This document shows, in pieces, positions 1 through 64,000 of a stretch of 64,000 nt of DNA (the first letter of the stretch is position 1; every line of letters begins with the position of its first letter). Below the pieces are notes generated by a model. That model worked only from the letters and a program-made list of their open reading frames with translations. It was not told the origin of the DNA and did no database searches. The DNA lies in the NCBI RefSeq assembly GCF_019285775.1, contig NZ_CP079105.1:124001-188000 (forward strand), read 5' to 3'. A program made the position numbers and the translations under genes. The stretch comes from Skermania piniformis (GTDB lineage: Bacteria; Actinomycetota; Actinomycetes; Mycobacteriales; Mycobacteriaceae).

Positions 1-172
1 GCGGTACCCGCCGAGCGCGGTTATCGGTGGGTGGCGCGTCCGCCCGGCCGGCCCGGCGGTCCTCGCTCGGTCGTGTTCGCCCCGTCCGGGTCCCGCCCGA
101 TTCCGCGCTACTCCGCCACACCGCAGTGGGGACTGACCGATCCGCCGCCGCGGCCGGCCGTGGTCCGGCCGG
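1..172 (+). other. 5' part of the DUF4328 gene, in a different frame
   Basis: Read in frame 1 from the window edge, this stretch encodes YRWVARPPG, later PRYSATPQWGL, and then a Pro/Arg-rich run. As I recall the actinobacterial DUF4328 proteins, a YRWVARPPG motif and a PRY...P.WGL motif sit just before the first membrane helix. That helix is found here in frame 2, from base 173. Frame 2 has a stop near 134-136 and frame 1 runs into a stop near 280, so a one-base shift must fall at about 140-175. The true start lies outside the window. Confidence 0.5.
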
Positions 173-919
173 GTGGCCGCGCTCGCGGCGCGGGTATCGC
201 AGCTGCTGGTCTGGACCGCACTGCTGTTCGGGCTGGCCGCGGTGGCCGAGATCGGCCGCTACCTGATGTTGCTGCGTAACCGCACCCGGTTGATCGAGCC
301 GGCGCTGCTGGCGTTTTCCGACGCGGCTGTCCTGGTCACCTCGATCACCGGTCTGATCTTCGCGTTCTTGACCGCCGTCGGTTGCGTCGGCTGGCTGGCC
401 GATGCTCGGGCGACCGTCTTCGGCCGGGCCGGTCGGCTGGATCCGCGGCCGCGGTGGATGCTGCTGGCCGGATGCCTGATCCCCGGTCTCAACCTGGTGT
501 ATCCCGGGGTGTTCCTGACCGAGTTGGTCCGGGACCGGCAACCCCGGCTGCAGCGTGCGGTTCGGGTCTGGTGGCTGGCGTGGCTGGTCGGAGCGGGCTT
601 GACCGCCGCGGCGTTCGCCTACCGGACCGCAGACTCTCTGCAGGGCCAGGCGGACGGGGTGATGATGGCTGCCTGGGCCGACGCCGGGGCCGCCGTGGTC
701 GCCGTGGTCACGCTGTGGTTGATTCGGTTGTTCGGCGGGCGTGACCTGTTCGGTCACGAGCGCGCGGCGCAGCGCTGGCTGGTCGCTGCGGGGCCGTCCG
801 AGCCGCGGATCGCGCCGATCCGAGCCGCTTCGCCGCCGGTGGTGCGCGATACCGCCGCCGACGAGGCAGCCGCTGCCGGCGCGGGCAGCGTCGAGGTGCA
901 GGAGGTGCCGGCGAAGTGA
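173..919 (+). CDS. DUF4328 multi-pass membrane protein (Rv3843c-like), N-terminus displaced by a frameshift
   Basis: This 248-residue reading frame encodes an integral membrane protein with about five hydrophobic helices. They include the segments around LLFGLAAVAEIGRYLMLL, LIFAFLTAVGCVGWLA and the later WLAWLVGAG helix, followed by a cytoplasmic Ala-rich tail. The LLxNRTRLI motif after helix 1 and the PGLNLVYPGVFLTEL segment match my recollection of DUF4328 proteins encoded next to glpQ1 in mycobacteria. The function is unknown. Its stop overlaps the glpQ1 start as GTGA, so the two are translationally coupled. The GTG at 173 is only the first start in this frame. The natural N-terminus is encoded upstream in another frame. 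Confidence 0.7.
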   Translation: MAALAARVSQLLVWTALLFGLAAVAEIGRYLMLLRNRTRLIEPALLAFSDAAVLVTSITGLIFAFLTAVGCVGWLADARATVFGRAGRLDPRPRWMLLAGCLIPGLNLVYPGVFLTELVRDRQPRLQRAVRVWWLAWLVGAGLTAAAFAYRTADSLQGQADGVMMAAWADAGAAVVAVVTLWLIRLFGGRDLFGHERAAQRWLVAAGPSEPRIAPIRAASPPVVRDTAADEAAAAGAGSVEVQEVPAK

Positions 920-1707
920 ACGCCGAGGCGACTGCCGATGCGCCCGAATTCCGCGCCCCGTTCGTCGTCGCCCATCGTGGGGCGTCCGTCGCGCGGCCCG
1001 AGCACACGCTCGCCGCTTACGAGCTCGCCCTCACCGAGGGTGCCGACGGGGTCGAGTGCGACGTCCGGCTCACCCGGGACGGTCACCTGGTCTGCGTGCA
1101 CGACCGCACCGTCGACCGCACCTCGTCGGGGGTCGGCCTGGTCAGCGAGCTCAGCCTGGACGAGTTGCGCGAACTGGACTTCGGCGACGCGACCGATCCG
1201 GCCGCCGTGCTCACCCTGCGTGAGCTGATCACGCTGGTGCTGGACTGGCGGGAGCGACCGGTGAAGCTGTTCATCGAGACCAAGCATCCGGTGCGGTACG
1301 GCGGCCTGGTGGAAAGCACGTTGCTCGGCGAACTGCAGCGTTTCGGCATCGGGTCACCCGCGTCGGCCGCGCACTCGCGGGCGGTGGTGATGTCGTTCGC
1401 GGCGACCGCGGTCTGGCGGATCCGCCGGGCGGCGCCGCTGTTGCCCACGGTCCTGCTCGGCGAATCGTCGCGCTATCTCGGCGGTAGTGCGGCTACCACG
1501 GTCGGGGCGACGGCGGTGGGTCCGTCGGTGAAGACGCTGCGCGAGCATCCGGATCTGGTGGACCGGGCGGCCGCTGCCGGTCGGGCGACCTACTGCTGGA
1601 CGGCCGACGACCCGGACGACGTGAAACTGTGCCGCGAGCTCGGCGTCGGTTGGATCGCGACGAACTATCCGGGCCGAACGAAGACGCTGCTCGCCGAGCT
1701 GGAGTAG
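916..1707 (+). CDS. glpQ1: Glycerophosphodiester phosphodiesterase
   Basis: This 263-residue GDPD-family TIM-barrel enzyme hydrolyses glycerophosphodiesters to glycerol 3-phosphate and an alcohol. The motifs are all present: HRG at residues 20-22 with the following PENT-like PEHT, the acidic E46/D48 pair in VECDVRLT, and HDRTVDRT starting at H61. Together these form the catalytic His pair and the metal-binding acids. No signal peptide is visible, so it is probably cytoplasmic. The GTG start overlaps the stop of the membrane gene before it. The pairing resembles Rv3843c-Rv3842c. Confidence 0.9.
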   Translation: MNAEATADAPEFRAPFVVAHRGASVARPEHTLAAYELALTEGADGVECDVRLTRDGHLVCVHDRTVDRTSSGVGLVSELSLDELRELDFGDATDPAAVLTLRELITLVLDWRERPVKLFIETKHPVRYGGLVESTLLGELQRFGIGSPASAAHSRAVVMSFAATAVWRIRRAAPLLPTVLLGESSRYLGGSAATTVGATAVGPSVKTLREHPDLVDRAAAAGRATYCWTADDPDDVKLCRELGVGWIATNYPGRTKTLLAELE

Positions 1708-1714
1708 CAGCCGG

Positions 1715-1720
1715 TAGGTT
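1715..1720 (+). promoter_or_regulatory. -10-like TAGGTT, leaderless promoter candidate
   Basis: TAGGTT fits the actinobacterial TANNNT -10 pattern and ends eight bases before the ATG at 1729. There is no Shine-Dalgarno sequence in between, which suggests a leaderless transcript. Confidence 0.35.
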
Positions 1721-1728
1721 CAACCGTC

Positions 1729-2631
1729 ATGGGCAAGAGCAAGCGGAACACTCCGAAGCCGGGCGGTAACCGGGCGCAGCGACTCGCCGACCGCCAGGCC
1801 GAGCGGGAGCAGGGCGGCGTCGCCGCAGCCCGGCCGTTCCAGGGCCTCGCGGCGGAGTGTGATCTGGTTGCGCTGCGCGAGTTCGTGCCGTCCGCGACCG
1901 CGCCGCTGCCGGTTGCCGAGGGGTCCCGCGCGGTGGTGCTGGCCACGGTGCTCCCCGGTGCGGTGGCCGGGCTGGCTCGGGTGCAGGACGGGACGGACAC
2001 CGGTTACGTCGGGATTCAGACCCAGCACGAGTCGGCGAACCCGAGCAGAGATCTCGCCGCCGCGATCGGTTGGGCCCAGAACTCGGCGCTCGGTGATTCG
2101 CTTGCTACCGCCGAGGCCGATGCGAGTACCCCGGAACTGTCGGCGGTGATCGACGCCGGCGTGCCGCTCGAGATCACCGTGCACGCCGATTTCAACTGGT
2201 GGATTCCGGCCGGGGTGCAACCCGACCCGCAGGTCGCGGCCACGGTGGAGCGAGCGAATGCCGCGATCATGCCCTCGGCCCGACTGTCCGGCTTGGACGC
2301 GGCGTGGTGGGTGGACGCGGGGGAGCGGGCCCACCTGCGTTGGGTCCGCCCGGAGCCCGAGGACGCGCTGATGCTGGCGCTGGCCCGGCTGCATGCGGGC
2401 GGGTTCCTGAGCCTGGGTGAGGGTTCCCGGTTTGCCGGATCGTTCCGCACGCACGGGCTGTTGGTCCCGGTCTTCGACCTGGATCGCGAGCGTCACCCGG
2501 ACGAATGGATCGACCCGGCCACCGAGTTCGGCAAGCGGCTGGCCGAGGCCGCCGCGTCGGACGTGCCGCTCAGCTCGGCGGAGCGCCGGTCCCGCGACGG
2601 CCTGCGCAGCCGGCAGATCACCCTGCGCTGA
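1729..2631 (+). CDS. DUF5926 family protein
   Basis: This soluble protein of 300 residues has a very basic N-terminus (MGKSKRNTPKPGGNRAQRLADRQAEREQG), then a conserved domain with HADFNWWIPAG and an acidic, Trp-containing middle. I recognise it as the actinobacterial DUF5926 family, which annotation pipelines sometimes mislabel as a SecA-like protein. I see none of the nucleotide-binding motifs of SecA. The function is unknown, and the basic N-terminus could bind nucleic acid or ribosomes (inference). Its 3' end overlaps the convergent MFS gene by 14 bp. Confidence 0.75.
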   Translation: MGKSKRNTPKPGGNRAQRLADRQAEREQGGVAAARPFQGLAAECDLVALREFVPSATAPLPVAEGSRAVVLATVLPGAVAGLARVQDGTDTGYVGIQTQHESANPSRDLAAAIGWAQNSALGDSLATAEADASTPELSAVIDAGVPLEITVHADFNWWIPAGVQPDPQVAATVERANAAIMPSARLSGLDAAWWVDAGERAHLRWVRPEPEDALMLALARLHAGGFLSLGEGSRFAGSFRTHGLLVPVFDLDRERHPDEWIDPATEFGKRLAEAAASDVPLSSAERRSRDGLRSRQITLR

Positions 2632-4201
2632 TTTTCGAAGCGCTGGTTTCCGAAGCGCCGATTGCGGTACCGGTATCCCGGCGGGTGGGACCGGGCGCCC
2701 AGATACCGAGGATCACCGCGGCGGCCAGGCTTGCCCAGGCCATCACCGTCGCCGCTTGGGAAAAGCCGTGCAGGAACGCCGATCGCGCGATGTCGGCAAG
2801 GGGTTGTGCCGCCGGACCGAGCCGATCGGTGACCGCCAGCGCGGCGGCGAGTGAGTCCGAAACCGGGCCGCGGACCGGTTCCGGCAGGTTCGGCAGCATC
2901 GGCGTCAGCTGGGCGCTGTAACCCGCGGCCAGCAAGCTGCCCGACAGCGCGATCCCGAGTGCGGCGCCGACCTCCCGGGTGACGTCGTTCACCGCGGCGG
3001 CAACGCCCTGCTTCGCCATCGGCGTGTTGTCCACGATCGCCAACGTGCCCGGCGCTGCGACGAGTCCGGTGCCCACGCTGACGATCAGGAACGGCCAGAG
3101 CACATCGACGTAGCCGCTGCTCAGGTCGAGCCGGCTGATCACGAGCAGCCCGGCCCCGATGGCGAGAAACCCGACCAGGAATACCGTGCGCAAGCCCAGC
3201 TTCTCGGCCAGCCAGACGGCCGGGAAGGCAGCCAGGATGACCGGCGCGAACATCGGTACCAGCGCGTACGCCGACGGCAAGGGGTCGTAGCCCAGGATGA
3301 GCTGGAGAAACTGCACCACGAGGATGTAGATGCCGAGGATGAGGAAGAACTGCAGTGTGACCGATACCGCGCCGCTGCCGAAGCTGCGATTGGTGAAGAG
3401 CTGCAGCTGCAACAGCGGATGGTCGGCCCGCCGTTCGACCATGACGAAGATTGCCGCGCTGCCGGCGGCCACCGCGAACAGCACCAGGACCAGCGGGTCG
3501 AGCCAGCCCCGCAGCGGCGCCTCGATCGTCGCCCAGACCAGCGCACCGACCGTGACCGCCGCCCAGATCGCTCCGTGGACATCTATTTTCGCGTGCGCGG
3601 GGTCGTACGACTCCGGCAGGGCGAACCCTGCGGCGAACAGCACCAGGCCGATTCCGGCGAATCCGACGAAGATGAACTGCCAGGACATCACGCTCATGAT
3701 GGCGCCGGCGGCCAGGATGCCGAGCGCCGCGCTGGTCCCGGCGACCGCGGCCCAGAGCGCGACGCCCTGGTTCTTCGATTCCGGGAACTCGGCGGTCATG
3801 ATCGACAAGGTCGACGGCATCACCAGGGCGGCGCCGACACCCGCGACCGCCCGCGCGGCGATCAACCAACCGGGATCGGTGAGAACCAGCGGGACGCACG
3901 AGGCGGCGCTGAACACGCCCAAGCCGATCAGCATCACCTTGCGCCGGCCGTAGCGATCACCGATCGCGCCCGCGGGCAGCACGAGGCAGGCCAGGGCGAG
4001 GGTGTAGCCGTCGATCACCCAGGTCAGTTGGATCTGGGTGGCGCCGGTGGCGACCGCGATCTCGGCCAGCGCGGTGTACAGCGTCGCCATCGACGCCACC
4101 ACCAGCGAGACGGACATGCAACAGATCGCAATCGTCCAACGCCGCCGTGTGCGGCTGATGCCGGCTTCGGTCTGGAGAGTGCTCACTACGCCACCGCCCA
4201 T
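2618..4201 (-). CDS. MFS drug:H+ antiporter, DHA2 family
   Basis: A 14-helix major facilitator of 527 residues, probably exporting cationic or amphipathic drugs in exchange for protons. Family features seen are GDRYGRRKVMLIGLGVF (motif A, between helices 2 and 3), an early LTWVIDGYTLALACLVLPAG segment with the helix-1/2 Asp, and the antiporter-type AGVGAALVMPSTLSIM segment. The C-terminus is a short Ser/Thr/Ala tail. The ATG at 4201 was chosen. An internal GTG at codon 6 has a better GGTGG ribosome-binding site. A palindrome lies just upstream, although no repressor gene is adjacent. Confidence 0.85.
   Translation of the reverse strand: MGGGVVSTLQTEAGISRTRRRWTIAICCMSVSLVVASMATLYTALAEIAVATGATQIQLTWVIDGYTLALACLVLPAGAIGDRYGRRKVMLIGLGVFSAASCVPLVLTDPGWLIAARAVAGVGAALVMPSTLSIMTAEFPESKNQGVALWAAVAGTSAALGILAAGAIMSVMSWQFIFVGFAGIGLVLFAAGFALPESYDPAHAKIDVHGAIWAAVTVGALVWATIEAPLRGWLDPLVLVLFAVAAGSAAIFVMVERRADHPLLQLQLFTNRSFGSGAVSVTLQFFLILGIYILVVQFLQLILGYDPLPSAYALVPMFAPVILAAFPAVWLAEKLGLRTVFLVGFLAIGAGLLVISRLDLSSGYVDVLWPFLIVSVGTGLVAAPGTLAIVDNTPMAKQGVAAAVNDVTREVGAALGIALSGSLLAAGYSAQLTPMLPNLPEPVRGPVSDSLAAALAVTDRLGPAAQPLADIARSAFLHGFSQAATVMAWASLAAAVILGIWAPGPTRRDTGTAIGASETSASKISAG
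2626..2655. repeat. 15-bp imperfect tandem repeat over a stop codon
   Basis: CGCTGATTTTCGAAG at 2626-2640 is followed directly by CGCTGGTTTCCGAAG at 2641-2655, with 13 of 15 bases the same. A decayed third unit follows. The repeat contains the DUF5926 stop codon. On the other strand it encodes the pentapeptides ASETS and ASKIS at the C-terminus of the MFS protein. Confidence 0.6.
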
Positions 4202-4214
4202 TAGGAGATCGATC

Positions 4215-4229
4215 GTCTCTCAGAGAGAC
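4215..4229. promoter_or_regulatory. Palindromic operator candidate for the MFS pump
   Basis: GTCTCTC, a single A, then GAGAGAC form a perfect inverted repeat with 7-bp arms, 14 bases before the MFS start codon. A further half-site-like GGTCTCA follows at about 4234. Such sites in front of DHA2 pumps are commonly bound by TetR repressors (family knowledge). No repressor gene is next to it here. Confidence 0.45.
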
Positions 4230-4291
4230 TGATGGTCTCACAATGTCGGCGGATCATCGATGCAATCCGGGTATATCGGCCCGAGCGCGCG

Positions 4292-4795
4292 CTACACCCG
4301 CACGTAGTCCCGCCCGGCGTAGTCGTCGATCTCGGCCAGATCGCCGTTTGTGGCGTAGATCTCGGTGAGCAACGTCATCACCCGCGCGGTGTGTTCGACC
4401 TGGTCGGCGAGCAACGCCTGGACGAAGCGGTCGGCCAGGTAGTCGTCGCCGAATCGAGCCAGCCGGGACAGCTGGGTTATCCGTCCGGTGGTGTCGTGCT
4501 CGCGACGCAGAATGAACTCCACCGCGTTCTGTGGTGACGTGAAGGTGGACGCGATCTCGCCGATCCCGCCGACCTGCACCGGATAGCCACGCCCGAGCAG
4601 GAATTCGATGATCCCGAGCGCGTGATGGCGCTCGATGTCGGCCAGCGTGTGGAACCGGCGCGCCAACTGGCCGAGCCCGGCGGAATCGAAATACACCGCG
4701 ATCGCCGTATATTGCTGCGCTGCAGTGAACTCATCCGTCATCTGGACTTGTAACAAACCATGCAAAATTTTACCGACATCCCCGAATGCGGTCAC
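4292..4795 (-). CDS. bfrB: Ferritin (BfrB type)
   Basis: A 167-residue four-helix ferritin that stores iron. It lines up closely with mycobacterial BfrB around EFTAAQQYTAIAVYFDS. The ferroxidase ligands are at the family positions: E22, E55, H58 (in the run ERHHA), E99 and Q132. The start is a GTG giving MTAFGDVGKILHGLLQVQ; the internal ATG at codon 19 would delete part of helix A. It lies 26 bp downstream of the LCP gene on the same strand, as I recall for Rv3840-Rv3841. I found no iron box directly in front of it. Confidence 0.9.
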   Translation of the reverse strand: MTAFGDVGKILHGLLQVQMTDEFTAAQQYTAIAVYFDSAGLGQLARRFHTLADIERHHALGIIEFLLGRGYPVQVGGIGEIASTFTSPQNAVEFILRREHDTTGRITQLSRLARFGDDYLADRFVQALLADQVEHTARVMTLLTEIYATNGDLAEIDDYAGRDYVRV

Positions 4796-4821
4796 CGATC
4801 GATTCTACCGGCTCGCCGGGA

Positions 4822-6189
4822 TCAGGACCCGCCGGTGGTGATCAGCTCGGCCGGGAGCGCACGGTCGTGCGCGAGGTCGTCGAACAACGGCCCCGCCCGG
4901 CTGCGATCCCAGAGCAGCACGTTGCCGCTGCCGTCCACGTCCTCGGTGCCGGACACCGGCACGGTCGTGGTGACCGGGTTGTCGCGCAGCGCCCAGCCGA
5001 GCGAGGCGAGGCTCCAGACGTGATCGCCGGAATCGACCGTCAGCGAACGGGTGGTGCCGGTGATCAACGGCCACAGCCGGAAGGGATTGAGCAGCGTGCT
5101 CGGGCTGGTCGCCTTGCTCAGCAGTGCGGACAGGAACTGTCGCTGATTCTGTATCCGGTCCAGATCGCCGCCGGCCAGGACGTATCGGGATCGGACGAAG
5201 CCGAGCGCCTGCGTGCCGTCGAGCTCCTGACATCCCGGGGCCAGGTTGATCCCGGCCATCGGGTCATCCATCGGCTGCTTCACGCAGATGTCCAGCCCAC
5301 CTATGGCATCCACCATGCCGGCGAAGCCGCCGAACCCGATTTCGGCGTAATGGTCGATCCGCAGGCCGGTGGCGCCCTCGACGGTCTGCACGAGCAGCTG
5401 CGGGCCACCGAAGGCATACGCCGCGTTGATCTTGTCCTTGCCGTTGCCCGGGATCGACACGTAGGAATCCCGCGGGATGCTCACCATCGTCGAGTGGCCG
5501 CCGAAGCGCGGGATGTGGATCAGGATGATCGTGTCGGTGCGTTCCGGGCCGACGTCGCCGCCGGTGGTGAGTTCCTGTTCCTGGTCCGGGGTCAGTCCGA
5601 CGCGGCTGTCGGAGCCGACCAGCAGCCAGTTGGTACCCACCGAGCTGCCCGGGCGGCCGTCGTAGTCGGCCAATGCATCGATCCGGTTCAGCGAGCGGTC
5701 CACCCAGATCAGCGTGACGACGATCGAAAACAGCAGTGCGACTGCCGTGACCAGCAGTTTGGTGCCGAGCCCGGGACCGAGCAGCCGCCGCCACAGCGGT
5801 CGGCCATGTCGAGGAGATCGGGCCTGTCGGGGAGGTCGGGGCGATCGAGCAGGCGGGGCGGGGCGGGATCGTCCGGTTCGGCGGGGTGGTGGCTGCCGCC
5901 GGTCGTCGGTGAACGGCTCCGGTCGTTGCGTCGGCGCATACCGCACGCCGTCGTCGGTCGTTCGGCGCCGCGGTGGCGGCTGGTACGGCGGGTTTCCCCG
6001 CGGCGGTGGATTTCGCCGGGGTGGCGCGGGCGGCAGCTGAGACCAGGCAAGGTTCGGGTCGCGCCGGTGCGGGTCCGGTCGGCCGTCACGCCGGATCACC
6101 TGGGTGCCTTCGGCCGGTGGGGGCGGGCGGTGTCGGTCCCCGGGAATCGGCCGAGCGCTCCCCCTGCGGTCGCGCGGGTTGCCGTTCAC
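4822..6189 (-). CDS. LytR-CpsA-Psr (LCP) family cell-wall glycopolymer ligase
   Basis: A 455-residue protein with three parts. Residues 1-143 are a Pro/Arg-rich cytoplasmic tail. Residues 144-163 are a single membrane helix. The rest is an extracellular LCP domain with GSDSR, RTDTIILIHI, SIPRDSYVSIPG, KINAAYAFGG, FVRSRY and DLDRIQNQRQFL. These carry the conserved Arg and Asp residues that bind a polyprenyl-pyrophosphate glycan donor. The enzyme probably transfers arabinogalactan or a similar polymer to peptidoglycan. The GTG at 6189 was chosen because the frame upstream is not coding-like. It is divergent from the hydrolase gene and upstream of the ferritin gene. Confidence 0.85.
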   Translation of the reverse strand: MNGNPRDRRGSARPIPGDRHRPPPPAEGTQVIRRDGRPDPHRRDPNLAWSQLPPAPPRRNPPPRGNPPYQPPPRRRTTDDGVRYAPTQRPEPFTDDRRQPPPRRTGRSRPAPPARSPRPPRQARSPRHGRPLWRRLLGPGLGTKLLVTAVALLFSIVVTLIWVDRSLNRIDALADYDGRPGSSVGTNWLLVGSDSRVGLTPDQEQELTTGGDVGPERTDTIILIHIPRFGGHSTMVSIPRDSYVSIPGNGKDKINAAYAFGGPQLLVQTVEGATGLRIDHYAEIGFGGFAGMVDAIGGLDICVKQPMDDPMAGINLAPGCQELDGTQALGFVRSRYVLAGGDLDRIQNQRQFLSALLSKATSPSTLLNPFRLWPLITGTTRSLTVDSGDHVWSLASLGWALRDNPVTTTVPVSGTEDVDGSGNVLLWDRSRAGPLFDDLAHDRALPAELITTGGS

Positions 6190-6307
6190 GCCCGCGACTC
6201 TACTCGCGGCGCCCGGCGGAACGTGCTGCGTGAATCTCTGCGTGGGCCGTCTCCGGTGGGGCCGGATGATAATGCACCTGGATGCCGGGGTGCACTGGAG
6301 GAGCCGG

Positions 6308-7480
6308 ATGACCAGACTGCAGGAGTTCGTCGACGGCCCGGTCGCGGACGGGCGACTGGCCGGCGCGGTGGCGCTGATCGCTACCACCGATGGTGATCGA
6401 GAGGTGGCGGTGGCCGGGCGACAGGCGTTCGGCGGCGCGCCGATGACCCGGGACTCGGTGTTCCGGATCGCGTCGATCACCAAACCGATCACTGCGGCGG
6501 CGACCATGGCGCTGGTCGACCGGGGTGTGCTCGAGCTCGACGCCGAAGTTCGCCGCTGGCTCCCGGAGCTGGCCGATCCGCCGGTGCTGCGCCGACCCGA
6601 CGGCCCGCTCGACGACACCGAGCCGATCGAGCGTCCGATCACCGTTCGTGACCTGCTCGGCTTCGGCGGTGGCCACGGATTCATCGCCGATTTCGGCGCG
6701 CCGGTGATGGCGGCGCTGTTCGGCGAGCTGCTGCAGGGTCCGCCGGCGCCGGCGCAGGTCCCGCCGCCGGCGGAGTGGCTGCGCAGACTCGCGCGGATTC
6801 CGCTGGTCCATCAGCCCGGCCGGGGCTGGACGTACAACACCGGTGCCGACATTCTCGGCGTCCTGCTGTCCCGGGCTACCGAACAGCCGCTCGACCGAGT
6901 GTTCGCGGAACTGCTCTTCGAGCCGCTCGGAATGACCGATACCGACTTCACGACGCCGCGCGGCGGCGCGGCGCGGATGACGTCGCTCTACCGTGGTTCC
7001 ACCCTCGTCGACGGGCCGGACGGGCAGTGGTCGCACCCGCCGGCGTTCCCGTCCGGCGCGGGCGGGCTCGTCTCCACCGCCGCCGACTGGTGTGCGTTCG
7101 GGCTGATGCTGCTGAACGGTGGCCGCTACCGCGGTCGATCCGTGCTCACCGAGGAATCGGTCCGGCTGATGACCAGCCCGCAGCACGTCGCCGAGCCGGG
7201 CAACATGTTCCTGCAGGATCAGGCCTGGGGCTTCGGCGGGAGTGTCGACATCGTGACGCCGGAGCCATGGAATGTCGTGGGCCGATACGGCTGGATCGGT
7301 GGCACCGGGACTGCCGGCTACATCTATCCCGGCGCCGGGACGGTTGCCGTCTGGCTCGGTCAGCGCGAGCTGCAAGGTCCCGACGACTCGGACCTGATCG
7401 GCGACTTTCTCGGTGACGTCGCCGACCGGGTGGCAGCACGTCACGGCAGCCAGCCGACTCGGCCGCGCAGCAGCGAGTAG
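6308..7480 (+). CDS. Serine hydrolase, beta-lactamase/EstB family
   Basis: A 390-residue class-C beta-lactamase-fold hydrolase. The nucleophile motif SITK is at residues 56-59 (S56, K59), the second motif is Y-N in WTYNTGAD, and a Gly-rich GWIGGTGTAG segment near the C-terminus is the third. No signal peptide is visible, so it is likely a cytoplasmic esterase or peptidase rather than a true beta-lactamase. The start is fixed by GGAGGAG at 6297-6303, five bases before the ATG. The 3' end overlaps the convergent CPBP gene by 40 bp. Confidence 0.8.
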   Translation: MTRLQEFVDGPVADGRLAGAVALIATTDGDREVAVAGRQAFGGAPMTRDSVFRIASITKPITAAATMALVDRGVLELDAEVRRWLPELADPPVLRRPDGPLDDTEPIERPITVRDLLGFGGGHGFIADFGAPVMAALFGELLQGPPAPAQVPPPAEWLRRLARIPLVHQPGRGWTYNTGADILGVLLSRATEQPLDRVFAELLFEPLGMTDTDFTTPRGGAARMTSLYRGSTLVDGPDGQWSHPPAFPSGAGGLVSTAADWCAFGLMLLNGGRYRGRSVLTEESVRLMTSPQHVAEPGNMFLQDQAWGFGGSVDIVTPEPWNVVGRYGWIGGTGTAGYIYPGAGTVAVWLGQRELQGPDDSDLIGDFLGDVADRVAARHGSQPTRPRSSE

Positions 7481-8223
7481 CCGAGGTAGGCGACGCAGTC
7501 GATCAGTGCGTGTGCGCCGATCAGTGGCCACAACCGGCCGGTGCGTTGCCAGTACCGGCCGAAGATCACGCCCATCACCACGTTACCGAGGCCCCCGCCG
7601 ACGCCCTGGTACAGGTGATAGCTGCCGCGGAGCAGCGCCGATGCCAGCAGCGACCGGTTCGCCGACCAGCCGAGGTGGCGCAGTCGGGTCAGCAGATAAG
7701 CGACGACCACGACCTCCTCCGCGACCGAGTTGGCGATCGCGGTCAGCACCAGCAGCGGTAATCGCCACCAGGGCGCATCCGGCTCGGCCGCCACAACGGT
7801 CACACTGAACCCGAGCTGGTGCGAGAGCAGATACAGCCCGAGCCCGGGGATTCCGATCAGCGCGGCCAGCCCCAGCCCGGCGAGTAGATCGGCCCGGGCG
7901 CGGAGCCGGTCGAGACCGATCGAGCGCAGCGTCGCGCCGCTGCAGTACAGCAGGTAGCCGCCGAGCGCCGCCCAACCGAGCAGGTGCAGGACCCCGAGCA
8001 ACTGTCGCAGCAGGTCGATCACCGGCAGCAGGGAGCGGGTCGGATTCAGCGCCACCTGCTGGTCGGCCAGCCCACCCGGTCGCGCCGCGTCCTCGATCAG
8101 GCTGAGCAGCGCCGCCGCACCGCTGAGCCCGAAGGTGACCACCAGCACGATCGTGATCTCGACGACGATCGCGCGCCGCTGGACAGGGTCCGGGGCATCC
8201 GGATCGGGGTGTGGTTCGAGCAT
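7441..8223 (-). CDS. CPBP-family membrane protein (Abi/Rce1 type)
   Basis: A 260-residue multi-pass membrane protein of the CPBP glutamic-type intramembrane protease family. The EE motif is in SVAEEVVVVAYLLTRLR, a second motif is RGSYHLYQG with its His, and a third is GAHALIDCVAY. The usual Arg of EExxxR is absent (EEVVVVAY). I recall the same change in related actinobacterial proteins, so activity is uncertain. The substrate is unknown. It overlaps the serine hydrolase gene tail to tail and is followed on its 5' side by the polymerase gene on the same strand. Confidence 0.75.
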   Translation of the reverse strand: MLEPHPDPDAPDPVQRRAIVVEITIVLVVTFGLSGAAALLSLIEDAARPGGLADQQVALNPTRSLLPVIDLLRQLLGVLHLLGWAALGGYLLYCSGATLRSIGLDRLRARADLLAGLGLAALIGIPGLGLYLLSHQLGFSVTVVAAEPDAPWWRLPLLVLTAIANSVAEEVVVVAYLLTRLRHLGWSANRSLLASALLRGSYHLYQGVGGGLGNVVMGVIFGRYWQRTGRLWPLIGAHALIDCVAYLGYSLLRGRVGWLP

Positions 8224-8237
8224 CGAGGTTTGCGCGC

Positions 8238-9194
8238 CTACTCCGGCTCGTCCAGGTCGGCCGGCTCGGTGCCGTCCCGCTCGGCCCATTCCAGCAGCGG
8301 GGCGATGTCGAACACGGCGTCGTCGATGCCGGCGTGCAGGTCGCCGAGCTCGGCAAACCGCGCCGGCATCGTCTGCATGGTGAAGTCGTCCGGCTCGGCG
8401 ACGTCGACCTCGTCCCAACGCAGCGGGGCGGACACCGTGCCGCGCTGATTGCCCCGCACCGAGTACGCGGCGGCGATGGTGTGGTCGCGGGCGTTCTGGT
8501 TGTAGTCGACGAACAGCAGTTTCGGGTCCCGGTCCTTGCGCCACCAGGTGGTCGTCACATCCGCGGGGGCACGGCGCTCCACTTCCCGGGCGAACGCCAG
8601 CGCGGCCCGCCGGACCTCGGCGAACCCGTGTTCCGGGGCGATCCGCACATAGACGTGCATTCCCTTGCCGCCGGAGGTCTTCGGCCAGCCGACCGCACCC
8701 AGTTCGTCGAGCACCTCGCGGGCGACCTGGGCGACCCGGCGGACCCGGGAGTACGGGCAGTCCGGCATCGGGTCCAGGTCGATCCGCCATTCGTCGGGGT
8801 ACTCCACGTGGCCCCGGCGCGAGTTCCACGGATGGAACTCGACCGTCGACATCTGCACCGCCCAGATCACGTGCGCCAGTTCGGTCACACACAGCTCGTC
8901 CGCGGTCCGGTTGTACCGCGGAAAGTGCACGCGAACCGTCTCCAGCCAGTCCGGCGCACTGCGCGGTACCCGCTTCTGGTGGACCTTCGCACCCGCCAAA
9001 CCATCCGGAAACCGATGCAGCATGCACGGCCGCTCGCGGAGCGCCCGCACGATCCCGTCGCCGACGCTGCGGTAGTAGTCGACAAGGTCGAGCTTGGTCG
9101 CCGCGGAGCGCGGAAAATACACCCGATCCGGGTTGGAGATCCGCACCGTTCGGTCGCCTATCTCCAGCTCGATCGACGGGGAGCTACCGGCCAC
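8238..9194 (-). CDS. Stand-alone LigD-type polymerase domain (archaeo-eukaryotic primase fold)
   Basis: A 318-residue homologue of the polymerase/primase domain of DNA ligase D, without ligase or nuclease domains. Visible motifs are ISNPDRVYFP near the N-terminus, the metal-binding DLDP (RIDLDPMPD), SGGKGMHVYVRI, and SAPLRWDE near the end. Such proteins (PolD/Rv3730c types) insert nucleotides during end joining or gap repair. I chose the GTG at 9194 because the family begins just before the IELEIGDRTVRISNPDRV block. No ku or lig gene is nearby. Confidence 0.82.
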   Translation of the reverse strand: MAGSSPSIELEIGDRTVRISNPDRVYFPRSAATKLDLVDYYRSVGDGIVRALRERPCMLHRFPDGLAGAKVHQKRVPRSAPDWLETVRVHFPRYNRTADELCVTELAHVIWAVQMSTVEFHPWNSRRGHVEYPDEWRIDLDPMPDCPYSRVRRVAQVAREVLDELGAVGWPKTSGGKGMHVYVRIAPEHGFAEVRRAALAFAREVERRAPADVTTTWWRKDRDPKLLFVDYNQNARDHTIAAAYSVRGNQRGTVSAPLRWDEVDVAEPDDFTMQTMPARFAELGDLHAGIDDAVFDIAPLLEWAERDGTEPADLDEPE

Positions 9195-9271
9195 GTCCGC
9201 GAGCCTAATCGCGCCGCCGCCCGCATCGCGACGCCGCCACGGTGGCCGGCTCACCCGGCCGCGGACAAGCG

Positions 9272-10033
9272 TTACCAGGCGCGGGCGCCGTTGCGGAACG
9301 GGCAGCCGATCAGCGCCCGGACCGCTCGGCTGAGCCCGGCGATGTCGTCCACCGGGGCGGGAAACGGCAGCCGCGCATCACTGTCCTTGCCGCCGCGCCC
9401 CTCGATCCGCAGGGATAGGCCGTAGCGGTCGACGGCCAACGGGTAGACCGTGCCGCGCCGGGCCGCGGGCAGCCGGCGGGCGATCCGCATGATCACGTCG
9501 GGGTGCTCGGCGGCGAGATGCCGGAGCCATTCGGCTTCCATCGGCCGGAACGGATCGGCCGGGGCATCGCGCAGTTCGGCGACCCCGACCGATTCGGCGC
9601 CGGTCGAATCGGCCAGAACCGCCGACCGCACGGTCAGCTGGAGCAGCGTCGTCCGGTGCCCGACGTCGAGCAGCGCACCCGCCGGGCACTCCGCGGCGAC
9701 GGCGACGGCGGTCGGTTGCTGCAGATCCCACGGGACGGCGCGTACCGTGCCACGTAGCCAGACCAGCGAGCGGACGGGTTCCCGCAGTGGCAGGGGCGCG
9801 CGATCGGTGATCTCGACGACGGCCGAGTCGCCGCCGCCGAACCGGGCGTACTCGACTGCCGGGCTGTCGTTCGCAATCGCGATCACCAGCGTGCAGTCCG
9901 GTCGCAGATGATGTAACGCAACCGGCACCGGATCGGCGCCCGGGACGACCAGCATCGCGTCGGTGTCGCTGGTGGCGGCGGTGCGGATTCGTTCCGCGAC
10001 CGACGGCCCGGGGGCATGCGTGGAGTAGGGCAT
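9272..10033 (-). CDS. DUF2470 protein behind an iron box (Rv3839-like)
   Basis: A 253-residue soluble protein. The first part resembles a split-barrel (pyridoxamine-oxidase-like) domain. The C-terminal part, from about AEWLRHLAAEHPDVIMRIARR to YGLSLRIEG, is DUF2470, which is found in HugZ/HutZ-type heme proteins. The ATG at 10033 has AGGAG six bases upstream. A DtxR/IdeR-type iron box is 22 bp upstream, so iron-repressed expression is expected. As I recall, the M. tuberculosis counterpart Rv3839 is in the IdeR regulon. A role in heme or iron handling is inference. Confidence 0.78.
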   Translation of the reverse strand: MPYSTHAPGPSVAERIRTAATSDTDAMLVVPGADPVPVALHHLRPDCTLVIAIANDSPAVEYARFGGGDSAVVEITDRAPLPLREPVRSLVWLRGTVRAVPWDLQQPTAVAVAAECPAGALLDVGHRTTLLQLTVRSAVLADSTGAESVGVAELRDAPADPFRPMEAEWLRHLAAEHPDVIMRIARRLPAARRGTVYPLAVDRYGLSLRIEGRGGKDSDARLPFPAPVDDIAGLSRAVRALIGCPFRNGARAW

Positions 10034-10054
10034 CGGCCGCTCCTGTCGATTCAA

Positions 10055-10073
10055 TTAGGTAAGGCTAAGTTTA
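10055..10073. promoter_or_regulatory. DtxR/IdeR iron box
   Basis: TTAGGTAAGGCTAAGTTTA matches 15 of 19 positions of the IdeR/DtxR consensus TTAGGTTAGGCTAACCTAA, with the left half-site nearly perfect. It lies between the divergent DUF2470 and pheA genes, closer to DUF2470. Confidence 0.75.
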
Positions 10074-10078
10074 TTCAC

Positions 10079-10109
10079 TTGACGTTGGGGTGGCAAGCAC
10101 GAATACGCT
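10079..10109 (+). promoter_or_regulatory. pheA promoter candidate
   Basis: TTGACG at 10079-10084 and TACGCT at 10104-10109 are 19 bp apart. The -10 ends seven bases before the GTG at 10117, which fits a leaderless pheA mRNA. Confidence 0.35.
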
Positions 10110-10116
10110 GATCGGC

Positions 10117-11031
10117 GTGCCGCGCATCGCCTATCTGGGTCCGTCCGGAACCTTCACCGAGATGGCGCTGGATCGGCTGGTGGCGGCGGGTGGCTTCGCC
10201 GGTGCGGTGGACCGGGTCGGCGCCGCCAGCCAGCCGGCCGCGCTGGAGCTGGTGCGCCGAGAGGAGGCGGCCGGTGCGGTGGTGCCGATCGAGAGTTCGG
10301 TCGAAGGGTCGGTCGCGGCCACCCTCGACTCGCTCGCCCAGGGCCGCCGGTTGCAGATCGTCGGCGAGGTCGAGTTGCCGATCAGCTTCACCGTCGTCGC
10401 CCGGCCCGGCCTGGCCCGCGCGGACGTCCGGACCGTTGCCGGGTACCCGGTGGCGACCGCGCAGGTACGGCACTGGTTGGCCCGAGAGTTGCCGGACGCC
10501 GAGAGTGTGCTCGCCGCTTCGAACGCCGCCGCTGCCGAACTGGTCGCCGCCGGTGCCGCCGACGCCGGGGTGTCCACGGCGCTGGCCGGTGCTCGGCTGG
10601 GTTTGGCGGTGTTGGCCGACGGGGTCGCCGACGTGGCGGCCGCGGTGACCCGGTTCGTGCACGTGACGCTGCCGACCGCGGCACCGCCGCGAACCGGCAC
10701 CGACCGAACCTCGCTGGTGCTGCTCGCGTTGCCCAACGAGCCCGGTTCCCTGATGCGGGCGTTCGCCGAGTTCGCCACCCGGGGAATCGACCTGACCCGA
10801 ATCGAATCTCGGCCGACGCAGACCGGGCTGGGCAGTTACCGGTTCCACATCGACTGCGTCGGGCACATCGACGACCCGGCGATCGCCGAGGCGCTCAAGG
10901 CGCTGCATCGGCTGGCCGATGTGCGGTATCTCGGGTCGTGGCCGGCGACGTCGTCGGCCGGTCGTCCGCCGCCCGCGGACGACGAGGCCGCCGGCTGGTT
11001 GGCCGGGGTGCGGAAGGGAGTCGAGGGGTGA
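10117..11031 (+). CDS. pheA: Prephenate dehydratase
   Basis: A 304-residue monofunctional enzyme that converts prephenate to phenylpyruvate in phenylalanine synthesis. The N-terminal PDT domain begins RIAYLGPSGTFTE and contains VVPIESSVEGSV. The catalytic TRF triad is in AVTRFVHV. The C-terminal ACT domain contains LPNEPGSLMRAFAEFATRGIDL and the ESRP motif, which bind Phe as feedback inhibitor. GTG 10117 is preferred because the family starts at the RIAYLGP strand; GTG 10090 in frame is the alternative. Its stop overlaps the next gene as GTGA. Confidence 0.92.
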   Translation: MPRIAYLGPSGTFTEMALDRLVAAGGFAGAVDRVGAASQPAALELVRREEAAGAVVPIESSVEGSVAATLDSLAQGRRLQIVGEVELPISFTVVARPGLARADVRTVAGYPVATAQVRHWLARELPDAESVLAASNAAAAELVAAGAADAGVSTALAGARLGLAVLADGVADVAAAVTRFVHVTLPTAAPPRTGTDRTSLVLLALPNEPGSLMRAFAEFATRGIDLTRIESRPTQTGLGSYRFHIDCVGHIDDPAIAEALKALHRLADVRYLGSWPATSSAGRPPPADDEAAGWLAGVRKGVEG

Positions 11032-11714
11032 CCGCGCGGCTGATCCTGGTGCGACACGGGGAAACCGAAGGCAACGTCGTGCGCCGGCTGGATACTCGGC
11101 TGCCCGGCGCCGCCCTGACCCCGGCCGGTGAGCAGCAGGCTCGCGAGCTGGGGGCCGCGTTGGCCCGCACCCCGCCGGTCGCGCTGGTGTCGTCGCAGGC
11201 GTTGCGCGCCCGACAGACCGCGGCGCTGATCGCCGCGGCCACCGGGGTGGCCGACCGAGCGGTCGCCGGGTTGCAGGAGGTCCAGGCCGGCGATCTGGAG
11301 GACCGTACCGACGACGCGGCACATGCCGTGTTCCGGGACACGATGCACGCCTGGTTCGACGGTGACCTCGACGCGCGGATCCCCGGGGGCGAGTCCGGCG
11401 CCGACCTGCTCGCCCGGTTCCTGCCGGTGCTGGCGGACCTGCGGGTTCGTTACCTCGACCCACAAGAGCGCGATCTCGGTGCGCCCCGCGGGGACCTGGT
11501 GGTCGTCGCCCACGGCACGGCGATCCGGTTGGCGGCGAGCGCGCTGGCCACGCTTCCCGGGCGGTTCGTTGCGGTGAATTATCTGCGCAACACCGGCACC
11601 GTCGAACTGGTCCCGGTCGCCGACGGCTGGAAATGTGTCCGGTGGGGGACGCTGACGCCACCGTTTCCGGTCGACAAGGTCGACCGGACCGCGCCGGCCG
11701 AGCCGATGGGCTGA
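11028..11714 (+). CDS. Histidine phosphatase family protein (Rv3837c-like)
   Basis: A 228-residue RHG-motif phosphatase of the phosphoglycerate mutase superfamily. LVRHGETEGN contains the phospho-accepting His and VVAHGTAIR the second catalytic His, with an acidic residue in LQEVQAGDLED between them. The substrate cannot be told from sequence. The GTG start overlaps the pheA stop by four bases, so the two are coupled, an arrangement I recall from mycobacteria. Confidence 0.85.
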   Translation: MTARLILVRHGETEGNVVRRLDTRLPGAALTPAGEQQARELGAALARTPPVALVSSQALRARQTAALIAAATGVADRAVAGLQEVQAGDLEDRTDDAAHAVFRDTMHAWFDGDLDARIPGGESGADLLARFLPVLADLRVRYLDPQERDLGAPRGDLVVVAHGTAIRLAASALATLPGRFVAVNYLRNTGTVELVPVADGWKCVRWGTLTPPFPVDKVDRTAPAEPMG

Positions 11715-11722
11715 CGGGGTCG

Positions 11723-12307
11723 GTGGTGGTGATTCCGGCGGTTCCGGACGGCGCGGCGCCGGTGATCACCTTTCGCCGCTTGGCCCGGGCCGACTTCCCG
11801 CGACTCGCCGGCTGGCTGGCGACCCCGCACGTGCAACGTCGGTGGGCACACGAGGTCGAGCCGGCCGCGATAGAGCGGGACTTCGGCGGCAGCATCGACG
11901 GTACCGAGCCGAGCAACTCCTGGATCGTGGCCGCCGACGCCGTCCCGATCGGATTCATCCAGGACTACGCCATCGACGCGTATCCGGAGTACGTTGCCGA
12001 GCTGACACCGGTCACCGATCTGCCGCCCGGGGCGGTCAGCATCGACTACTTCATCGGTGACGAGCGTTATCTCGGCCGCGGCGTCGGAACTCGGCTGATC
12101 GCCGAATTCTGTGCTCGCTTGTGGGCGCGCTATCCGGCGGCGCCTTGCCTGGTGGTGCCGGTGAACTCCCAGAACCCGGCCTCGTGGCGGGCGCTGGCCG
12201 CCGCCGGGTTTCGCCTGATCGCCGTCGCCGATCTGGTCCCGGACGTGCCCGGAGACCCGCCGGCGCACCACCTGATGCGGTTGGACCGCGAACGCGGATC
12301 GGGCTGA
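11723..12307 (+). CDS. GNAT acetyltransferase, aminoglycoside 6'-N-acetyltransferase-like
   Basis: About 194 residues of the GNAT fold. It begins with TFRRLARADFPRLAGWL, which is typical of AAC(6')-type and lysine N-acyltransferase-like proteins. The acetyl-CoA loop is in YLGRGVGTRLI and is followed by a conserved NSQNPASWRALAAAGF segment. It could modify an aminoglycoside, a siderophore or another amine. Three consecutive GTG codons (11723, 11726, 11729) and a GTG at 11762 are all possible starts, so the first dozen residues are uncertain. It follows the phosphatase gene by 8 bp. Confidence 0.78.
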   Translation: MVVIPAVPDGAAPVITFRRLARADFPRLAGWLATPHVQRRWAHEVEPAAIERDFGGSIDGTEPSNSWIVAADAVPIGFIQDYAIDAYPEYVAELTPVTDLPPGAVSIDYFIGDERYLGRGVGTRLIAEFCARLWARYPAAPCLVVPVNSQNPASWRALAAAGFRLIAVADLVPDVPGDPPAHHLMRLDRERGSG

Positions 12308-12320
12308 GGCCGAGTTCGGC

Positions 12321-12671
12321 TCAGCCCCAACCCAGCTCGTGCAGGCGGTCGTCGTCGATCCCGAAGTGGTGGGCTACCTCGTGGATCACCGTGATCACCA
12401 CCTCGTCGACGACGTCGGCGTCGCTATCGCAGCGGGCCAGGATCGGCTCGCGGTAGATGGTGATCGTGTCCGGCAGGGCGCCGGCGTAATAGCTGTCCCG
12501 CTCGGTCAGCGCGATCCCGTGGTAGAGGCCGAGCAGCCCGTCGTCGGCCGGGTCGCGGGCTTCCACCAGCACCACCACGTTGTCCATGGCGACCGCGAGT
12601 TCCGGCGGAATCCGGTCCAGCGCATCGCGCACCAGCTCGGTGAACCGCTGGTCGGACATGACGACCGACAC
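12321..12671 (-). CDS. Zincin-like metallopeptidase family protein (Rv3836-like)
   Basis: A 116-residue protein with HEVAHHFGIDDDRLHELGW. The HExxH zinc motif is followed by a downstream His/Glu, as in the minimal MMP_TTHA0227-type zincins. The preceding LYHGIALTERDSYYAGALPD segment is conserved in the family. The function is unknown. Upstream on the same strand is the Septum_form gene, whose TGA is separated by one base from this GTG, so translation is coupled. The pair matches my memory of Rv3835-Rv3836. Confidence 0.85.
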   Translation of the reverse strand: MSVVMSDQRFTELVRDALDRIPPELAVAMDNVVVLVEARDPADDGLLGLYHGIALTERDSYYAGALPDTITIYREPILARCDSDADVVDEVVITVIHEVAHHFGIDDDRLHELGWG

Positions 12672-12672
12672 G

Positions 12673-13998
12673 TCAGCCCGGTGGTGCCGGGGCGGGCACC
12701 GGAGCCGGCGCGGCGCCGGGCAGCGGCGCCGGCACCGACCGGCCGTCGGGTATGGCCGGTGGCGGCACCGGCGGTTGGCCGTTGATCAAGATGTCGCCCT
12801 TGGCCGAGTTGGTGATCGGGGCAAACCCCTCCTTGTCGGCGCCCTTGCCGACGGAGCAATTGATCTTACGGCTTCCGGCCAGCCAACTGATCTGATCGAA
12901 CTGGCCCCAGAACAGCGTCAGCGTCTTGTTCCGCAGCGCATCCGGTGAGCCGAGGTAGTCGGTCGACGCCTTCGTGCACTCCGGCTCGAGAAACCGGTCC
13001 TGATCGGCGACCGAGGGGGCGGCGCCGGGGAACTGCTTGGTCAGGTCGATCGTGGCGACCACCTCGAACGCGTGCGGTTTGGTGCAGTCCACCGGGTCGG
13101 CGGGCAGGTTCTGATTGATGCCGACGCAGGTGCCGTTCTCCAGGACGTCGGACTGGTCCTGGCCGGCGACCGGGCCGACGATCGGGCGGAGAATGCCCGA
13201 GTTGCCGGAGTACTGCAGCCCGCAGCGCAGGGTCCGCTCGCCGGCTGCCCAGCCCGCCTCGCCGGGATTGATCAGGCCCACGCTGAACTTGCCGTTCGGA
13301 TCGAACTTGGAGTTCAGGTACCGCTGCACCGCGGGCACGCAATGCTGCTGCTTCAACTCGGCGAATCGCAGCACCCCGGGGAACTTGGCGTCCGGGCCGA
13401 ACTCGGCGCCCAGGTAGTTGCTCAGGTCCACTTCCTGGGCGACCTCGAACAGGTGTGGATCGGTGCAGTTGACCTTGCTCAGGTCGCTCGCGTCGGCCTT
13501 GGTCCAGGTCAGGCAGTCGCCGTGGGTCGCGGTGCCGAACGCTTCGCCGGCCACCGCACCGGTGGTCGCCGGGTCGTCCGGACTGCGCGTTTCGAGCTTG
13601 CGGTCCTTGCCGAAGCCGCCGGTGACCGTGATGGTGACGACGGCAGCGGCGATCGCGCCGATCGCCACCGCGAGCAGCGCCCACCGGGTGTGCCCGGCCG
13701 GTAGCCCGAGTGCCGGCAGCCGGTGATACCAGGCGGGGTGGTCGGCGACCGGCGCGGCGTCGTCGGTGCTGGTGTCGTCGGTGTTGGCGTCGTCGCCACC
13801 GGTGGCAGCGTCCTCGGTATCGGTGCTGTCGGTGGCAGTTTTGTCCGTGCCGGTGCTGTCGGTGGCAGCGTCGTCCGTACCGGCGCTGTCGGTATCGGCG
13901 TTCTCGGCCGGCTCCGGGGTCCGGGTGTCGGCGTCGGTAACCGACGGATCGGACGCCGGCTGGCCGGGGGTGGGCTGCGGGTCGTGTGGTTCTCCCAT
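12673..13998 (-). CDS. Septum_form domain membrane protein (Rv3835-like)
   Basis: A 441-residue single-pass protein. Residues 1 to about 88 form a cytoplasmic low-complexity tail rich in Asp, Thr and Ala with TDSTGTDK-like units. A membrane helix lies around residues 107-128. The external part holds two Cys-containing Septum_form repeats (THGDCLTWTKADA...NCTDPHLFEVA and NGTCVGINQ...DCTKPHAFEVV). The C-terminus is Pro/Ala-rich. Septum_form proteins are linked to cell division by family name only. It is divergent from serS. Confidence 0.82.
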   Translation of the reverse strand: MGEPHDPQPTPGQPASDPSVTDADTRTPEPAENADTDSAGTDDAATDSTGTDKTATDSTDTEDAATGGDDANTDDTSTDDAAPVADHPAWYHRLPALGLPAGHTRWALLAVAIGAIAAAVVTITVTGGFGKDRKLETRSPDDPATTGAVAGEAFGTATHGDCLTWTKADASDLSKVNCTDPHLFEVAQEVDLSNYLGAEFGPDAKFPGVLRFAELKQQHCVPAVQRYLNSKFDPNGKFSVGLINPGEAGWAAGERTLRCGLQYSGNSGILRPIVGPVAGQDQSDVLENGTCVGINQNLPADPVDCTKPHAFEVVATIDLTKQFPGAAPSVADQDRFLEPECTKASTDYLGSPDALRNKTLTLFWGQFDQISWLAGSRKINCSVGKGADKEGFAPITNSAKGDILINGQPPVPPPAIPDGRSVPAPLPGAAPAPVPAPAPPG

Positions 13999-14050
13999 CG
14001 GGGACCATCATGCCCGGCCCGGCCCGCGGTTCGCCGGGCGACTGCCCGAG

Positions 14051-14056
14051 TAGGCT
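14051..14056 (+). promoter_or_regulatory. -10-like TAGGCT in front of serS
   Basis: TAGGCT ends eight bases before the serS GTG and no ribosome-binding site intervenes, which fits a leaderless transcript. Confidence 0.4.
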
Positions 14057-14064
14057 GACCGAAC

Positions 14065-15336
14065 GTGATCGACCTGAAACTGCTGCGGGAGGACCCGGAC
14101 GCCGTACGCGCGTCGCAACGCGCGCGTGGTGAAGACCCGGAGCTCGTCGACACCCTGCTCACCGCCGACAGCGCTCGGCGGGCGGCGATCGCCACCGCCG
14201 ACCGGCTGCGCGCCGAACACAAGGCGCTCGGCCGGATCATCGGCAGCGCGCCGCCGGCGGACCGGCCGCCGTTGATCGAGCAGGGCGCGGCGCTGGCTGC
14301 GCAGGTGAAACAGGCGGAGGAAGCCGAGGAGCAGGCGAAGGCCGAGCTGGACGCGGCGCATCGGTCGATCGCGAATCTGGTGCAACCGCAGGCTCCGGTC
14401 GGCGGCGAGGACGACTTCGTGGTCCTGGAGACGGTGGGCCGGCCGCCGGAGTTCGCCTTCACGCCCCAGGATCATCTGGACCTCGGTGAGGCGCTGGGGA
14501 TCATCGACATGCAGCGCGGCGCGAAGGTCGCCGGCGCGCGGTTCTACTTCCTCACCGGTCTCGGTGCCTTACTGCAGTTGGCGTTGTTGCAGTTGGCGAC
14601 CCAACGTGCGGTGGCCAACGGGTTCACCATGGTGATTCCGCCGGTGCTGGTGCGGCCGGAGATCATGGCCGGGACCGGATTCCTGGGAGCGCACGCCGAC
14701 GAGGTCTACCGGCTCGACGCCGACGACCTCTATCTGGTCGGCACCTCCGAGGTTCCGCTGGCCGGCTACCACAGCGGCGAGATCGTCGACCTGCACGCCG
14801 GCCCGCTGCGCTACGCGGGCTGGTCGTCCTGTTTCCGCCGGGAGGCCGGCAGCTACGGACGGGACACCCGCGGAATCATTCGGGTGCACCAATTCGACAA
14901 AGTCGAGATGTTCAGTTTCTGTCAGCCGGCCGACGCCGACGCCGAGCACCGACGGATGCTGTCCTGGGAACGGGAGATGCTGGCGGCGATCGAGGTGCCG
15001 TACCGGGTGATCGATGTGGCGAGCGGGGATCTGGGCAGTTCGGCCGCGCGCAAGTTCGATTGCGAGGCCTGGGTGCCCACCCAGGGCGGCTACCGGGAGC
15101 TGACCTCCACCTCGAACTGCGGTACCTATCAGGCGCGCCGGCTGGGCATCCGGTATCGCGACGCCGACGGTCGCCCGCAGATCGCCGCGACGCTGAACGG
15201 AACGCTGGCCACGACCCGCTGGCTGGTGGCGATCCTGGAGAACCATCAGCAGGCGGACGGATCAGTCCGGATACCGGACGCATTGGTCCCGCTGATCGGT
15301 TGCGAATCCATCACGAAATCTTCCCGAGTCTTGTGA
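14065..15336 (+). CDS. serS: Seryl-tRNA synthetase
   Basis: A 423-residue class II synthetase that charges tRNA-Ser. The N-terminal coiled-coil arm spans about residues 30-110 (Ala/Glu/Lys-rich). The catalytic core carries motif 2 ([20 protein letters not shown], then HQFDKVEMF) and motif 3 ([17 protein letters not shown]). [14 protein letters not shown] recognises serine and ATP. The length is normal. The GTG start lacks a Shine-Dalgarno sequence. Confidence 0.96.
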
Positions 15337-15370
15337 AGGGATAACCGGCCCGAACCAGACCGCAGGTAGC

Positions 15371-15376
15371 TAATCT
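15371..15376 (+). promoter_or_regulatory. -10 TAATCT for the first GGDEF-EAL gene
   Basis: TAATCT is a good -10 element ending seven bases before the GTG at 15384, with no ribosome-binding site. Leaderless expression is likely. Confidence 0.45.
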
Positions 15377-15383
15377 GGGTGGC

Positions 15384-17177
15384 GTGCGAGGTTTCGGGTC
15401 TCGCGGCGATCCCCGCACCAGGGCGCGGGCAACATCGGCGCTGGCTACTGCGGCTGTCATGGCCAGGACGACGGGGTCGTTCTTCGTCATGGGCGGCCTG
15501 CTCGGCATGCTGATCACCGCGCTGATGCCGGCCACGCCGGGTGCGGGTGGGAACAAGAGCGTTCTCTACGTCGTGTCGTGTGTGGCCGCGATCGTCGGCG
15601 TCGGTGTGCTCGGTTGGGGCGACCGGCTCCCGCCGCGGACGCATCATCTGCCGATCGCGTTCGGCACCACGCTGATCAGCATCGTCGTGGTCTATTCGCC
15701 CAACGTGTACGGGGCGATGGCGCTGTCGACCATGTACGTCTTCGTCGCCTGCGACGCCGCCTTCTTCTTCACCTTGACCGCGGCCGCGCTGCACCTGCTC
15801 TATGCCGTGGTGAGCTGCGTCGTGCTGCTCGGCACCCGGGACGGATTGCCCTGGTGGGCCGGTGTGCTGACGGCCAGCGTGGCCGTCTCGGTCGGTGCGG
15901 TCGTGCATGTGCTCGGCAGGTTGGCCGCCGAGGCGGATCTGGACCTGCTCACCGGTCTGCTCAACCGGCGCGGCTTCGATCGATTGCTGAACGCGGAGTT
16001 GTCCACGGCGGCCAAGACCGACCGCCGGCCGGCGCTGGTACTGCTCGATCTGGACCGGTTCCAGACGGTGAACGACCATCTGGGCCGGCGCGGTGGCGAC
16101 GCCGTGCTGCAGCGGGTGGCAGCCACCTGGACGGCGATGCTGGAGCCGGACCAGCAGCTGGCCCGCTACGGTGGCGACGCCTTCGCGATCTTGTTGCCCG
16201 ACACCACCGAATCGGTCGCGCTGCAGCTCGCCGACCGGCTGCGCAGCGCGATCACCGCGAGCAGCTCGGCCGGGGTGACCTCCTGGCAATCCGGCGAATC
16301 GGCATCGCTGCTGGTCAGTCGGGCCGACGTCGGCCTCTATCGAGCAAAGCAGACCGGCCGCAACCGGACGGTGGTGGAGTCCTCGCACCGGCCGCCGCTG
16401 GCGGTCGAGCTGCGCGACGCGATCGACAAGGGCGCACTCGAGGTGCAATATCAGCCGATCGTCAGCCTCGGTGCGGGCGGCCGGGCGGTCGGCGTGGAGG
16501 CGTTGCTGCGCTGGACGTCGGTGGCCCAGCCGGGGGTGAGCACGGAAAGCCTGATCCGGGTTGCCGAAGAGTACGACCTGATCGGCGACCTCGATCAGTT
16601 GGTCCTGCGTCGTGCGTGCGAGGACGCCTCGCGGCTGCAGCGGGCCGACGCGGACATCGAGCTGACCCTGAACGTCAACGTGTCCGGGCTGGAGCTGGCC
16701 GACCCGGAATACGCGGCCCGGGTCCAGGACATCCTGGCAGCTACCGGCTGGCCGGCCCATCAGCTGGTGCTGGAGGTCACCGAAAGCGAGCTGGCCGCCG
16801 AGTCGGCTACCGCGGTGACCAACCTGCGCGAGCTGCGATATCACGGCGTGCGGATCGCGATCGACGACTTCGGCACCGGCTATTCGTCGTTGAGTCGGCT
16901 GGCGACACTCCCGAGCGACATCTTGAAGGTGGACGGCTCGTTCGTCGCGGCGATCAGTTCCGGTGGGACGGGATCGCCGTTGTTGGGGGTGATCGCGGCG
17001 CTCAGCGATGCGCTGGATCTGCAGGTGATCGCCGAAGGGGTGGAGACCGAGCAGCAGGCGGCCGTGCTCACCGAGCTGGGCTTCGCGCTCGCCCAGGGCC
17101 ACCATTACAGCGAGTCGCAGCCGGTGAGCGCATTGCTCGACGATCTGAGCGGAGCAAAACCGGGCACGTGGCGCTGA
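15384..17177 (+). CDS. Membrane GGDEF-EAL protein with a degenerate cyclase motif (GGDAF)
   Basis: A 597-residue c-di-GMP turnover protein. Residues 1 to about 175 contain five or six membrane helices. The GGDEF domain (DLLTGLLNRRGF at about 187, LLDLDRFQTVND) has GGDAF at 263-267, losing the key Glu, so cyclase activity is doubtful. The EAL domain looks complete: VEALLRW at 371-377, the Asn in LNVNVSG, VTES, DDFGTGYSS, LKVDGSF and AEGVE. The likely role is a phosphodiesterase, with the GGDEF domain perhaps a GTP sensor (inference). No RxxD inhibitory site is seen. Confidence 0.88.
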   Translation: MRGFGSRGDPRTRARATSALATAAVMARTTGSFFVMGGLLGMLITALMPATPGAGGNKSVLYVVSCVAAIVGVGVLGWGDRLPPRTHHLPIAFGTTLISIVVVYSPNVYGAMALSTMYVFVACDAAFFFTLTAAALHLLYAVVSCVVLLGTRDGLPWWAGVLTASVAVSVGAVVHVLGRLAAEADLDLLTGLLNRRGFDRLLNAELSTAAKTDRRPALVLLDLDRFQTVNDHLGRRGGDAVLQRVAATWTAMLEPDQQLARYGGDAFAILLPDTTESVALQLADRLRSAITASSSAGVTSWQSGESASLLVSRADVGLYRAKQTGRNRTVVESSHRPPLAVELRDAIDKGALEVQYQPIVSLGAGGRAVGVEALLRWTSVAQPGVSTESLIRVAEEYDLIGDLDQLVLRRACEDASRLQRADADIELTLNVNVSGLELADPEYAARVQDILAATGWPAHQLVLEVTESELAAESATAVTNLRELRYHGVRIAIDDFGTGYSSLSRLATLPSDILKVDGSFVAAISSGGTGSPLLGVIAALSDALDLQVIAEGVETEQQAAVLTELGFALAQGHHYSESQPVSALLDDLSGAKPGTWR

Positions 17178-17232
17178 CCCGCCCGAGCCCGAAACTCAAC
17201 CCGCTCGGAAACCTCCGACGCAGGTAAAACTT

Positions 17233-17255
17233 CCCGATCGGTCGATTAAGGTTCA
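17233..17255. repeat. 23-bp motif also found at 29914-29936
   Basis: This intergenic sequence, with the core CGATCGGTCGAT followed by AGGTTCA, matches 29914-29936 at 21 of 23 bases. It lies between two arms CCCGCTCG (about 17200) and CGAGCGGG (about 17257) that could pair, so it may be part of a transcription stop for the GGDEF-EAL gene. Confidence 0.4.
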
Positions 17256-17286
17256 ACGAGCGGGGTGAGGTCGGAGGTGATCGGCT

Positions 17287-18207
17287 GTGCGATATCTGCG
17301 CGGGGTTTCGGTCCGGCAATTGGCCGCCGGGTTGCTGACCGCTTGCGCGTTGACCGGCTGCGCGGAGAGCCCGATCATCGCCGATCCCGGCATCCATTCG
17401 ATTGCCCGGACGGCGACGAGCACGACCGCCGGCTACGGCTACGGTTACGCCGGTCCGGCGACGACCTCGTCGGCCACCAGCAGTGTGCGTACCACGGTCG
17501 CCACCAGCAGTAAGCCACAGCCGGTCCCGGCCACCGCCGCCAACCCGCTCACCCAACCGGTCGCGCTGGCCCGGCGTAGCTGTCGATTGCCGGCCTGGCA
17601 GTCCGATCCGGCGCGGGTGCAGACCTTCCTGAACGAGGCACTGCGCTGCCTGGACCGGGTGTGGCGGCCGGTGCTGGAAAAGGTGCAGTTACCCTTCCGT
17701 CCGGCCCAGGTCCAGGTGATAAACCAGGTGACGATGCAGGACTGTGGTCGCCCGCCGGAGCAGAACAGCTTCTACTGCAACGGCGTGATCTACCTCGTGC
17801 CGGCCAGCTATCAGCAGTCGGTGATCGCGCCGGTCGGGGTGCCGACGGCGGCGGTCGACATGCTGGCCCACGAGTACGGCCACCATCTGCAGGAGCTGAG
17901 CGGAACGCTGCCGGCGGCGCTGGCCCAGATCGAGGCGGCGGGTCGGCGGACCCCGGCCGGTCAGGAGCTGTCCCGGCGCGCCGAGCTACAAGCGCAATGC
18001 TTGTCCGGGATGTTCATCGGCGCCAGCTTCGACGCGACGACGGTGAGCTTGGCGCAGCGGGACAACTACAGCCGGGGCGACGCGCCGGGCGCGGAGCCGG
18101 ACCACGGCCAACCGCAGAATTTCGGTAGTTGGTTCGACAAGGGCGTGCAGTTGAACACGCTGGACGCGTGCAACACCTGGATCGCCGGGTCGGCCGAGGT
18201 GGGCTGA
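17287..18207 (+). CDS. Neutral zinc metallopeptidase lipoprotein (PF04228-like)
   Basis: A 306-residue predicted lipoprotein. The signal peptide ends in the lipobox LTGC with acylated Cys25. A Ser/Thr-rich linker runs to about residue 75. The peptidase domain holds the zinc motif HEYGHH at 195-200, and the downstream ELQAQCLSGMF segment supplies the third ligand. It should act on the outer face of the membrane. The substrate is unknown. A GGAGG at 17273 supports the GTG start. It sits between two GGDEF-EAL genes, and any functional link is only positional. Confidence 0.85.
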   Translation: MRYLRGVSVRQLAAGLLTACALTGCAESPIIADPGIHSIARTATSTTAGYGYGYAGPATTSSATSSVRTTVATSSKPQPVPATAANPLTQPVALARRSCRLPAWQSDPARVQTFLNEALRCLDRVWRPVLEKVQLPFRPAQVQVINQVTMQDCGRPPEQNSFYCNGVIYLVPASYQQSVIAPVGVPTAAVDMLAHEYGHHLQELSGTLPAALAQIEAAGRRTPAGQELSRRAELQAQCLSGMFIGASFDATTVSLAQRDNYSRGDAPGAEPDHGQPQNFGSWFDKGVQLNTLDACNTWIAGSAEVG

Positions 18208-18210
18208 CGG

Positions 18211-19971
18211 TTATCCGGCCGGTCGGGCTCGCGTCGAGTCGCTCCGGCTCGCCGGGCTCGGCCGGCCGCCGGCGATGAGATCGCGCGCCGCGTCGGCGGT
18301 CATCGGCCGGCCCAGGTGCCACCCCTGGCCGAGTCGGTAACCGAGGTCGATGGCCACCTGGAGCTGGCTTTCGGTCTCGATCCCTTCCAGCACGGTGTCG
18401 ACGCCGAACGCATCGCCCATCCGCTGGAACAGCCGCAGCAGCGAGACATCGCGACCGTTGTCCGGCTCGGCGACGAACCGGCGGTCGATCTTCACGCCGT
18501 CCAGGATGCCGGCGGCGGACAGGTCGGTGAGCCGGCCGATGTTGGAATAGCCGACGCCGAAGTCGTCGATGTAGATGGCGACGCCGGCATCGCTCATCTG
18601 CTGGAGCGTCTGATGGGCTTTGTCGTCGTCGTCCATGACGGCGGTCTCGGTAAGTTCCACGTGCAGCCGGTCGAGCGGGAGACGATGGTGGTTGGCGACG
18701 TCGGCGATCTGTTTGGCCAGGCCGATGTCGCGCAGCTGCCGGGCCGCGACGTTGATGCTGAGCATCTGGAACGAGGCGCCGGCAACGGTGGTCCACTCGG
18801 CGGCCGCCGCCATCGACTGATGCAGGATCTGCTCGAACAGGTCGTCGATCAGCGGGGACCGCTCGGCGAGGGTGATGAACTCGGCCGGCGACACCTGCCC
18901 GAGTTCGGGATCGCACCACCGCGCCAGTGCCTCGAACCCGACCACCCGACCGGAGCGCAGCAGCTGCAACGGCTGGAAGGCCGGATAGATCTCCTGTCGG
19001 GCGACCGCACGCCGGAGCCGGGTCGCGACCGCCAGCCGCCGGCGCGCGCCGTCGTTGCGGACGTCGTAGAACCGATGGGTGGCACCCCCGGATTGCTTGG
19101 CCGCGTACATCGCCGAGTCGGCGCGCGCCAGCAGCGCGGTGGCCGAATCGCCGTCCCGGGGGGCGAGGGCGATGCCCATGCTCGCGGTGATCGCCACGTC
19201 GATCTGATCGGCTTCGGCGCCTTCGTCCTGCGCGAAGACCGAGACGTCGATCCGCAGCGGCATGGCCAACGTCGCCAGGAGTTCGTCGGCGATTCGGGAG
19301 ATCTCCTCGACGTCCTCGCCCGGTACGGTCACCATCAGCTCGTCACCGCCCATTCGGGCGATCGTCGCACCGTCGGCGAGTGTGCCGCGCAGCCGCTCGT
19401 CGAGCCGGCGGAGCACCAGATCGCCCAGCGCGTGTCCGTGCGAGTCGTTGACATCCTTGAAGTCGTCCAGATCGATCAACAGCAGGGCCAGCCGATCGCC
19501 GGCTGCGATGGCTTCGCTCAGCTCGACCTCGGCCGACTGGCGGCTGCGCAGACCGGTGACCGTGTCCACCTCGGCAAGCCGGCGCAGCGACTTCTGCACC
19601 TCGACCCGGTCGGTGACGTCGACGCTGATTCCCAGCGTGCCGATCAGCGTCCGCTGCGCGTCGTAGGTAGGGGTATAGGTGGTCTCGTAGGTGCGCCCGG
19701 CCAGTTCCTCCACGACGGTGAACCGTTCGCCGGACAGCGCCCGGTGATAGGCGACGTGCAGGTCCGGGCGGTCCTGATAGAGATCGAAAATGCTCGCGCC
19801 GACCAAGGCGCCGGGGGTGATGCCGAGCTTGGCCAGCCCGCCGCCGGTCGACACCCGGATCACCCCGGCCAGGTCGAGGGCGAAGACGAGCAACGGAGCT
19901 TCGCCGACGATGTCCAGCAGTCGCTCGCGGCTTTCCCAATCCTCGTGGTCGTGCGAGGTGTCCTCAGTCAT
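18211..19971 (-). CDS. PAS-GGDEL-EAL protein, tandem paralogue 1
   Basis: A 586-residue soluble protein. A PAS domain (about 15-125) contains VIRVSTGGGLAKLG. The GGDEF domain has IDLDDFKDVND and GGDEL at 208-212, a variant that can be active. The EAL domain has FEALARW, the Asn in INVAARQL, LTET, IDDFGVGYSN, KIDRRF and EGIETE. Its first helix reads TGLRSRQS instead of TGLxNRxx. No RxxD inhibitory site is present. It could make or degrade c-di-GMP under PAS control. The next gene upstream on the same strand is a close paralogue, 150 bp away. ATG 19971 has only a weak ribosome-binding site. Confidence 0.88.
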   Translation of the reverse strand: MTEDTSHDHEDWESRERLLDIVGEAPLLVFALDLAGVIRVSTGGGLAKLGITPGALVGASIFDLYQDRPDLHVAYHRALSGERFTVVEELAGRTYETTYTPTYDAQRTLIGTLGISVDVTDRVEVQKSLRRLAEVDTVTGLRSRQSAEVELSEAIAAGDRLALLLIDLDDFKDVNDSHGHALGDLVLRRLDERLRGTLADGATIARMGGDELMVTVPGEDVEEISRIADELLATLAMPLRIDVSVFAQDEGAEADQIDVAITASMGIALAPRDGDSATALLARADSAMYAAKQSGGATHRFYDVRNDGARRRLAVATRLRRAVARQEIYPAFQPLQLLRSGRVVGFEALARWCDPELGQVSPAEFITLAERSPLIDDLFEQILHQSMAAAAEWTTVAGASFQMLSINVAARQLRDIGLAKQIADVANHHRLPLDRLHVELTETAVMDDDDKAHQTLQQMSDAGVAIYIDDFGVGYSNIGRLTDLSAAGILDGVKIDRRFVAEPDNGRDVSLLRLFQRMGDAFGVDTVLEGIETESQLQVAIDLGYRLGQGWHLGRPMTADAARDLIAGGRPSPASRSDSTRARPAG

Positions 19972-20121
19972 CCGCAACTTGCCCCTTCGGCCGAGCCGAC
20001 AAAAGTCGAACGAGGTAGCACCGGGAAATCGGAAACGCTGGATCAAGATCATTTATTGCGGGTGATCTTGCCCGCCCATCGTGCGGTGGGAGCCGGCGGC
20101 GCGGCGATCTGTCGATGTGAG

Positions 20122-21819
20122 CTACGTCTCGATCGACGCCCGGGCCAGGTCCGCCGCCACCGGCCGGCCCAGATGCCAGCCTTGCCCGAGTCGGTATCCC
20201 ATTCGGCGGGCGACCTCCAGGTGCTCGTCGGTTTCGATGCCCTCGATCACGATCTCGGCACCGAAGGTTTCGCTCATATGCCGGAACAGTTGCAGCAGTG
20301 CCGTGGTCCGGGGCTCCGCGGGATCGGCGATGAACCGTCGGTCGACCTTGATCCCGGCCAGGATGCCGGCGCTGGCCAGGTCGGTCAGCCGGGCCACGTT
20401 CGAGTAGCCGACGCCGAAATCGTCGATGTAGACACCGATCCCCGCCTCGCTCATCGCCGCCAGGGTCTGATGGGCGGTCTCCTCGTCGTCCATCATCGCG
20501 GTCTCGGTGAGCTCGGCGCAGATCAACCCGATCGGATGGCCGATCCGGTCGGCCGCCGTGACGATCCGGTCGGTCAATTGCGGGTCACGCAACTGCCGGG
20601 CGGCGATGTTGACCGCCAGCTGCCGACCCGGTCCATCCCGCTCGACATACCAGGTCACCGCCGCTTCGAGCGATTGCCGCAGGATGGAATCGAAGAGGTC
20701 GTCGATCAGTGGCGAACGTTCCGCGATCGCGATGAAGTCGGTCGGCGGTACCTGCCCGAGTTCTGGATCGTGCCAGCGAGCCAGCGCCTCGAAGCCGGTG
20801 ATCCGATTGTCGTTCAGGTCCCGTACCGGCTGGAACACCGGATAGAGCGCCTCGTCGGCGACCGCGCGGCGAAGCCGGGTGATCATCGTCAAGCGGCGCC
20901 GGGCGCCGTCGATCCGATTGTCGTAGAAGCAGTAGGTGGCGCCGCCGGAGCGCTTTGCGGCGTACATCGCACTGTCCGCCCGAGTCATCAGCTGACCCGC
21001 GCCGGTACCGTCGCGAGGAGCGAACGCGATGCCGATGCTGGCGGTGATGGTCATGTCGACCGGTCCGTCGGACAGCGCGAGCGGCAGATCGATCTGCAGC
21101 GGCCCGGCCACGACATCGAGGAGCTGCTGGGCCAACTGGGCGATCTGGTCCGGCTTGTCCAGCGGCACCGCGACCACCAGCTCGTCCCCGCCCATCCGGC
21201 CGACCAGCGCGTCGGCCGGCGCCGTGCGGCGGAGCCGGCGCCCGAGGTGCCGTAGCACCAGATCGCCCAACACGTGTCCGTGGGTGTCGTTGACGTCCTT
21301 GAAATCGTCCAGGTCGATCAGCAGCAGCGCCAGCTTGGTGCCGGTGGCCAGCATCCGGTCCACTTCGATCTCCGTGGCCCGCCGGTTGTGCAACTGGGTC
21401 ACCGCGTCGACATCGGTCAGGGTGCGCAGCGAGCGCTGCACGGCGACCTGGTCGGTGACCTCGACCGCAATTCCGCAGGAGCCGGCCAGTTCGCCGTCGG
21501 CGGTCCGCACCGGCGCGTACCTGGTCTCGTAGACCCGCTCGCCGTACTCGAGCACCACGTCGAACTGCTCGCCGGTCAACGCGCGGCGGTGATAGCTGTC
21601 GAGCCGATCGTCGGTGAGCGCGTCGAAGACGCTGCGGCCGACCAGCTCGCCGGGGGTGAACCCGAGCTGCGCCAGGCCGCCGCCGGTGGACATCCGGACC
21701 ACACCGTCGAGATCCATTGCATAAAGAATGAGCGGCGCTGCGGAGAGAATGTCGGAGAGTCGTTCGCCCTCGGTCCAGGGCTGGCCGATCGTCGGCCAGT
21801 CGAACGCGCCGACCGTCAT
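20122..21819 (-). CDS. PAS-GGDEL-EAL protein, tandem paralogue 2
   Basis: A 565-residue soluble protein with the same architecture as its downstream neighbour. The PAS domain contains VVRMSTGGGLAQLG. The GGDEF domain has LIDLDDFKDVND and GGDEL at 210-214. The EAL domain has FEALARW, VNIAARQL, LTETAMM, IDDFGVGYSNV, KVDRRF and EGIETDE. All catalytic positions I can identify are kept. The start is set by GAGAGGAGG seven bases before the ATG. The C-terminal GYRLGQGWHLGRP block is shared with the neighbour, which supports tandem duplication. Confidence 0.9.
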   Translation of the reverse strand: MTVGAFDWPTIGQPWTEGERLSDILSAAPLILYAMDLDGVVRMSTGGGLAQLGFTPGELVGRSVFDALTDDRLDSYHRRALTGEQFDVVLEYGERVYETRYAPVRTADGELAGSCGIAVEVTDQVAVQRSLRTLTDVDAVTQLHNRRATEIEVDRMLATGTKLALLLIDLDDFKDVNDTHGHVLGDLVLRHLGRRLRRTAPADALVGRMGGDELVVAVPLDKPDQIAQLAQQLLDVVAGPLQIDLPLALSDGPVDMTITASIGIAFAPRDGTGAGQLMTRADSAMYAAKRSGGATYCFYDNRIDGARRRLTMITRLRRAVADEALYPVFQPVRDLNDNRITGFEALARWHDPELGQVPPTDFIAIAERSPLIDDLFDSILRQSLEAAVTWYVERDGPGRQLAVNIAARQLRDPQLTDRIVTAADRIGHPIGLICAELTETAMMDDEETAHQTLAAMSEAGIGVYIDDFGVGYSNVARLTDLASAGILAGIKVDRRFIADPAEPRTTALLQLFRHMSETFGAEIVIEGIETDEHLEVARRMGYRLGQGWHLGRPVAADLARASIET

Positions 21820-22040
21820 CCGCGTGCCTCCTCTCACCGACTTGTTCGCCTGACTTCGAGGTTGCCCGATCTGGCCGCCATAACCATGTGGCGGCACCGA
21901 TCCGCGGCTTGGTTCAGCATACCTGCCGGTAATCGGCATGATCATCTTGTTTGTGGGCGTGCCGGTTGCGGAATCGCCACAAAATAACTGCTTGACCTGT
22001 TGCCGTTCCGTTCCGGATCGCCGCTGGCACAGTAGGACTG

Positions 22041-23036
22041 GTGCAGACGATTCTTCCGGCGCGGGCCCTGCCGGCCGGTTTGGCGGTGGCGTGGCTGGTC
22101 GGCGCGGCGGCCGCGGTGCAGGCGCGGGTCAACGGCGAGCTCGCGGCGCGGTTGCACGACGGGGTGGCGGCAGCGCTGATCAGTTTCGCGGTCGGCCTGG
22201 TCGTGTTGCTCTCGGCGGCACTGGTCGACAGCCGAATTCGGTTCGGCATCAGGGCGATACGGGCCGCGGTGGGTGCGGGTGAGCTGACGCCGGGGCAGTG
22301 CCTGGGGGGCTTGTGCGGCGCGGTGGTGGTCGCGACCCAGGCGCTGACGGTTCCGGTGATCGGGGTCGCGCTGTTCGCGGTGGCGCTGGCCGGTGGACAG
22401 ATCGTCGGCGGCCTGGTGGTGGACCGGCTCGGTCTGGGCCCGGCGGGTCGAGTTCCGGTCAGTCCGGTCCGCGTGGTCGGCGCCGGGTTGGCCGTGCTCG
22501 GGATGACCGTGGCGGCCGCCGACCGGCTCACCGCCGGAACTCAGGTCGCGCTGCTCGCGGCGCTGCCGGCGGCCGCCGGCTGTGCGATCGCCTGGCAACA
22601 GGCGGTGAACGGTCGGCTGAGCGCCATCGGTGGTCCGGCTGCGGCGAGCCTGATGAACTTCGTGATCGGTTTCGCCGGCCTGCTCGTCGGCTGGCTCGCG
22701 CTCGTCGCGGTCCGGGGCATTCCGGCGCCGCCGCCCCACGCGCCGGAGCTCTACCTGGGCGGGCTGCTCGGCATCGCGATCGTCGGGTTGGGTGCGATTG
22801 CGGTGCGCTGGGTCGGGGTGCTGTTGCTCGGGCTCGGTATCGTCGCCGGCCAACTCGTCGGCGCGCTGCTGCTCGACCTGCTGCTGCCGGCCGGGGCCCA
22901 GCTGTCGGCAGCGACGGTGGCCGGCTGCGTCCTGGTCGGGCTCGGGGTGGCGGTTGCCGCCCGGCCGACGCCGCCCGGACCCGGCAGAGCGGGGTGGGCC
23001 GGCCGACGTCAGAGCCGGCGGGCGCGCAATTCGTGA
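22041..23036 (+). CDS. DMT-type transporter, two DUF606 (YdcZ) repeats
   Basis: A 331-residue membrane protein with about ten helices in two homologous halves. Each half carries a QARVNGEL- or QQAVNGRL-type segment (QARVNGELAARL and QQAVNGRLSAIGG) followed by ISF- or MNF-type helices, which is the signature of the DUF606/YdcZ transporters. The substrate is unknown. It is divergent from the paralogue-2 gene, with a 221-bp intergenic region that holds a GCCGCCA/TGGCGGC inverted repeat and no gene. The 3' end overlaps the convergent MBL-Rieske gene by 28 bp. Confidence 0.8.
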   Translation: MQTILPARALPAGLAVAWLVGAAAAVQARVNGELAARLHDGVAAALISFAVGLVVLLSAALVDSRIRFGIRAIRAAVGAGELTPGQCLGGLCGAVVVATQALTVPVIGVALFAVALAGGQIVGGLVVDRLGLGPAGRVPVSPVRVVGAGLAVLGMTVAAADRLTAGTQVALLAALPAAAGCAIAWQQAVNGRLSAIGGPAAASLMNFVIGFAGLLVGWLALVAVRGIPAPPPHAPELYLGGLLGIAIVGLGAIAVRWVGVLLLGLGIVAGQLVGALLLDLLLPAGAQLSAATVAGCVLVGLGVAVAARPTPPGPGRAGWAGRRQSRRARNS

Positions 23037-24562
23037 CCCTGGGTGGTCTTGCAGCGCCCCGTCTCCAGGTCCCACTGCCAGCCGTGCTGGTTGCAGGTGA
23101 GCGTGGTTCCCTCCACGACGCCGAACTTGGTCAGGTCGGCCTTCAGGTGCGGACAGCGACGTTGGATCTCCCACCCGGCGAGTTCGGTGGATGCGGTGTC
23201 GTCGTGCGCCTCGGCGAACCAACCGTCGGCGTAGAGCACCCGCTCGTCGGTGAGGCATTTGAAGAAGGTGTAGAGGAACTCGTTGTAGCCGCCGATCCGC
23301 CAGGCGGAGAATCGGGTGGAGAGGAAGATGCTGTTCACCCAGTCGGGTTCCCGATCCCGGAGCACGGTGCGGACCAGCTCGGGGGCGATTCGGAAGCCGT
23401 AGCGGTACTTGCCGTCACCGTCCGCGGGCGGGCGAACGCGGCGGGCCGGGAAGTCGAGCACGACGGTCTCCTCGTGCTCCGGCCCGTCGAGCACCAGGCC
23501 GACCGGGTAGCCGATGCCGTTGCTGATCAGATCGGAGGACCGCATGATCGGCTCGAACAGTTCGGCCAGCGCGGGCAACAACGGTTCGCCGGCGGCCGGC
23601 GCCCAGGCGGCCTTGTGCGCCGCGAGCTCCGGTGCGCGTCGCGTCGCCATGTCCGCGATATAACCGGCCTTGTCGGCGTAGATCGTGTCCGGGTCGACCG
23701 GGTGGGTCAGGCTGAGTTCGCCGCCGTGTATCTCGGCCACCGAACCGGGAATCATCAGCAGGCCGTTGTCCGCGCCGTGCTGGGCCATCTGGTCGAGGAA
23801 GACCAGCTGATCCGGGAAGATGTTGCCGATGTCGTCGTGGTCGTCGTTGAGGTACCGCAGGTCGGGGTCGAGGAACACCGGCGGTCCGGCCGAGGGCACC
23901 ACCCAGGTGGCGCCCACCTGCTCGATATAGGCGCGCGCCCGATCCATGCCGCGCTGGCGCTTCTGCTTGCCGAAGTTGGCCTTGGTGCGTTTCGGGATGT
24001 CGTACACCATCGGATACCAGATCGCGCCGGAGTACTGCAGCAGATGGATGTCGATCGTGCCGAATGCCTCGGACAGCACGTCCAGGTCCATCGGCCGGGC
24101 GTCGTTCATGTTGAAGCAGGTGGTTTCGCCGTCCGCGACGACCAGCCCGCTGTCGCCGATCGGGCCGTCCGCCGGCGCGCGCAACGCGATGATCATCACG
24201 TCCAGCTCACGACCGTCGCGGCCGACGATCCGGTGCTTGACCGAGTCGGTGGTCTCGAAGAACGAGTGGAACCCGAGTGCCTCGAGTTCGCGGCGCAGGT
24301 CCGGCACCGGATAGTCCGGCAGCAGGACCGTCGCGTCCTTGTTCACGTAACGGGCCAGGTGCGCCGGATCGAAGTGGTCCCGGTGCAGGTGGGAGACGTA
24401 GAGGTAGTCGCAGTCGCCCAGCCGATCCCAATCCAGCGCGGTGTTGTCCGGGAACGGGACCCAGGAGGCGAAGTAGGCCGGATTCACCCAGGGGTCGCAG
24501 AGGATCGATCCCGCTTCGGTCTGAATATGGAATCCCGCATGTCCGACACTGGTGACCTGCAC
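23009..24562 (-). CDS. MBL-fold hydrolase fused to a C-terminal Rieske [2Fe-2S] domain
   Basis: A 517-residue protein. The N-terminal metallo-beta-lactamase (UlaG-like) domain has the metal motif HLHRDHFD (H58, H60, D62, H63). The C-terminal 75 residues form a Rieske domain with CPH and CNQHGW, the two Cys-x-His pairs that hold a 2Fe-2S cluster. This suggests a redox-coupled hydrolase or oxygenase. The substrate is unknown. AGGAGG sits just before the GTG at 24562. It is divergent from the short TetR-like gene. Confidence 0.82.
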   Translation of the reverse strand: MQVTSVGHAGFHIQTEAGSILCDPWVNPAYFASWVPFPDNTALDWDRLGDCDYLYVSHLHRDHFDPAHLARYVNKDATVLLPDYPVPDLRRELEALGFHSFFETTDSVKHRIVGRDGRELDVMIIALRAPADGPIGDSGLVVADGETTCFNMNDARPMDLDVLSEAFGTIDIHLLQYSGAIWYPMVYDIPKRTKANFGKQKRQRGMDRARAYIEQVGATWVVPSAGPPVFLDPDLRYLNDDHDDIGNIFPDQLVFLDQMAQHGADNGLLMIPGSVAEIHGGELSLTHPVDPDTIYADKAGYIADMATRRAPELAAHKAAWAPAAGEPLLPALAELFEPIMRSSDLISNGIGYPVGLVLDGPEHEETVVLDFPARRVRPPADGDGKYRYGFRIAPELVRTVLRDREPDWVNSIFLSTRFSAWRIGGYNEFLYTFFKCLTDERVLYADGWFAEAHDDTASTELAGWEIQRRCPHLKADLTKFGVVEGTTLTCNQHGWQWDLETGRCKTTQGHELRARRL

Positions 24563-24646
24563 TGCACCCTCCTGCGACTTACGTTTGCAACGTGTCAGGG
24601 TAGGCCGGGACTTGATCGAGCCGGAGATCGGGGAGATTCTGGCCTG

Positions 24647-25111
24647 GTGACCCCGCCCCAGGGGCCGCCGCAGAATCCGGAATTTTCCGGATATCTGGAT
24701 GCGGTGGCCAAGAAGCTCCGCCTCCCGTTCGCCACCCCCGAGCTGGTCGATCGCATCGCCACCGGAACGGTGAACGAGGCCGGCCGACGCACGTTGTACA
24801 TGCTGATCACCACCTGGGATCTGGCCGGCGGCGGTCCGTTCGCCGCCAGCACGGTCGGCGGCGCGGTATCTGCCCGGACCATCGACATGCTGCAGCGGAT
24901 GTTCATGAACGGGGTGTTCGACCGCGTGTTGGTCGCGCTCGGCGCCGACGACGTGAAGTTCCGGGCATCGTTGTGCGCTTCGCAATTGGTCGGACTGGGC
25001 ATGATCCGGTACGCCGTGGGCGCCGAGCCGATCGCGTCGATGGAGGTGAACCGGCTGGTGGATGCGATGGCCCCGACCCTGCAGCGGTATCTCACCGGGC
25101 CGCTGTCGTAG
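24647..25111 (+). CDS. TetR C-terminal-domain protein lacking the DNA-binding domain
   Basis: A 154-residue protein. Its second half (FRASLCASQLVGLGMIRYAVGAEPIAS ... APTLQRYLTG) is very like the ligand-binding domain of actinobacterial TetR regulators. Nothing resembling a helix-turn-helix precedes it: only 84 bp separate its GTG from the divergent MBL-Rieske start, and the upstream frame is shadow sequence. It is either a truncated remnant or a stand-alone sensor or dimerisation protein. A GGGGAG about 12 bases upstream is a weak ribosome-binding site. Confidence 0.6.
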   Translation: MTPPQGPPQNPEFSGYLDAVAKKLRLPFATPELVDRIATGTVNEAGRRTLYMLITTWDLAGGGPFAASTVGGAVSARTIDMLQRMFMNGVFDRVLVALGADDVKFRASLCASQLVGLGMIRYAVGAEPIASMEVNRLVDAMAPTLQRYLTGPLS

Positions 25112-25228
25112 GCCCGCACCGCCGGCCTGCACCGCCGGCCCGGACCGCTCGGCGCCGAACTGACCGCCCGGTAGGTTGCGGCGTGTCGGCAACGGCTCGG
25201 CATTCCCCCGACCGGGCGGCCGACCGAC

Positions 25229-25234
25229 TACCCT
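25229..25234 (+). promoter_or_regulatory. -10-like TACCCT before the acyltransferase gene
   Basis: TACCCT ends eight bases before the GTG at 25243 and no ribosome-binding site is present, suggesting a leaderless mRNA. Confidence 0.35.
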
Positions 25235-25242
25235 GACCGGCT

Positions 25243-25986
25243 GTGGAACCGGTTTATCGCACCCTCATCGGCCTTGCTCGGGTCTCGTTCCTGGTTCAGG
25301 GGCTGAAGTTCACCGTGACCGGGGCGGAAAACATACCTGCGACCGGCGGGGCGGTCATCGCGATCAACCACACCGGCTATACCGAGTTCATCTACGCCCA
25401 TATCCCGGCGCGCAAGCACAAGCGCTACATCCGGTACATGGCCAAGAAGGATGTGTTCGACAACCCGGTCAGCGGGCCGCTCATGCGCGCGCTGCGGCAC
25501 ATCGAGGTCGACCGACAGGCCGGTGCCGACTCGTACCGGAACGCGGTCGCGGCGCTGCGCGACGGCGAGCTGGTCGGGGTGTACCCGGAGGCGACGATCA
25601 GTCGCAGCTTCGAACTCAAGGAATTCAAGTCCGGCACCGCCCGGATGGCGATCGAGGCCCAGGTACCGATCATTCCGGTGGTGACCTGGGGTGGCCAGCG
25701 GGTCTGGACCAAGGGGCATCCGCGCCGGCTCGGCCGGACCAACACGCCGATCTCGGTGGCGGTCGGTGCGCCGATCCCGCCGGATCTGCCGACCGGTGAG
25801 TTGACCGCACGGCTCAAGGCGGCGATGCAGGCGCTGCTCGACCAGGTGCAACGCGACTACGAACACGAGCCGGGGTCCTACTGGGTGCCGGCCCGGCTCG
25901 GCGGTACGGCACCGACGTTGGAGCAGGCAAATGTGCTCGATCTGGCCGAGGCGCGCGAGCGCAGCAGACGCGCACGCCACAATTAG
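25243..25986 (+). CDS. 1-acyl-glycerol-3-phosphate acyltransferase-like (PlsC family)
   Basis: A 247-residue acyltransferase related to the Rv3814c-Rv3816c group, acting on phospholipid or other lipid acceptors at the membrane. The catalytic block reads NHTGYTE, so the usual HX4D has Glu in place of Asp. The acceptor-binding block is VYPEATISRSFELKEFKSG, with PEATIS replacing the common PEGT. A later IIPVVTWGGQRVW segment is also typical. The C-terminus is a basic tail. It stands alone, in front of a GGDEF-EAL gene. Confidence 0.85.
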   Translation: MEPVYRTLIGLARVSFLVQGLKFTVTGAENIPATGGAVIAINHTGYTEFIYAHIPARKHKRYIRYMAKKDVFDNPVSGPLMRALRHIEVDRQAGADSYRNAVAALRDGELVGVYPEATISRSFELKEFKSGTARMAIEAQVPIIPVVTWGGQRVWTKGHPRRLGRTNTPISVAVGAPIPPDLPTGELTARLKAAMQALLDQVQRDYEHEPGSYWVPARLGGTAPTLEQANVLDLAEARERSRRARHN

Positions 25987-26026
25987 CCCCCATATCGCGT
26001 CGATCCGCTTGTTTACCTCGAATATG

Positions 26027-26042
26027 CTGTACTGAAGTACAG
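26027..26042. promoter_or_regulatory. 16-bp palindrome upstream of the GGDEF-EAL gene
   Basis: CTGTACTGAAGTACAG is a perfect inverted repeat (CTGTACT, GA, AGTACAG). It lies in the 108-bp gap before the start at 26095 and overlaps AT-richer promoter-like sequence. It is a likely repressor site. The binding protein is unknown. Confidence 0.5.
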
Positions 26043-26094
26043 TCACACGCCGGGAGTGTGCGGATCGGAAACGGTATCGCCCGATGATTGCCGA

Positions 26095-28398
26095 ATGAGC
26101 GTCTTCACCATGTCGACGCACGCCCACGGCCAGCATGTTCGGCCCGGCCATAGCACGATGTACTGGCTGGCCCATGTGGTTACTGTCGGGTTGGTCGTCG
26201 GTTATCTGGTGCTGACCGTGCCCGGTGCCAACCCGGCGGGCTTTCCGCTGTGGGAAGCGGTCTGGCTGAACCTGGCTACACTTGCTGCCGCGTTGCTCTG
26301 CTGGATACGTGGCCGGCGCGGTCCACTCCGACTGGCCTGGAAGCTGGTCGCGCTGGGGATTGCCGCGCAGGTGATCGGGGATCAGACCTGGCAACTGCTG
26401 GTCATGCATCACGTGCCGCGGCCGCCCGTATCCCTGGCCGACCCGTTCTGGCTGGCGTATTACCCGCTGATCGCCGGTGCCTTGATCGTGATCGTGCGCA
26501 GTCGGTTGGCCGAAGTGTCGGCGGCGCGCATCCTGGATGGTCTGCTCGCCGGGCTGGCTACCGCCACCTTGGTGATCATCGTGGTGTTCCCGGCCGTGCT
26601 CCAGCACATCGACAACCAACCGCTGCGGGCCGCGGTGAGTCTGGTCTACCCGGTGCTCGACGTGCTGCTGCTGTCGGTCGCGCTGGCCACCGTGTCGGTG
26701 TTCGGCTGGCGACCACCGCGCTCGGTCTGGTGGCTGTGCGGTGCGACCGCGACCTGGACGCTGTTCGATTGCATCTACAACGTGCAAGCGGCCGACGGGA
26801 AGTATGTCGCGGGCAGTTGGGTGGACGTGATCGGGCTGTTTGCGGCGTTGCTGGCCGCGCTGGCACCCGGCTGGCCGCAGCCCGCGACGGTGCCGACCTA
26901 CCCGCGCTGGCTCCCCTTCGCCGCGCCGTTCTTCGCCACCTCGTCGGCGCTGGTGGTGCTGTTGGTCGACAGTGTCGCGCACGTGCCGCCGATTGCGTCC
27001 TACCTGACCGCGGCCACCGTCGCCGCCTCGTTGGCCCGGCTCGCCACCGCGGTCGGCGACGCACTTCGCGCCGGCGAACACGAGTTCCTGGCGCTCACCG
27101 ACGACCTGACCGGGCTGCCCAACCGACGCAGTCTCTACGAGCAGGCGCGCACCCTGCTGCCCGAGCCGGGCGAACCGCCCGGACCGCCGGTGGCGTTGCT
27201 GCTGCTGGATCTGGACCACTTCAAAGACGTCAACGATTCGCTCGGGCACGCCGCCGGTGACCTGTTACTCCGCACCGTCGCGGCCCGGCTGACCAGCCGG
27301 CTGCGGCGGGAGGACGTCCTGGTTCGGCTCGGCGGCGACGAGTTCGCCCTGTTGCTGCCAGATTGCGGACCGAGCGAGGCGCTGGCGGTCGGGTCCGATC
27401 TACGCGCGGTACTGGACGAACCGGTGGTGCTCGACGACGTGCGGGTGCAGGTCGGCGGCAGCATCGGGATCGCGTTGTCCCCGACCCACGGGACCGACAT
27501 CGCAACCCTGCTCCGGCTGGCCGACATCGCGATGTACCGGGCGAAGGCCGGGCCGCACAGCTGCCAGATCTACGACCCGGCACCGTTGCCGGCGATCAGC
27601 GAGGTGGACAGCGGCAACCGGGCGAACACCCGGGCGGACATGCTGCTGCTGGAGCAGTTGCGTACCGCGATCGGTAAGCGCCAGCTCGCGGTGTTCTACC
27701 AGCCGCAGGTCCGGTTGGATACCGGGAAGATCATCGGCGTCGAGGCGCTGGTGCGCTGGCCGCACCCGGAACACGGTCTGCTGTCGCCGGACAAGTTCTT
27801 GCCCCTGGTGCATCAGAACCGGTTGATGCAGGCGATGACCAACGCGGTGCTCGACATCGCGCTCGACGACGCCGCGGTGTTCTACCAGGCCGGGCATCGA
27901 ATCCCGGTCTCGGTGAATCTGTTCCCGCCTTCGTTCGGCGACGTCGACCTGCCGAACCGGATCGCCGCCGAACTCGCCCGGCGGGGGCTGCCGCCGGCGG
28001 CGCTCGACGTGGAGATCACCGAGCAGTTCATGTTCGGCGACCCGCGGCGGGCTCGGGTGGTGCTCGATCAACTGCATGCCCAAGGTGTGGGGATCGCCGT
28101 CGACGACTTCGGTACCGGATACTCGGCGTTGTCGTATCTCTACGATCTGGCGATCGATCACGTGAAGCTGGACCGCTCGTTCATCGAGCCGATCACCCAC
28201 GATCCCCGGGCGGCAGCGATCACCCGGTCGGTGATCGAGCTGGCACACACCATCGGGATGACCGCGATCGCCGAGGGCGTCGAGGACTCGATCACCGCGG
28301 CGCTGCTCACCGACTTCGGCTGTGATCACGCGCAGGGGTACTACTACCACAAGCCGATGCCGTACGACGATCTGATGGATCTGCTTGCCCGGTCCTGA
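26095..28398 (+). CDS. Membrane-anchored diguanylate cyclase/phosphodiesterase (GGDEF-EAL)
   Basis: A 767-residue protein. The N-terminal third has roughly nine membrane helices. The GGDEF domain has TDDLTGLPNRRSL, LLDLDHFKDVND and an intact GGDEF. An RxxD inhibitory site (RRED) is five residues ahead of GGDEF, so product inhibition is expected. The EAL domain has VEALVRW, SVNLFPPSF, ITEQ, DDFGTGYSAL, KLDRSF and AEGVED. Both activities are plausible. It is the most canonical of the five in the window. ATG 26095 and ATG 26110 are both possible; GTG 26056 is less likely. Confidence 0.9.
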   Translation: MSVFTMSTHAHGQHVRPGHSTMYWLAHVVTVGLVVGYLVLTVPGANPAGFPLWEAVWLNLATLAAALLCWIRGRRGPLRLAWKLVALGIAAQVIGDQTWQLLVMHHVPRPPVSLADPFWLAYYPLIAGALIVIVRSRLAEVSAARILDGLLAGLATATLVIIVVFPAVLQHIDNQPLRAAVSLVYPVLDVLLLSVALATVSVFGWRPPRSVWWLCGATATWTLFDCIYNVQAADGKYVAGSWVDVIGLFAALLAALAPGWPQPATVPTYPRWLPFAAPFFATSSALVVLLVDSVAHVPPIASYLTAATVAASLARLATAVGDALRAGEHEFLALTDDLTGLPNRRSLYEQARTLLPEPGEPPGPPVALLLLDLDHFKDVNDSLGHAAGDLLLRTVAARLTSRLRREDVLVRLGGDEFALLLPDCGPSEALAVGSDLRAVLDEPVVLDDVRVQVGGSIGIALSPTHGTDIATLLRLADIAMYRAKAGPHSCQIYDPAPLPAISEVDSGNRANTRADMLLLEQLRTAIGKRQLAVFYQPQVRLDTGKIIGVEALVRWPHPEHGLLSPDKFLPLVHQNRLMQAMTNAVLDIALDDAAVFYQAGHRIPVSVNLFPPSFGDVDLPNRIAAELARRGLPPAALDVEITEQFMFGDPRRARVVLDQLHAQGVGIAVDDFGTGYSALSYLYDLAIDHVKLDRSFIEPITHDPRAAAITRSVIELAHTIGMTAIAEGVEDSITAALLTDFGCDHAQGYYYHKPMPYDDLMDLLARS

Positions 28399-28456
28399 CC
28401 GGCGGCGTGCTGACCGGTTCGGAAAACGTGTCGGTGGGTCGTGATGCAATAGGTAT

Positions 28457-29911
28457 ATGACCGCAGCCAGTGCTTTTGCTCCCGGTATCGGGTTTGGTGT
28501 TGGTTCTGCGCGGGTGGTGTTGGCGGGGTTGCGGGCCAACCGGGCGGCGGCGGAGCGGGTCGCGGTGGAGCGGGCCGAGTTGACGGTCGAGTGGTGTCGT
28601 TGGCATGCGCCGGTGGGTGATAGCGAGGTGGATCGGTTCGGGGTGGGGTGGGTCACCCCGGGTGGTGCGGGTTCGCCGGAGGTGGGCGAGGCTGCGGTTG
28701 CGGAGTTGGCGGTCGCGTTGCGGCATTCGACCGAGTCCGGGATGTCGTATGTCGGGGCGGTGCTCGAAGTCTGCTATCGGTTGCCGCGTCTGTGGGAACG
28801 AGTCAAGGCCGGGCAGACGCCGTGGTGGCGAGCGCGGCGGATCGCCGATGCCACTATCGGCTTGTCGCTGGAGGCGGCCGCGTTTGTCGACGAGCGGCTC
28901 GCCGCCTGTGCGGGGACGGTGTCGTGGGCGCAGTTGGATCGGTTGGTCGAGGAAGCCCGGATCCTGGCCGACCCGGACGCTGCGAAAGAAGAGCTCGCCA
29001 TTGATACCCGCAGGGTGGAGATCGACACCCGCACGGTGAGTTTGACCGGCACGGTCCGGATCGAGGGCGAGTTGGATTTGACCGATGCGGTGGACCTGAA
29101 CCACGCCCTGTCCGATATCGCCGACGATTTGGCGGCCTGTGGCAGCACCGACAGCCTGGATGCGCGGCGCTCGACCGCGTTGGGTGAACTCGCGCGCCGG
29201 CAACCCGGATTGCCGTTCGACGCAACAGAACCCACACCAGAACCCGTAGCGGCAGAGCCGTCGCGGGAGCCGGTCCCGTCGCTGGCGGAGATGGCTGTGG
29301 CGGCACCGGCTGCGTTGCGCCGTCGCAGGCCGCGTGATGTTCAGTTGCATGTGTATATCAGCGCTGATCAGCTCGCCGGTTCCGGTGGCCCCCTGGGCCG
29401 GGTCGACTCCCCGTCACCGACCCCGGTGAGTATCGAGGCGATCCGGGCTTGGTGCGGCAGCCCGGACGCGAACGTGACCGTCCGGCCGGTGCTGGACCTC
29501 GCCGAACACGTCCAGACCGATGCGTATCAGATCCCGGACCGGCTGCGCGAACAGGTCGTGCAGACCAGCAACACGTGTGTGTTCCCGTACTGCAACCGCC
29601 CCGCCCGCGGCTGCGACCTCGACCACACCCACCCGCATGACCAGGGCGGGCCCACCAGCAGCGACAACCTCGCCCCACTCTGCCGAAAACACCACCGGCT
29701 CAAAGGAAACCGCGGTTGGCGCTACCGACGCCGCAGCCCCGGTACTTACCTGTGGACCACGCCGGCCGGCGGGATCTACCTGCGCGACGGCACCGGCACC
29801 ATCGACCTCACCCCACCCGGCAACCCCCCGCCCCGACCACCAGATTCTCCGGTGCTCCATCGAGTGGGTCGGCCGCCGCCCACACCGGACGACGAACCGC
29901 CACCCTTCTGA
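28457..29911 (+). CDS. 13E12-repeat family protein: DUF222 plus HNH endonuclease domain
   Basis: A 484-residue protein of the actinobacterial 13E12/DUF222 family. The N-terminal DUF222 region is alpha-helical and the C-terminus has an HNH nuclease fold: CVFPYCNRPARGCDLDHTHP, then GGPTSSDNLAPLCRKHHRLK. The Cys pairs bind a structural zinc and the His/Asn residues form the active site. The family is repeated in many actinobacterial genomes, and a mobile or defence role is suspected but unproven. Synonymous codon choice changes inside the gene, from G/T-ending in the 5' half to C/A-ending in the HNH half. Confidence 0.88.
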   Translation: MTAASAFAPGIGFGVGSARVVLAGLRANRAAAERVAVERAELTVEWCRWHAPVGDSEVDRFGVGWVTPGGAGSPEVGEAAVAELAVALRHSTESGMSYVGAVLEVCYRLPRLWERVKAGQTPWWRARRIADATIGLSLEAAAFVDERLAACAGTVSWAQLDRLVEEARILADPDAAKEELAIDTRRVEIDTRTVSLTGTVRIEGELDLTDAVDLNHALSDIADDLAACGSTDSLDARRSTALGELARRQPGLPFDATEPTPEPVAAEPSREPVPSLAEMAVAAPAALRRRRPRDVQLHVYISADQLAGSGGPLGRVDSPSPTPVSIEAIRAWCGSPDANVTVRPVLDLAEHVQTDAYQIPDRLREQVVQTSNTCVFPYCNRPARGCDLDHTHPHDQGGPTSSDNLAPLCRKHHRLKGNRGWRYRRRSPGTYLWTTPAGGIYLRDGTGTIDLTPPGNPPPRPPDSPVLHRVGRPPPTPDDEPPPF

Positions 29912-29942
29912 ACCCCGATCGGTCGATCGAGGTTCAGAAGGG
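29903..29942. terminator. Hairpin over the HNH gene stop codon
   Basis: CCCTTCTGAACC and GGTTCAGAAGGG form a perfect 12-bp stem around a 16-base loop that itself contains CGATCG palindromes. The left arm includes the stop codon. There is no U-tract, which is common for actinobacterial terminators. It also separates this gene from the convergent hydrolase gene. Confidence 0.6.
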
Positions 29943-29952
29943 CAGTGTCAAT

Positions 29953-30054
29953 TACGCCGGCTCGCCGGCAATGTCCCTACGCCGGCTCGCCGGCAGTGTT
30001 GATCAGGCCGGCCCCGCCAGCAGTGTTGATCAGGCCGGCCCCGCCAGCAGTGTG
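29953..30054. repeat. Short tandem repeats across the 3' end of the CocE gene
   Basis: TACGCCGGCTCGCCGGCA occurs at 29953-29970 and again at 29978-29995. A 27-bp unit then occurs twice in perfect tandem (29994-30020 and 30021-30047) and begins a third time. The second 27-bp copy contains the stop codon of the hydrolase gene, so the outer copies are untranslated duplicates of its 3' end. Confidence 0.8.
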
Positions 30055-32030
30055 ACGAAGCTCGGCGCCGACGGGTCGAGCTGCACGTGCTGCGGCAGCA
30101 GCGCGCTGTCGTTCAACAACGGACGCAGCGGCAGGCCTTTGGGGAAGTTGCTGGCGAACACGTCCACCCGGAATCGATGGCCCGGCGCCAGGATCGCGTC
30201 GGTCGGGGTGAGCCCGATGTCGAGCGCGGTCGGCCGGCCGGGCACTACCGGTTGCCGGGTGGCAAGCGACAGATGCGGGACCGGGTTGAGGTAGTCGCCG
30301 TTCGAGGCGCGCTCGGCCCGCGAATCGTCCACCGCGCGCAGCGAGGCGACCAGCTGGCCGGTGGACAGCACGGTCGACCGGCCGTCCGGAGCGACGTCGT
30401 TCAACGTCGCCGTCCAGTAGCCGTCGGGCGCGTCGAGCACGGTGTTCAGGTGCACATTCACGTAGCCGGAGACGGCGGTGGGCCGGTCGACCGGCGCGCT
30501 GGTGAACGTCAGCCCGTTCAGTTCGTGTGGCCGGGCATCCTCGGCGCAGCCGACCAGGATCGCCGTCAGCCCGGCGCTCTCGATCGCGGAATCCCGCGAG
30601 CACACGCTCATCACGCCCGGACCGACGGTCAGCCGTGCCGAGTCGGCCGGAGCCGTCGCGCTGAGGCTGCCGTCGTGCAGGCTGGTCGAGGTGGTGCCAC
30701 TGGGCGCGGCGCCCAGATACAGCCGCTGCGGTTCCACTCCCGGCCGCGGGTAGTCGGCGGCCGTTGTCCAGCCGCCACCCAGCTGCCACATCGTCACCGG
30801 CCCGTACCGGTCGATGCCGTTGTCGATTCCCTTGAGCCAGTGGTCGAACCAGGCGCGCTGCAGCACGTCCCAGCGGGGTGGCTCGCCGGGCCGGCCGGCG
30901 TTCGCGCCACCGTTGATGTGGTAGGTCCGGTCCATCAGGAGCTGCTTCTGACCGGGTGGCAACTGCGCCTTCCGGTAGATATCCGGCTCGGTGTTGGTGA
31001 ACAGGTCATGCCAGCCGCCGACGACGAACGTCGGCACCCGGACCTGGTCCATCGGGGTGAGCCAGTCCTCGCGCAGCCGACTCTGGTCGTCCAGCAGCGC
31101 CTGCAACTCCGGCGGCGCCTGGTCGACATTCATGGTGGCGAGCGCTTGATACACCACGTCGAGGAAGGTGAACGGGCTGGACAATCGGTCCCGCACCCAC
31201 ACCGGATCGAGCCGGCCCAGTGCCGCGGAGAGTACGTCCGGCGCCAGCTTGAGGGTATTGACCAGGATCAGCCAGGGCAGGATGAAGCCGAAACCGAGCG
31301 CACCGCCGGTGGCGGCCACGTCCCGGATCAGGTCGGCACCCGGTTCGGCCGGGAAGATCGCCTTCAGCGCCGCCGGGTTCTTGCTGGCCGCCTGCACCTG
31401 GTTGATCCCGGAGTACGACAAGCCGCTCATCCCGACCTTGCCGTCCGACCACGACTGCCGGCTCGCCCAGTCGATCACTTCGACGGTGTCCTGCTGCTCA
31501 CGCTGCCCCAGGACCTGCCACGTGCCCTGGGAAAAGCCGGTACCCCGCACGTCGACCACCACCTGGGTGTAGCCGCTCTCGACCAACTTGCGATCCACGG
31601 TGAAAGTGCGGGGCAAACCGCCACCGAGCGCTTTGGTCAGGTCGGTGAACCCGCTCAATCCGGTGCCGGCGAGATCGAAGCCGCGGAAGAAATCGACCAG
31701 CGCATCGGACAGCACCGGCAACGACAACACCGAGTCGGTCATCATCGAGATCAGCTTGGTGTACGGCGTCATGTTCACGATCACCGGCGTGGGCCCGGTG
31801 GCTCCGGCAGGCCGGTAGATATTGGCCTTGAGCACGGTGCCGTCGCTCATCGTGATCGGCACGTCCCACTCGATGGTCACCCCGGAGTACCGAGATGGCC
31901 CGTCGACCGCGGCGGTCCATGCGGCGCCGTTCGGCCCGCCGTCCGGCGCCGCCTGGGCGCTCGGTGCGGCGACTGCCAACAACGTGCCGGCAAGCAGCAA
32001 CGTCGACAGTCGACGAATACCGGTGCCCAT
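30030..32030 (-). CDS. Secreted CocE/NonD-family hydrolase (peptidase S15)
   Basis: A 666-residue exported alpha/beta hydrolase. The start has a Sec signal (RRLSTLLLAGTLLAVAAPSAQA) and GAGGAG seven bases ahead. The nucleophile elbow is GLSYSG in KVGMSGLSYSGINQ. An Asp in GGWHDLF and a His in TYHINGG probably complete the triad. The C-terminal third is the beta-rich X-Pro dipeptidyl-peptidase C domain. Likely substrates are esters, amides or acylated peptides outside the cell. Confidence 0.85.
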   Translation of the reverse strand: MGTGIRRLSTLLLAGTLLAVAAPSAQAAPDGGPNGAAWTAAVDGPSRYSGVTIEWDVPITMSDGTVLKANIYRPAGATGPTPVIVNMTPYTKLISMMTDSVLSLPVLSDALVDFFRGFDLAGTGLSGFTDLTKALGGGLPRTFTVDRKLVESGYTQVVVDVRGTGFSQGTWQVLGQREQQDTVEVIDWASRQSWSDGKVGMSGLSYSGINQVQAASKNPAALKAIFPAEPGADLIRDVAATGGALGFGFILPWLILVNTLKLAPDVLSAALGRLDPVWVRDRLSSPFTFLDVVYQALATMNVDQAPPELQALLDDQSRLREDWLTPMDQVRVPTFVVGGWHDLFTNTEPDIYRKAQLPPGQKQLLMDRTYHINGGANAGRPGEPPRWDVLQRAWFDHWLKGIDNGIDRYGPVTMWQLGGGWTTAADYPRPGVEPQRLYLGAAPSGTTSTSLHDGSLSATAPADSARLTVGPGVMSVCSRDSAIESAGLTAILVGCAEDARPHELNGLTFTSAPVDRPTAVSGYVNVHLNTVLDAPDGYWTATLNDVAPDGRSTVLSTGQLVASLRAVDDSRAERASNGDYLNPVPHLSLATRQPVVPGRPTALDIGLTPTDAILAPGHRFRVDVFASNFPKGLPLRPLLNDSALLPQHVQLDPSAPSFVTLLAGPA

Positions 32031-32175
32031 CACTCGACTCCTCGTGGATTGCCTGTAGTAGGGATCGCGATTCGATCTCGATAGGGCACCATATTCGTAG
32101 CGCCCCGAGTCGGGTGCGGATTCGCCGCATCCGGCCGAATCCAGGTACGCCGAACGGACATTTCGGCGGCGGCCG

Positions 32176-32757
32176 TCAGCTCGGGTCGGTGCCGCGGAGC
32201 GCGGTGAGCCAGAGGACGAACGCCGCCGCAACGATCGTTGCTCCGGCAAACGTGGCGCCGCCACCGCCGGTCAGGTAGACCCAGCCGAGGCCGGCCACCG
32301 GAGCTCCTACCGCCGGCTGCGCATCCAGCAGCAGCCGGCGCGGCCAGCGGCTTGCAACGGTCGCCCGAGCCGCACCGTCGGGGTCCGGCCGGCTCGGGTT
32401 CTCCCGCAGCCGACCGATCGGTTCCCGGGTGCGCGTTCGCCCGGACGGATAGCTGCGAGCCGGCAAGCCGGCGATCAGTGCCGGGTCGTAGTAGACCGGC
32501 GTCCAGCGGCGGTCACCGACCAGCCAGGACCGGGCGACGAGCCGGTGCTGTTGCCGCACGCGGATCGTGCCCGGCGCCGGTGCGGCCGCCCGAGCCAGGG
32601 CGTAACCCAACCGGAATCCGGCGCCGCCGAGCACCGCCACGATGACCGTGACCAGCGCCGCAGCACCGTCCGGGCCCGCCGTGGGGAGGAGCGACGCGGC
32701 CAGCCCGACCGTCCCGACGCTCACCGCCAGCGGATACCGGAGCGGCCCCGGGATCAC
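32176..32757 (-). CDS. Hypothetical membrane protein
   Basis: A 193-residue protein I do not recognise. Two hydrophobic helices near the N-terminus (YPLAVSVGTVGLAASLL, ALVTVIVAVLGGAGFRLGYAL) are followed by a basic soluble loop with WLVGDRRWTPVYYDPAL, and there are two more helices at the C-terminus. It starts 10 bp after the stop of the peptide-binding lipoprotein gene and is probably the last gene of that operon. The GTG start is inferred from position. Confidence 0.65.
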   Translation of the reverse strand: MIPGPLRYPLAVSVGTVGLAASLLPTAGPDGAAALVTVIVAVLGGAGFRLGYALARAAAPAPGTIRVRQQHRLVARSWLVGDRRWTPVYYDPALIAGLPARSYPSGRTRTREPIGRLRENPSRPDPDGAARATVASRWPRRLLLDAQPAVGAPVAGLGWVYLTGGGGATFAGATIVAAAFVLWLTALRGTDPS

Positions 32758-32767
32758 CCGCGTCCGC

Positions 32768-34444
32768 TCACTTCGTGAAGCCGACCTCGGTGTAGTCCGC
32801 GCCGGCCAACCCGAACGCCCCGTAGTTGGCCAGGTTGTCCCGGACCGCGACGTTGCCGGCCGACTGGGTGAGCGGGATCGAGTGCCCCTCCTCGAAGATC
32901 ATCCGATCCGCTCGGTTGGCCATCTGGATCGCCTTGGCCGGATCCAGCTCGGACAAGGTGTCTTCGATCAGCTGGTTCAGCTCGGGCGAGCCGATCCGGG
33001 CCTTGTTGCTCTGCAGGTCGTCGGGATAGTAGGCGTAGATCTGCCGCAGTGCGGCCAGCGGCTGGAATCCGCCCGACCAGGAGAAACTGGCCAGCTCGAA
33101 ATTGCCCGGATCGATCACGTCGGTGAACAGGCCGGTCCCCGGGAAGGTCTGGATCTCGGTCTTGACCCCTACCTTCGCCAGATTCTGCTGGGCGATCTGC
33201 GCCGACCGCACCCAGGTGTCCTGCTGGTACATGACGTGCCGCAGCACCAGCTTGCGGCCGTCCTTCTCCCGGATACCGTCGGAACCCGGCGTCCAGCCGA
33301 GCGCATCCAGTTCCCGTGCGGCTTTGTCCGGGTCGTAACCGATCGGCTCGGCATTGTCCTGGTAGCCCTGCTGGCCCTCCAGGAAGATGTGGTTGTTCAG
33401 CGGGTGCGGATCGGTGACCAGGCCGTTCAGGATCGCGGTGGCGATGCCTTGGCGGTCGATCGCCTTGCCGATCGCCACCCGCAGCTTCGGGTCGGCCAGC
33501 AGCGCGCCGGGCGCGCCGTTGAAGGTGTATTGCGACCAGCGATTCGCGGGCGCGTGCCGGACCTGGATGCCGGCCGAGCCCTGCGCGGTCTTCACCTCGT
33601 CCAGGCTGGACCCCAGCTCCACCGCGTCCAGCTCGTTGTTCTGCAGTCCGGCCAGCTGGGCCGCGTGATTGAGCACGGTGAACGTGATGGTGTCCAGCTT
33701 CGGCGGCGTACCCCACCAAGCGGGGTCGCGCTCGAGCACGATCCGGTTGGCGCCCTTGTCCACCGACGCCAGCTTGAACGGGCCGGCGGTCACCGGCAGC
33801 CCGTTGCGCAGGCTGTCGTTGAACGCCTCGGGTGTGCTGGTGACCGATTTCGGCAACAGGGGCGAGAAGCTGCCCTGCCACTCGGCATAGTGCTTGCTGT
33901 AGGTGACGATCGCCTGCCGGTCGTCGGTTCCGCGTTCCACTTTGGCCACCCGGTCGAAGCCGGCATTGGCGGTGATCAGATAGCCCGGGTCGCGGCCGCT
34001 CAGCGCGTTCGCCTGGGCGGCCAGATCTTCCCAGGTGATCGGGGTGCCGTCGGACCAGTTCGCCTTGGGATTGATCGTGTAGCTGACCTGCTGCGGGTCG
34101 GTTCCGGTCAGCTGCACGTCGGTGAAGTAGTCGTGCCGGACCGAGAGCGCGCCGGACGCGTCCGGGGTCATGTCGCCGGGCAGCATGATCGTGGCCACCG
34201 ACGACGCTTCGCCGTCGCTGTCCACCTGCAGCGGATTGAACTGGGCGGGGAACCCGCTCAGGGCCAGGCGCAGGTTGCCGCCGTCGCGCAGCTCGGCCGG
34301 ATCCTTCGGGTTGATATCGCTGGTGTTGCCCAGCCCGGTCGCCCCGGCCCCGACGGCGCCGTCCTCCGACGCGTTACAGCCGCTGAGCATCAGCCCGGTA
34401 GCGAGCACCGGGACGACTATCCGGATCAGCCTGTGCGATCGCAT
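32768..34444 (-). CDS. ABC transporter substrate-binding lipoprotein (SBP family 5, DppA/OppA-like)
   Basis: A 558-residue extracytoplasmic peptide-binding protein. Its lipobox LSGC places the lipid-bearing Cys at residue 23. Family features include SYTINPKANWSDGTPITWEDL, the AAWWG-type DPAWWGTPPKLDTITF, and LRVAIGKAIDRQGIA. A GAGAG sits before the ATG at 34444. It is encoded away from the permeases: the matching permease and ATPase genes are at 41.2-45.7 kb, so this is either their distant partner or a paralogue. It is preceded by a small unknown gene 13 bp upstream. Confidence 0.88.
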   Translation of the reverse strand: MRSHRLIRIVVPVLATGLMLSGCNASEDGAVGAGATGLGNTSDINPKDPAELRDGGNLRLALSGFPAQFNPLQVDSDGEASSVATIMLPGDMTPDASGALSVRHDYFTDVQLTGTDPQQVSYTINPKANWSDGTPITWEDLAAQANALSGRDPGYLITANAGFDRVAKVERGTDDRQAIVTYSKHYAEWQGSFSPLLPKSVTSTPEAFNDSLRNGLPVTAGPFKLASVDKGANRIVLERDPAWWGTPPKLDTITFTVLNHAAQLAGLQNNELDAVELGSSLDEVKTAQGSAGIQVRHAPANRWSQYTFNGAPGALLADPKLRVAIGKAIDRQGIATAILNGLVTDPHPLNNHIFLEGQQGYQDNAEPIGYDPDKAARELDALGWTPGSDGIREKDGRKLVLRHVMYQQDTWVRSAQIAQQNLAKVGVKTEIQTFPGTGLFTDVIDPGNFELASFSWSGGFQPLAALRQIYAYYPDDLQSNKARIGSPELNQLIEDTLSELDPAKAIQMANRADRMIFEEGHSIPLTQSAGNVAVRDNLANYGAFGLAGADYTEVGFTK

Positions 34445-34457
34445 GTGAATCAATCTC

Positions 34458-35066
34458 TCATGAGAGTCGGTCGAGTGCTTCCCGGATCTGCGACACGGCC
34501 TCCGCGCCGCGCCAGAGCTGCTCCTCCGGCGAGGTTTCGAGGCTGTGCTGGGCGCGGCGCCAGTCTTGTTCCCAATAGCTGTCCAACACCGCGCGCAGGT
34601 GGTCCCAGGAACAGCCGAGTTCCTCGGTCAGCTGCGTCCGGAACTCGTCGTCGGTCGGCGCCTGCACGTCGAGCTGGTCGACCTCGCCTCGGTGCAGTGC
34701 GTCCAGTGCGGTGTCGTCGACCCCGTCCCGCTCGGTCCAGAACCGGGCCACCCGGCGGTGCCGCGGGTTCCATGCGGGCCATTCCCGGGGCCGGTAGCAC
34801 CATTCCAACGGTCGTTTGCCCAGTCGCAGCCGCTCGCGGACCCAGTCCAGCGCCGGCGGCTGGACCAGCCAGGGCAGTCCGGCGGCGGGCAGGTCGAGCA
34901 CCAGGATCACCGAGCCCCACTCCAGGATGTCGGCGGATTCCAACAGCTGGCCGCTCACCCACAGCTCCCGCAGCGGCCAGCCGATATCGGCATCACGCAA
35001 CCGCGCCGAGCTGGTCGCGGTGCTGGCAACCTCGGCGAGGTTACGGACCGCGGTCGAGCGCTTCAC
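34458..35066 (-). CDS. Hypothetical protein, first gene of the SBP operon
   Basis: A 202-residue, Trp- and Arg-rich soluble protein that I do not recognise (LEWCYRPREWPAWNPRHRRVARFW; C-terminal TEELGCSWDHLRAVLDSYWEQDWRR). It looks like a conserved actinobacterial protein without a named domain. The coding strand has normal codon use. Its stop is 13 bp before the start of the peptide-binding lipoprotein gene, so it is probably the first cistron of that transcript. Confidence 0.65.
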   Translation of the reverse strand: MKRSTAVRNLAEVASTATSSARLRDADIGWPLRELWVSGQLLESADILEWGSVILVLDLPAAGLPWLVQPPALDWVRERLRLGKRPLEWCYRPREWPAWNPRHRRVARFWTERDGVDDTALDALHRGEVDQLDVQAPTDDEFRTQLTEELGCSWDHLRAVLDSYWEQDWRRAQHSLETSPEEQLWRGAEAVSQIREALDRLS

Positions 35067-35168
35067 CGGCTCGATCTTGCCATCGTGTCGGCGCTGCGCG
35101 GTGTGCCGGGTCGTGCCGACCGAGCGCGGCGTGTTCGAGCCGTCTCGGAATTTTGCGGGCCGGGTGGG

Positions 35169-37412
35169 TTAGTGGGTGGCGTTGGCGGTGGTGAGGAATC
35201 GGTTGACGCCGGTGGTGGGGCGTTCCCAGAGGTAGCCTTGGCCGATTTTGCAGCCGAGGGTGATGAGTTGGTTGCGTTCGGCTTCGGATTCGACGCCTTC
35301 GGTGACGACGGCGATGCCGAGTTGGTCGGCGAGTTCGATGACGTGGCGGACGATGAGTCGGGTGGCGGGGTCGGTGACGAGTCGGCGGGTGAATTTTTGG
35401 TCGATTTTGAGGACGTCGACGTCGAGTTGGGCGAGGTAGTAGAGGGATGCGTATTCGCTGCCGAAGTCGTCGATGGCGAGTTGGTAGCCGGCTTGGCGTA
35501 GTTCGGTGAGTCGTTGGAGGGAGGATTCGCGGACGAAGACGGATTCGGTGATTTCGAGTCGGATTCGGTTGAGGACGTCGGGGCGTTGGGTGGCGAGGGT
35601 GGTGAGTCGTTCGATTTGGGCGTCGGATTCGAGTTGGAGGGGGGAGATGTTGACGGCGATGCGGAAGCCGTCGGGTAGTTGGGTGCCGACGTCGTCGATG
35701 GTGGCGACGACGGTGTCGAAGGCCCAGTTGCCGAGTGTTTCGATGGCGCCGTTTTGTTCGGCGAGGGTGACGAATTCGCCGGGGGAGATGGTGCCGAGTT
35801 CGTCGGTGCGCATGCGGGCGAGTGCTTCGGCGCCGATGGGGTGGCCGGTGCGGAGGTCGACGATGGCTTGGTAGGCGAGCCAGGTTTCGTCGGTGGTGCC
35901 GACGCGTTGTTGGAGGAGTTCGAGGATGAGTTTGTGGCGTTTGCGTTCTTGGCCCATGTCGTCGACGTAGTCGCGGATGTGGCCGCCGCCGTCGGCTTTG
36001 GCGTAGTACTGGGCGATGTCGGCGCGGCCGATGGTTTGCAGGAATTGTTCGTCGGTTCCGGCGGAGACGGCGAGGCCGACGCTGGCGCTGACTTGGATGG
36101 GGCGTTGGTCGACGTCGACGGGGGTGTCGAAGAGGCGGTCGATGAGGTGGCGGACTTGTCGGGTGGGGTCGGGGGTGTGGTGGGGGGTGTCGGCGGCGAA
36201 GAGCATGGCGAATTCGTCGCCGCCGAAGCGGGCTGCGGCGACGATGGGTTCGGGTAGGGAGTTCAGGCGGCGGCCGATGGCGATGAGGAGGGCGTCGCCG
36301 AAGTGGTGTCCGTTGACGTCGTTGAGGAGTTTGAAGCGGTCGACGTCGAGGTAGACGACGCCGACGGGGCCGTGGATGGTGGCGGCGTGTTCGACGAGGC
36401 CGCGGCGGTTGAGTAGGCCGGTGAGTTCGTCTCGGCGGGCTTGCCAGGCGCTTTTGCGTTCGGCGTGGGCGAGTGCGCTGACGGCGCGGCGGGTGCGGAT
36501 GACGGAGGTGCCGACGGCGAGTGCGCCGAGGGAGAAGACGAGTAGTCGTTCGGGTTCGGTGAGTTGGGGGTTGATCATGGGGACGACGAGGGGGAGGGCG
36601 GCGGCGATGACGACGGTGGCGGTGCGGGGCAGGGACCATTCGCCGCGGTAGGCGTCGGTGGGTTCGGTGATCGATCGCATGGAGGGGTGTAGTGCGGCGG
36701 CGGCCCACAGCAACACCGACAACGCCACCACATCGCGGGCGGGGTCGATCAGCGGATTGTCGATCGACCGCCCGAACGGTCCCGCCACGTCGGCGAAGAT
36801 CAGTGCGATCCAGCCCGCCATCAGCAGCACCGCGGCCCGACCCCGCAACAGATCGACCATCAGCAACCGACCGACCAACGCCACCAAGATCACATACGCG
36901 GCCGGTCCGACGATGCCGAGGGCTATCTGATACGGCAGCAGCTTGGTCGCGTGCCAGCCCGGGAGGGCGGAGAGCGGGATGACGAACGCGGCATAAGCCA
37001 GCAGCAGCACGATCATCTCCAACCGGGCATCGGTGACCCGACTGGTCCCCCGGCTCCGGATGATCAACAGCAGGATGATCACCTGGCAGCAGCTCATCCA
37101 GGTGATGACGGTCAGGTTCAGCCAACCCCCGGCGATCGGGGTGGAGGAGATGTTGATCAGGACCGGCCGACCCAGGTTGCCGACGAGCAACACCCCGGTC
37201 CAGATCCACACACTCCGCACCGCCGGCCGGTTCCGCCGCACCCCGATCACCAAGAAGACAAACGCCAGGACACAGGCGACCACCCGGATGTCGAGCCGAT
37301 AACGGAGCGCGTCGGCCGGGCTGTCGAACACGAGGGCGGGTACCAGTCCGACGACATAGGCGACCACCGCCAGAACCGCCGCCACGATCCACAACCGACT
37401 ACCGGGCGCCAT
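35169..37412 (-). CDS. Membrane GGDEF-EAL protein with two codon-usage regimes
   Basis: A 747-residue protein. About eight membrane helices fill the first 290 residues. The GGDEF domain has RDELTGLLNRRGL, LDVDRFKLLND and an intact GGDEF, without an RxxD site. The EAL domain has AEALARM, AVNISPLQL, ITES, DDFGSEYAS (Gly changed to Glu in the DDFGxGYS loop), KIDQKF and EGVESE. From about 36,690 to the stop the codons end almost only in C or A, unlike the 5' membrane part. ATG 37412 was chosen because the frame upstream has poor codon use. Confidence 0.85.
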   Translation of the reverse strand: MAPGSRLWIVAAVLAVVAYVVGLVPALVFDSPADALRYRLDIRVVACVLAFVFLVIGVRRNRPAVRSVWIWTGVLLVGNLGRPVLINISSTPIAGGWLNLTVITWMSCCQVIILLLIIRSRGTSRVTDARLEMIVLLLAYAAFVIPLSALPGWHATKLLPYQIALGIVGPAAYVILVALVGRLLMVDLLRGRAAVLLMAGWIALIFADVAGPFGRSIDNPLIDPARDVVALSVLLWAAAALHPSMRSITEPTDAYRGEWSLPRTATVVIAAALPLVVPMINPQLTEPERLLVFSLGALAVGTSVIRTRRAVSALAHAERKSAWQARRDELTGLLNRRGLVEHAATIHGPVGVVYLDVDRFKLLNDVNGHHFGDALLIAIGRRLNSLPEPIVAAARFGGDEFAMLFAADTPHHTPDPTRQVRHLIDRLFDTPVDVDQRPIQVSASVGLAVSAGTDEQFLQTIGRADIAQYYAKADGGGHIRDYVDDMGQERKRHKLILELLQQRVGTTDETWLAYQAIVDLRTGHPIGAEALARMRTDELGTISPGEFVTLAEQNGAIETLGNWAFDTVVATIDDVGTQLPDGFRIAVNISPLQLESDAQIERLTTLATQRPDVLNRIRLEITESVFVRESSLQRLTELRQAGYQLAIDDFGSEYASLYYLAQLDVDVLKIDQKFTRRLVTDPATRLIVRHVIELADQLGIAVVTEGVESEAERNQLITLGCKIGQGYLWERPTTGVNRFLTTANATH

Positions 37413-37695
37413 GTCGCTGTCGACTCGACCGACTCGGCCGGTTATCGCCTCCGGTAACGGTCCGCGAGCCTTTTTCGGAGGATGTAATCGGCTTCTGGGA
37501 GAGGGTATTTCGGGGCTCGTCGCGGAACCGGAATCGAATCGGGGGTTGAGCTCGGCGGGTTCCGTGGGCACCTTGTCGCGCTGGACCACGGCGCAGATGA
37601 TTGCACGAGTGCGGTGTAAACAGGGCGCATTGGAACTTTGTGTTGATCTTGGGACTGTAGGGGCCGGAATGTAACCGGAACGTGTCGGATCGGGT
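37413..37695. other. Gene-free intergenic region
   Basis: This 283-bp stretch is upstream of the GGDEF-EAL gene. Open frames cross it but with rare codons (ATA, TTA, AGA). I looked for a recognisable riboswitch fold and saw none, apart from a loose GTTA/TAAC pairing near 37,450. Confidence 0.5.
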
Positions 37696-37875
37696 TCAGG
37701 TCAGCAGCTTGGTCAGCGCCCGTCCGACCTGCTCCACCGCGGTCCGGTGCGTGACGTGACCGAGTGCGACCGGCACCAGAGCCGAGGTCACCACGCCGAC
37801 TCGCTCATCGTCGCCTGTGGCTGGGTGGCCAGGATTCGGGTTGCGGCACATCGCACACCGGGCGAGTTGAGACAT
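37696..37875 (-). CDS. Small hypothetical protein with a CxxC motif
   Basis: A 59-residue candidate, MSQLARCAMCRNPNPGH... ending in RALTKLLT. It has one CAMC pair and normal high-GC third positions, which favours a real gene. An AGAG sits right before the ATG. I recognise no family. It could be a small zinc-binding protein, or the codon bias could be accidental. Confidence 0.35.
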   Translation of the reverse strand: MSQLARCAMCRNPNPGHPATGDDERVGVVTSALVPVALGHVTHRTAVEQVGRALTKLLT

Positions 37876-37896
37876 CTCTGTCACACCTCGGACCTC

Positions 37897-37926
37897 TTGT
37901 AAAACTTCGGATTTCACCGTTACCTT
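37897..37926 (+). promoter_or_regulatory. Promoter of the dehydrogenase operon
   Basis: TTGTAA (37897-37902) and TACCTT (37921-37926) are separated by 18 bp, about 30 bp before the GTG at 37959, which has its own GGAGGAG ribosome-binding site. Confidence 0.45.
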
Positions 37927-37958
37927 GCCGGGTGAAGGCGCGTTCGAGGAGGAGCCGG

Positions 37959-39245
37959 GTGCAGAGTCCCTATCGGTTGATCATCTGGGGGCCCGGTGAC
38001 ATGGGCGGCCGGGCGCTGCGGCTTGCTTTGGATTCGCCGTTGTTCGAGGTGGTCGGGGTCAAGGTGGTCAGCCCGCACAAGCACGGCGTGGACATCGGGA
38101 CACTCGTCGGTCTGCCGCCGGTCGGGATCGCCGCCACCACCGACAAGGCCGAGATCCTGGCGCTGGACGCCGACTGCGTCGTGCACACGCCGACCACGCC
38201 CGCCTTGCTGCAGGGCGCGGACGAGGACGTGATCGACCTGCTCGCCTCCGGAAAGAACGTGGTCTCCGGCGCGTCCTACCACAATGCGTCGATGCCCAAG
38301 TGGCTGTCCGAGTCCGAACCGGCGCTCGACGTGTTGCGCGCCGTGTCGGAGATGAAGGTGACCGGCGACGTCTTCGGCAACCGGGAGAAGGCCGCGCTCG
38401 CCGGGCTGCGGCTGGCGATGACCGCGCTGGATTCCCCGCCGGGGCGACCGCTGCGGCCGATGGCCGGCGTCGTAGCCGAGCGCCTGCTCGACCGGGTGCT
38501 GCCGCGCCGGGCGAGTGGGGAACGGCTGCAGGCCGCATGCCTGGCCGGTGGGGCGTCGCTGCACGGCACCGGCCTCCACCCGGGACTGATGGTCGAGCAG
38601 GTGTTGCTCCGGCTGGCCGGGTTGGTCGACGAGGTGCGCGCGGTGCGGTTCCTGGAAGTCGGGGATCTGTCGGCGGCCCCGGACGGCATGTGGGGCGGGT
38701 TGGCCGGCCTCGGTTTCGGCACCCCGTTGTCGGCGGTCGACTCCAACCATGCGATCGCGTTGTTACAGCACTTCTACTTCGACGACGTCATCGGCAACGT
38801 CGCACATCACCTGTGGGGTATCGAGCCGGATCAGATCCGGGTGGAGCGGCTGGTCTACCCGGTGCCGGCCCGGGTGGCGATCGCGGCCGGCGGCACGGTG
38901 ATCGAGCCGGGCACGGTCGGTGCCATCCACATGACCTATCGCGGCTACGTCGGCGATCGGTTGCTGATGACCAACGAAGAGTGCTGGCACGTCGGTGCCG
39001 GCAATGCGCATCTCGGTCCGGACCACCCGAACAGTCTCGCCGGCGGCCACCGGTTCACCGTCGACGGCCCGACCCGGATCGAAGTAGATTCGGCAGCAGA
39101 CGATCTCGGATCCGGCGTCGAGTGGTCGGCGGTCACCGACATCTCGGTGAATGCGATCCTCGGGGTGATCCCGGCCGTCTGCGCGGCGCCGCCCGGCGTG
39201 CTCCGGCCGAACCTGTCCCCGCGCTACCGACTGGAGGAAGTATGA
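37959..39245 (+). CDS. NAD(P)H-dependent amine/dihydrodipicolinate reductase-like dehydrogenase
   Basis: A 428-residue protein with an N-terminal Rossmann fold (LIIWGPGDMGGRALRLAL) and a DapB/2,4-diaminopentanoate dehydrogenase-like C-terminal domain. As I recall, such proteins are annotated as dihydrodipicolinate reductase in mycobacteria but are much longer than DapB, so they probably act on another amino or imino acid. GGAGGAG at 37948-37954 fixes the GTG start. It overlaps the next gene as ATGA. Confidence 0.75.
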   Translation: MQSPYRLIIWGPGDMGGRALRLALDSPLFEVVGVKVVSPHKHGVDIGTLVGLPPVGIAATTDKAEILALDADCVVHTPTTPALLQGADEDVIDLLASGKNVVSGASYHNASMPKWLSESEPALDVLRAVSEMKVTGDVFGNREKAALAGLRLAMTALDSPPGRPLRPMAGVVAERLLDRVLPRRASGERLQAACLAGGASLHGTGLHPGLMVEQVLLRLAGLVDEVRAVRFLEVGDLSAAPDGMWGGLAGLGFGTPLSAVDSNHAIALLQHFYFDDVIGNVAHHLWGIEPDQIRVERLVYPVPARVAIAAGGTVIEPGTVGAIHMTYRGYVGDRLLMTNEECWHVGAGNAHLGPDHPNSLAGGHRFTVDGPTRIEVDSAADDLGSGVEWSAVTDISVNAILGVIPAVCAAPPGVLRPNLSPRYRLEEV

Positions 39246-40015
39246 GTAGCACCGTCGCGGTCGCCGTGCGGGGTTCCGGGCCGCTGGCCGAGTTGCTCCG
39301 GCGGCAGATCAGCGGTCGTGCGGACCTCGCGTTCACCCCGAACGATCGGCGCACCGCCGCCGGCGCCGCCGCCGATGTGCTGATCTATCTGCCGGATCAG
39401 GCCGCACTGAACCGGAAGGCCGGTGCGGTGACCAAGCCGGTCATCGGCTGGCTGACCGACGGGATCGATGTGGTGAGCACCTTGCCGGCATCGCTATTCG
39501 ATCGGGAAAAGCTGCGCGGTGCCTGCCGGGCCGGTGGCACCACCTTCCACGGTTCCGGCGGCTTGTCGGCGGTGCTGCCGGTTCGGTTCTCCCGCGCCTT
39601 TGCCGCCATCACCCGCGACATCGAGTCGGTGTCGGTGCTCGAGCATCGGCAGCCTGCCGGGCCCGATGCCGCCCGTGCGGTGTGCACCGAAGCCGCGGCC
39701 GCCCTGCTCGCCGAGGCGGCATTCGGCCGGATCGATTCCGCGGCCACCTCGGGCGGTCGTACCGCCGAGTACGCGGTGCGCGACGATGCGGATCGGCAGA
39801 TCCCGGTGCGGTACGAGGTGCAGACCGTCACGCCGGAGGCGACCGGTCGCTGCACGATCGAGTTCCACGGCGTCGATCGGTCGGCGGCGATCCTCGCCCA
39901 GGAGCTGCTGGATGTGATTGTCCCGGTACATATCTCGGCGCCCGGCATCCTGCACCACGAGCTGGACATCAACCAGGTCGAACTCGACGATCGACTCGCG
40001 CGCCGATCTCGCTGA
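39242..40015 (+). CDS. Hypothetical protein, possible catalytically deficient dehydrogenase partner
   Basis: A 257-residue protein that starts inside the stop of the previous gene. The general order (short N-terminal domain, then KPVIGWLTDGIDVVSTLPAS and GGTTFHGSGGLSAVLPVRFS) echoes the middle of the upstream protein (GKNVVSGASYHN, GGASLHGTGLHPGLM). The Rossmann glycine pattern is degenerate (AVAVRGSGPLAELL). I infer a diverged paralogue that may form a heteromer with it. Confidence 0.6.
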   Translation: MSSTVAVAVRGSGPLAELLRRQISGRADLAFTPNDRRTAAGAAADVLIYLPDQAALNRKAGAVTKPVIGWLTDGIDVVSTLPASLFDREKLRGACRAGGTTFHGSGGLSAVLPVRFSRAFAAITRDIESVSVLEHRQPAGPDAARAVCTEAAAALLAEAAFGRIDSAATSGGRTAEYAVRDDADRQIPVRYEVQTVTPEATGRCTIEFHGVDRSAAILAQELLDVIVPVHISAPGILHHELDINQVELDDRLARRSR

Positions 40016-40079
40016 TCATCGGCTACGGCATCGGCCGAGCTCTCCACCCGCAGCAATTCGACTCTCCGAGGTTGTCTCG

Positions 40080-41177
40080 ATGACACGTATTCTCCTTTTC
40101 GGCGCGACCGGCTATACCGGCGAACTGACCGCGCGCCGCCTGGTGGCCGGCGGTGCCCGACCGGTCCTGGTGGCGCGCAACGCAGCCCGGGTGACCGCGG
40201 TGGCAGGCGAACTGGGTGGGCTGGACACCGCGGTCGCCGACGTGACCGATCCGGCGTCGCTGCGCCCGATCGTGCGGTCCGGCGACGTGCTGATCAGCAC
40301 GGTCGGGCCGTTCCTGGAATTCGGCGAGCCTGCGGTACGGGTGGCGGCCGAAGCCGGTGCACACTACCTGGATTCGACCGGTGAGGGGCCGTTCATCCGG
40401 CAGGTGTTCGAGCGCTGGGGGCCGATCGCCCAGCGAAACGGCTCGGCGCTGTTGTCCGCCTTCGGGTTCGACTTCGTGCCGGGCAGTCTGGCCGGGGCGC
40501 TGGCGCTCGACCGGGCCGGTGCGGACGCGACCGCGGTCGACGTCGGTTACTTCGTACGCAATTTCGGCACCAGCGGTGGCACCCGCGCGTCGGTGGTCGG
40601 GGTGCTGCTGGCGGACGGTTTCGGCTACCGCGACGGCTGGGTGCGGCCGGTCGCCGGCAGCGACGTCGACACCTTCGAGGTGCACGGTCGGACGCTGACC
40701 GCCGTCACGGTTCCGGGCGCCGAGCATTTCGCGCTGCCGCAGGCGTATCCGACGCTGCGCGACGTGCGGGTGTTTCTCGGGGCACCGCCGCTGGCTGCGC
40801 AGGCGATGGCGGCGGCCACCCGGCTCAGCTACCCGGTCCGCCGGGTGCCGGCGCTGCGCGCGCTGGCGAAGCAGGCGGCCGGGCAGGTCGTGCGCGGCTC
40901 CACCGGCGGACCCGATGCAGTACAGCGTGCGCGGTCGAGCGTCACCGTGGTCGCGGTGGCCAAATCCGCGGCCGGCGAGCCGTTGGCGCGGGTGACCCTG
41001 GACGGGCCCGACCCGTACGACTTCACCGCGGCGATCCTCGATTGGGGCGCTCGTACCGCCGCGGCGGGTGCGGTGCGCAAGACCGGTGCGCTCGGCCCGG
41101 TCGCGGCGTTCGGCGTGGCCGCGCTGACCGACGGTTGTGCGGACGCCGGCCTGCGCGAAGTGGCTCCGGTCGGCTGA
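40080..41177 (+). CDS. Saccharopine dehydrogenase-like NAD(P)-binding protein
   Basis: A 365-residue protein with an N-terminal nucleotide-binding fold (ILLFGATGYTGELTARRL) and the SDH/trans-acting enoyl reductase family pattern, including DVLISTVGPFLEFGEPAV and GAHYLDSTGEGPFI. Relatives include enoyl reductases acting with polyketide synthases and lipid-associated oxidoreductases. The substrate is unknown. It follows the two dehydrogenase-like genes by 64 bp and ends 3 bp before the convergent ABC ATPase gene. Confidence 0.8.
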   Translation: MTRILLFGATGYTGELTARRLVAGGARPVLVARNAARVTAVAGELGGLDTAVADVTDPASLRPIVRSGDVLISTVGPFLEFGEPAVRVAAEAGAHYLDSTGEGPFIRQVFERWGPIAQRNGSALLSAFGFDFVPGSLAGALALDRAGADATAVDVGYFVRNFGTSGGTRASVVGVLLADGFGYRDGWVRPVAGSDVDTFEVHGRTLTAVTVPGAEHFALPQAYPTLRDVRVFLGAPPLAAQAMAAATRLSYPVRRVPALRALAKQAAGQVVRGSTGGPDAVQRARSSVTVVAVAKSAAGEPLARVTLDGPDPYDFTAAILDWGARTAAAGAVRKTGALGPVAAFGVAALTDGCADAGLREVAPVG

Positions 41178-41180
41178 TGG

Positions 41181-43001
41181 TCAGCCGATCCGGAGCGGTG
41201 GCGCCGACGGGACGGCGGCGAGCAGCGACCGGGTATAGGGGTGTCGTGGGTCGGCGAACAGCTCATCGGCGGGCGCGTCCTCGACGATTCGGCCGGCTCG
41301 CATCACCGCGACGTGGTGTGCCAGGTTGCGCACCACCGCCAGGTCGTGCGAGACGAACAGATAGCCCAGCCCGCGCTCGAGCTGTAATCGGCGCAGCAGG
41401 TTGAGTATTCCCGCCTGGATCGATACGTCCAGCGCCGAGACCGGCTCGTCCAGCACCAACAGATCCGGGGAGCTGGCCAACGCCCGGGCGATGTTGATCC
41501 GCTGTTTCTGCCCGCCGGAGAAGTCCACCGGGTAGCGGTCGGCGTGTTCCGGTTGCAACCCCACCTGATCGATCAGTTCCGGCACCCGGCGAGCGATCTC
41601 GGCCCGGGGCCGGCGGGCGATCCGCAACGGCTCGGCGACCGAGTCGAAGATCGGCAGCCGCGGGTCGAGGGAAGCGGCCGGATCTTGAAACACGATCTGG
41701 ATCCGACGGCGCATCGCACGCCGGCCGGCCCGGTCGAGGTCGGCGACATCCCGGCCGAAGATCTCGATCCGGCCCGATTCCGGGGCGGTGAGGTCGAGGA
41801 TCGCGGTCAGCACACTCGATTTGCCCGAACCCGATTCGCCGACCAGCGCGGTGGTCCGGCCCGCGCGCACGGTGAGGCTCACCTGATCCACCGCGCGGAC
41901 GACGCCGCGTCGTCGTCGGCCGAGCAGGCCGCCGCGCACCGGGTAGCTCTTGACCAGCTTCCTCACCTGCAGGATCGGTTCCGGCGGGCCGGCATCGGCT
42001 GGGTCGGGCGGGGCGGCCGATGCGGCGTGCGGGGCGACCGATCCGGGGCGGACGCAGGCCGCCCGGCGCCCGGTGGCGATCTCGGCGAGCGCCGGCTCGG
42101 CCGACCGGCAGGCGTCGTCGGTGGCCGGGCAGCGGGGTGCGAACGGGCAGCCCGGGGGCAGCGCGTGCGGCGCCGGGGGCGAGCCGGTGATCGGCACCAG
42201 CGGCGTGCGGGGCGGGGCGTCCAGCCGGGGCAACGAGTCGAGGAGGCCGACCGTGTACGGCATCGCGGGCGCGGCGAGTAGCTCCGTGGCCGGCGCTGTT
42301 TCGACGATTCGGCCGGCGTACATCACCGCGATCCGGTCGGCCAGCGTCGCCGCGACGCCCAGGTCGTGGGTGATCAGCACGATGCCGGCGCCGGTGAGGT
42401 CACGGGCGGTGCGCAGCAGATCCAGGATCTGTGCCGCCGAGGTGACGTCGAGTGCGGTCGTCGGTTCGTCGCAGACGATCAGGTCCGGGTTGTTGGCGAT
42501 CGCGATGGCGATCACCACCCGTTGCCGCATTCCGCCGGAGAACTCGTGCGGGAACGCGCGGGCGCGGTCGGCGGCGTCGGGAATCCCGACGAGTTCGAGT
42601 AACTGCACGGCCCGCGCGGCAGCGTCGGATCGGCTCGCGCCGTGCACCCGCAACGCTTCGGCGATCTGATCGCCGACCCGGTACACCGGGGTGAGCGCGG
42701 ACAGCGGGTCCTGGAAGACCATGCTCATCGTCGTCCCGCGCAGCCGGGACAGTTCTCGATCACCCAGGCTGAGCAGCTCGGTGCCGCGTAACCGGATCGA
42801 ACCCCGGACCCGAGCGTGATCGGGCAGCAGCCCGAGCACCGCCGCCGCGGTCACCGACTTGCCGGAGCCGGATTCGCCGACCAGCGCCAGGACCTCACCG
42901 GACGCCACGGTGCAGTCGATGCCACGCACCGCGGAGACCCGGCCCTCCTCGCTGGGAAAGTCGACCCGCAGGTCCGCGACGTCGAGCAGCGGAACCGTCA
43001 C
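41181..43001 (-). CDS. Dipeptide/oligopeptide ABC transporter ATPase, fused DppD-DppF
   Basis: A 606-residue protein with two complete ATP-binding cassettes. The first has [16 protein letters not shown] and CDEPTTALD and ends in the Cys-rich oligopeptide-transporter motif ([15 protein letters not shown]). The second has [16 protein letters not shown] and LDEPVSALD. It energises peptide import through the two permeases encoded upstream. It starts 27 bp after the dppC stop, so it belongs to the same operon. GTG start. Confidence 0.93.
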
Positions 43002-43028
43002 GCCCGAATCGTAGGTGACGCGGCGGCG

Positions 43029-43916
43029 TCAGCCGGGGAGGGTGCGGCGGGCGCCGGCCGCTCCGGGGTCGAAGGCGTCCCGCAGTCCGTCGCCCACCAC
43101 GTTCGCCGCAAGCACGGTGACGATCAGGAATCCGCCGGCGAACAGGAACAGCCAGGGGAAGGTGAAGGTGGACGCCGTGCCGAGCGCGATCAACGAACCC
43201 AGCGACACGTCCGGCGGCTGGACGCCGAAGCCGAGATAGCTCAGCCCGGTCTCGGCGAGGATCGCTCCGCCGACGGCCAGCGTGGTGTCCACGATCAGGA
43301 TCGAGGCGATGTTCGGCAGGATGTGCCGGCGGATCACCTGTCCGGTCGGGGCGCCCAGGTAGTGGGCGGCGCGAACGAACTCGCGCTGCCGCAGGCTCAT
43401 CGTGAGTCCACGCACCATCCGAGCCGAGATCATCCAGCCGAACGCGGTGAGCAGCACGATCAACGCCAGGATCGACCCGGTCGACTTGGTCCGCGGGGTG
43501 AAGATGGCCACGATGATGAAACTGGGCACCACCAGGAGCAGGTCCACCAGCCACATGATCACGCGGTCCGGCCAGCCGCCGAGATAGCCGGCCACCGCCC
43601 CGACGGCCGCGGCGATCAGGGTGGAGAAGACGGCGACGCAGAGTCCGACGATCAGCGACTTCTGCAACCCGCGCAACGTCTGCGTTAGCACGTCCTGGCC
43701 GATCTGATTGGTGCCGAACGGATGCTGCCAGCTCGGCGGTTGCAGAAGCGCGGTGTAGTCGAGCTCCTGGTAGTCGTAGGGCAGCAGCGGCGGCACCGCG
43801 AACGCGGCCAGCAGCAGCGCGAGCAACACCGCAGCCCCCACCAGGGCCGGCCGGTTGCGCCGGAACCGGCGCCAGACCAGCCCTGTCCGGCCGGTCGCGG
43901 CGAACGTCGAGCTCAC
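43029..43916 (-). CDS. Peptide ABC transporter permease, DppC/OppC type
   Basis: A 295-residue inner-membrane permease with six helices. It has the N-terminal OppC_N segment (RRFRRNRPALVGAAVLL), HPFGTNQIGQDVLT, and the EAA-type loop REFVRAAHYLGAPTGQVIRRHILPN. Its GTG start overlaps the stop of the PIN toxin gene by four bases. That toxin pair separates it from the companion permease gene, so its translation now depends on the inserted module. Confidence 0.9.
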   Translation of the reverse strand: MSSTFAATGRTGLVWRRFRRNRPALVGAAVLLALLLAAFAVPPLLPYDYQELDYTALLQPPSWQHPFGTNQIGQDVLTQTLRGLQKSLIVGLCVAVFSTLIAAAVGAVAGYLGGWPDRVIMWLVDLLLVVPSFIIVAIFTPRTKSTGSILALIVLLTAFGWMISARMVRGLTMSLRQREFVRAAHYLGAPTGQVIRRHILPNIASILIVDTTLAVGGAILAETGLSYLGFGVQPPDVSLGSLIALGTASTFTFPWLFLFAGGFLIVTVLAANVVGDGLRDAFDPGAAGARRTLPG

Positions 43917-44335
43917 GGCAGGCTGTCGAACAGCAACCGTGGGTCGAGTCGGGTGAGCAGGGGGACCCGGTCGGTCACCACGTACCACCTGCGGCTCATC
44001 GCGTGGGTGACCGCGTGCGCGGCGGCGATCAGTGCGTCCGGGTGATGGTGGGTCCGCCCGCGCAGGATCGCGCCGATCTTCGGCGCGGTATTCGCGTCGA
44101 GCGTGGGCACCACGGTGTGCGGGAGGGCGAGCAGCGCGGCCAGCACGTCCCGGTCGCGTTCGGCGACCCGGGCCGACGCTGCGGCCAACACCGCAGACGG
44201 GATGACGATCGTCCCGCCGTGCTCGAAGACGGTCCAGCAGACCGCCTGTGGATACGGGTCCATCCGCGTGAAGCCGACGACGGCGGCGGTGTCGAAGACA
44301 ACGCCGGTGACCGCCTCCTGAACCGGTGCGCTCAC
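43913..44335 (-). CDS. PIN-domain toxin
   Basis: A 140-residue PIN-fold ribonuclease, VapC-like. Conserved acids are visible at D15 (VVFDTAAV), D100 (HPDALIAAAHAV) and D122 (YVVTDRVPLL); the second acidic position is not clear. It probably cleaves RNA when freed from its antitoxin. The GTG start overlaps the antitoxin stop by four bases (GTGA), and its stop overlaps the start of the permease gene in the same way. Confidence 0.75.
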   Translation of the reverse strand: MSAPVQEAVTGVVFDTAAVVGFTRMDPYPQAVCWTVFEHGGTIVIPSAVLAAASARVAERDRDVLAALLALPHTVVPTLDANTAPKIGAILRGRTHHHPDALIAAAHAVTHAMSRRWYVVTDRVPLLTRLDPRLLFDSLP

Positions 44336-44655
44336 GCGACGCCGGTGCGCGCTGCCGTGGGGGTGGCCCACGCCTCGGCGCTGATCGCCTCGGCCTCGGC
44401 CTCGGTGAACGGGGGTAACTCCAGTAATCTGCGCGCTCGGTTGATCTCGTCGAGCGGCGGGCGCTTCGGTTCGTCGGCGCCACCGCAGGCCGACTCGACG
44501 GTGCGCAGCGCGGCGGCCCGGTTCATCCCGGCGAGGATCTGGCTGGTGATGTACTGACTCACCGACTTGATTCGGCCCGAGTCCCGCCACTGCTCCAGGG
44601 TTGCGGCGATGTCCTCCGGCACGGTCACGGTCACCTTGCGAGTCCTGTGCGCCAT
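44332..44655 (-). CDS. Ribbon-helix-helix antitoxin
   Basis: A 107-residue protein. Its N-terminus KVTVTVPEDIAATLEQWRD...SVSQYITSQIL is a ribbon-helix-helix DNA-binding motif, which serves for autoregulation. The C-terminal acidic part probably wraps the PIN toxin. It is the first gene of the toxin-antitoxin pair. A -10-like TATCCT stands six bases before the ATG. Confidence 0.75.
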   Translation of the reverse strand: MAHRTRKVTVTVPEDIAATLEQWRDSGRIKSVSQYITSQILAGMNRAAALRTVESACGGADEPKRPPLDEINRARRLLELPPFTEAEAEAISAEAWATPTAARTGVA

Positions 44656-44661
44656 ACCGAG

Positions 44662-44667
44662 AGGATA
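44662..44667 (-). promoter_or_regulatory. -10 TATCCT of the toxin-antitoxin pair
   Basis: Read on the minus strand, TATCCT ends six bases before the antitoxin ATG, which fits a leaderless promoter belonging to the inserted pair itself. Confidence 0.4.
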
Positions 44668-44706
44668 GCGAGTATGGCGGTGCGCGTCTGCCCGATCCGC
44701 CGCGGA

Positions 44707-45681
44707 TCAGGCTCGGATTCGCGGGTCGAGGATCGCGTACAGCACGTCGGACAGCAGCCCGGCGAGCAGCACCACCAGCCCGGTGAACGAGGTGATCGCA
44801 GCGACGATGTTGACATCCTGCGTGCTGATGCCCTGCACGATCCACTCGCCGACCCCGTGCCAGCCGAAGATCTGCTCGGTGAACGTGGCGCCGGTGATCA
44901 GCCCACCGAATCCGTAGGCGAACAGGGTGGCCATCGGGATCAGCGCGGTGCGCAGCCCGTGCCGGATCAGGGCCCGGCGCCGGGTGAGCCCCTTCGCCCG
45001 GGCGGTCCGGATGAACTCGCTGCCCAGCACGTCCAACATCGCATTGCGCTGATAGCGGCTGTAGCCGGCGATGCTGCCCAGCGCCAACGCCAGCGTGGGC
45101 AGCACCAGGTGTTGTGCGCGGTCGACGAGTTGCGGCCACAAGCCGTCGATCCGTTGGGCCGAGGTCTCTCCGGTGTAGAGCAGGATCTGTCGACCGGTCA
45201 GCGAGTTCAGCTCCAGCGCACCGTACTTCAGCAAGGTGGCGAGCAGGAATACCGGCGTGCTCAGGATCAGAAACGATGCGATCGTGGTCAGGTAGTCGCC
45301 GATCGAGTACTGCCGGATCGCGCTGGCCGCGCCGATCAGCACGCCGGCCACCGCGCCGATCACCGAGCCGAGCAGCAGCAGCCGCAAACTGACCGCGATC
45401 CGTCGGCCCAGTTCGTCGCCGACCGGCTGGCCCTTCAGGGTCTCGCCGAAATCGCCGTGCGATACCCCGGCCAGCCAATGGCCGTATCGGACCGGGATCG
45501 GGTCGTCGAGCCGGAGTTCGGCGGCCTTGGCGTCGATCACCGACTGCGGGGGTCGCGGATTGGCCTGCTCCAGGGCGTCCAGCGGGCGGAAGGTGAGCGA
45601 GGCCAGGGCAAACGTGAGAAACGACGCCAACAGCAGCAGTACTGCGTAGTTTGCTGCGCGGCGCAGCAGGAATCCGGCCAT
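44707..45681 (-). CDS. Peptide ABC transporter permease, DppB/OppB type
   Basis: A 324-residue permease with six helices. It has the N-terminal RRAANYAVLLLLASFLTFALA helix, LSTPVFLLATLLKYG, and the cytoplasmic EAA-type loop (LGSEFIRTARAKGLTRRRALIRHGLR). The C-terminal DVLYAILDPRIR is typical. It is the first gene of the operon, divergent from the HAD gene, with a 31-bp gap. Confidence 0.92.
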   Translation of the reverse strand: MAGFLLRRAANYAVLLLLASFLTFALASLTFRPLDALEQANPRPPQSVIDAKAAELRLDDPIPVRYGHWLAGVSHGDFGETLKGQPVGDELGRRIAVSLRLLLLGSVIGAVAGVLIGAASAIRQYSIGDYLTTIASFLILSTPVFLLATLLKYGALELNSLTGRQILLYTGETSAQRIDGLWPQLVDRAQHLVLPTLALALGSIAGYSRYQRNAMLDVLGSEFIRTARAKGLTRRRALIRHGLRTALIPMATLFAYGFGGLITGATFTEQIFGWHGVGEWIVQGISTQDVNIVAAITSFTGLVVLLAGLLSDVLYAILDPRIRA

Positions 45682-45712
45682 AGCGGGCTCATCCTAGGTC
45701 GGGTCCGGCACC

Positions 45713-46561
45713 ATGGTCGCCGTGACGCAATCTGCACCCATCCAGCAGCGCACGCCCCGGCTCGTCGCTTCCGACGTCGACGGCACCCTGCTCGACCCGG
45801 ATGAGCGGATCACCGAGCGAACCCGGAAAGCGGTGGCGGCCGCGGTGGCGGCCGGCGTGCCGTTCGTCCTGGCCACCGGCCGGCCGCCGCGCTGGATTCC
45901 GCCGATCGTGGATGCATTGGGCTACGCGCCGCTGTCGGTCTGCGGCAACGGCGCCGTGCTGTACGACAGCGCCGCGGATCGGGTTCTCTACGCGCGCAAC
46001 CTGGACGTGGCGACGTTGCACTGGGCGGCCGAGCTGGCCGAGCGCACGCTGCCCGGTTGCGGGCTGGCGGCGGAGCGGGTCGGCGCCAGCGCACACGACG
46101 CCGCGACCCTGCAGTTCGTCAGCGCGCCGGACTACGAGCATGCCTGGCTGAATCCGGACGACACCCGGGTCTCCCGGGCCGAGGTGGTGGCGGCGCCGGC
46201 GATCAAGTTGCTGATCCGGCTGCGCAGCGCGACCAGCGAAAGCATGAGCGCGGCGCTGCAGCCCCTGCTGGACGGCCGGGTGGACCTCACCTATTCCACG
46301 AACAACGGCCTGGTCGAGGTGGCGGCGCCGGGCGTGACCAAGGCGACCGGTCTCGCCGACGTGGCGGACCGGCTGGGGGTGCAACCGGTGCACATCGTCG
46401 CGTTCGGTGACATGCCGAACGACGTGCCGATGTTGCAGCTGGCCGGCCACGGCGTCGCCATGCGCAACGCCCATCCGGACGCGGTCGCAGTCGCCGACGA
46501 GGTGACCGCGTCGAACGCCGACGACGGGGTGGCGCGGGTGCTGGAACGGTGGTGGGGCTGA
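45713..46561 (+). CDS. HAD-superfamily hydrolase, Cof type (Rv3813c-like)
   Basis: A 282-residue phosphatase of the Cof/IIB subfamily. DVDGTLLD holds the nucleophile Asp, and LATGRPP, VCGNGAVLYD, the Lys in APAIKLLIRL and GDMPNDVPML supply motifs II-IV. Substrates of this group are sugar or nucleotide phosphates. It stands next to cell-wall genes, which agrees with its mycobacterial neighbourhood as I recall it. GTG 45721 is a possible alternative start. Confidence 0.88.
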   Translation: MVAVTQSAPIQQRTPRLVASDVDGTLLDPDERITERTRKAVAAAVAAGVPFVLATGRPPRWIPPIVDALGYAPLSVCGNGAVLYDSAADRVLYARNLDVATLHWAAELAERTLPGCGLAAERVGASAHDAATLQFVSAPDYEHAWLNPDDTRVSRAEVVAAPAIKLLIRLRSATSESMSAALQPLLDGRVDLTYSTNNGLVEVAAPGVTKATGLADVADRLGVQPVHIVAFGDMPNDVPMLQLAGHGVAMRNAHPDAVAVADEVTASNADDGVARVLERWWG

Positions 46562-46678
46562 GCCGGGCTCGACACAAACCGGATAGGTGCTTGTTTTCGT
46601 CCGAACAGCTGCCTATCTTTCCCCTCGGCAACGTGTGCCTCGGTTGTTTCAGGGTCGGCGACGATGGGGAGCGAACGG

Positions 46679-48031
46679 ATGCGGGCGTACGGAGACCGGC
46701 GGCGACCCCGACGGCCCGGGCGGCTGGCCGCGTTCGGGCTGACCCCCGCGCTGCTCGGCGGCGCGGCCCTACTGGCCGTCCTCGATACCGAATCGCGATC
46801 GCCCGAGGTGGCGCCGGCGGTCGCCGCCGACGCGCCGTTCACGATCACCGGGCGCGGCAACGGGCACGGTCGCGGGATGGGCCAATGGGGTGCGTTCGGT
46901 TACGCGCAGCAAGGCTGGCCGGCGGAGCGGATTCTCACCCACTACTACGGGCCCGAGGTCACGTTCGGCTCGGTCCCGCCGGGGATGATCGCGGTCCGGC
47001 TGATCGATCGCGACGATAAGGCGTTGGAGGTGTATTCGGCGGCCGGCGCGATCGTCGCCGGGCGCCGGGTCGAGCCGGGTCAGGCTGCCCGGTTGACGCC
47101 GACGCCGGCCGGCGGCGCGCACGTCGAGGTGACCGCGGGGTGCGGCGGCCCGGTGATCTGGGCCGTCGACGACCCGCACCCCTGGGTGGATCCGGTGGTG
47201 CCGGGTCCGGACCGGCCGGCTGCCGAGCTGCTCACCCTGTGCTCCGGCGATCGGGCCTACCGCGGGGCGCTGGGTGTCGCGACCGCGGCCGACGGCACCG
47301 CGCGGACGGTCGATCTGCTCGATCGAGAGGACTATCTGCTCGGCGTCGTACCGGCCGAGACCCCGGCCGACTGGGCGGACCAGGGCGGCGCCGAAGCCTT
47401 GCGGGCGCAGGCGATCGCGGCCCGCTCGTATGCGCTGGCCGACGATCGCTACGGCTACGCGCAGATCTGCGACACCCAGGCCTGCCAGATGTACGGCGGC
47501 GCCGGTGTCGAGGATCCGCGGACCACCGCCGCGGTCCGCTCGACCGCCGGAACCGTGCTGCTGCAGGACGGCCGACCGTACCGGGCCGAGTATTCGGCCT
47601 CGACCGGCGGAGTGAACACCACCGGCGTGCCGGACGCGGGCGACGCGGCCGCGCCGGTACAGGGGTGGTCGCGAACCCGGACTGCGGCCGAGATCGGACA
47701 GGCGTTCGAGGTCGGCGAATTGCGTGCGGTGCAGGTGACCGGGCGAGATCCGGCCGGGCGGGTCACCGGGCTGCAGGTCGCCGGTACCGGCGGTACCGCG
47801 GAGGTGGACGGCGAGCGGGCGCGGGGCGCGCTGGACCTGCCGTCGGACTGGTTCGACATCGTCGCGGGCACCGCGCCGCCACCGGTGCCGACCGTTCCGC
47901 CGCCCCCGCCGGCGCCGGAACCACCACCACCACCGCCGGCGCCGGAACCGCCGCCGCCACCACCACCCGCAGCGCCCGGCCCGCCGAGCGAAGCCCTGGT
48001 GCCGGTCGCCGACCCCGGGCTGGTGCGGTAG
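46679..48031 (+). CDS. SpoIID/LytB-domain secreted protein with a Pro-rich tail (Rv3811-like)
   Basis: A 450-residue exported protein. The start is set by GGGGAG at 46666-46671, seven bases before the ATG. The N-terminus is Arg-rich and is followed by a hydrophobic export or anchor segment. FTITGRGNGHGRGMGQWGAFGYA is typical of SpoIID/amidase-enhancer proteins, and LLGVVPAETPADW and ALRAQAIAARSYAL are its core motifs. The C-terminal 60 residues are almost pure Pro/Glu/Ala, probably a wall-spanning spacer. It should act on peptidoglycan. Confidence 0.85.
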   Translation: MRAYGDRRRPRRPGRLAAFGLTPALLGGAALLAVLDTESRSPEVAPAVAADAPFTITGRGNGHGRGMGQWGAFGYAQQGWPAERILTHYYGPEVTFGSVPPGMIAVRLIDRDDKALEVYSAAGAIVAGRRVEPGQAARLTPTPAGGAHVEVTAGCGGPVIWAVDDPHPWVDPVVPGPDRPAAELLTLCSGDRAYRGALGVATAADGTARTVDLLDREDYLLGVVPAETPADWADQGGAEALRAQAIAARSYALADDRYGYAQICDTQACQMYGGAGVEDPRTTAAVRSTAGTVLLQDGRPYRAEYSASTGGVNTTGVPDAGDAAAPVQGWSRTRTAAEIGQAFEVGELRAVQVTGRDPAGRVTGLQVAGTGGTAEVDGERARGALDLPSDWFDIVAGTAPPPVPTVPPPPPAPEPPPPPPAPEPPPPPPPAAPGPPSEALVPVADPGLVR

Positions 48032-48034
48032 CAG

Positions 48035-51531
<3,497 letters not shown>

Positions 51532-51532
<1 letters not shown>

Positions 51533-52239
51533 CATCCGGGTCGGGCCGGCCGCCCGGTGGTCCAGCCGACCGGCAGCTCGGCGTCGACGTTGATCCGGCC
51601 GCTGTCGAAGCTGAGCAGCCCGGCCCCCCGGGTGCTCTCGGCGCGCGGCTCCGGGTAGCTCCACGCGACGTCGGCGATGACCTGGTCGCCGGCGACCACC
51701 GACCAGTAGGTCGCGGCGCCCTTGTAATTGCACCAGCTCGTCGTGTCGCTGGGCCGCAGCAGATCGGTCCGCACATGCGTCGGGTCGACGTAGAGCCGGG
51801 GTTCCAGCGTAGTCTCGAACAGGATCATGGTGTCGTCGGTGTCCACCAGCACCGTGTCGCCGGCCGCGACCCGCAACCGGCGGCGGGTGGGATGCCAGTC
51901 GACCCGGTGATACGGGTTCGGCGGGTAATGCACCAGCCTGCGGCCCTCCTCGTACCATTCGTCGACCGCATCCCACGGCACCTGGACGAACCCGGGGGCA
52001 TCCGGCTCCGGCGTGCTCGGCAGGTCGCCGGTTTCGCCGGTCGGGAAGGCATACGCGAGCCGCTGCCCGGCCCGATGCACGAGCAGCGCCCGTTCGGTGT
52101 CGATCACGACCTGCCCGTCCAGCCGGGCGACGATCCGGCGCGGATGCGGCTCGACGAACGTCACCCCGGTCGGGAACTCGACGCCGAACCAGCCTGCCCG
52201 GTCCGGGCCGAGGGGGCCCCGGGGGGTGCTCAGTGCCAT
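51532..52239 (-). CDS. DUF427-domain protein, two repeats
   Basis: A 235-residue soluble protein. It contains two DUF427 beta-domains, with VVIDTERALLVHRAG near the N-terminus and VLVDTDDTMILFETTLEPRLYVDP, TSWCNYKGAATYWSV in the second. The function is unknown. A GGAGGG just ahead of the ATG overlaps the TAA of the phosphotransferase gene, so it is the last gene of the LLM-APH-DUF427 operon. A second DUF427 copy occurs fused to a thioesterase 2.5 kb away. Confidence 0.85.
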
Positions 52240-52241
52240 GG

Positions 52242-53309
52242 TTACCCTCCGGTGGGTGGTCGTTGCGGCCCGGCCGGCTGTTCCAGCAGGGCGAGCACGT
52301 CGAGGTCGCGGATCGCCGTGCACCCGCCCTCGATCATCCGCCGGAACATCCGGTCGCCGCGCTCGGTGCGGGCGCCGAGCACCAGGCCGAACACCGTGAT
52401 GAAGATGGTCTGGAGCATGCCGTAGCGGTAGTCGTCCCAGCACTGGTCGAGGGGGTGCCCGGTCACGCCGTAGTCGAGCAGTCGGGCGTGGTAGGCACCG
52501 ACGATCTCGCGCTCGTGCGCGCGGCGGTCGGCGATCGAGAGGCTGGTCGAGAGGAAGAACGCGACGTCACGCCCGCCGAGACCGACCGACATGCCCTGCC
52601 AGTCGACCGCGAAGACGGTGCCGTCGGCGCCGAACAGCAGGTTGTCCAGCCGGTAGTCCATGTGCAGCAGGGTGTGCCGCTCGGCGCGCCCGCTCATCCA
52701 GTCGCCGATGTGCGGGGTCACCGCGCGCAGGGTATCGACATCCGCCGGGGTCAGGGTGTCGCCGATCGCGGTCAGGAAGGTATCCATCGTCGGGGTGAAC
52801 GCGAGCTGGGACATCGCGCTGATTTCCTTGGTGGGCAACAGCATTCCCTCGATCTCCAGCAGGGTCGAGTCGTTCCAGCGCGGCCCGTGCAGCCCGGCCA
52901 GGTTCACCGCGGCGGCGGTCGCCTGCGCCGGGGTGCAGCCGGCGAGCTGGTCGCCCACCCGGGCCGGTGCCAGGTCCTCGAGCAGCAGGGTGAATACCCC
53001 GGCGTCGCCGAGCCCGGCGTAATGGCAGGCCGGGACCCGGATGTCCACGGTGTCGGCCAGCTCGCGGTAGAACCGGATCTCGTTGGTGTAGCCGAACGCC
53101 ATCGCCGCGCGGGCGGCGGCGTCGGCCAGCGGGAGTTTGGCGAGCACGGTCGCCGGCAGGTCCGGGTCGCCGTGCAGTCGCAGCCGATGGCAGCTGCCCA
53201 TCTGCCCGGTGCCGACCAGCTCGGTGTCGACGCCGGTCACGGTGCGGCCGAGCGCGTCGCCGAGCCACGCCGGGGTGAGGTCGGCGAGCAGCGGGACCGG
53301 CGCGATCAT
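52242..53309 (-). CDS. Aminoglycoside phosphotransferase-fold kinase
   Basis: A 355-residue APH/ecdysteroid-kinase-like protein. The catalytic loop is LLHMDYRLDNLLFG (HxDxxxxN) and the metal-binding Asp is in FAVDWQGM. LLLEDLAPARVGDQ is typical of the family branch found beside acyl-CoA and F420 genes. The substrate is unknown and need not be an aminoglycoside. ATG overlaps the TGA of the oxidoreductase gene by four bases. Confidence 0.85.
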   Translation of the reverse strand: MIAPVPLLADLTPAWLGDALGRTVTGVDTELVGTGQMGSCHRLRLHGDPDLPATVLAKLPLADAAARAAMAFGYTNEIRFYRELADTVDIRVPACHYAGLGDAGVFTLLLEDLAPARVGDQLAGCTPAQATAAAVNLAGLHGPRWNDSTLLEIEGMLLPTKEISAMSQLAFTPTMDTFLTAIGDTLTPADVDTLRAVTPHIGDWMSGRAERHTLLHMDYRLDNLLFGADGTVFAVDWQGMSVGLGGRDVAFFLSTSLSIADRRAHEREIVGAYHARLLDYGVTGHPLDQCWDDYRYGMLQTIFITVFGLVLGARTERGDRMFRRMIEGGCTAIRDLDVLALLEQPAGPQRPPTGG

Positions 53310-54406
53310 CGGGTCCAGCCCGGGTTGGCCGGGAGCCGGTCGTGCCCGGCCGAGCGGACCGCGGCATATCCGGCGACGACGCCGGCGAGCTGGTCCGGGG
53401 TGACTCCGTGCATGATGATGCTGTCTACTCCGGTCGCGGCGAACTGGTGGTCGATCTGCCGAGCGCAGTCGGCCGCGGAGCCGGTGATCGCGGCGCCGAG
53501 CCACTCCGCGGGCAGCACCGTCGCGGTGAGCCGGGCCAGGTCGTCGACGGTGCCGACCGCGTCGAACGCGCCGCCGAACCCGCTGACGAACGGGTCCGCG
53601 CGGAACCGGCGCAGGAGTTCGGGGTCCCACCGGTTGGCCGCGACCAGTGTGTCGCCGTAGCCCTGGAGATAGGTGGCGAGCCGGCCGACGGTCATGCGCA
53701 GCCGGGTCGGTTCGTCGAGCGCGTCGTCGACGACGGCGGTGCAGGCCCAGATCCGGACCGTCGCCGGGTCGCGACCGGCCTGCTCGGCGGCCTCCCGGAT
53801 GATCGCCACCGCCCGGGCCACCGCCTCGTCGGTCAGGTAGGTGTGCAGTACCACGGCGTCGGCGATCCGCCCGGCCAACGCCTGCGATTTCGGCCCGATC
53901 GCCACCATGAGCAGCGGGATCGTTTCGGCGAGGTCGCCGAGCGGCATCAGGAACGGGTAGTCGCCGATCGGGCCGGAATGGGCGAACTTCTCGCCCGCCC
54001 ACAGCCGGCGCAGCACCGCGAACGCGTCGGCGAGCTGGGCGTTGGTGATCGGCGGCACGCCCATCAGGTCGAACAGCGGGGCGAAACCGCGGCCCAGCCC
54101 GAGCGCGAACCGGCCGCCGGTGGCCCGGTGCATCGTCGCCGCCATGGTGGCGGTGACCAGCGGGTGGCGGGTGTTGTGGTTGGTCGCGGCGGTGGCGATG
54201 CCGAGGGTGGTGCCGGCGGCCGCAGCCATACCGGACAACACCGCGGCGTCCTTGTAGTTGAACCGCTCGGACAGGAAGATCGCGCCCAGGCCGAGTTCCT
54301 CGGCGCGACGCACCTCACCGATCAGGTCGCCGGGCCGGTCGGTATGTCCGGCCAGGCCGTAGCAGCCGAGTTCGGGATAGGCCGGCCGGCCCGGGTGCGT
54401 CGCCAC
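53306..54406 (-). CDS. LLM-class F420-dependent oxidoreductase
   Basis: A 366-residue luciferase-like TIM-barrel enzyme. Visible features are AEELGLGAIFLSERFNYKDA at the N-terminus, TAATNHNTRHPLVTATMAATMHRATGGRF and ALGLGRGFAPLFDLMGV. These are characteristic of F420-using LLM proteins of mycobacteria. It probably oxidises or reduces a lipid or steroid-like substrate, with the phosphotransferase and DUF427 genes downstream in the same operon. GTG start, six bases after a GATAAT element. Confidence 0.85.
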   Translation of the reverse strand: MATHPGRPAYPELGCYGLAGHTDRPGDLIGEVRRAEELGLGAIFLSERFNYKDAAVLSGMAAAAGTTLGIATAATNHNTRHPLVTATMAATMHRATGGRFALGLGRGFAPLFDLMGVPPITNAQLADAFAVLRRLWAGEKFAHSGPIGDYPFLMPLGDLAETIPLLMVAIGPKSQALAGRIADAVVLHTYLTDEAVARAVAIIREAAEQAGRDPATVRIWACTAVVDDALDEPTRLRMTVGRLATYLQGYGDTLVAANRWDPELLRRFRADPFVSGFGGAFDAVGTVDDLARLTATVLPAEWLGAAITGSAADCARQIDHQFAATGVDSIIMHGVTPDQLAGVVAGYAAVRSAGHDRLPANPGWTR

Positions 54407-54436
54407 CCGGTCATTATCGACGCGTGAGCCGGCGGG

Positions 54437-54679
54437 TCAGGCGGCGGTGGACGACGACGTCCGTGCCCGGGCCAGCAGGTCTTCGACGAAGTCGTGCTGC
54501 TTGGTCAAGCCCTTGGTCAGCAGATCGAAGCTGCGGTCGACGACCCGCTCGGCGTTCGGAACCTTCTCCAGGGCGTCGACGGCGAGGATGCGGTCGCGGG
54601 CATCGCCGAGCGCGTCGATCACGCTCTCGAAGATCTTGTCGTGGGCGTCGCTGATCGGCTGGGTGTCGATGCTCGGCAT
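54437..54679 (-). CDS. Small helical protein
   Basis: An 80-residue protein, mostly alpha-helical and charged (SDAHDKIFESVIDALGDARDRIL, DRSFDLLTKGLTKQHDFVEDLLARA), with no Cys. It resembles small conserved actinobacterial proteins without a known function. A strong AGGAGG six bases before ATG 54679 supports it. Its promoter region carries repeated GTTAGCA sites. Confidence 0.7.
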   Translation of the reverse strand: MPSIDTQPISDAHDKIFESVIDALGDARDRILAVDALEKVPNAERVVDRSFDLLTKGLTKQHDFVEDLLARARTSSSTAA

Positions 54680-54706
54680 GGGTAACCTCCTGGGTTTCGC
54701 GGAAAG

Positions 54707-54728
54707 TGCTAACTGCCTGCTAACTATA
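54707..54728 (-). promoter_or_regulatory. Promoter with two GTTAGCA repeats
   Basis: On the minus strand a -10 TATAGT (54723-54728) precedes two GTTAGCA copies at 54718-54724 and 54707-54713. They are 11 bp apart, one helical turn, which suggests a regulator binding on one face next to the start site of the small gene. Confidence 0.45.
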
Positions 54729-54778
54729 GCAAGCACTCGGCCGGAAACTAGACCGGCGGTCTCTCTCTGGGATCGGGA

Positions 54779-55897
54779 TCACATTCGCCGCCGATCGGCC
54801 GGCCGGTCGAGCCCGGCCGCGGCGCGCACCATCGCCTCGACGGTGAACGAGGCGATCAGCGCGTCGTCCTCGGTGTACACCCGGCACTCGGCATGGGTCA
54901 TGCCGTCGCCGGCGAAGGTCGAAAGATGCCGGTACCGCAACCAGCGGTCGGCGCGCACCTCGGCGTGCAGCGACACGTTGATCGCGTTGATCGCGGTGGA
55001 CAACGTGTGGTGGGCGGCGTCCTGGCCGATCCCGGCGTGTGGGCGCAGCGCCGCGGCGATCGACAGGTGTCCGGTGAACTGGGCCAGCAGCCCGATGTGC
55101 AGTGCCGGATCGGCCGGCACCTCGGGATAGCGCAGCCAGGCGTCGAGGACCGGTGGCCCGACCGGCGCGTCCGGGTCGCCGGTGTAGGCGTCGTCGACGA
55201 TTCGCAGATCCCGGCCGGTGACCGACATGTCCACCGGCGCGCTGGCATAGGGCCCGGCGACCGCGGGCGGTGGGTCGGCGTGCCGGATCACATCGGGTGC
55301 GGTGGCATCCAGCAGCAGCGTGCCGGCGGCGCAGACCCGGTCGTGCTGGCTACCGCGGACCTGCAACGCGGTGAAACTGCGCCCGGTGGCCACCTCGGTC
55401 AGCTCGATCGGCACCGGAATACGCGCATCCGCGACCCGCGGAAACACCATCGAGGCGAATACCGGACGTCGTCCACCGGTGTGGCGGCTCGCGGCCACCA
55501 GGGCCTGGCCGAGCATCTGGCTGCCCTCCACCACCGGTCGACGCCAGTCGGAGCGCGCCGCGCCGCACCACCGGCCGTTCTGCTGCCGGACGTCCAGTGC
55601 GGCGATCAGATCCGCGGCATCACCCCAGGTCGGCCACCGTTTCACCGTCACGTCGCGGTCGGCATCGCCGGGCCGGCGATCGATCACCTGCACGTCGACC
55701 TGGACGGGATCGAAGCAGATGTAGCCGGCCAGTTCGCCCGTGCCGTCCCGGCCGGGGCCCGCGCCGAGCACGTCCCCGGCCGGGAACCACAGCTCCGGAG
55801 CGGAATCGGGATGGTTTACCCGCAGTGCCGCGACCGTCTCGCCGAGCAACGTCCCGTCGCGAAAGGCGCGGACGGGGTAGCCGACTGTCGTGATCAT
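54779..55897 (-). CDS. DUF427-acyl-CoA thioesterase II (TesB) fusion
   Basis: A 372-residue protein. The first 100 or so residues look like a degenerate DUF427 domain (FRDGTLLGETVAALRV, LWFPAGDVL). The remainder is two hotdog domains as in TesB: GSQMLGQALVAASRH, RSFTALQVRGSQHDRVC and, near the end, HTLSTAINAINVSLHAEVRADRW. It should hydrolyse acyl-CoA thioesters. Its position next to the F420 oxidoreductase and FadH genes suggests a catabolic role. Confidence 0.8.
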   Translation of the reverse strand: MITTVGYPVRAFRDGTLLGETVAALRVNHPDSAPELWFPAGDVLGAGPGRDGTGELAGYICFDPVQVDVQVIDRRPGDADRDVTVKRWPTWGDAADLIAALDVRQQNGRWCGAARSDWRRPVVEGSQMLGQALVAASRHTGGRRPVFASMVFPRVADARIPVPIELTEVATGRSFTALQVRGSQHDRVCAAGTLLLDATAPDVIRHADPPPAVAGPYASAPVDMSVTGRDLRIVDDAYTGDPDAPVGPPVLDAWLRYPEVPADPALHIGLLAQFTGHLSIAAALRPHAGIGQDAAHHTLSTAINAINVSLHAEVRADRWLRYRHLSTFAGDGMTHAECRVYTEDDALIASFTVEAMVRAAAGLDRPADRRRM

Positions 55898-55960
55898 CGG
55901 GTGATTATCCCGCTGCCGGTCGGGGTGCGACGCGGTGCGCTACGCTATTAATAAAATTGA

Positions 55961-57999
<2,039 letters not shown>

Positions 58000-58037
58000 C
58001 CCGATCGGGACCTCGCGGCACACGGTCAACGAAGCGA

Positions 58038-58047
58038 CTATTCAGTT
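58038..58047. promoter_or_regulatory. CTATTCAGTT element before the PadR gene
   Basis: CTATTCAGTT lies 18 bases before the padR ATG and resembles elements before FadH and DUF35. A second half, AAAGTTT, follows nine bases later. Confidence 0.4.
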
Positions 58048-58065
58048 CTCGATAAAGTTTGCGCC

Positions 58066-58632
58066 ATGGCACTGTGCGACGCGATCCTGGCCACCCTGCT
58101 CGACGGCGAGGCGTCCGGGTACGACCTGACCAAGAAGTTCGACGCGTCGACGGCCAACTTCTGGACCTCGACGCCGCAGCAGCTGTATCGAGAGCTGGAG
58201 AAGATGGAAGCGAACGGCCTGATCTCGGCGACGCTCGTCGAGCAGGAGAAGCGGCCGAACAAGAAGGTCTTCCGCGTCACCGATGCCGGCCGGGCGGCGC
58301 TTCGGGCCGGCAATGCCCGGACGCCCCGGCCCACCGCAATCCGGGACGAGCTGCTCGTGCAGGTCCAATCCATGGAGGCCGGGGACATCGAGCCGGTACT
58401 GCAGGCGATCCGGGAGAAGAAGCGGGCCGCGGAGGCCAAACTGGAACGGTACGAACGGCGCCGCGAACGGATTCTCGACGGTCGATCCGAAGCGGAGTTC
58501 CTGGCCACCGCCGACCGGATCGGGCCGTATCTCGCGCTGGCCCGCGGCATGTTCTTCGAAACCGAGAACATTCGTTGGTGCGGGTTCGTCCTCGACGCGA
58601 CTGCTCGGCGGGCCGCGCTGCGCGCACGGTGA
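58066..58632 (+). CDS. PadR-family transcriptional regulator
   Basis: A 188-residue regulator. The winged helix is at the N-terminus (CDAILATLLDGEASGYDLTKKF..., LYRELEKMEANGLISATLVEQ, KKVFRVTDAGRAALR). A C-terminal dimerisation coiled coil follows (IREKKRAAEAKLERYERRRERIL). PadR proteins repress genes for aromatic or lipid-related stress. Its position between the FadH and DUF35-thiolase genes suggests that it controls both. Confidence 0.85.
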   Translation: MALCDAILATLLDGEASGYDLTKKFDASTANFWTSTPQQLYRELEKMEANGLISATLVEQEKRPNKKVFRVTDAGRAALRAGNARTPRPTAIRDELLVQVQSMEAGDIEPVLQAIREKKRAAEAKLERYERRRERILDGRSEAEFLATADRIGPYLALARGMFFETENIRWCGFVLDATARRAALRAR

Positions 58633-58670
58633 CGGCGGCGAGCGTCAGAGAAAAAGGTATCGGCAGCGAT

Positions 58671-58874
58671 TCACTCGTCGAGCACTTGGTCGATCTCCTC
58701 CCCAGAGACCCCAGCATCCGCACCACCGGTCACGGCGATCCGCTCCAGGATGATCCGTTGACAAATCTGCTCTCGGCGCATCGCGTAGATGGACTCGCCG
58801 TAGCCGCCCTCGAGTTCGTTCAGCCGGGCTTCCAGCAGCGCAATCCGACGCTCCAAGGTCTGGATCGATGCCAT
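58671..58874 (-). CDS. Small coiled-coil protein
   Basis: A 67-residue protein: a leading coiled coil (TLERRIALLEARLNELEGG), then YAMRREQICQRIILERIAVTG and an acidic tail. I recognise no family. A TATGGT -10-like element five bases before the ATG would allow leaderless expression. It is convergent with padR and divergent from DUF35. Confidence 0.5.
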   Translation of the reverse strand: MASIQTLERRIALLEARLNELEGGYGESIYAMRREQICQRIILERIAVTGGADAGVSGEEIDQVLDE

Positions 58875-58946
58875 GCAGTACCATACCGCGCCGGTCCGGG
58901 CATTCGAAGGTTCAACTGCGCCACTTCGATCATGGAGAGTAACGCT

Positions 58947-58956
58947 CTCTTCAGTT
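58947..58956. promoter_or_regulatory. CTCTTCAGTT element before the DUF35-thiolase operon
   Basis: CTCTTCAGTT differs by one base from the PadR element and is followed by GAGAAGAAGGTTT. It sits 45 bases before the DUF35 start codon, in the same general place as in the FadH and PadR promoters. Confidence 0.4.
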
Positions 58957-59001
58957 GAGAAGAAGGTTTCGATATTGGTCGTACGCTGTTACCGTTGGGC
59001 C

Positions 59002-59412
59002 ATGGCAGATACGCCTTTCGCGCCTGGCGTGTTCACCGACGGCTCCGACGGCCCCCGCCTCGTCGGTGGGCGATGCACGGACTGCGGTTCGGTCACATTC
59101 CCCGCTCCGCCATCCTGCGCCCGATGTGGTGCGGTCGCGGTCGAGCAGCATCCGCTCGCCCGGCGGGGCACGTTGTGGACGTTCACCACCCAGGGCTTCC
59201 TCCCCAAGGAGCCGTACGCCGGCGGCGAGACGCCGGAGACATTCCAGCCGTACGGGGTGGGGTTGGTCGAGCTCGGCGGGGAGGTGCGGGTCGAGGCCCG
59301 GCTGACCACCGCCGACATCGATCGGCTCGCCATCGGGATGGAGATGGAGCTCGTGCTCGTGCCGTTCGGCGGCGCACTTTCGTATGCGTTCGCGCCGGTG
59401 GAAGGGGCCTGA
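59002..59412 (+). CDS. DUF35 (Zn-ribbon plus OB-fold) acyl-CoA-binding protein
   Basis: A 136-residue protein. A rubredoxin-like zinc ribbon (CTDCGSVTFP...CARCGA) is followed by an OB-fold. DUF35 proteins pair with thiolase-like partners and bind or channel the acyl-CoA substrate. ATG 59002 was chosen; the TACCGT before it allows leaderless translation. The thiolase gene begins one base after its stop. Confidence 0.88.
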   Translation: MADTPFAPGVFTDGSDGPRLVGGRCTDCGSVTFPAPPSCARCGAVAVEQHPLARRGTLWTFTTQGFLPKEPYAGGETPETFQPYGVGLVELGGEVRVEARLTTADIDRLAIGMEMELVLVPFGGALSYAFAPVEGA

Positions 59413-59413
59413 C

Positions 59414-60559
59414 ATGACCGAGGTGGCGATCGTCGGGGTCGGCCTGCACCCGTTCGGCCGGTTCGGCGCCAAGTCCGCGATCGACATGGGTGCCGAGGCG
59501 GCCCGGGCCGCCTTGGCCGACGCCGGTGCCGAATGGCGCGACGTGCAGTTCGGGTTCGGCGGCAGCTTCGAGGTGGACAACCCGGACGCGGTGACCGGTC
59601 GGCTGGGCCTGACCGGTATCCCGTTCATGGACGTCTACAACGGCTGCGCGACCGCGGCGACCTGCCTGCAACTCACGGCGGACGGCATCCGCTCCGGGCA
59701 GTACGACCTGGGCATCGCGGTCGGGATGGACAAGCACGGGCACGGCGCGTTCACCTCCGATCCGGTCGACTACGGCGCGCCGGCCTGGTACGGCGAGCAG
59801 GGCTTCTTCCTGACCACGAAGTTCTTCGCGATGAAGATCAACCGGTACATGTACGACCACGGGATCTCGCACGAGACCCTGGCGAAGGTGGCCGCGAAGA
59901 ACTACCGCAACGGTTCGTTGAACCCGAACGCGCTGCGCCGCAAGGCAATTCCTGAGTCGGAGATCCTCGCCTCGCGAATGCTCAACTACCCGTTGACCCA
60001 GTACATGTTCTGCTCGCCGGACGAGGGTGCGGCAGCGGTGCTGATGTGCCGGGCCGACCAGGCGCACCGCTACACCTCGACCCCGATCTTTCTGCGGGCC
60101 ACAGCGTTACGGACGCGGCGGTACGGTGCGTTCGAGGTGCACGCCTCCTGGGCGGCGGTCGAGCAGGACGCGGCGCCCACGGTGTACGCGTCCCGCGCGG
60201 CCTACGAGCAGGCCGGGATCGGACCGGAGGACGTGGACGTGATCCAGCTGCAGGACACCGACGCCGGTGCCGAGGTGATCCACATGGCGGAGAACGGGTT
60301 CTGCGCCGACGGCGAGCAGGAGAAGCTGGTCGCCGAGGGGGCCACCGAGATCGGCGGGCGACTGCCGACCAACACCGACGGTGGCCTGATCGCCAACGGC
60401 GAGCCGATCGGTGCGTCCGGGCTGCGGCAGGTGTACGAGCTGACCCAACAGCTGCGCGGCACCGCCGGCGACCGGCAGGTCCCGGGCAACCCGCGGGTGG
60501 GTTACGCCCAGCTCTACGGTGCGCCGGGGACGGCGGGGGTGTCGATCCTGTCCCGGTGA
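59414..60559 (+). CDS. Thiolase-family lipid-transfer-type protein
   Basis: A 381-residue thiolase-like protein, partner of DUF35. The nucleophile Cys is in YNGCATAATC. The nucleotide-pantetheine loop IGASGLRQV is present. The final thiolase motif, usually CxGGG, is GAPGTAG without a Cys, so full thiolase chemistry is unlikely; the SCP-x/lipid-transfer type suggests a retro-aldol or lyase role, as in steroid side-chain degradation (family knowledge). Translation is coupled with DUF35. Confidence 0.85.
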   Translation: MTEVAIVGVGLHPFGRFGAKSAIDMGAEAARAALADAGAEWRDVQFGFGGSFEVDNPDAVTGRLGLTGIPFMDVYNGCATAATCLQLTADGIRSGQYDLGIAVGMDKHGHGAFTSDPVDYGAPAWYGEQGFFLTTKFFAMKINRYMYDHGISHETLAKVAAKNYRNGSLNPNALRRKAIPESEILASRMLNYPLTQYMFCSPDEGAAAVLMCRADQAHRYTSTPIFLRATALRTRRYGAFEVHASWAAVEQDAAPTVYASRAAYEQAGIGPEDVDVIQLQDTDAGAEVIHMAENGFCADGEQEKLVAEGATEIGGRLPTNTDGGLIANGEPIGASGLRQVYELTQQLRGTAGDRQVPGNPRVGYAQLYGAPGTAGVSILSR

Positions 60560-60622
60560 TCGAGTTCGACGCGGGTGCCTTCCGGCATCGACGACTGCCG
60601 CCGTCCGGCAGACTCTCGGTCT

Positions 60623-62713
60623 GTGACCGTCATCCGTCAGTCGGCCGATTTCCGCAACATCTACCGGCACGGCTTCGCCCGGGTCGCGGCGTGCACCCTG
60701 CCGGTAGCCATCGCCGATCCGGCGACCAACGCGCAACGCATCGCCGAGCAGGTGCTGGTCTGCCACGACGACGGGGTCGCGGTCGCGTTGTTTCCGGAGC
60801 TGTCGGTGTCCGGGTACGCGATCGACGATCTGCTCCTGCAGGACGTGCTGCTGGACGCGGTGGACGCGGCGATCGCCACCCTGGCGCGAGCCACTGCCGG
60901 GCTGTTGCCCATGGTGGTCGTGGGTGCTCCGGTGCTGGTTGATGGTCGGCTCTACAACTGCGCGGTCGTACTGCACGACGGCGTGGTGCTCGGGGTGGTG
61001 CCCAAGTCGTTTCTGCCGAACTACCGGGAGTTCTACGAGAAGCGGCAGTTCGCCGCCGGCGATGAGCCGGCCCGGCCGGTGTTGGATCGGCCGCACTGGC
61101 CCGGCGCCGACCCGGCCGGGCAGGTCCCGTTCGGGTCGGATCTGCTGTTCGCGGCGACCGATCTGCCGGGCCTGATCCTGCACGTGGAGGTCTGTGAGGA
61201 CATGTGGGTGCCGGTGCCGCCGAGCGCCCGGGCCGCGCTCGCCGGCGCCACGGTGCTGCTGAATCTGTCCGCGTCGCCGATCACCGTCGGGCGGGCGGCG
61301 GACCGGCAGCTGCTGGCCCGATCGGCGTCCGCGCGGTGCAACGCCGCCTACGTCTACGCATCGGCCAGCGCGGGGGAGAGCACCACCGACCTGTCCTGGG
61401 ACGGGATGACCATGGTTTACGAGTGCGGTGAGCTGCTCGGTGAGAGCGAGCGCTTCCCGGCAGCGGCGGCCCGGACGGTGGTGGATGTCGATCTGGACCG
61501 GTTGCGGCAGGAACGGCTGCGGCAGGGCAGTTTCGACGACAATCGGCGTGCCGAGGGGGTGCTCGGCCGGGACGGGCAGTCGTTCCGCACGATCGGGTTC
61601 ACGCTGCACCCGCCGGACGGTGACCTCGGGTTGCGCCGCCGGGTGGACCGGTTCCCGTTCGTTCCGGACGACCCCGCGCTGCTCGCACAGGATTGCTACG
61701 AGGCCTACAACATCCAGGTATCCGGCCTGGAACAGCGGTTGCGCGCGATCGGGTCGGCGAAGCTGGTGATCGGGGTCAGCGGCGGGCTGGACTCCACGCA
61801 CGCGTTGATTGTCGCCGCCCAGGCGATGGACCGGCTGGGTCGGCCGCGCACCGATATTCTGGCGTTCACCCTGCCCGGGTTTGCCACCACCGAGCACACC
61901 CGGAGCAACGCGGCAGCGCTGGCGCGGGCGTTGGGGGTCACGTTCGAGACGATCGATATCCGCCCGTTGGCCGCCCAGATGCTGCGCGATCTCGGGCATC
62001 CGGCCGGCGACGGTGCGCAGGTGTACGACGTGACCTTCGAGAACGTCCAGGCGGGCCTGCGTACCGACCTGCTGTTCCGGGCGGCGAATCAGCGCGGCGG
62101 GATCGTGCTGGGCACCGGTGACCTGTCCGAGCTGGCGCTGGGCTGGTGTACCTACGGGGTAGGCGACCAGATGAGCCACTACGGGGTCAATGCCGGCATC
62201 CCGAAAACGCTGATCCAGCACCTGATCCGGTGGGTGATGAGCACCGATCAGTTCGATGGTGCGGTGAACACGACGCTGGTCTCGATCCTGGATACCGAGA
62301 TCACCCCGGAGCTGATCCCGACCAAGCCGGGGGAGCGGCCGCAGGCCACCCAGGATTCGGTGGGGCCGTATCCGTTGCAGGACTTCACGCTGTACTACGT
62401 GCTGCGTCGCGGCTATCGGCCGGCGAAGATCGCCTTCCTGGCCGAGGCGGCGTGGCGGGACGCATCGGTGGGTGACTGGCCGGCGGGCTATCCGGTCGAC
62501 GAGCGCGCCGCCTACGACCTGGCGACGATCCGCCATTGGCTGGAGGTGTTCATCCGGCGATTCTTCGGTAACCAGTTCAAGCGGTCCGCACTGCCGAACG
62601 GGCCGAAAGTGGTGGCCGGTGGGTCGTTGTCCCCACGCGGCGACTGGCGCATGCCGTCGGACGCGGTCGCCGCGGCGTGGTTGGCCGACCTGGCGAGCGT
62701 GCGACCGGACTGA
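60623..62713 (+). CDS. nadE: Glutamine-dependent NAD+ synthetase
   Basis: A 696-residue two-domain enzyme. The N-terminal nitrilase-like glutaminase domain has the triad E59, K128 and C191 (HVEVCEDMW). The C-terminal synthetase domain carries the pyrophosphate loop GVSGGLDST and TYGVGDQMSHYGVNAG. It makes NAD+ from deamido-NAD+, ATP and glutamine. It is highly similar to mycobacterial NadE. The GTG at 60623 was chosen, just before ADFRNIYRHGFARVAACT. Confidence 0.95.
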   Translation: MTVIRQSADFRNIYRHGFARVAACTLPVAIADPATNAQRIAEQVLVCHDDGVAVALFPELSVSGYAIDDLLLQDVLLDAVDAAIATLARATAGLLPMVVVGAPVLVDGRLYNCAVVLHDGVVLGVVPKSFLPNYREFYEKRQFAAGDEPARPVLDRPHWPGADPAGQVPFGSDLLFAATDLPGLILHVEVCEDMWVPVPPSARAALAGATVLLNLSASPITVGRAADRQLLARSASARCNAAYVYASASAGESTTDLSWDGMTMVYECGELLGESERFPAAAARTVVDVDLDRLRQERLRQGSFDDNRRAEGVLGRDGQSFRTIGFTLHPPDGDLGLRRRVDRFPFVPDDPALLAQDCYEAYNIQVSGLEQRLRAIGSAKLVIGVSGGLDSTHALIVAAQAMDRLGRPRTDILAFTLPGFATTEHTRSNAAALARALGVTFETIDIRPLAAQMLRDLGHPAGDGAQVYDVTFENVQAGLRTDLLFRAANQRGGIVLGTGDLSELALGWCTYGVGDQMSHYGVNAGIPKTLIQHLIRWVMSTDQFDGAVNTTLVSILDTEITPELIPTKPGERPQATQDSVGPYPLQDFTLYYVLRRGYRPAKIAFLAEAAWRDASVGDWPAGYPVDERAAYDLATIRHWLEVFIRRFFGNQFKRSALPNGPKVVAGGSLSPRGDWRMPSDAVAAAWLADLASVRPD

Positions 62714-62733
62714 ACGCCACCGAATGCTCCGAA

Positions 62734-62782
62734 CGGGCTCTGGTGGCGGCATCGCCCGAGAGCCGAACGCCACCAGAGCCCG
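62734..62782. terminator. Perfect 15-bp stem between nadE and the AraC gene
   Basis: CGGGCTCTGGTGGCG (62734-62748) and CGCCACCAGAGCCCG (62768-62782) pair perfectly with a 19-base loop. It lies just after the nadE stop, between convergent genes, so it probably ends transcription from both sides. Confidence 0.7.
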
Positions 62783-62798
62783 CTCGGCGAGCGGGCTC
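62776..62798. terminator. Second hairpin, sharing bases with the first
   Basis: GAGCCCGCTC, GGC, then GAGCGGGCTC form a perfect 10-bp stem. It uses part of the right arm of the preceding 15-bp stem, so the two folds exclude each other. It touches the stop codon of the AraC gene. Confidence 0.55.
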
Positions 62799-63816
62799 AG
62801 GGTGACGTCGAGTATCGCGACCGGAACTCGCGCGGCCCGACTCCCTTCCACCGCCGGAAGGCCTGGGAGAAGCTGGTGACCTCTCGATACCCCAGCCGGT
62901 GGGCGATCTGTTCGACCGGCAGCCGGGCGGTGAGCAGCAACTCCTCGGCCAGGTGCTCGCGGACCTCGTCGAGCAGGAGCCGGTACGAGGTGCCCTCGTT
63001 CGTCAGGTGTTTGCGCAGCGTACGTCCGCTCAGGTGCAGTATCGCCGCGACGTCGTCGAGCGGAGGCGGATCGTCGATCCGTGCGACCAGCTCGTCGCGC
63101 ACCCGCCCGGCGACCCCGGTCCGGGCCCGGCGGGAGTCGAGCAGCTGCCGACATTGCGCTACCGCGTGCGCGGACGTGTGCGGATTGGCGCCCGGTAGCG
63201 GCCGGTCGAGTTCGCTCGCGTCGACGACGAGGACGGTTTCGGCTGCGTCGAAGTCCGGCCGGACACCGAACACCTCGACGTAGCGGTCGAGGCTCTCCGG
63301 TGCGGGGAAGGCGAACTCGACGTGCCGGATCACCGAGCGGTCGGGCAGGAGCCCCCGCTGGATCGTCATGATCGACGCCGCGTCGCGTTCGACGTAGAAG
63401 CGGCGCAGGGTAGGCGGCACCTCCGGGGCATCGAGCACCAGGTGCTCGGTGCCGTCCGGTGCGGTGCGGGCCTGCACCGTGCCCATCGCGAAGGCCAGAT
63501 CGAGGAACTGGATCCCGACCGTGATCGCGTCCCGCAAGGTCGGGCTGCTGAGCAGCGCGAAGCCGTAGATTCCCTGCTCGCTCAACCGGAACCGGCTGCC
63601 CGTCGCCAGCCCAGGGTGGCCGTTCGGGATCAGTGTCAGCAGGTTGCGTGCCACGGCGAGGTCGTGCCGCGGCGTCACCTCCACCCGCGGGTCGAGCAGC
63701 TGCTGCGGGGTGAGTCCGGTACCGGCCAGGCAGTCCCGCGGATCGGCGCCGGACAGGGTCGCGATCTGGGTCATGAGCAGCAGGCTCACCGGCGGCCGCG
63801 GCTGGTCCCAATCCAC
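62797..63816 (-). CDS. AraC-family regulator with an Arabinose_bd/OruR-type sensor domain
   Basis: A 339-residue regulator. The N-terminal 200 residues form the ligand-binding domain typical of OruR- and ArgR-like AraC proteins. The C-terminal pair of helix-turn-helix motifs contains LDDVAAILHLSGRTLRKHL and VEQIAHRLGYREVTSFSQAFRRWKGVGPREFR. The regulated genes are not obvious. A TAGCCT lies six bases before the GTG, which suggests a leaderless transcript. The stop lies within the second hairpin. Confidence 0.88.
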   Translation of the reverse strand: MDWDQPRPPVSLLLMTQIATLSGADPRDCLAGTGLTPQQLLDPRVEVTPRHDLAVARNLLTLIPNGHPGLATGSRFRLSEQGIYGFALLSSPTLRDAITVGIQFLDLAFAMGTVQARTAPDGTEHLVLDAPEVPPTLRRFYVERDAASIMTIQRGLLPDRSVIRHVEFAFPAPESLDRYVEVFGVRPDFDAAETVLVVDASELDRPLPGANPHTSAHAVAQCRQLLDSRRARTGVAGRVRDELVARIDDPPPLDDVAAILHLSGRTLRKHLTNEGTSYRLLLDEVREHLAEELLLTARLPVEQIAHRLGYREVTSFSQAFRRWKGVGPREFRSRYSTSP

Positions 63817-64000
63817 CGCTCCAGGCTAGCCACCTGCGACCGGCCAGTGACCGTGCTGCAGCGCTTGATCCCGAGCCTCGGGGTCGTGTAACAGCAACCG
63901 GCCGGCAGCCTCGTAGTCCCGGATATAGGCGTGCATGATCTCCCGGGTCTGCGGCGTCGCCAGCACCTGCAGGAACTCCGATCGTTCGGCCAGCAGACCC
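63786..64000 (-). CDS. Partial open frame at the window edge, unknown
   Basis: On the minus strand an open frame enters from beyond base 64,000 and ends with a TGA at 63786-63788, just inside the AraC gene. It reads LLAERSEFLQVLATPQTREI, then MHAYIRDYEAAGRLLLHDPRL, and has high-GC third positions, so it could be the 3' end of a real gene. I do not recognise the family. The overlap with the AraC start is unusual, so confidence is low. Confidence 0.35.
   Translation of the reverse strand, partial: VCWPNDRSSCRCWRRRRPGRSCTPISGTTRLPAGCCYTTPRLGIKRCSTVTGRSQVASLERWIGTSRGRR
63823..63828 (-). promoter_or_regulatory. -10-like TAGCCT of the AraC gene
   Basis: Read on the minus strand, TAGCCT is followed by six bases and then the GTG of the AraC gene. 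Confidence 0.35.

Follow-up and report, generated by a model that had tools for sequence, protein, structure and literature searches.

The genes of the locus

We found five genes for GGDEF-EAL proteins, labelled A to E, in 22 kb of the window, which is the whole 64,000-nt stretch of the Skermania piniformis genome that was analysed. The original prediction of five dual-domain c-di-GMP proteins here was borne out: in all five open reading frames both GGDEF (PF00990) and EAL (PF00563) score far above the Pfam cut-offs. A lies at 15384-17177 on the forward strand. B (18211-20052) and C (20122-21945), both on the reverse strand, are sisters by Pfam, motifs and tree, sharing a PAS_4-GGDEF-EAL architecture. 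D, on the forward strand, starts at 26056 or 26095 and ends at 28398, and E, on the reverse strand, spans 35169-37589 (alternative start 37412); Pfam, motifs and hydrophobicity describe both as membrane GGDEF-EAL proteins, D with an I-site-like RRED. A Kyte-Doolittle scan gave five hydrophobic segments for A, six for D and seven for E. The predicted division of the N-terminal inputs into three membrane and two PAS types holds; that each input is different does not, since B and C share PAS_4 as sister duplicates. Rv1354c of M. tuberculosis and MSDGC-1 of M. smegmatis likewise join tandem GGDEF and EAL domains to an N-terminal input part, according to an excerpt of PMC2994820, where the Rv1354c input is GAF rather than membrane or PAS_4. 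No GAF domain was matched by Pfam in A-E, and none has the GAF-GGDEF-EAL architecture of the Rv1354c/DcpA type.

Zinc peptidase, transporter and hydrolase genes had been predicted between the five, and all three are there. Downstream of A is a Zn_peptidase gene (PF04228; 17287..18207, forward), and past C a likely real gene for a YdcZ-type DMT membrane transporter (22041..23036, forward, by domain match), whose shadow is a reverse-strand ORF of 438 aa that belongs to no family. Next are an Rv3818-like Rieske/SCP2 ORF (23009..25192, reverse, by Pfam), whose true start is probably nearer 24600, and an acyltransferase gene (PF01553; 25243..25986, forward). Beyond D are an HNH protein gene (28457..29911, forward, by Pfam), where the expected DUF222 was not found at an E-value of 0.1 or below, an S15/CocE-NonD hydrolase gene (30030..32264, reverse, by domain match) and a gene for a family 5 extracellular solute-binding protein (SBP_bac_5; 32768..34453, reverse, by domain match). 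The seryl-tRNA synthetase gene serS (14065..15336, forward, by Pfam), matched in 199/201 family genomes, is the conserved anchor. By synteny, a conserved backbone surrounds A-E, comprising a septum-formation gene, serS, the Zn peptidase, the YdcZ region, the Rv3818-like gene, the acyltransferase and S15; no single fetched relative holds every backbone gene.

In composition A-D resemble the backbone, the GC3 of B, C and D being 0.86-0.88; recent horizontal gain of B-D was rejected on this ground. GC3 is lower in E (0.829), with a strong third-position C-for-G skew (-0.57), and is lowest among the genes measured in the HNH gene (0.786).

The genome has 13 EAL genes. When these were placed uniformly, the crowding of A-E was matched by 3 of 300,000 shuffles, and by 86 of 300,000 with B/C collapsed to one. 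The crowding is thus beyond chance, and a position near the origin, gene dosage or shared regulation, for instance, may underlie it. An open-access literature search, with terms that lacked cluster names, found no paper on such a c-di-GMP gene cluster, which is weak evidence of absence.

Lineages and distribution in the family

By their sequences A-E are four lineages, with B and C as sister duplicates. An AU test rejected A-E as one clade (p-AU 0.0016), and the B+C clade has support of 100/99.7, the two proteins being 57% identical across residues 36-595 of B. The quick tree grouped A with 15 orthologues from a near genus (g22, probably Nocardia) and D with two Antrihabitans-genus proteins, leaving E alone on a long branch that makes its placement unsure in both the quick and the careful tree. 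Among the best five or six candidates per genome, B/C-type matches at 1e-90 were found in 3 and D-type matches at 1e-130 in 5 of the 200 other family genomes; E-type matches at 1e-90 were found in none of the 200. The nearest relatives that were found for B/C and for D are in Antrihabitans genomes, elsewhere than the serS backbone.

A stands directly after serS in all 15 g22 genomes drawn. We chose 25 serS loci by hand (all 15 of g22 and 10 others) among the 199 genomes with serS; 15 hold one GGDEF-EAL gene and 10 hold none. None of the 25 has more than one, as kept linkage of a c-di-GMP module would show, in a set where three loci span only 8-13 kb and most relatives' loci end before the place of E (about 21 kb from serS here). 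The original prediction had said that the five would be ordinary core genes if most relatives carried all of them at this location; on comparison, A alone was found there. The examined relatives showed no linkage of A, B/C, D and E to one another.

Genomes rich in EAL genes are nothing unusual in the family. At least nine EAL matches were counted by hand in 29 of the 200 other genomes (matches listed, best 13 candidates per genome), no EAL match was found in 60 of 201, and g22 genomes have two to four EAL genes each. M. tuberculosis, which the original prediction named for comparison, has one GGDEF-EAL protein, and because of these counts of rich and empty genomes one such protein is the poor end of the family range. 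The four genomes drawn from the genus Antrihabitans, identified by a 200-base probe from G058 that lies in Antrihabitans stalagmiti, have 19 (G014), 19 (G039), 15 (G058) and 6 (G075) EAL matches; some matches are split genes, which are included in the G014 count. Smaller clusters of such genes occur elsewhere in the family, as counted by script on four other genomes (12 of 14 matches in G136) and by eye in G173 and G108. The 13 EAL genes of Skermania also differ from the one GGDEF-EAL protein given for M. smegmatis in an excerpt of PMC2994820.

Predicted activities and the case of gene A

The cyclase signature GG(D/E)EF reads GGDEF in D and E and GGDEL in B and C; A departs from it with GGDAF. 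The residues with roles in EAL phosphodiesterase activity (EAL, N, E, E, DD, K, E, Q) form a complete set in all five proteins. PMC2994820 gives the loop 6 consensus DFG(A/S/T)(A/G)(Y/F)(S/T) in a figure legend. A and D agree with it; in B and C the first variable position is V, and E reads DFGSEYA (in DDFGSEYA). From these motifs we infer that B and C probably lean towards phosphodiesterase activity; D, with both motifs canonical, is probably capable of synthesis and breakdown, and E probably makes c-di-GMP, its EAL activity being uncertain.

In A the fourth-position Glu of the GGDEF signature is gone, and the motif is GGD[A/V]F in 16/16 sequences (A and its 15 g22 orthologues); A and all 15 orthologues have kept the GTP-contact residues and a complete EAL. 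A predicted structure, built from 6 sequences (mean pLDDT 75.8, pTM 0.47) and used for helix counting only, has six N-terminal helices. In a phmmer comparison with solved structures, the best 60 of 89 chains all fell in the GGDEF or EAL part and left the membrane part uncovered. A is most likely a dedicated membrane phosphodiesterase, possibly GTP-gated: its membrane bundle would sense a cue, its GGDEF domain would have lost c-di-GMP synthesis yet may retain GTP binding, and the cutting of c-di-GMP would fall to its EAL domain. The Caulobacter CC3396 type of GTP-activated phosphodiesterase, as given in an excerpt of PMC7288161, is similar in its degenerate GGDEF with GTP-contact positions kept and a complete EAL adjacent; A, set beside CC3396 by description and not by sequence, differs in its six-helix N-terminal part and GGD[A/V]F.

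Upstream of A a -10-like box, TAATCT, was read by eye, followed by 7 nt and the GTG start of A (15371..15386, forward strand), and is a predicted leaderless promoter. The same layout, with the box abutting the start, is present in 15/15 loci of g22 and in 4 other loci of the A clade; its background rate is 13/3359. A sigma-70 scan, for which a -35 is needed as well, gave no promoter at A, its sole match being at 17350 on the forward strand. The best reading is that A would be translated from a leaderless mRNA. It resembles actinobacterial leaderless mRNAs in having a TANNNT box 6-7 nt ahead of the start codon, the promoter rule given for M. tuberculosis in an excerpt of PMC3898074; for A the evidence is that of the sequence. 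The gap between serS and A, on the same strand, measures 47 nt here; in g22, counted to the conserved start, it is 78-150 nt. No terminator-like site was found on the forward strand in 15200-18300. We considered a serS-A operon, with A growth-coupled through serS, and dropped it because the conserved box makes an own promoter of A more likely; A may still receive read-through from serS.

A broader proposal makes A a GTP-gated membrane phosphodiesterase throughout the lineage. The Glu would have been lost and the GTP pocket kept in the ancestor of Skermania and g22, and the gene, fixed beside serS, would be expressed from a leaderless mRNA; the breakdown of c-di-GMP would thereby track how much GTP is present and the special state of translation in cells that are not growing. 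We offer this only tentatively and lean towards doubting it as a whole. PilZ (PF07238) had no match in the 201 family genomes, and therefore no effector is proposed. Within such a family A, beside serS in 15/15 g22 genomes and with a degenerate GGDEF, is a candidate for c-di-GMP tuning.

Explanations for the crowding

The crowd had been predicted to be an expanded c-di-GMP module. Part of this stands: the density is real and non-random, and the genome is rich compared with g22 (13 against 2-4 EAL genes), be it through gain here or loss in g22. A module is not supported, four lineages being present without linkage in the relatives examined and high EAL counts being common in the family. We think it likely that the 22 kb are a conserved housekeeping backbone together with separate c-di-GMP genes added at different times. 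A would be an old resident beside serS, B and C would come from one duplication, and D and E would be of other lineages; all five are presumably ordinary GGDEF-EAL regulators with membrane or PAS inputs. In which order and from where the genes were added we infer; B, C and D, whose GC3 is not foreign, may instead be old here and lost in relatives. Crowded signalling genes, then, need not be a module where four lineages meet in one conserved stretch.

A true functional module, in which the five proteins together control a single local c-di-GMP pool, for example for an envelope change, and have the Zn peptidase, acyltransferase and hydrolase for outputs, would fit the above-chance crowding and the types of these neighbours. 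We regard it as improbable: those neighbours are backbone, present in relatives without B-E, and the genes lie in four blocks separated by opposite-strand genes, with A and D on the forward and B/C and E on the reverse strand, besides the four unlinked lineages. Still more remote is a genomic island gained in one piece. B/C and D are absent at the same site in fetched relatives and the HNH gene of lower GC3 adjoins D, but A, B/C and D have backbone genes between them, the GC3 of A-D is backbone-like, and no integrase was found among the ORFs scanned from 12.7 to 41.2 kb. A tRNA-Gln call inside E lends the island nothing, being probably false because the window has no Rfam match at gathering score.

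Proximity to the origin may have gathered dual GGDEF-EAL genes, whether by dosage or because the zone tolerates insertions, the 22-kb crowd then being the densest part. Nine of the 13 EAL genes are within 205 kb of dnaA, which opens the contig (binomial tail 3.8e-7, or 7.8e-4 with A-E as one), and all nine GGDEF-only genes are more than 255 kb away. The pattern is post hoc, however, and in two further EAL-rich genomes with dnaA at the contig start a hand reading places 0/13 (G016) and 3/13 (G028) within 205 kb, so that we hold this explanation to be rather doubtful; dnaA was not seen at the contig start in EAL-rich G136 and G124. Somewhat more plausible, if still short of an even chance, is an ancestral rich set followed by losses, the common ancestor with Antrihabitans having had relatives of B/C and D that g22 lost. 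The GC3, which does not look foreign, agrees with this, as do the 19, 19 and 15 EAL matches of G014 (split genes included), G039 and G058, the Antrihabitans genomes with the nearest relatives that were found for B/C and D. Against it, G075, the remaining genome of the genus, has 6, and the Antrihabitans copies sit away from the serS backbone and so have at least moved. The gene at 4170 kb also has relatives among Antrihabitans-genus genomes.

Crowding of the GGDEF-EAL genes

The five GGDEF-EAL reading frames of the window are present as first described: A (15384-17177, forward strand), B (18211-20052, reverse), C (20122-21945, reverse), D (26095-28398, forward) and E (35169-37589, reverse). 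Of these, A, D and E are predicted to lie in the membrane; PAS_4 is present in B and C. Their crowding is real. The window covers bases 124001-188000 of a single source contig, 4.23 Mb long, with dnaA at its beginning (L143, read by eye; this start is a ~70% match to the starts of two other genomes), and genome-wide domain matches number 22 for GGDEF and 13 for EAL. When 13 genes were placed at random, at least five fell within 22.3 kb in 3 of 300,000 trials; with the B/C pair taken as one gene, at least four of 12 did so in 86 of 300,000. Across the whole contig, no more than 205 kb separates nine of the 13 EAL genes from dnaA (groups at 140-205 kb and 4045-4171 kb), and all nine GGDEF-only genes lie more than 255 kb from it; by hand reading this pattern is absent from the family genome G016 (0/13 EAL genes close to dnaA) and weaker in G028 (3/13).

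EAL is present in 141 of the 201 family genomes, with 2-4 per genome in the near genus g22 and at least nine matches in 29 of the 200 other genomes (hand count, best 13 candidates per genome scored). Four EAL genes cluster in ~12 kb in G016, three in each of G124 and G028, and three in 6 kb (by eye) in G173 and G108, and none in G136 (12 of 14 positions listed); crowding thus recurs in some EAL-rich genomes, five being the highest among those looked at. One gene of the G016 cluster (L192, G016:C1:3381000-3399000) belongs to the A clade as an outgroup. PilZ (PF07238) had no match in the 201 family genomes and matched 5 of 14 control genomes, so c-di-GMP effectors in the family are probably of other kinds.

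Separate histories and synteny

A-E are ordinary proteins with separate histories, and a module is unproven and unlikely. Protein searches for the A, B, D and E types used the identical draw of 200 other family genomes. The A type (1e-70) was found in 23 of these, in five other genera, with a single copy directly after serS in 15/15 g22 genomes; the B type (1e-90) in three, all Antrihabitans (g15); and D (1e-130) in five, in three genera, the best match (52%) being in G014 of the Antrihabitans genus. E had no match there at 1e-90; a search of 298 genomes of the order gave some matches outside the family that cover most of E at 31-34% identity. A quick tree of 88 proteins grouped A with g22, B with C, and D with G014 and G039, and E sat on a long branch whose position is uncertain; a careful tree joined B with C (support 100/99.7). 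A single A-E group was rejected on the careful tree (p 0.0016). The B/C-type EAL genes of G014 seem to be broken in two, as though decaying (G014:C18:378005-378756 and G014:C19:624703-625421).

Window genes were compared by tblastn with loci taken from relatives. The common order is septum-formation gene, serS, (A), Zn peptidase, YdcZ region (matched via its shadow ORF), Rv3818-like gene, acyltransferase(s) and S15 hydrolase; none of the 15 g22 loci gave a Zn peptidase match, and in several relatives' loci a gene of the series is missing or the locus is too short. The original prediction, an expanded c-di-GMP module, survives insofar as the same five genes do not occupy the same place in most relatives, since in 25 hand-chosen serS loci (15 from g22, 10 from other genera), most of which stop short of E's place, GGDEF-EAL at 1e-6 was A alone in 15 and absent from the other 10; no conserved module was found. 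Two acyltransferases adjoin S15 in three relatives (L118, L120, L122); in the window only one was found, with D and an HNH gene between it and S15. The HNH gene (28457-29911; GC3 0.786, lowest of 13 genes measured) is possibly a latecomer beside D.

Motifs, and gene A

The EAL catalytic set is kept in all five proteins. The GGDEF signature is GGDAF in A, GGDEL in B and C, and GGDEF in D and E, and D alone has the RxxD I-site. GC3 is 0.829 in E, whose third positions are skewed strongly to C (-0.57); the neighbouring genes differ. ARAGORN's tRNA-Gln at 35722-35812, antisense within E, is probably a false call, because Rfam gave no match at gathering score over the window.

All 15 g22 orthologues of A have GGDAF or GGDVF and keep the three GTP-pocket positions checked (D, N, D). 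The four Antrihabitans A-type proteins listed retain GGDEF, one with N at the first pocket position. The degenerate GGDEF of CC3396 is described in a review as binding GTP and activating the adjoining EAL (PMC7288161); by analogy, A may behave likewise, and it deserves a bench test.

Before A, a candidate promoter element, a TANNNT box (TAATCT), is followed by 7 nt and the start codon. The arrangement, with 6-7 nt, recurs in 15/15 g22 loci (TAGGCT and 7 nt in 14, TACCCT and 6 nt in one), counts from orthologues and hence not independent; among the window's 3359 ATG/GTG triplets, 13 have such a box upstream. A sigma-70 scan gave no hit at the box before A. In M. tuberculosis, 73% of primary starts have a TANNNT -10 motif upstream, and leaderless genes make up 26% of those that have a primary start (PMC3898074). 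L126 (G058:C23:662000-681900), from Antrihabitans stalagmiti, has two tandem A-type genes and no serS match within the 20 kb taken. By eye, the box is also at A-type genes of three Antrihabitans-genus loci and one locus of g26, another genus of the family; g15 and g26 loci with A have no serS match inside the 20 kb taken, and as the box accompanies A there, A seems, on this sequence pattern, to be an autonomous unit.
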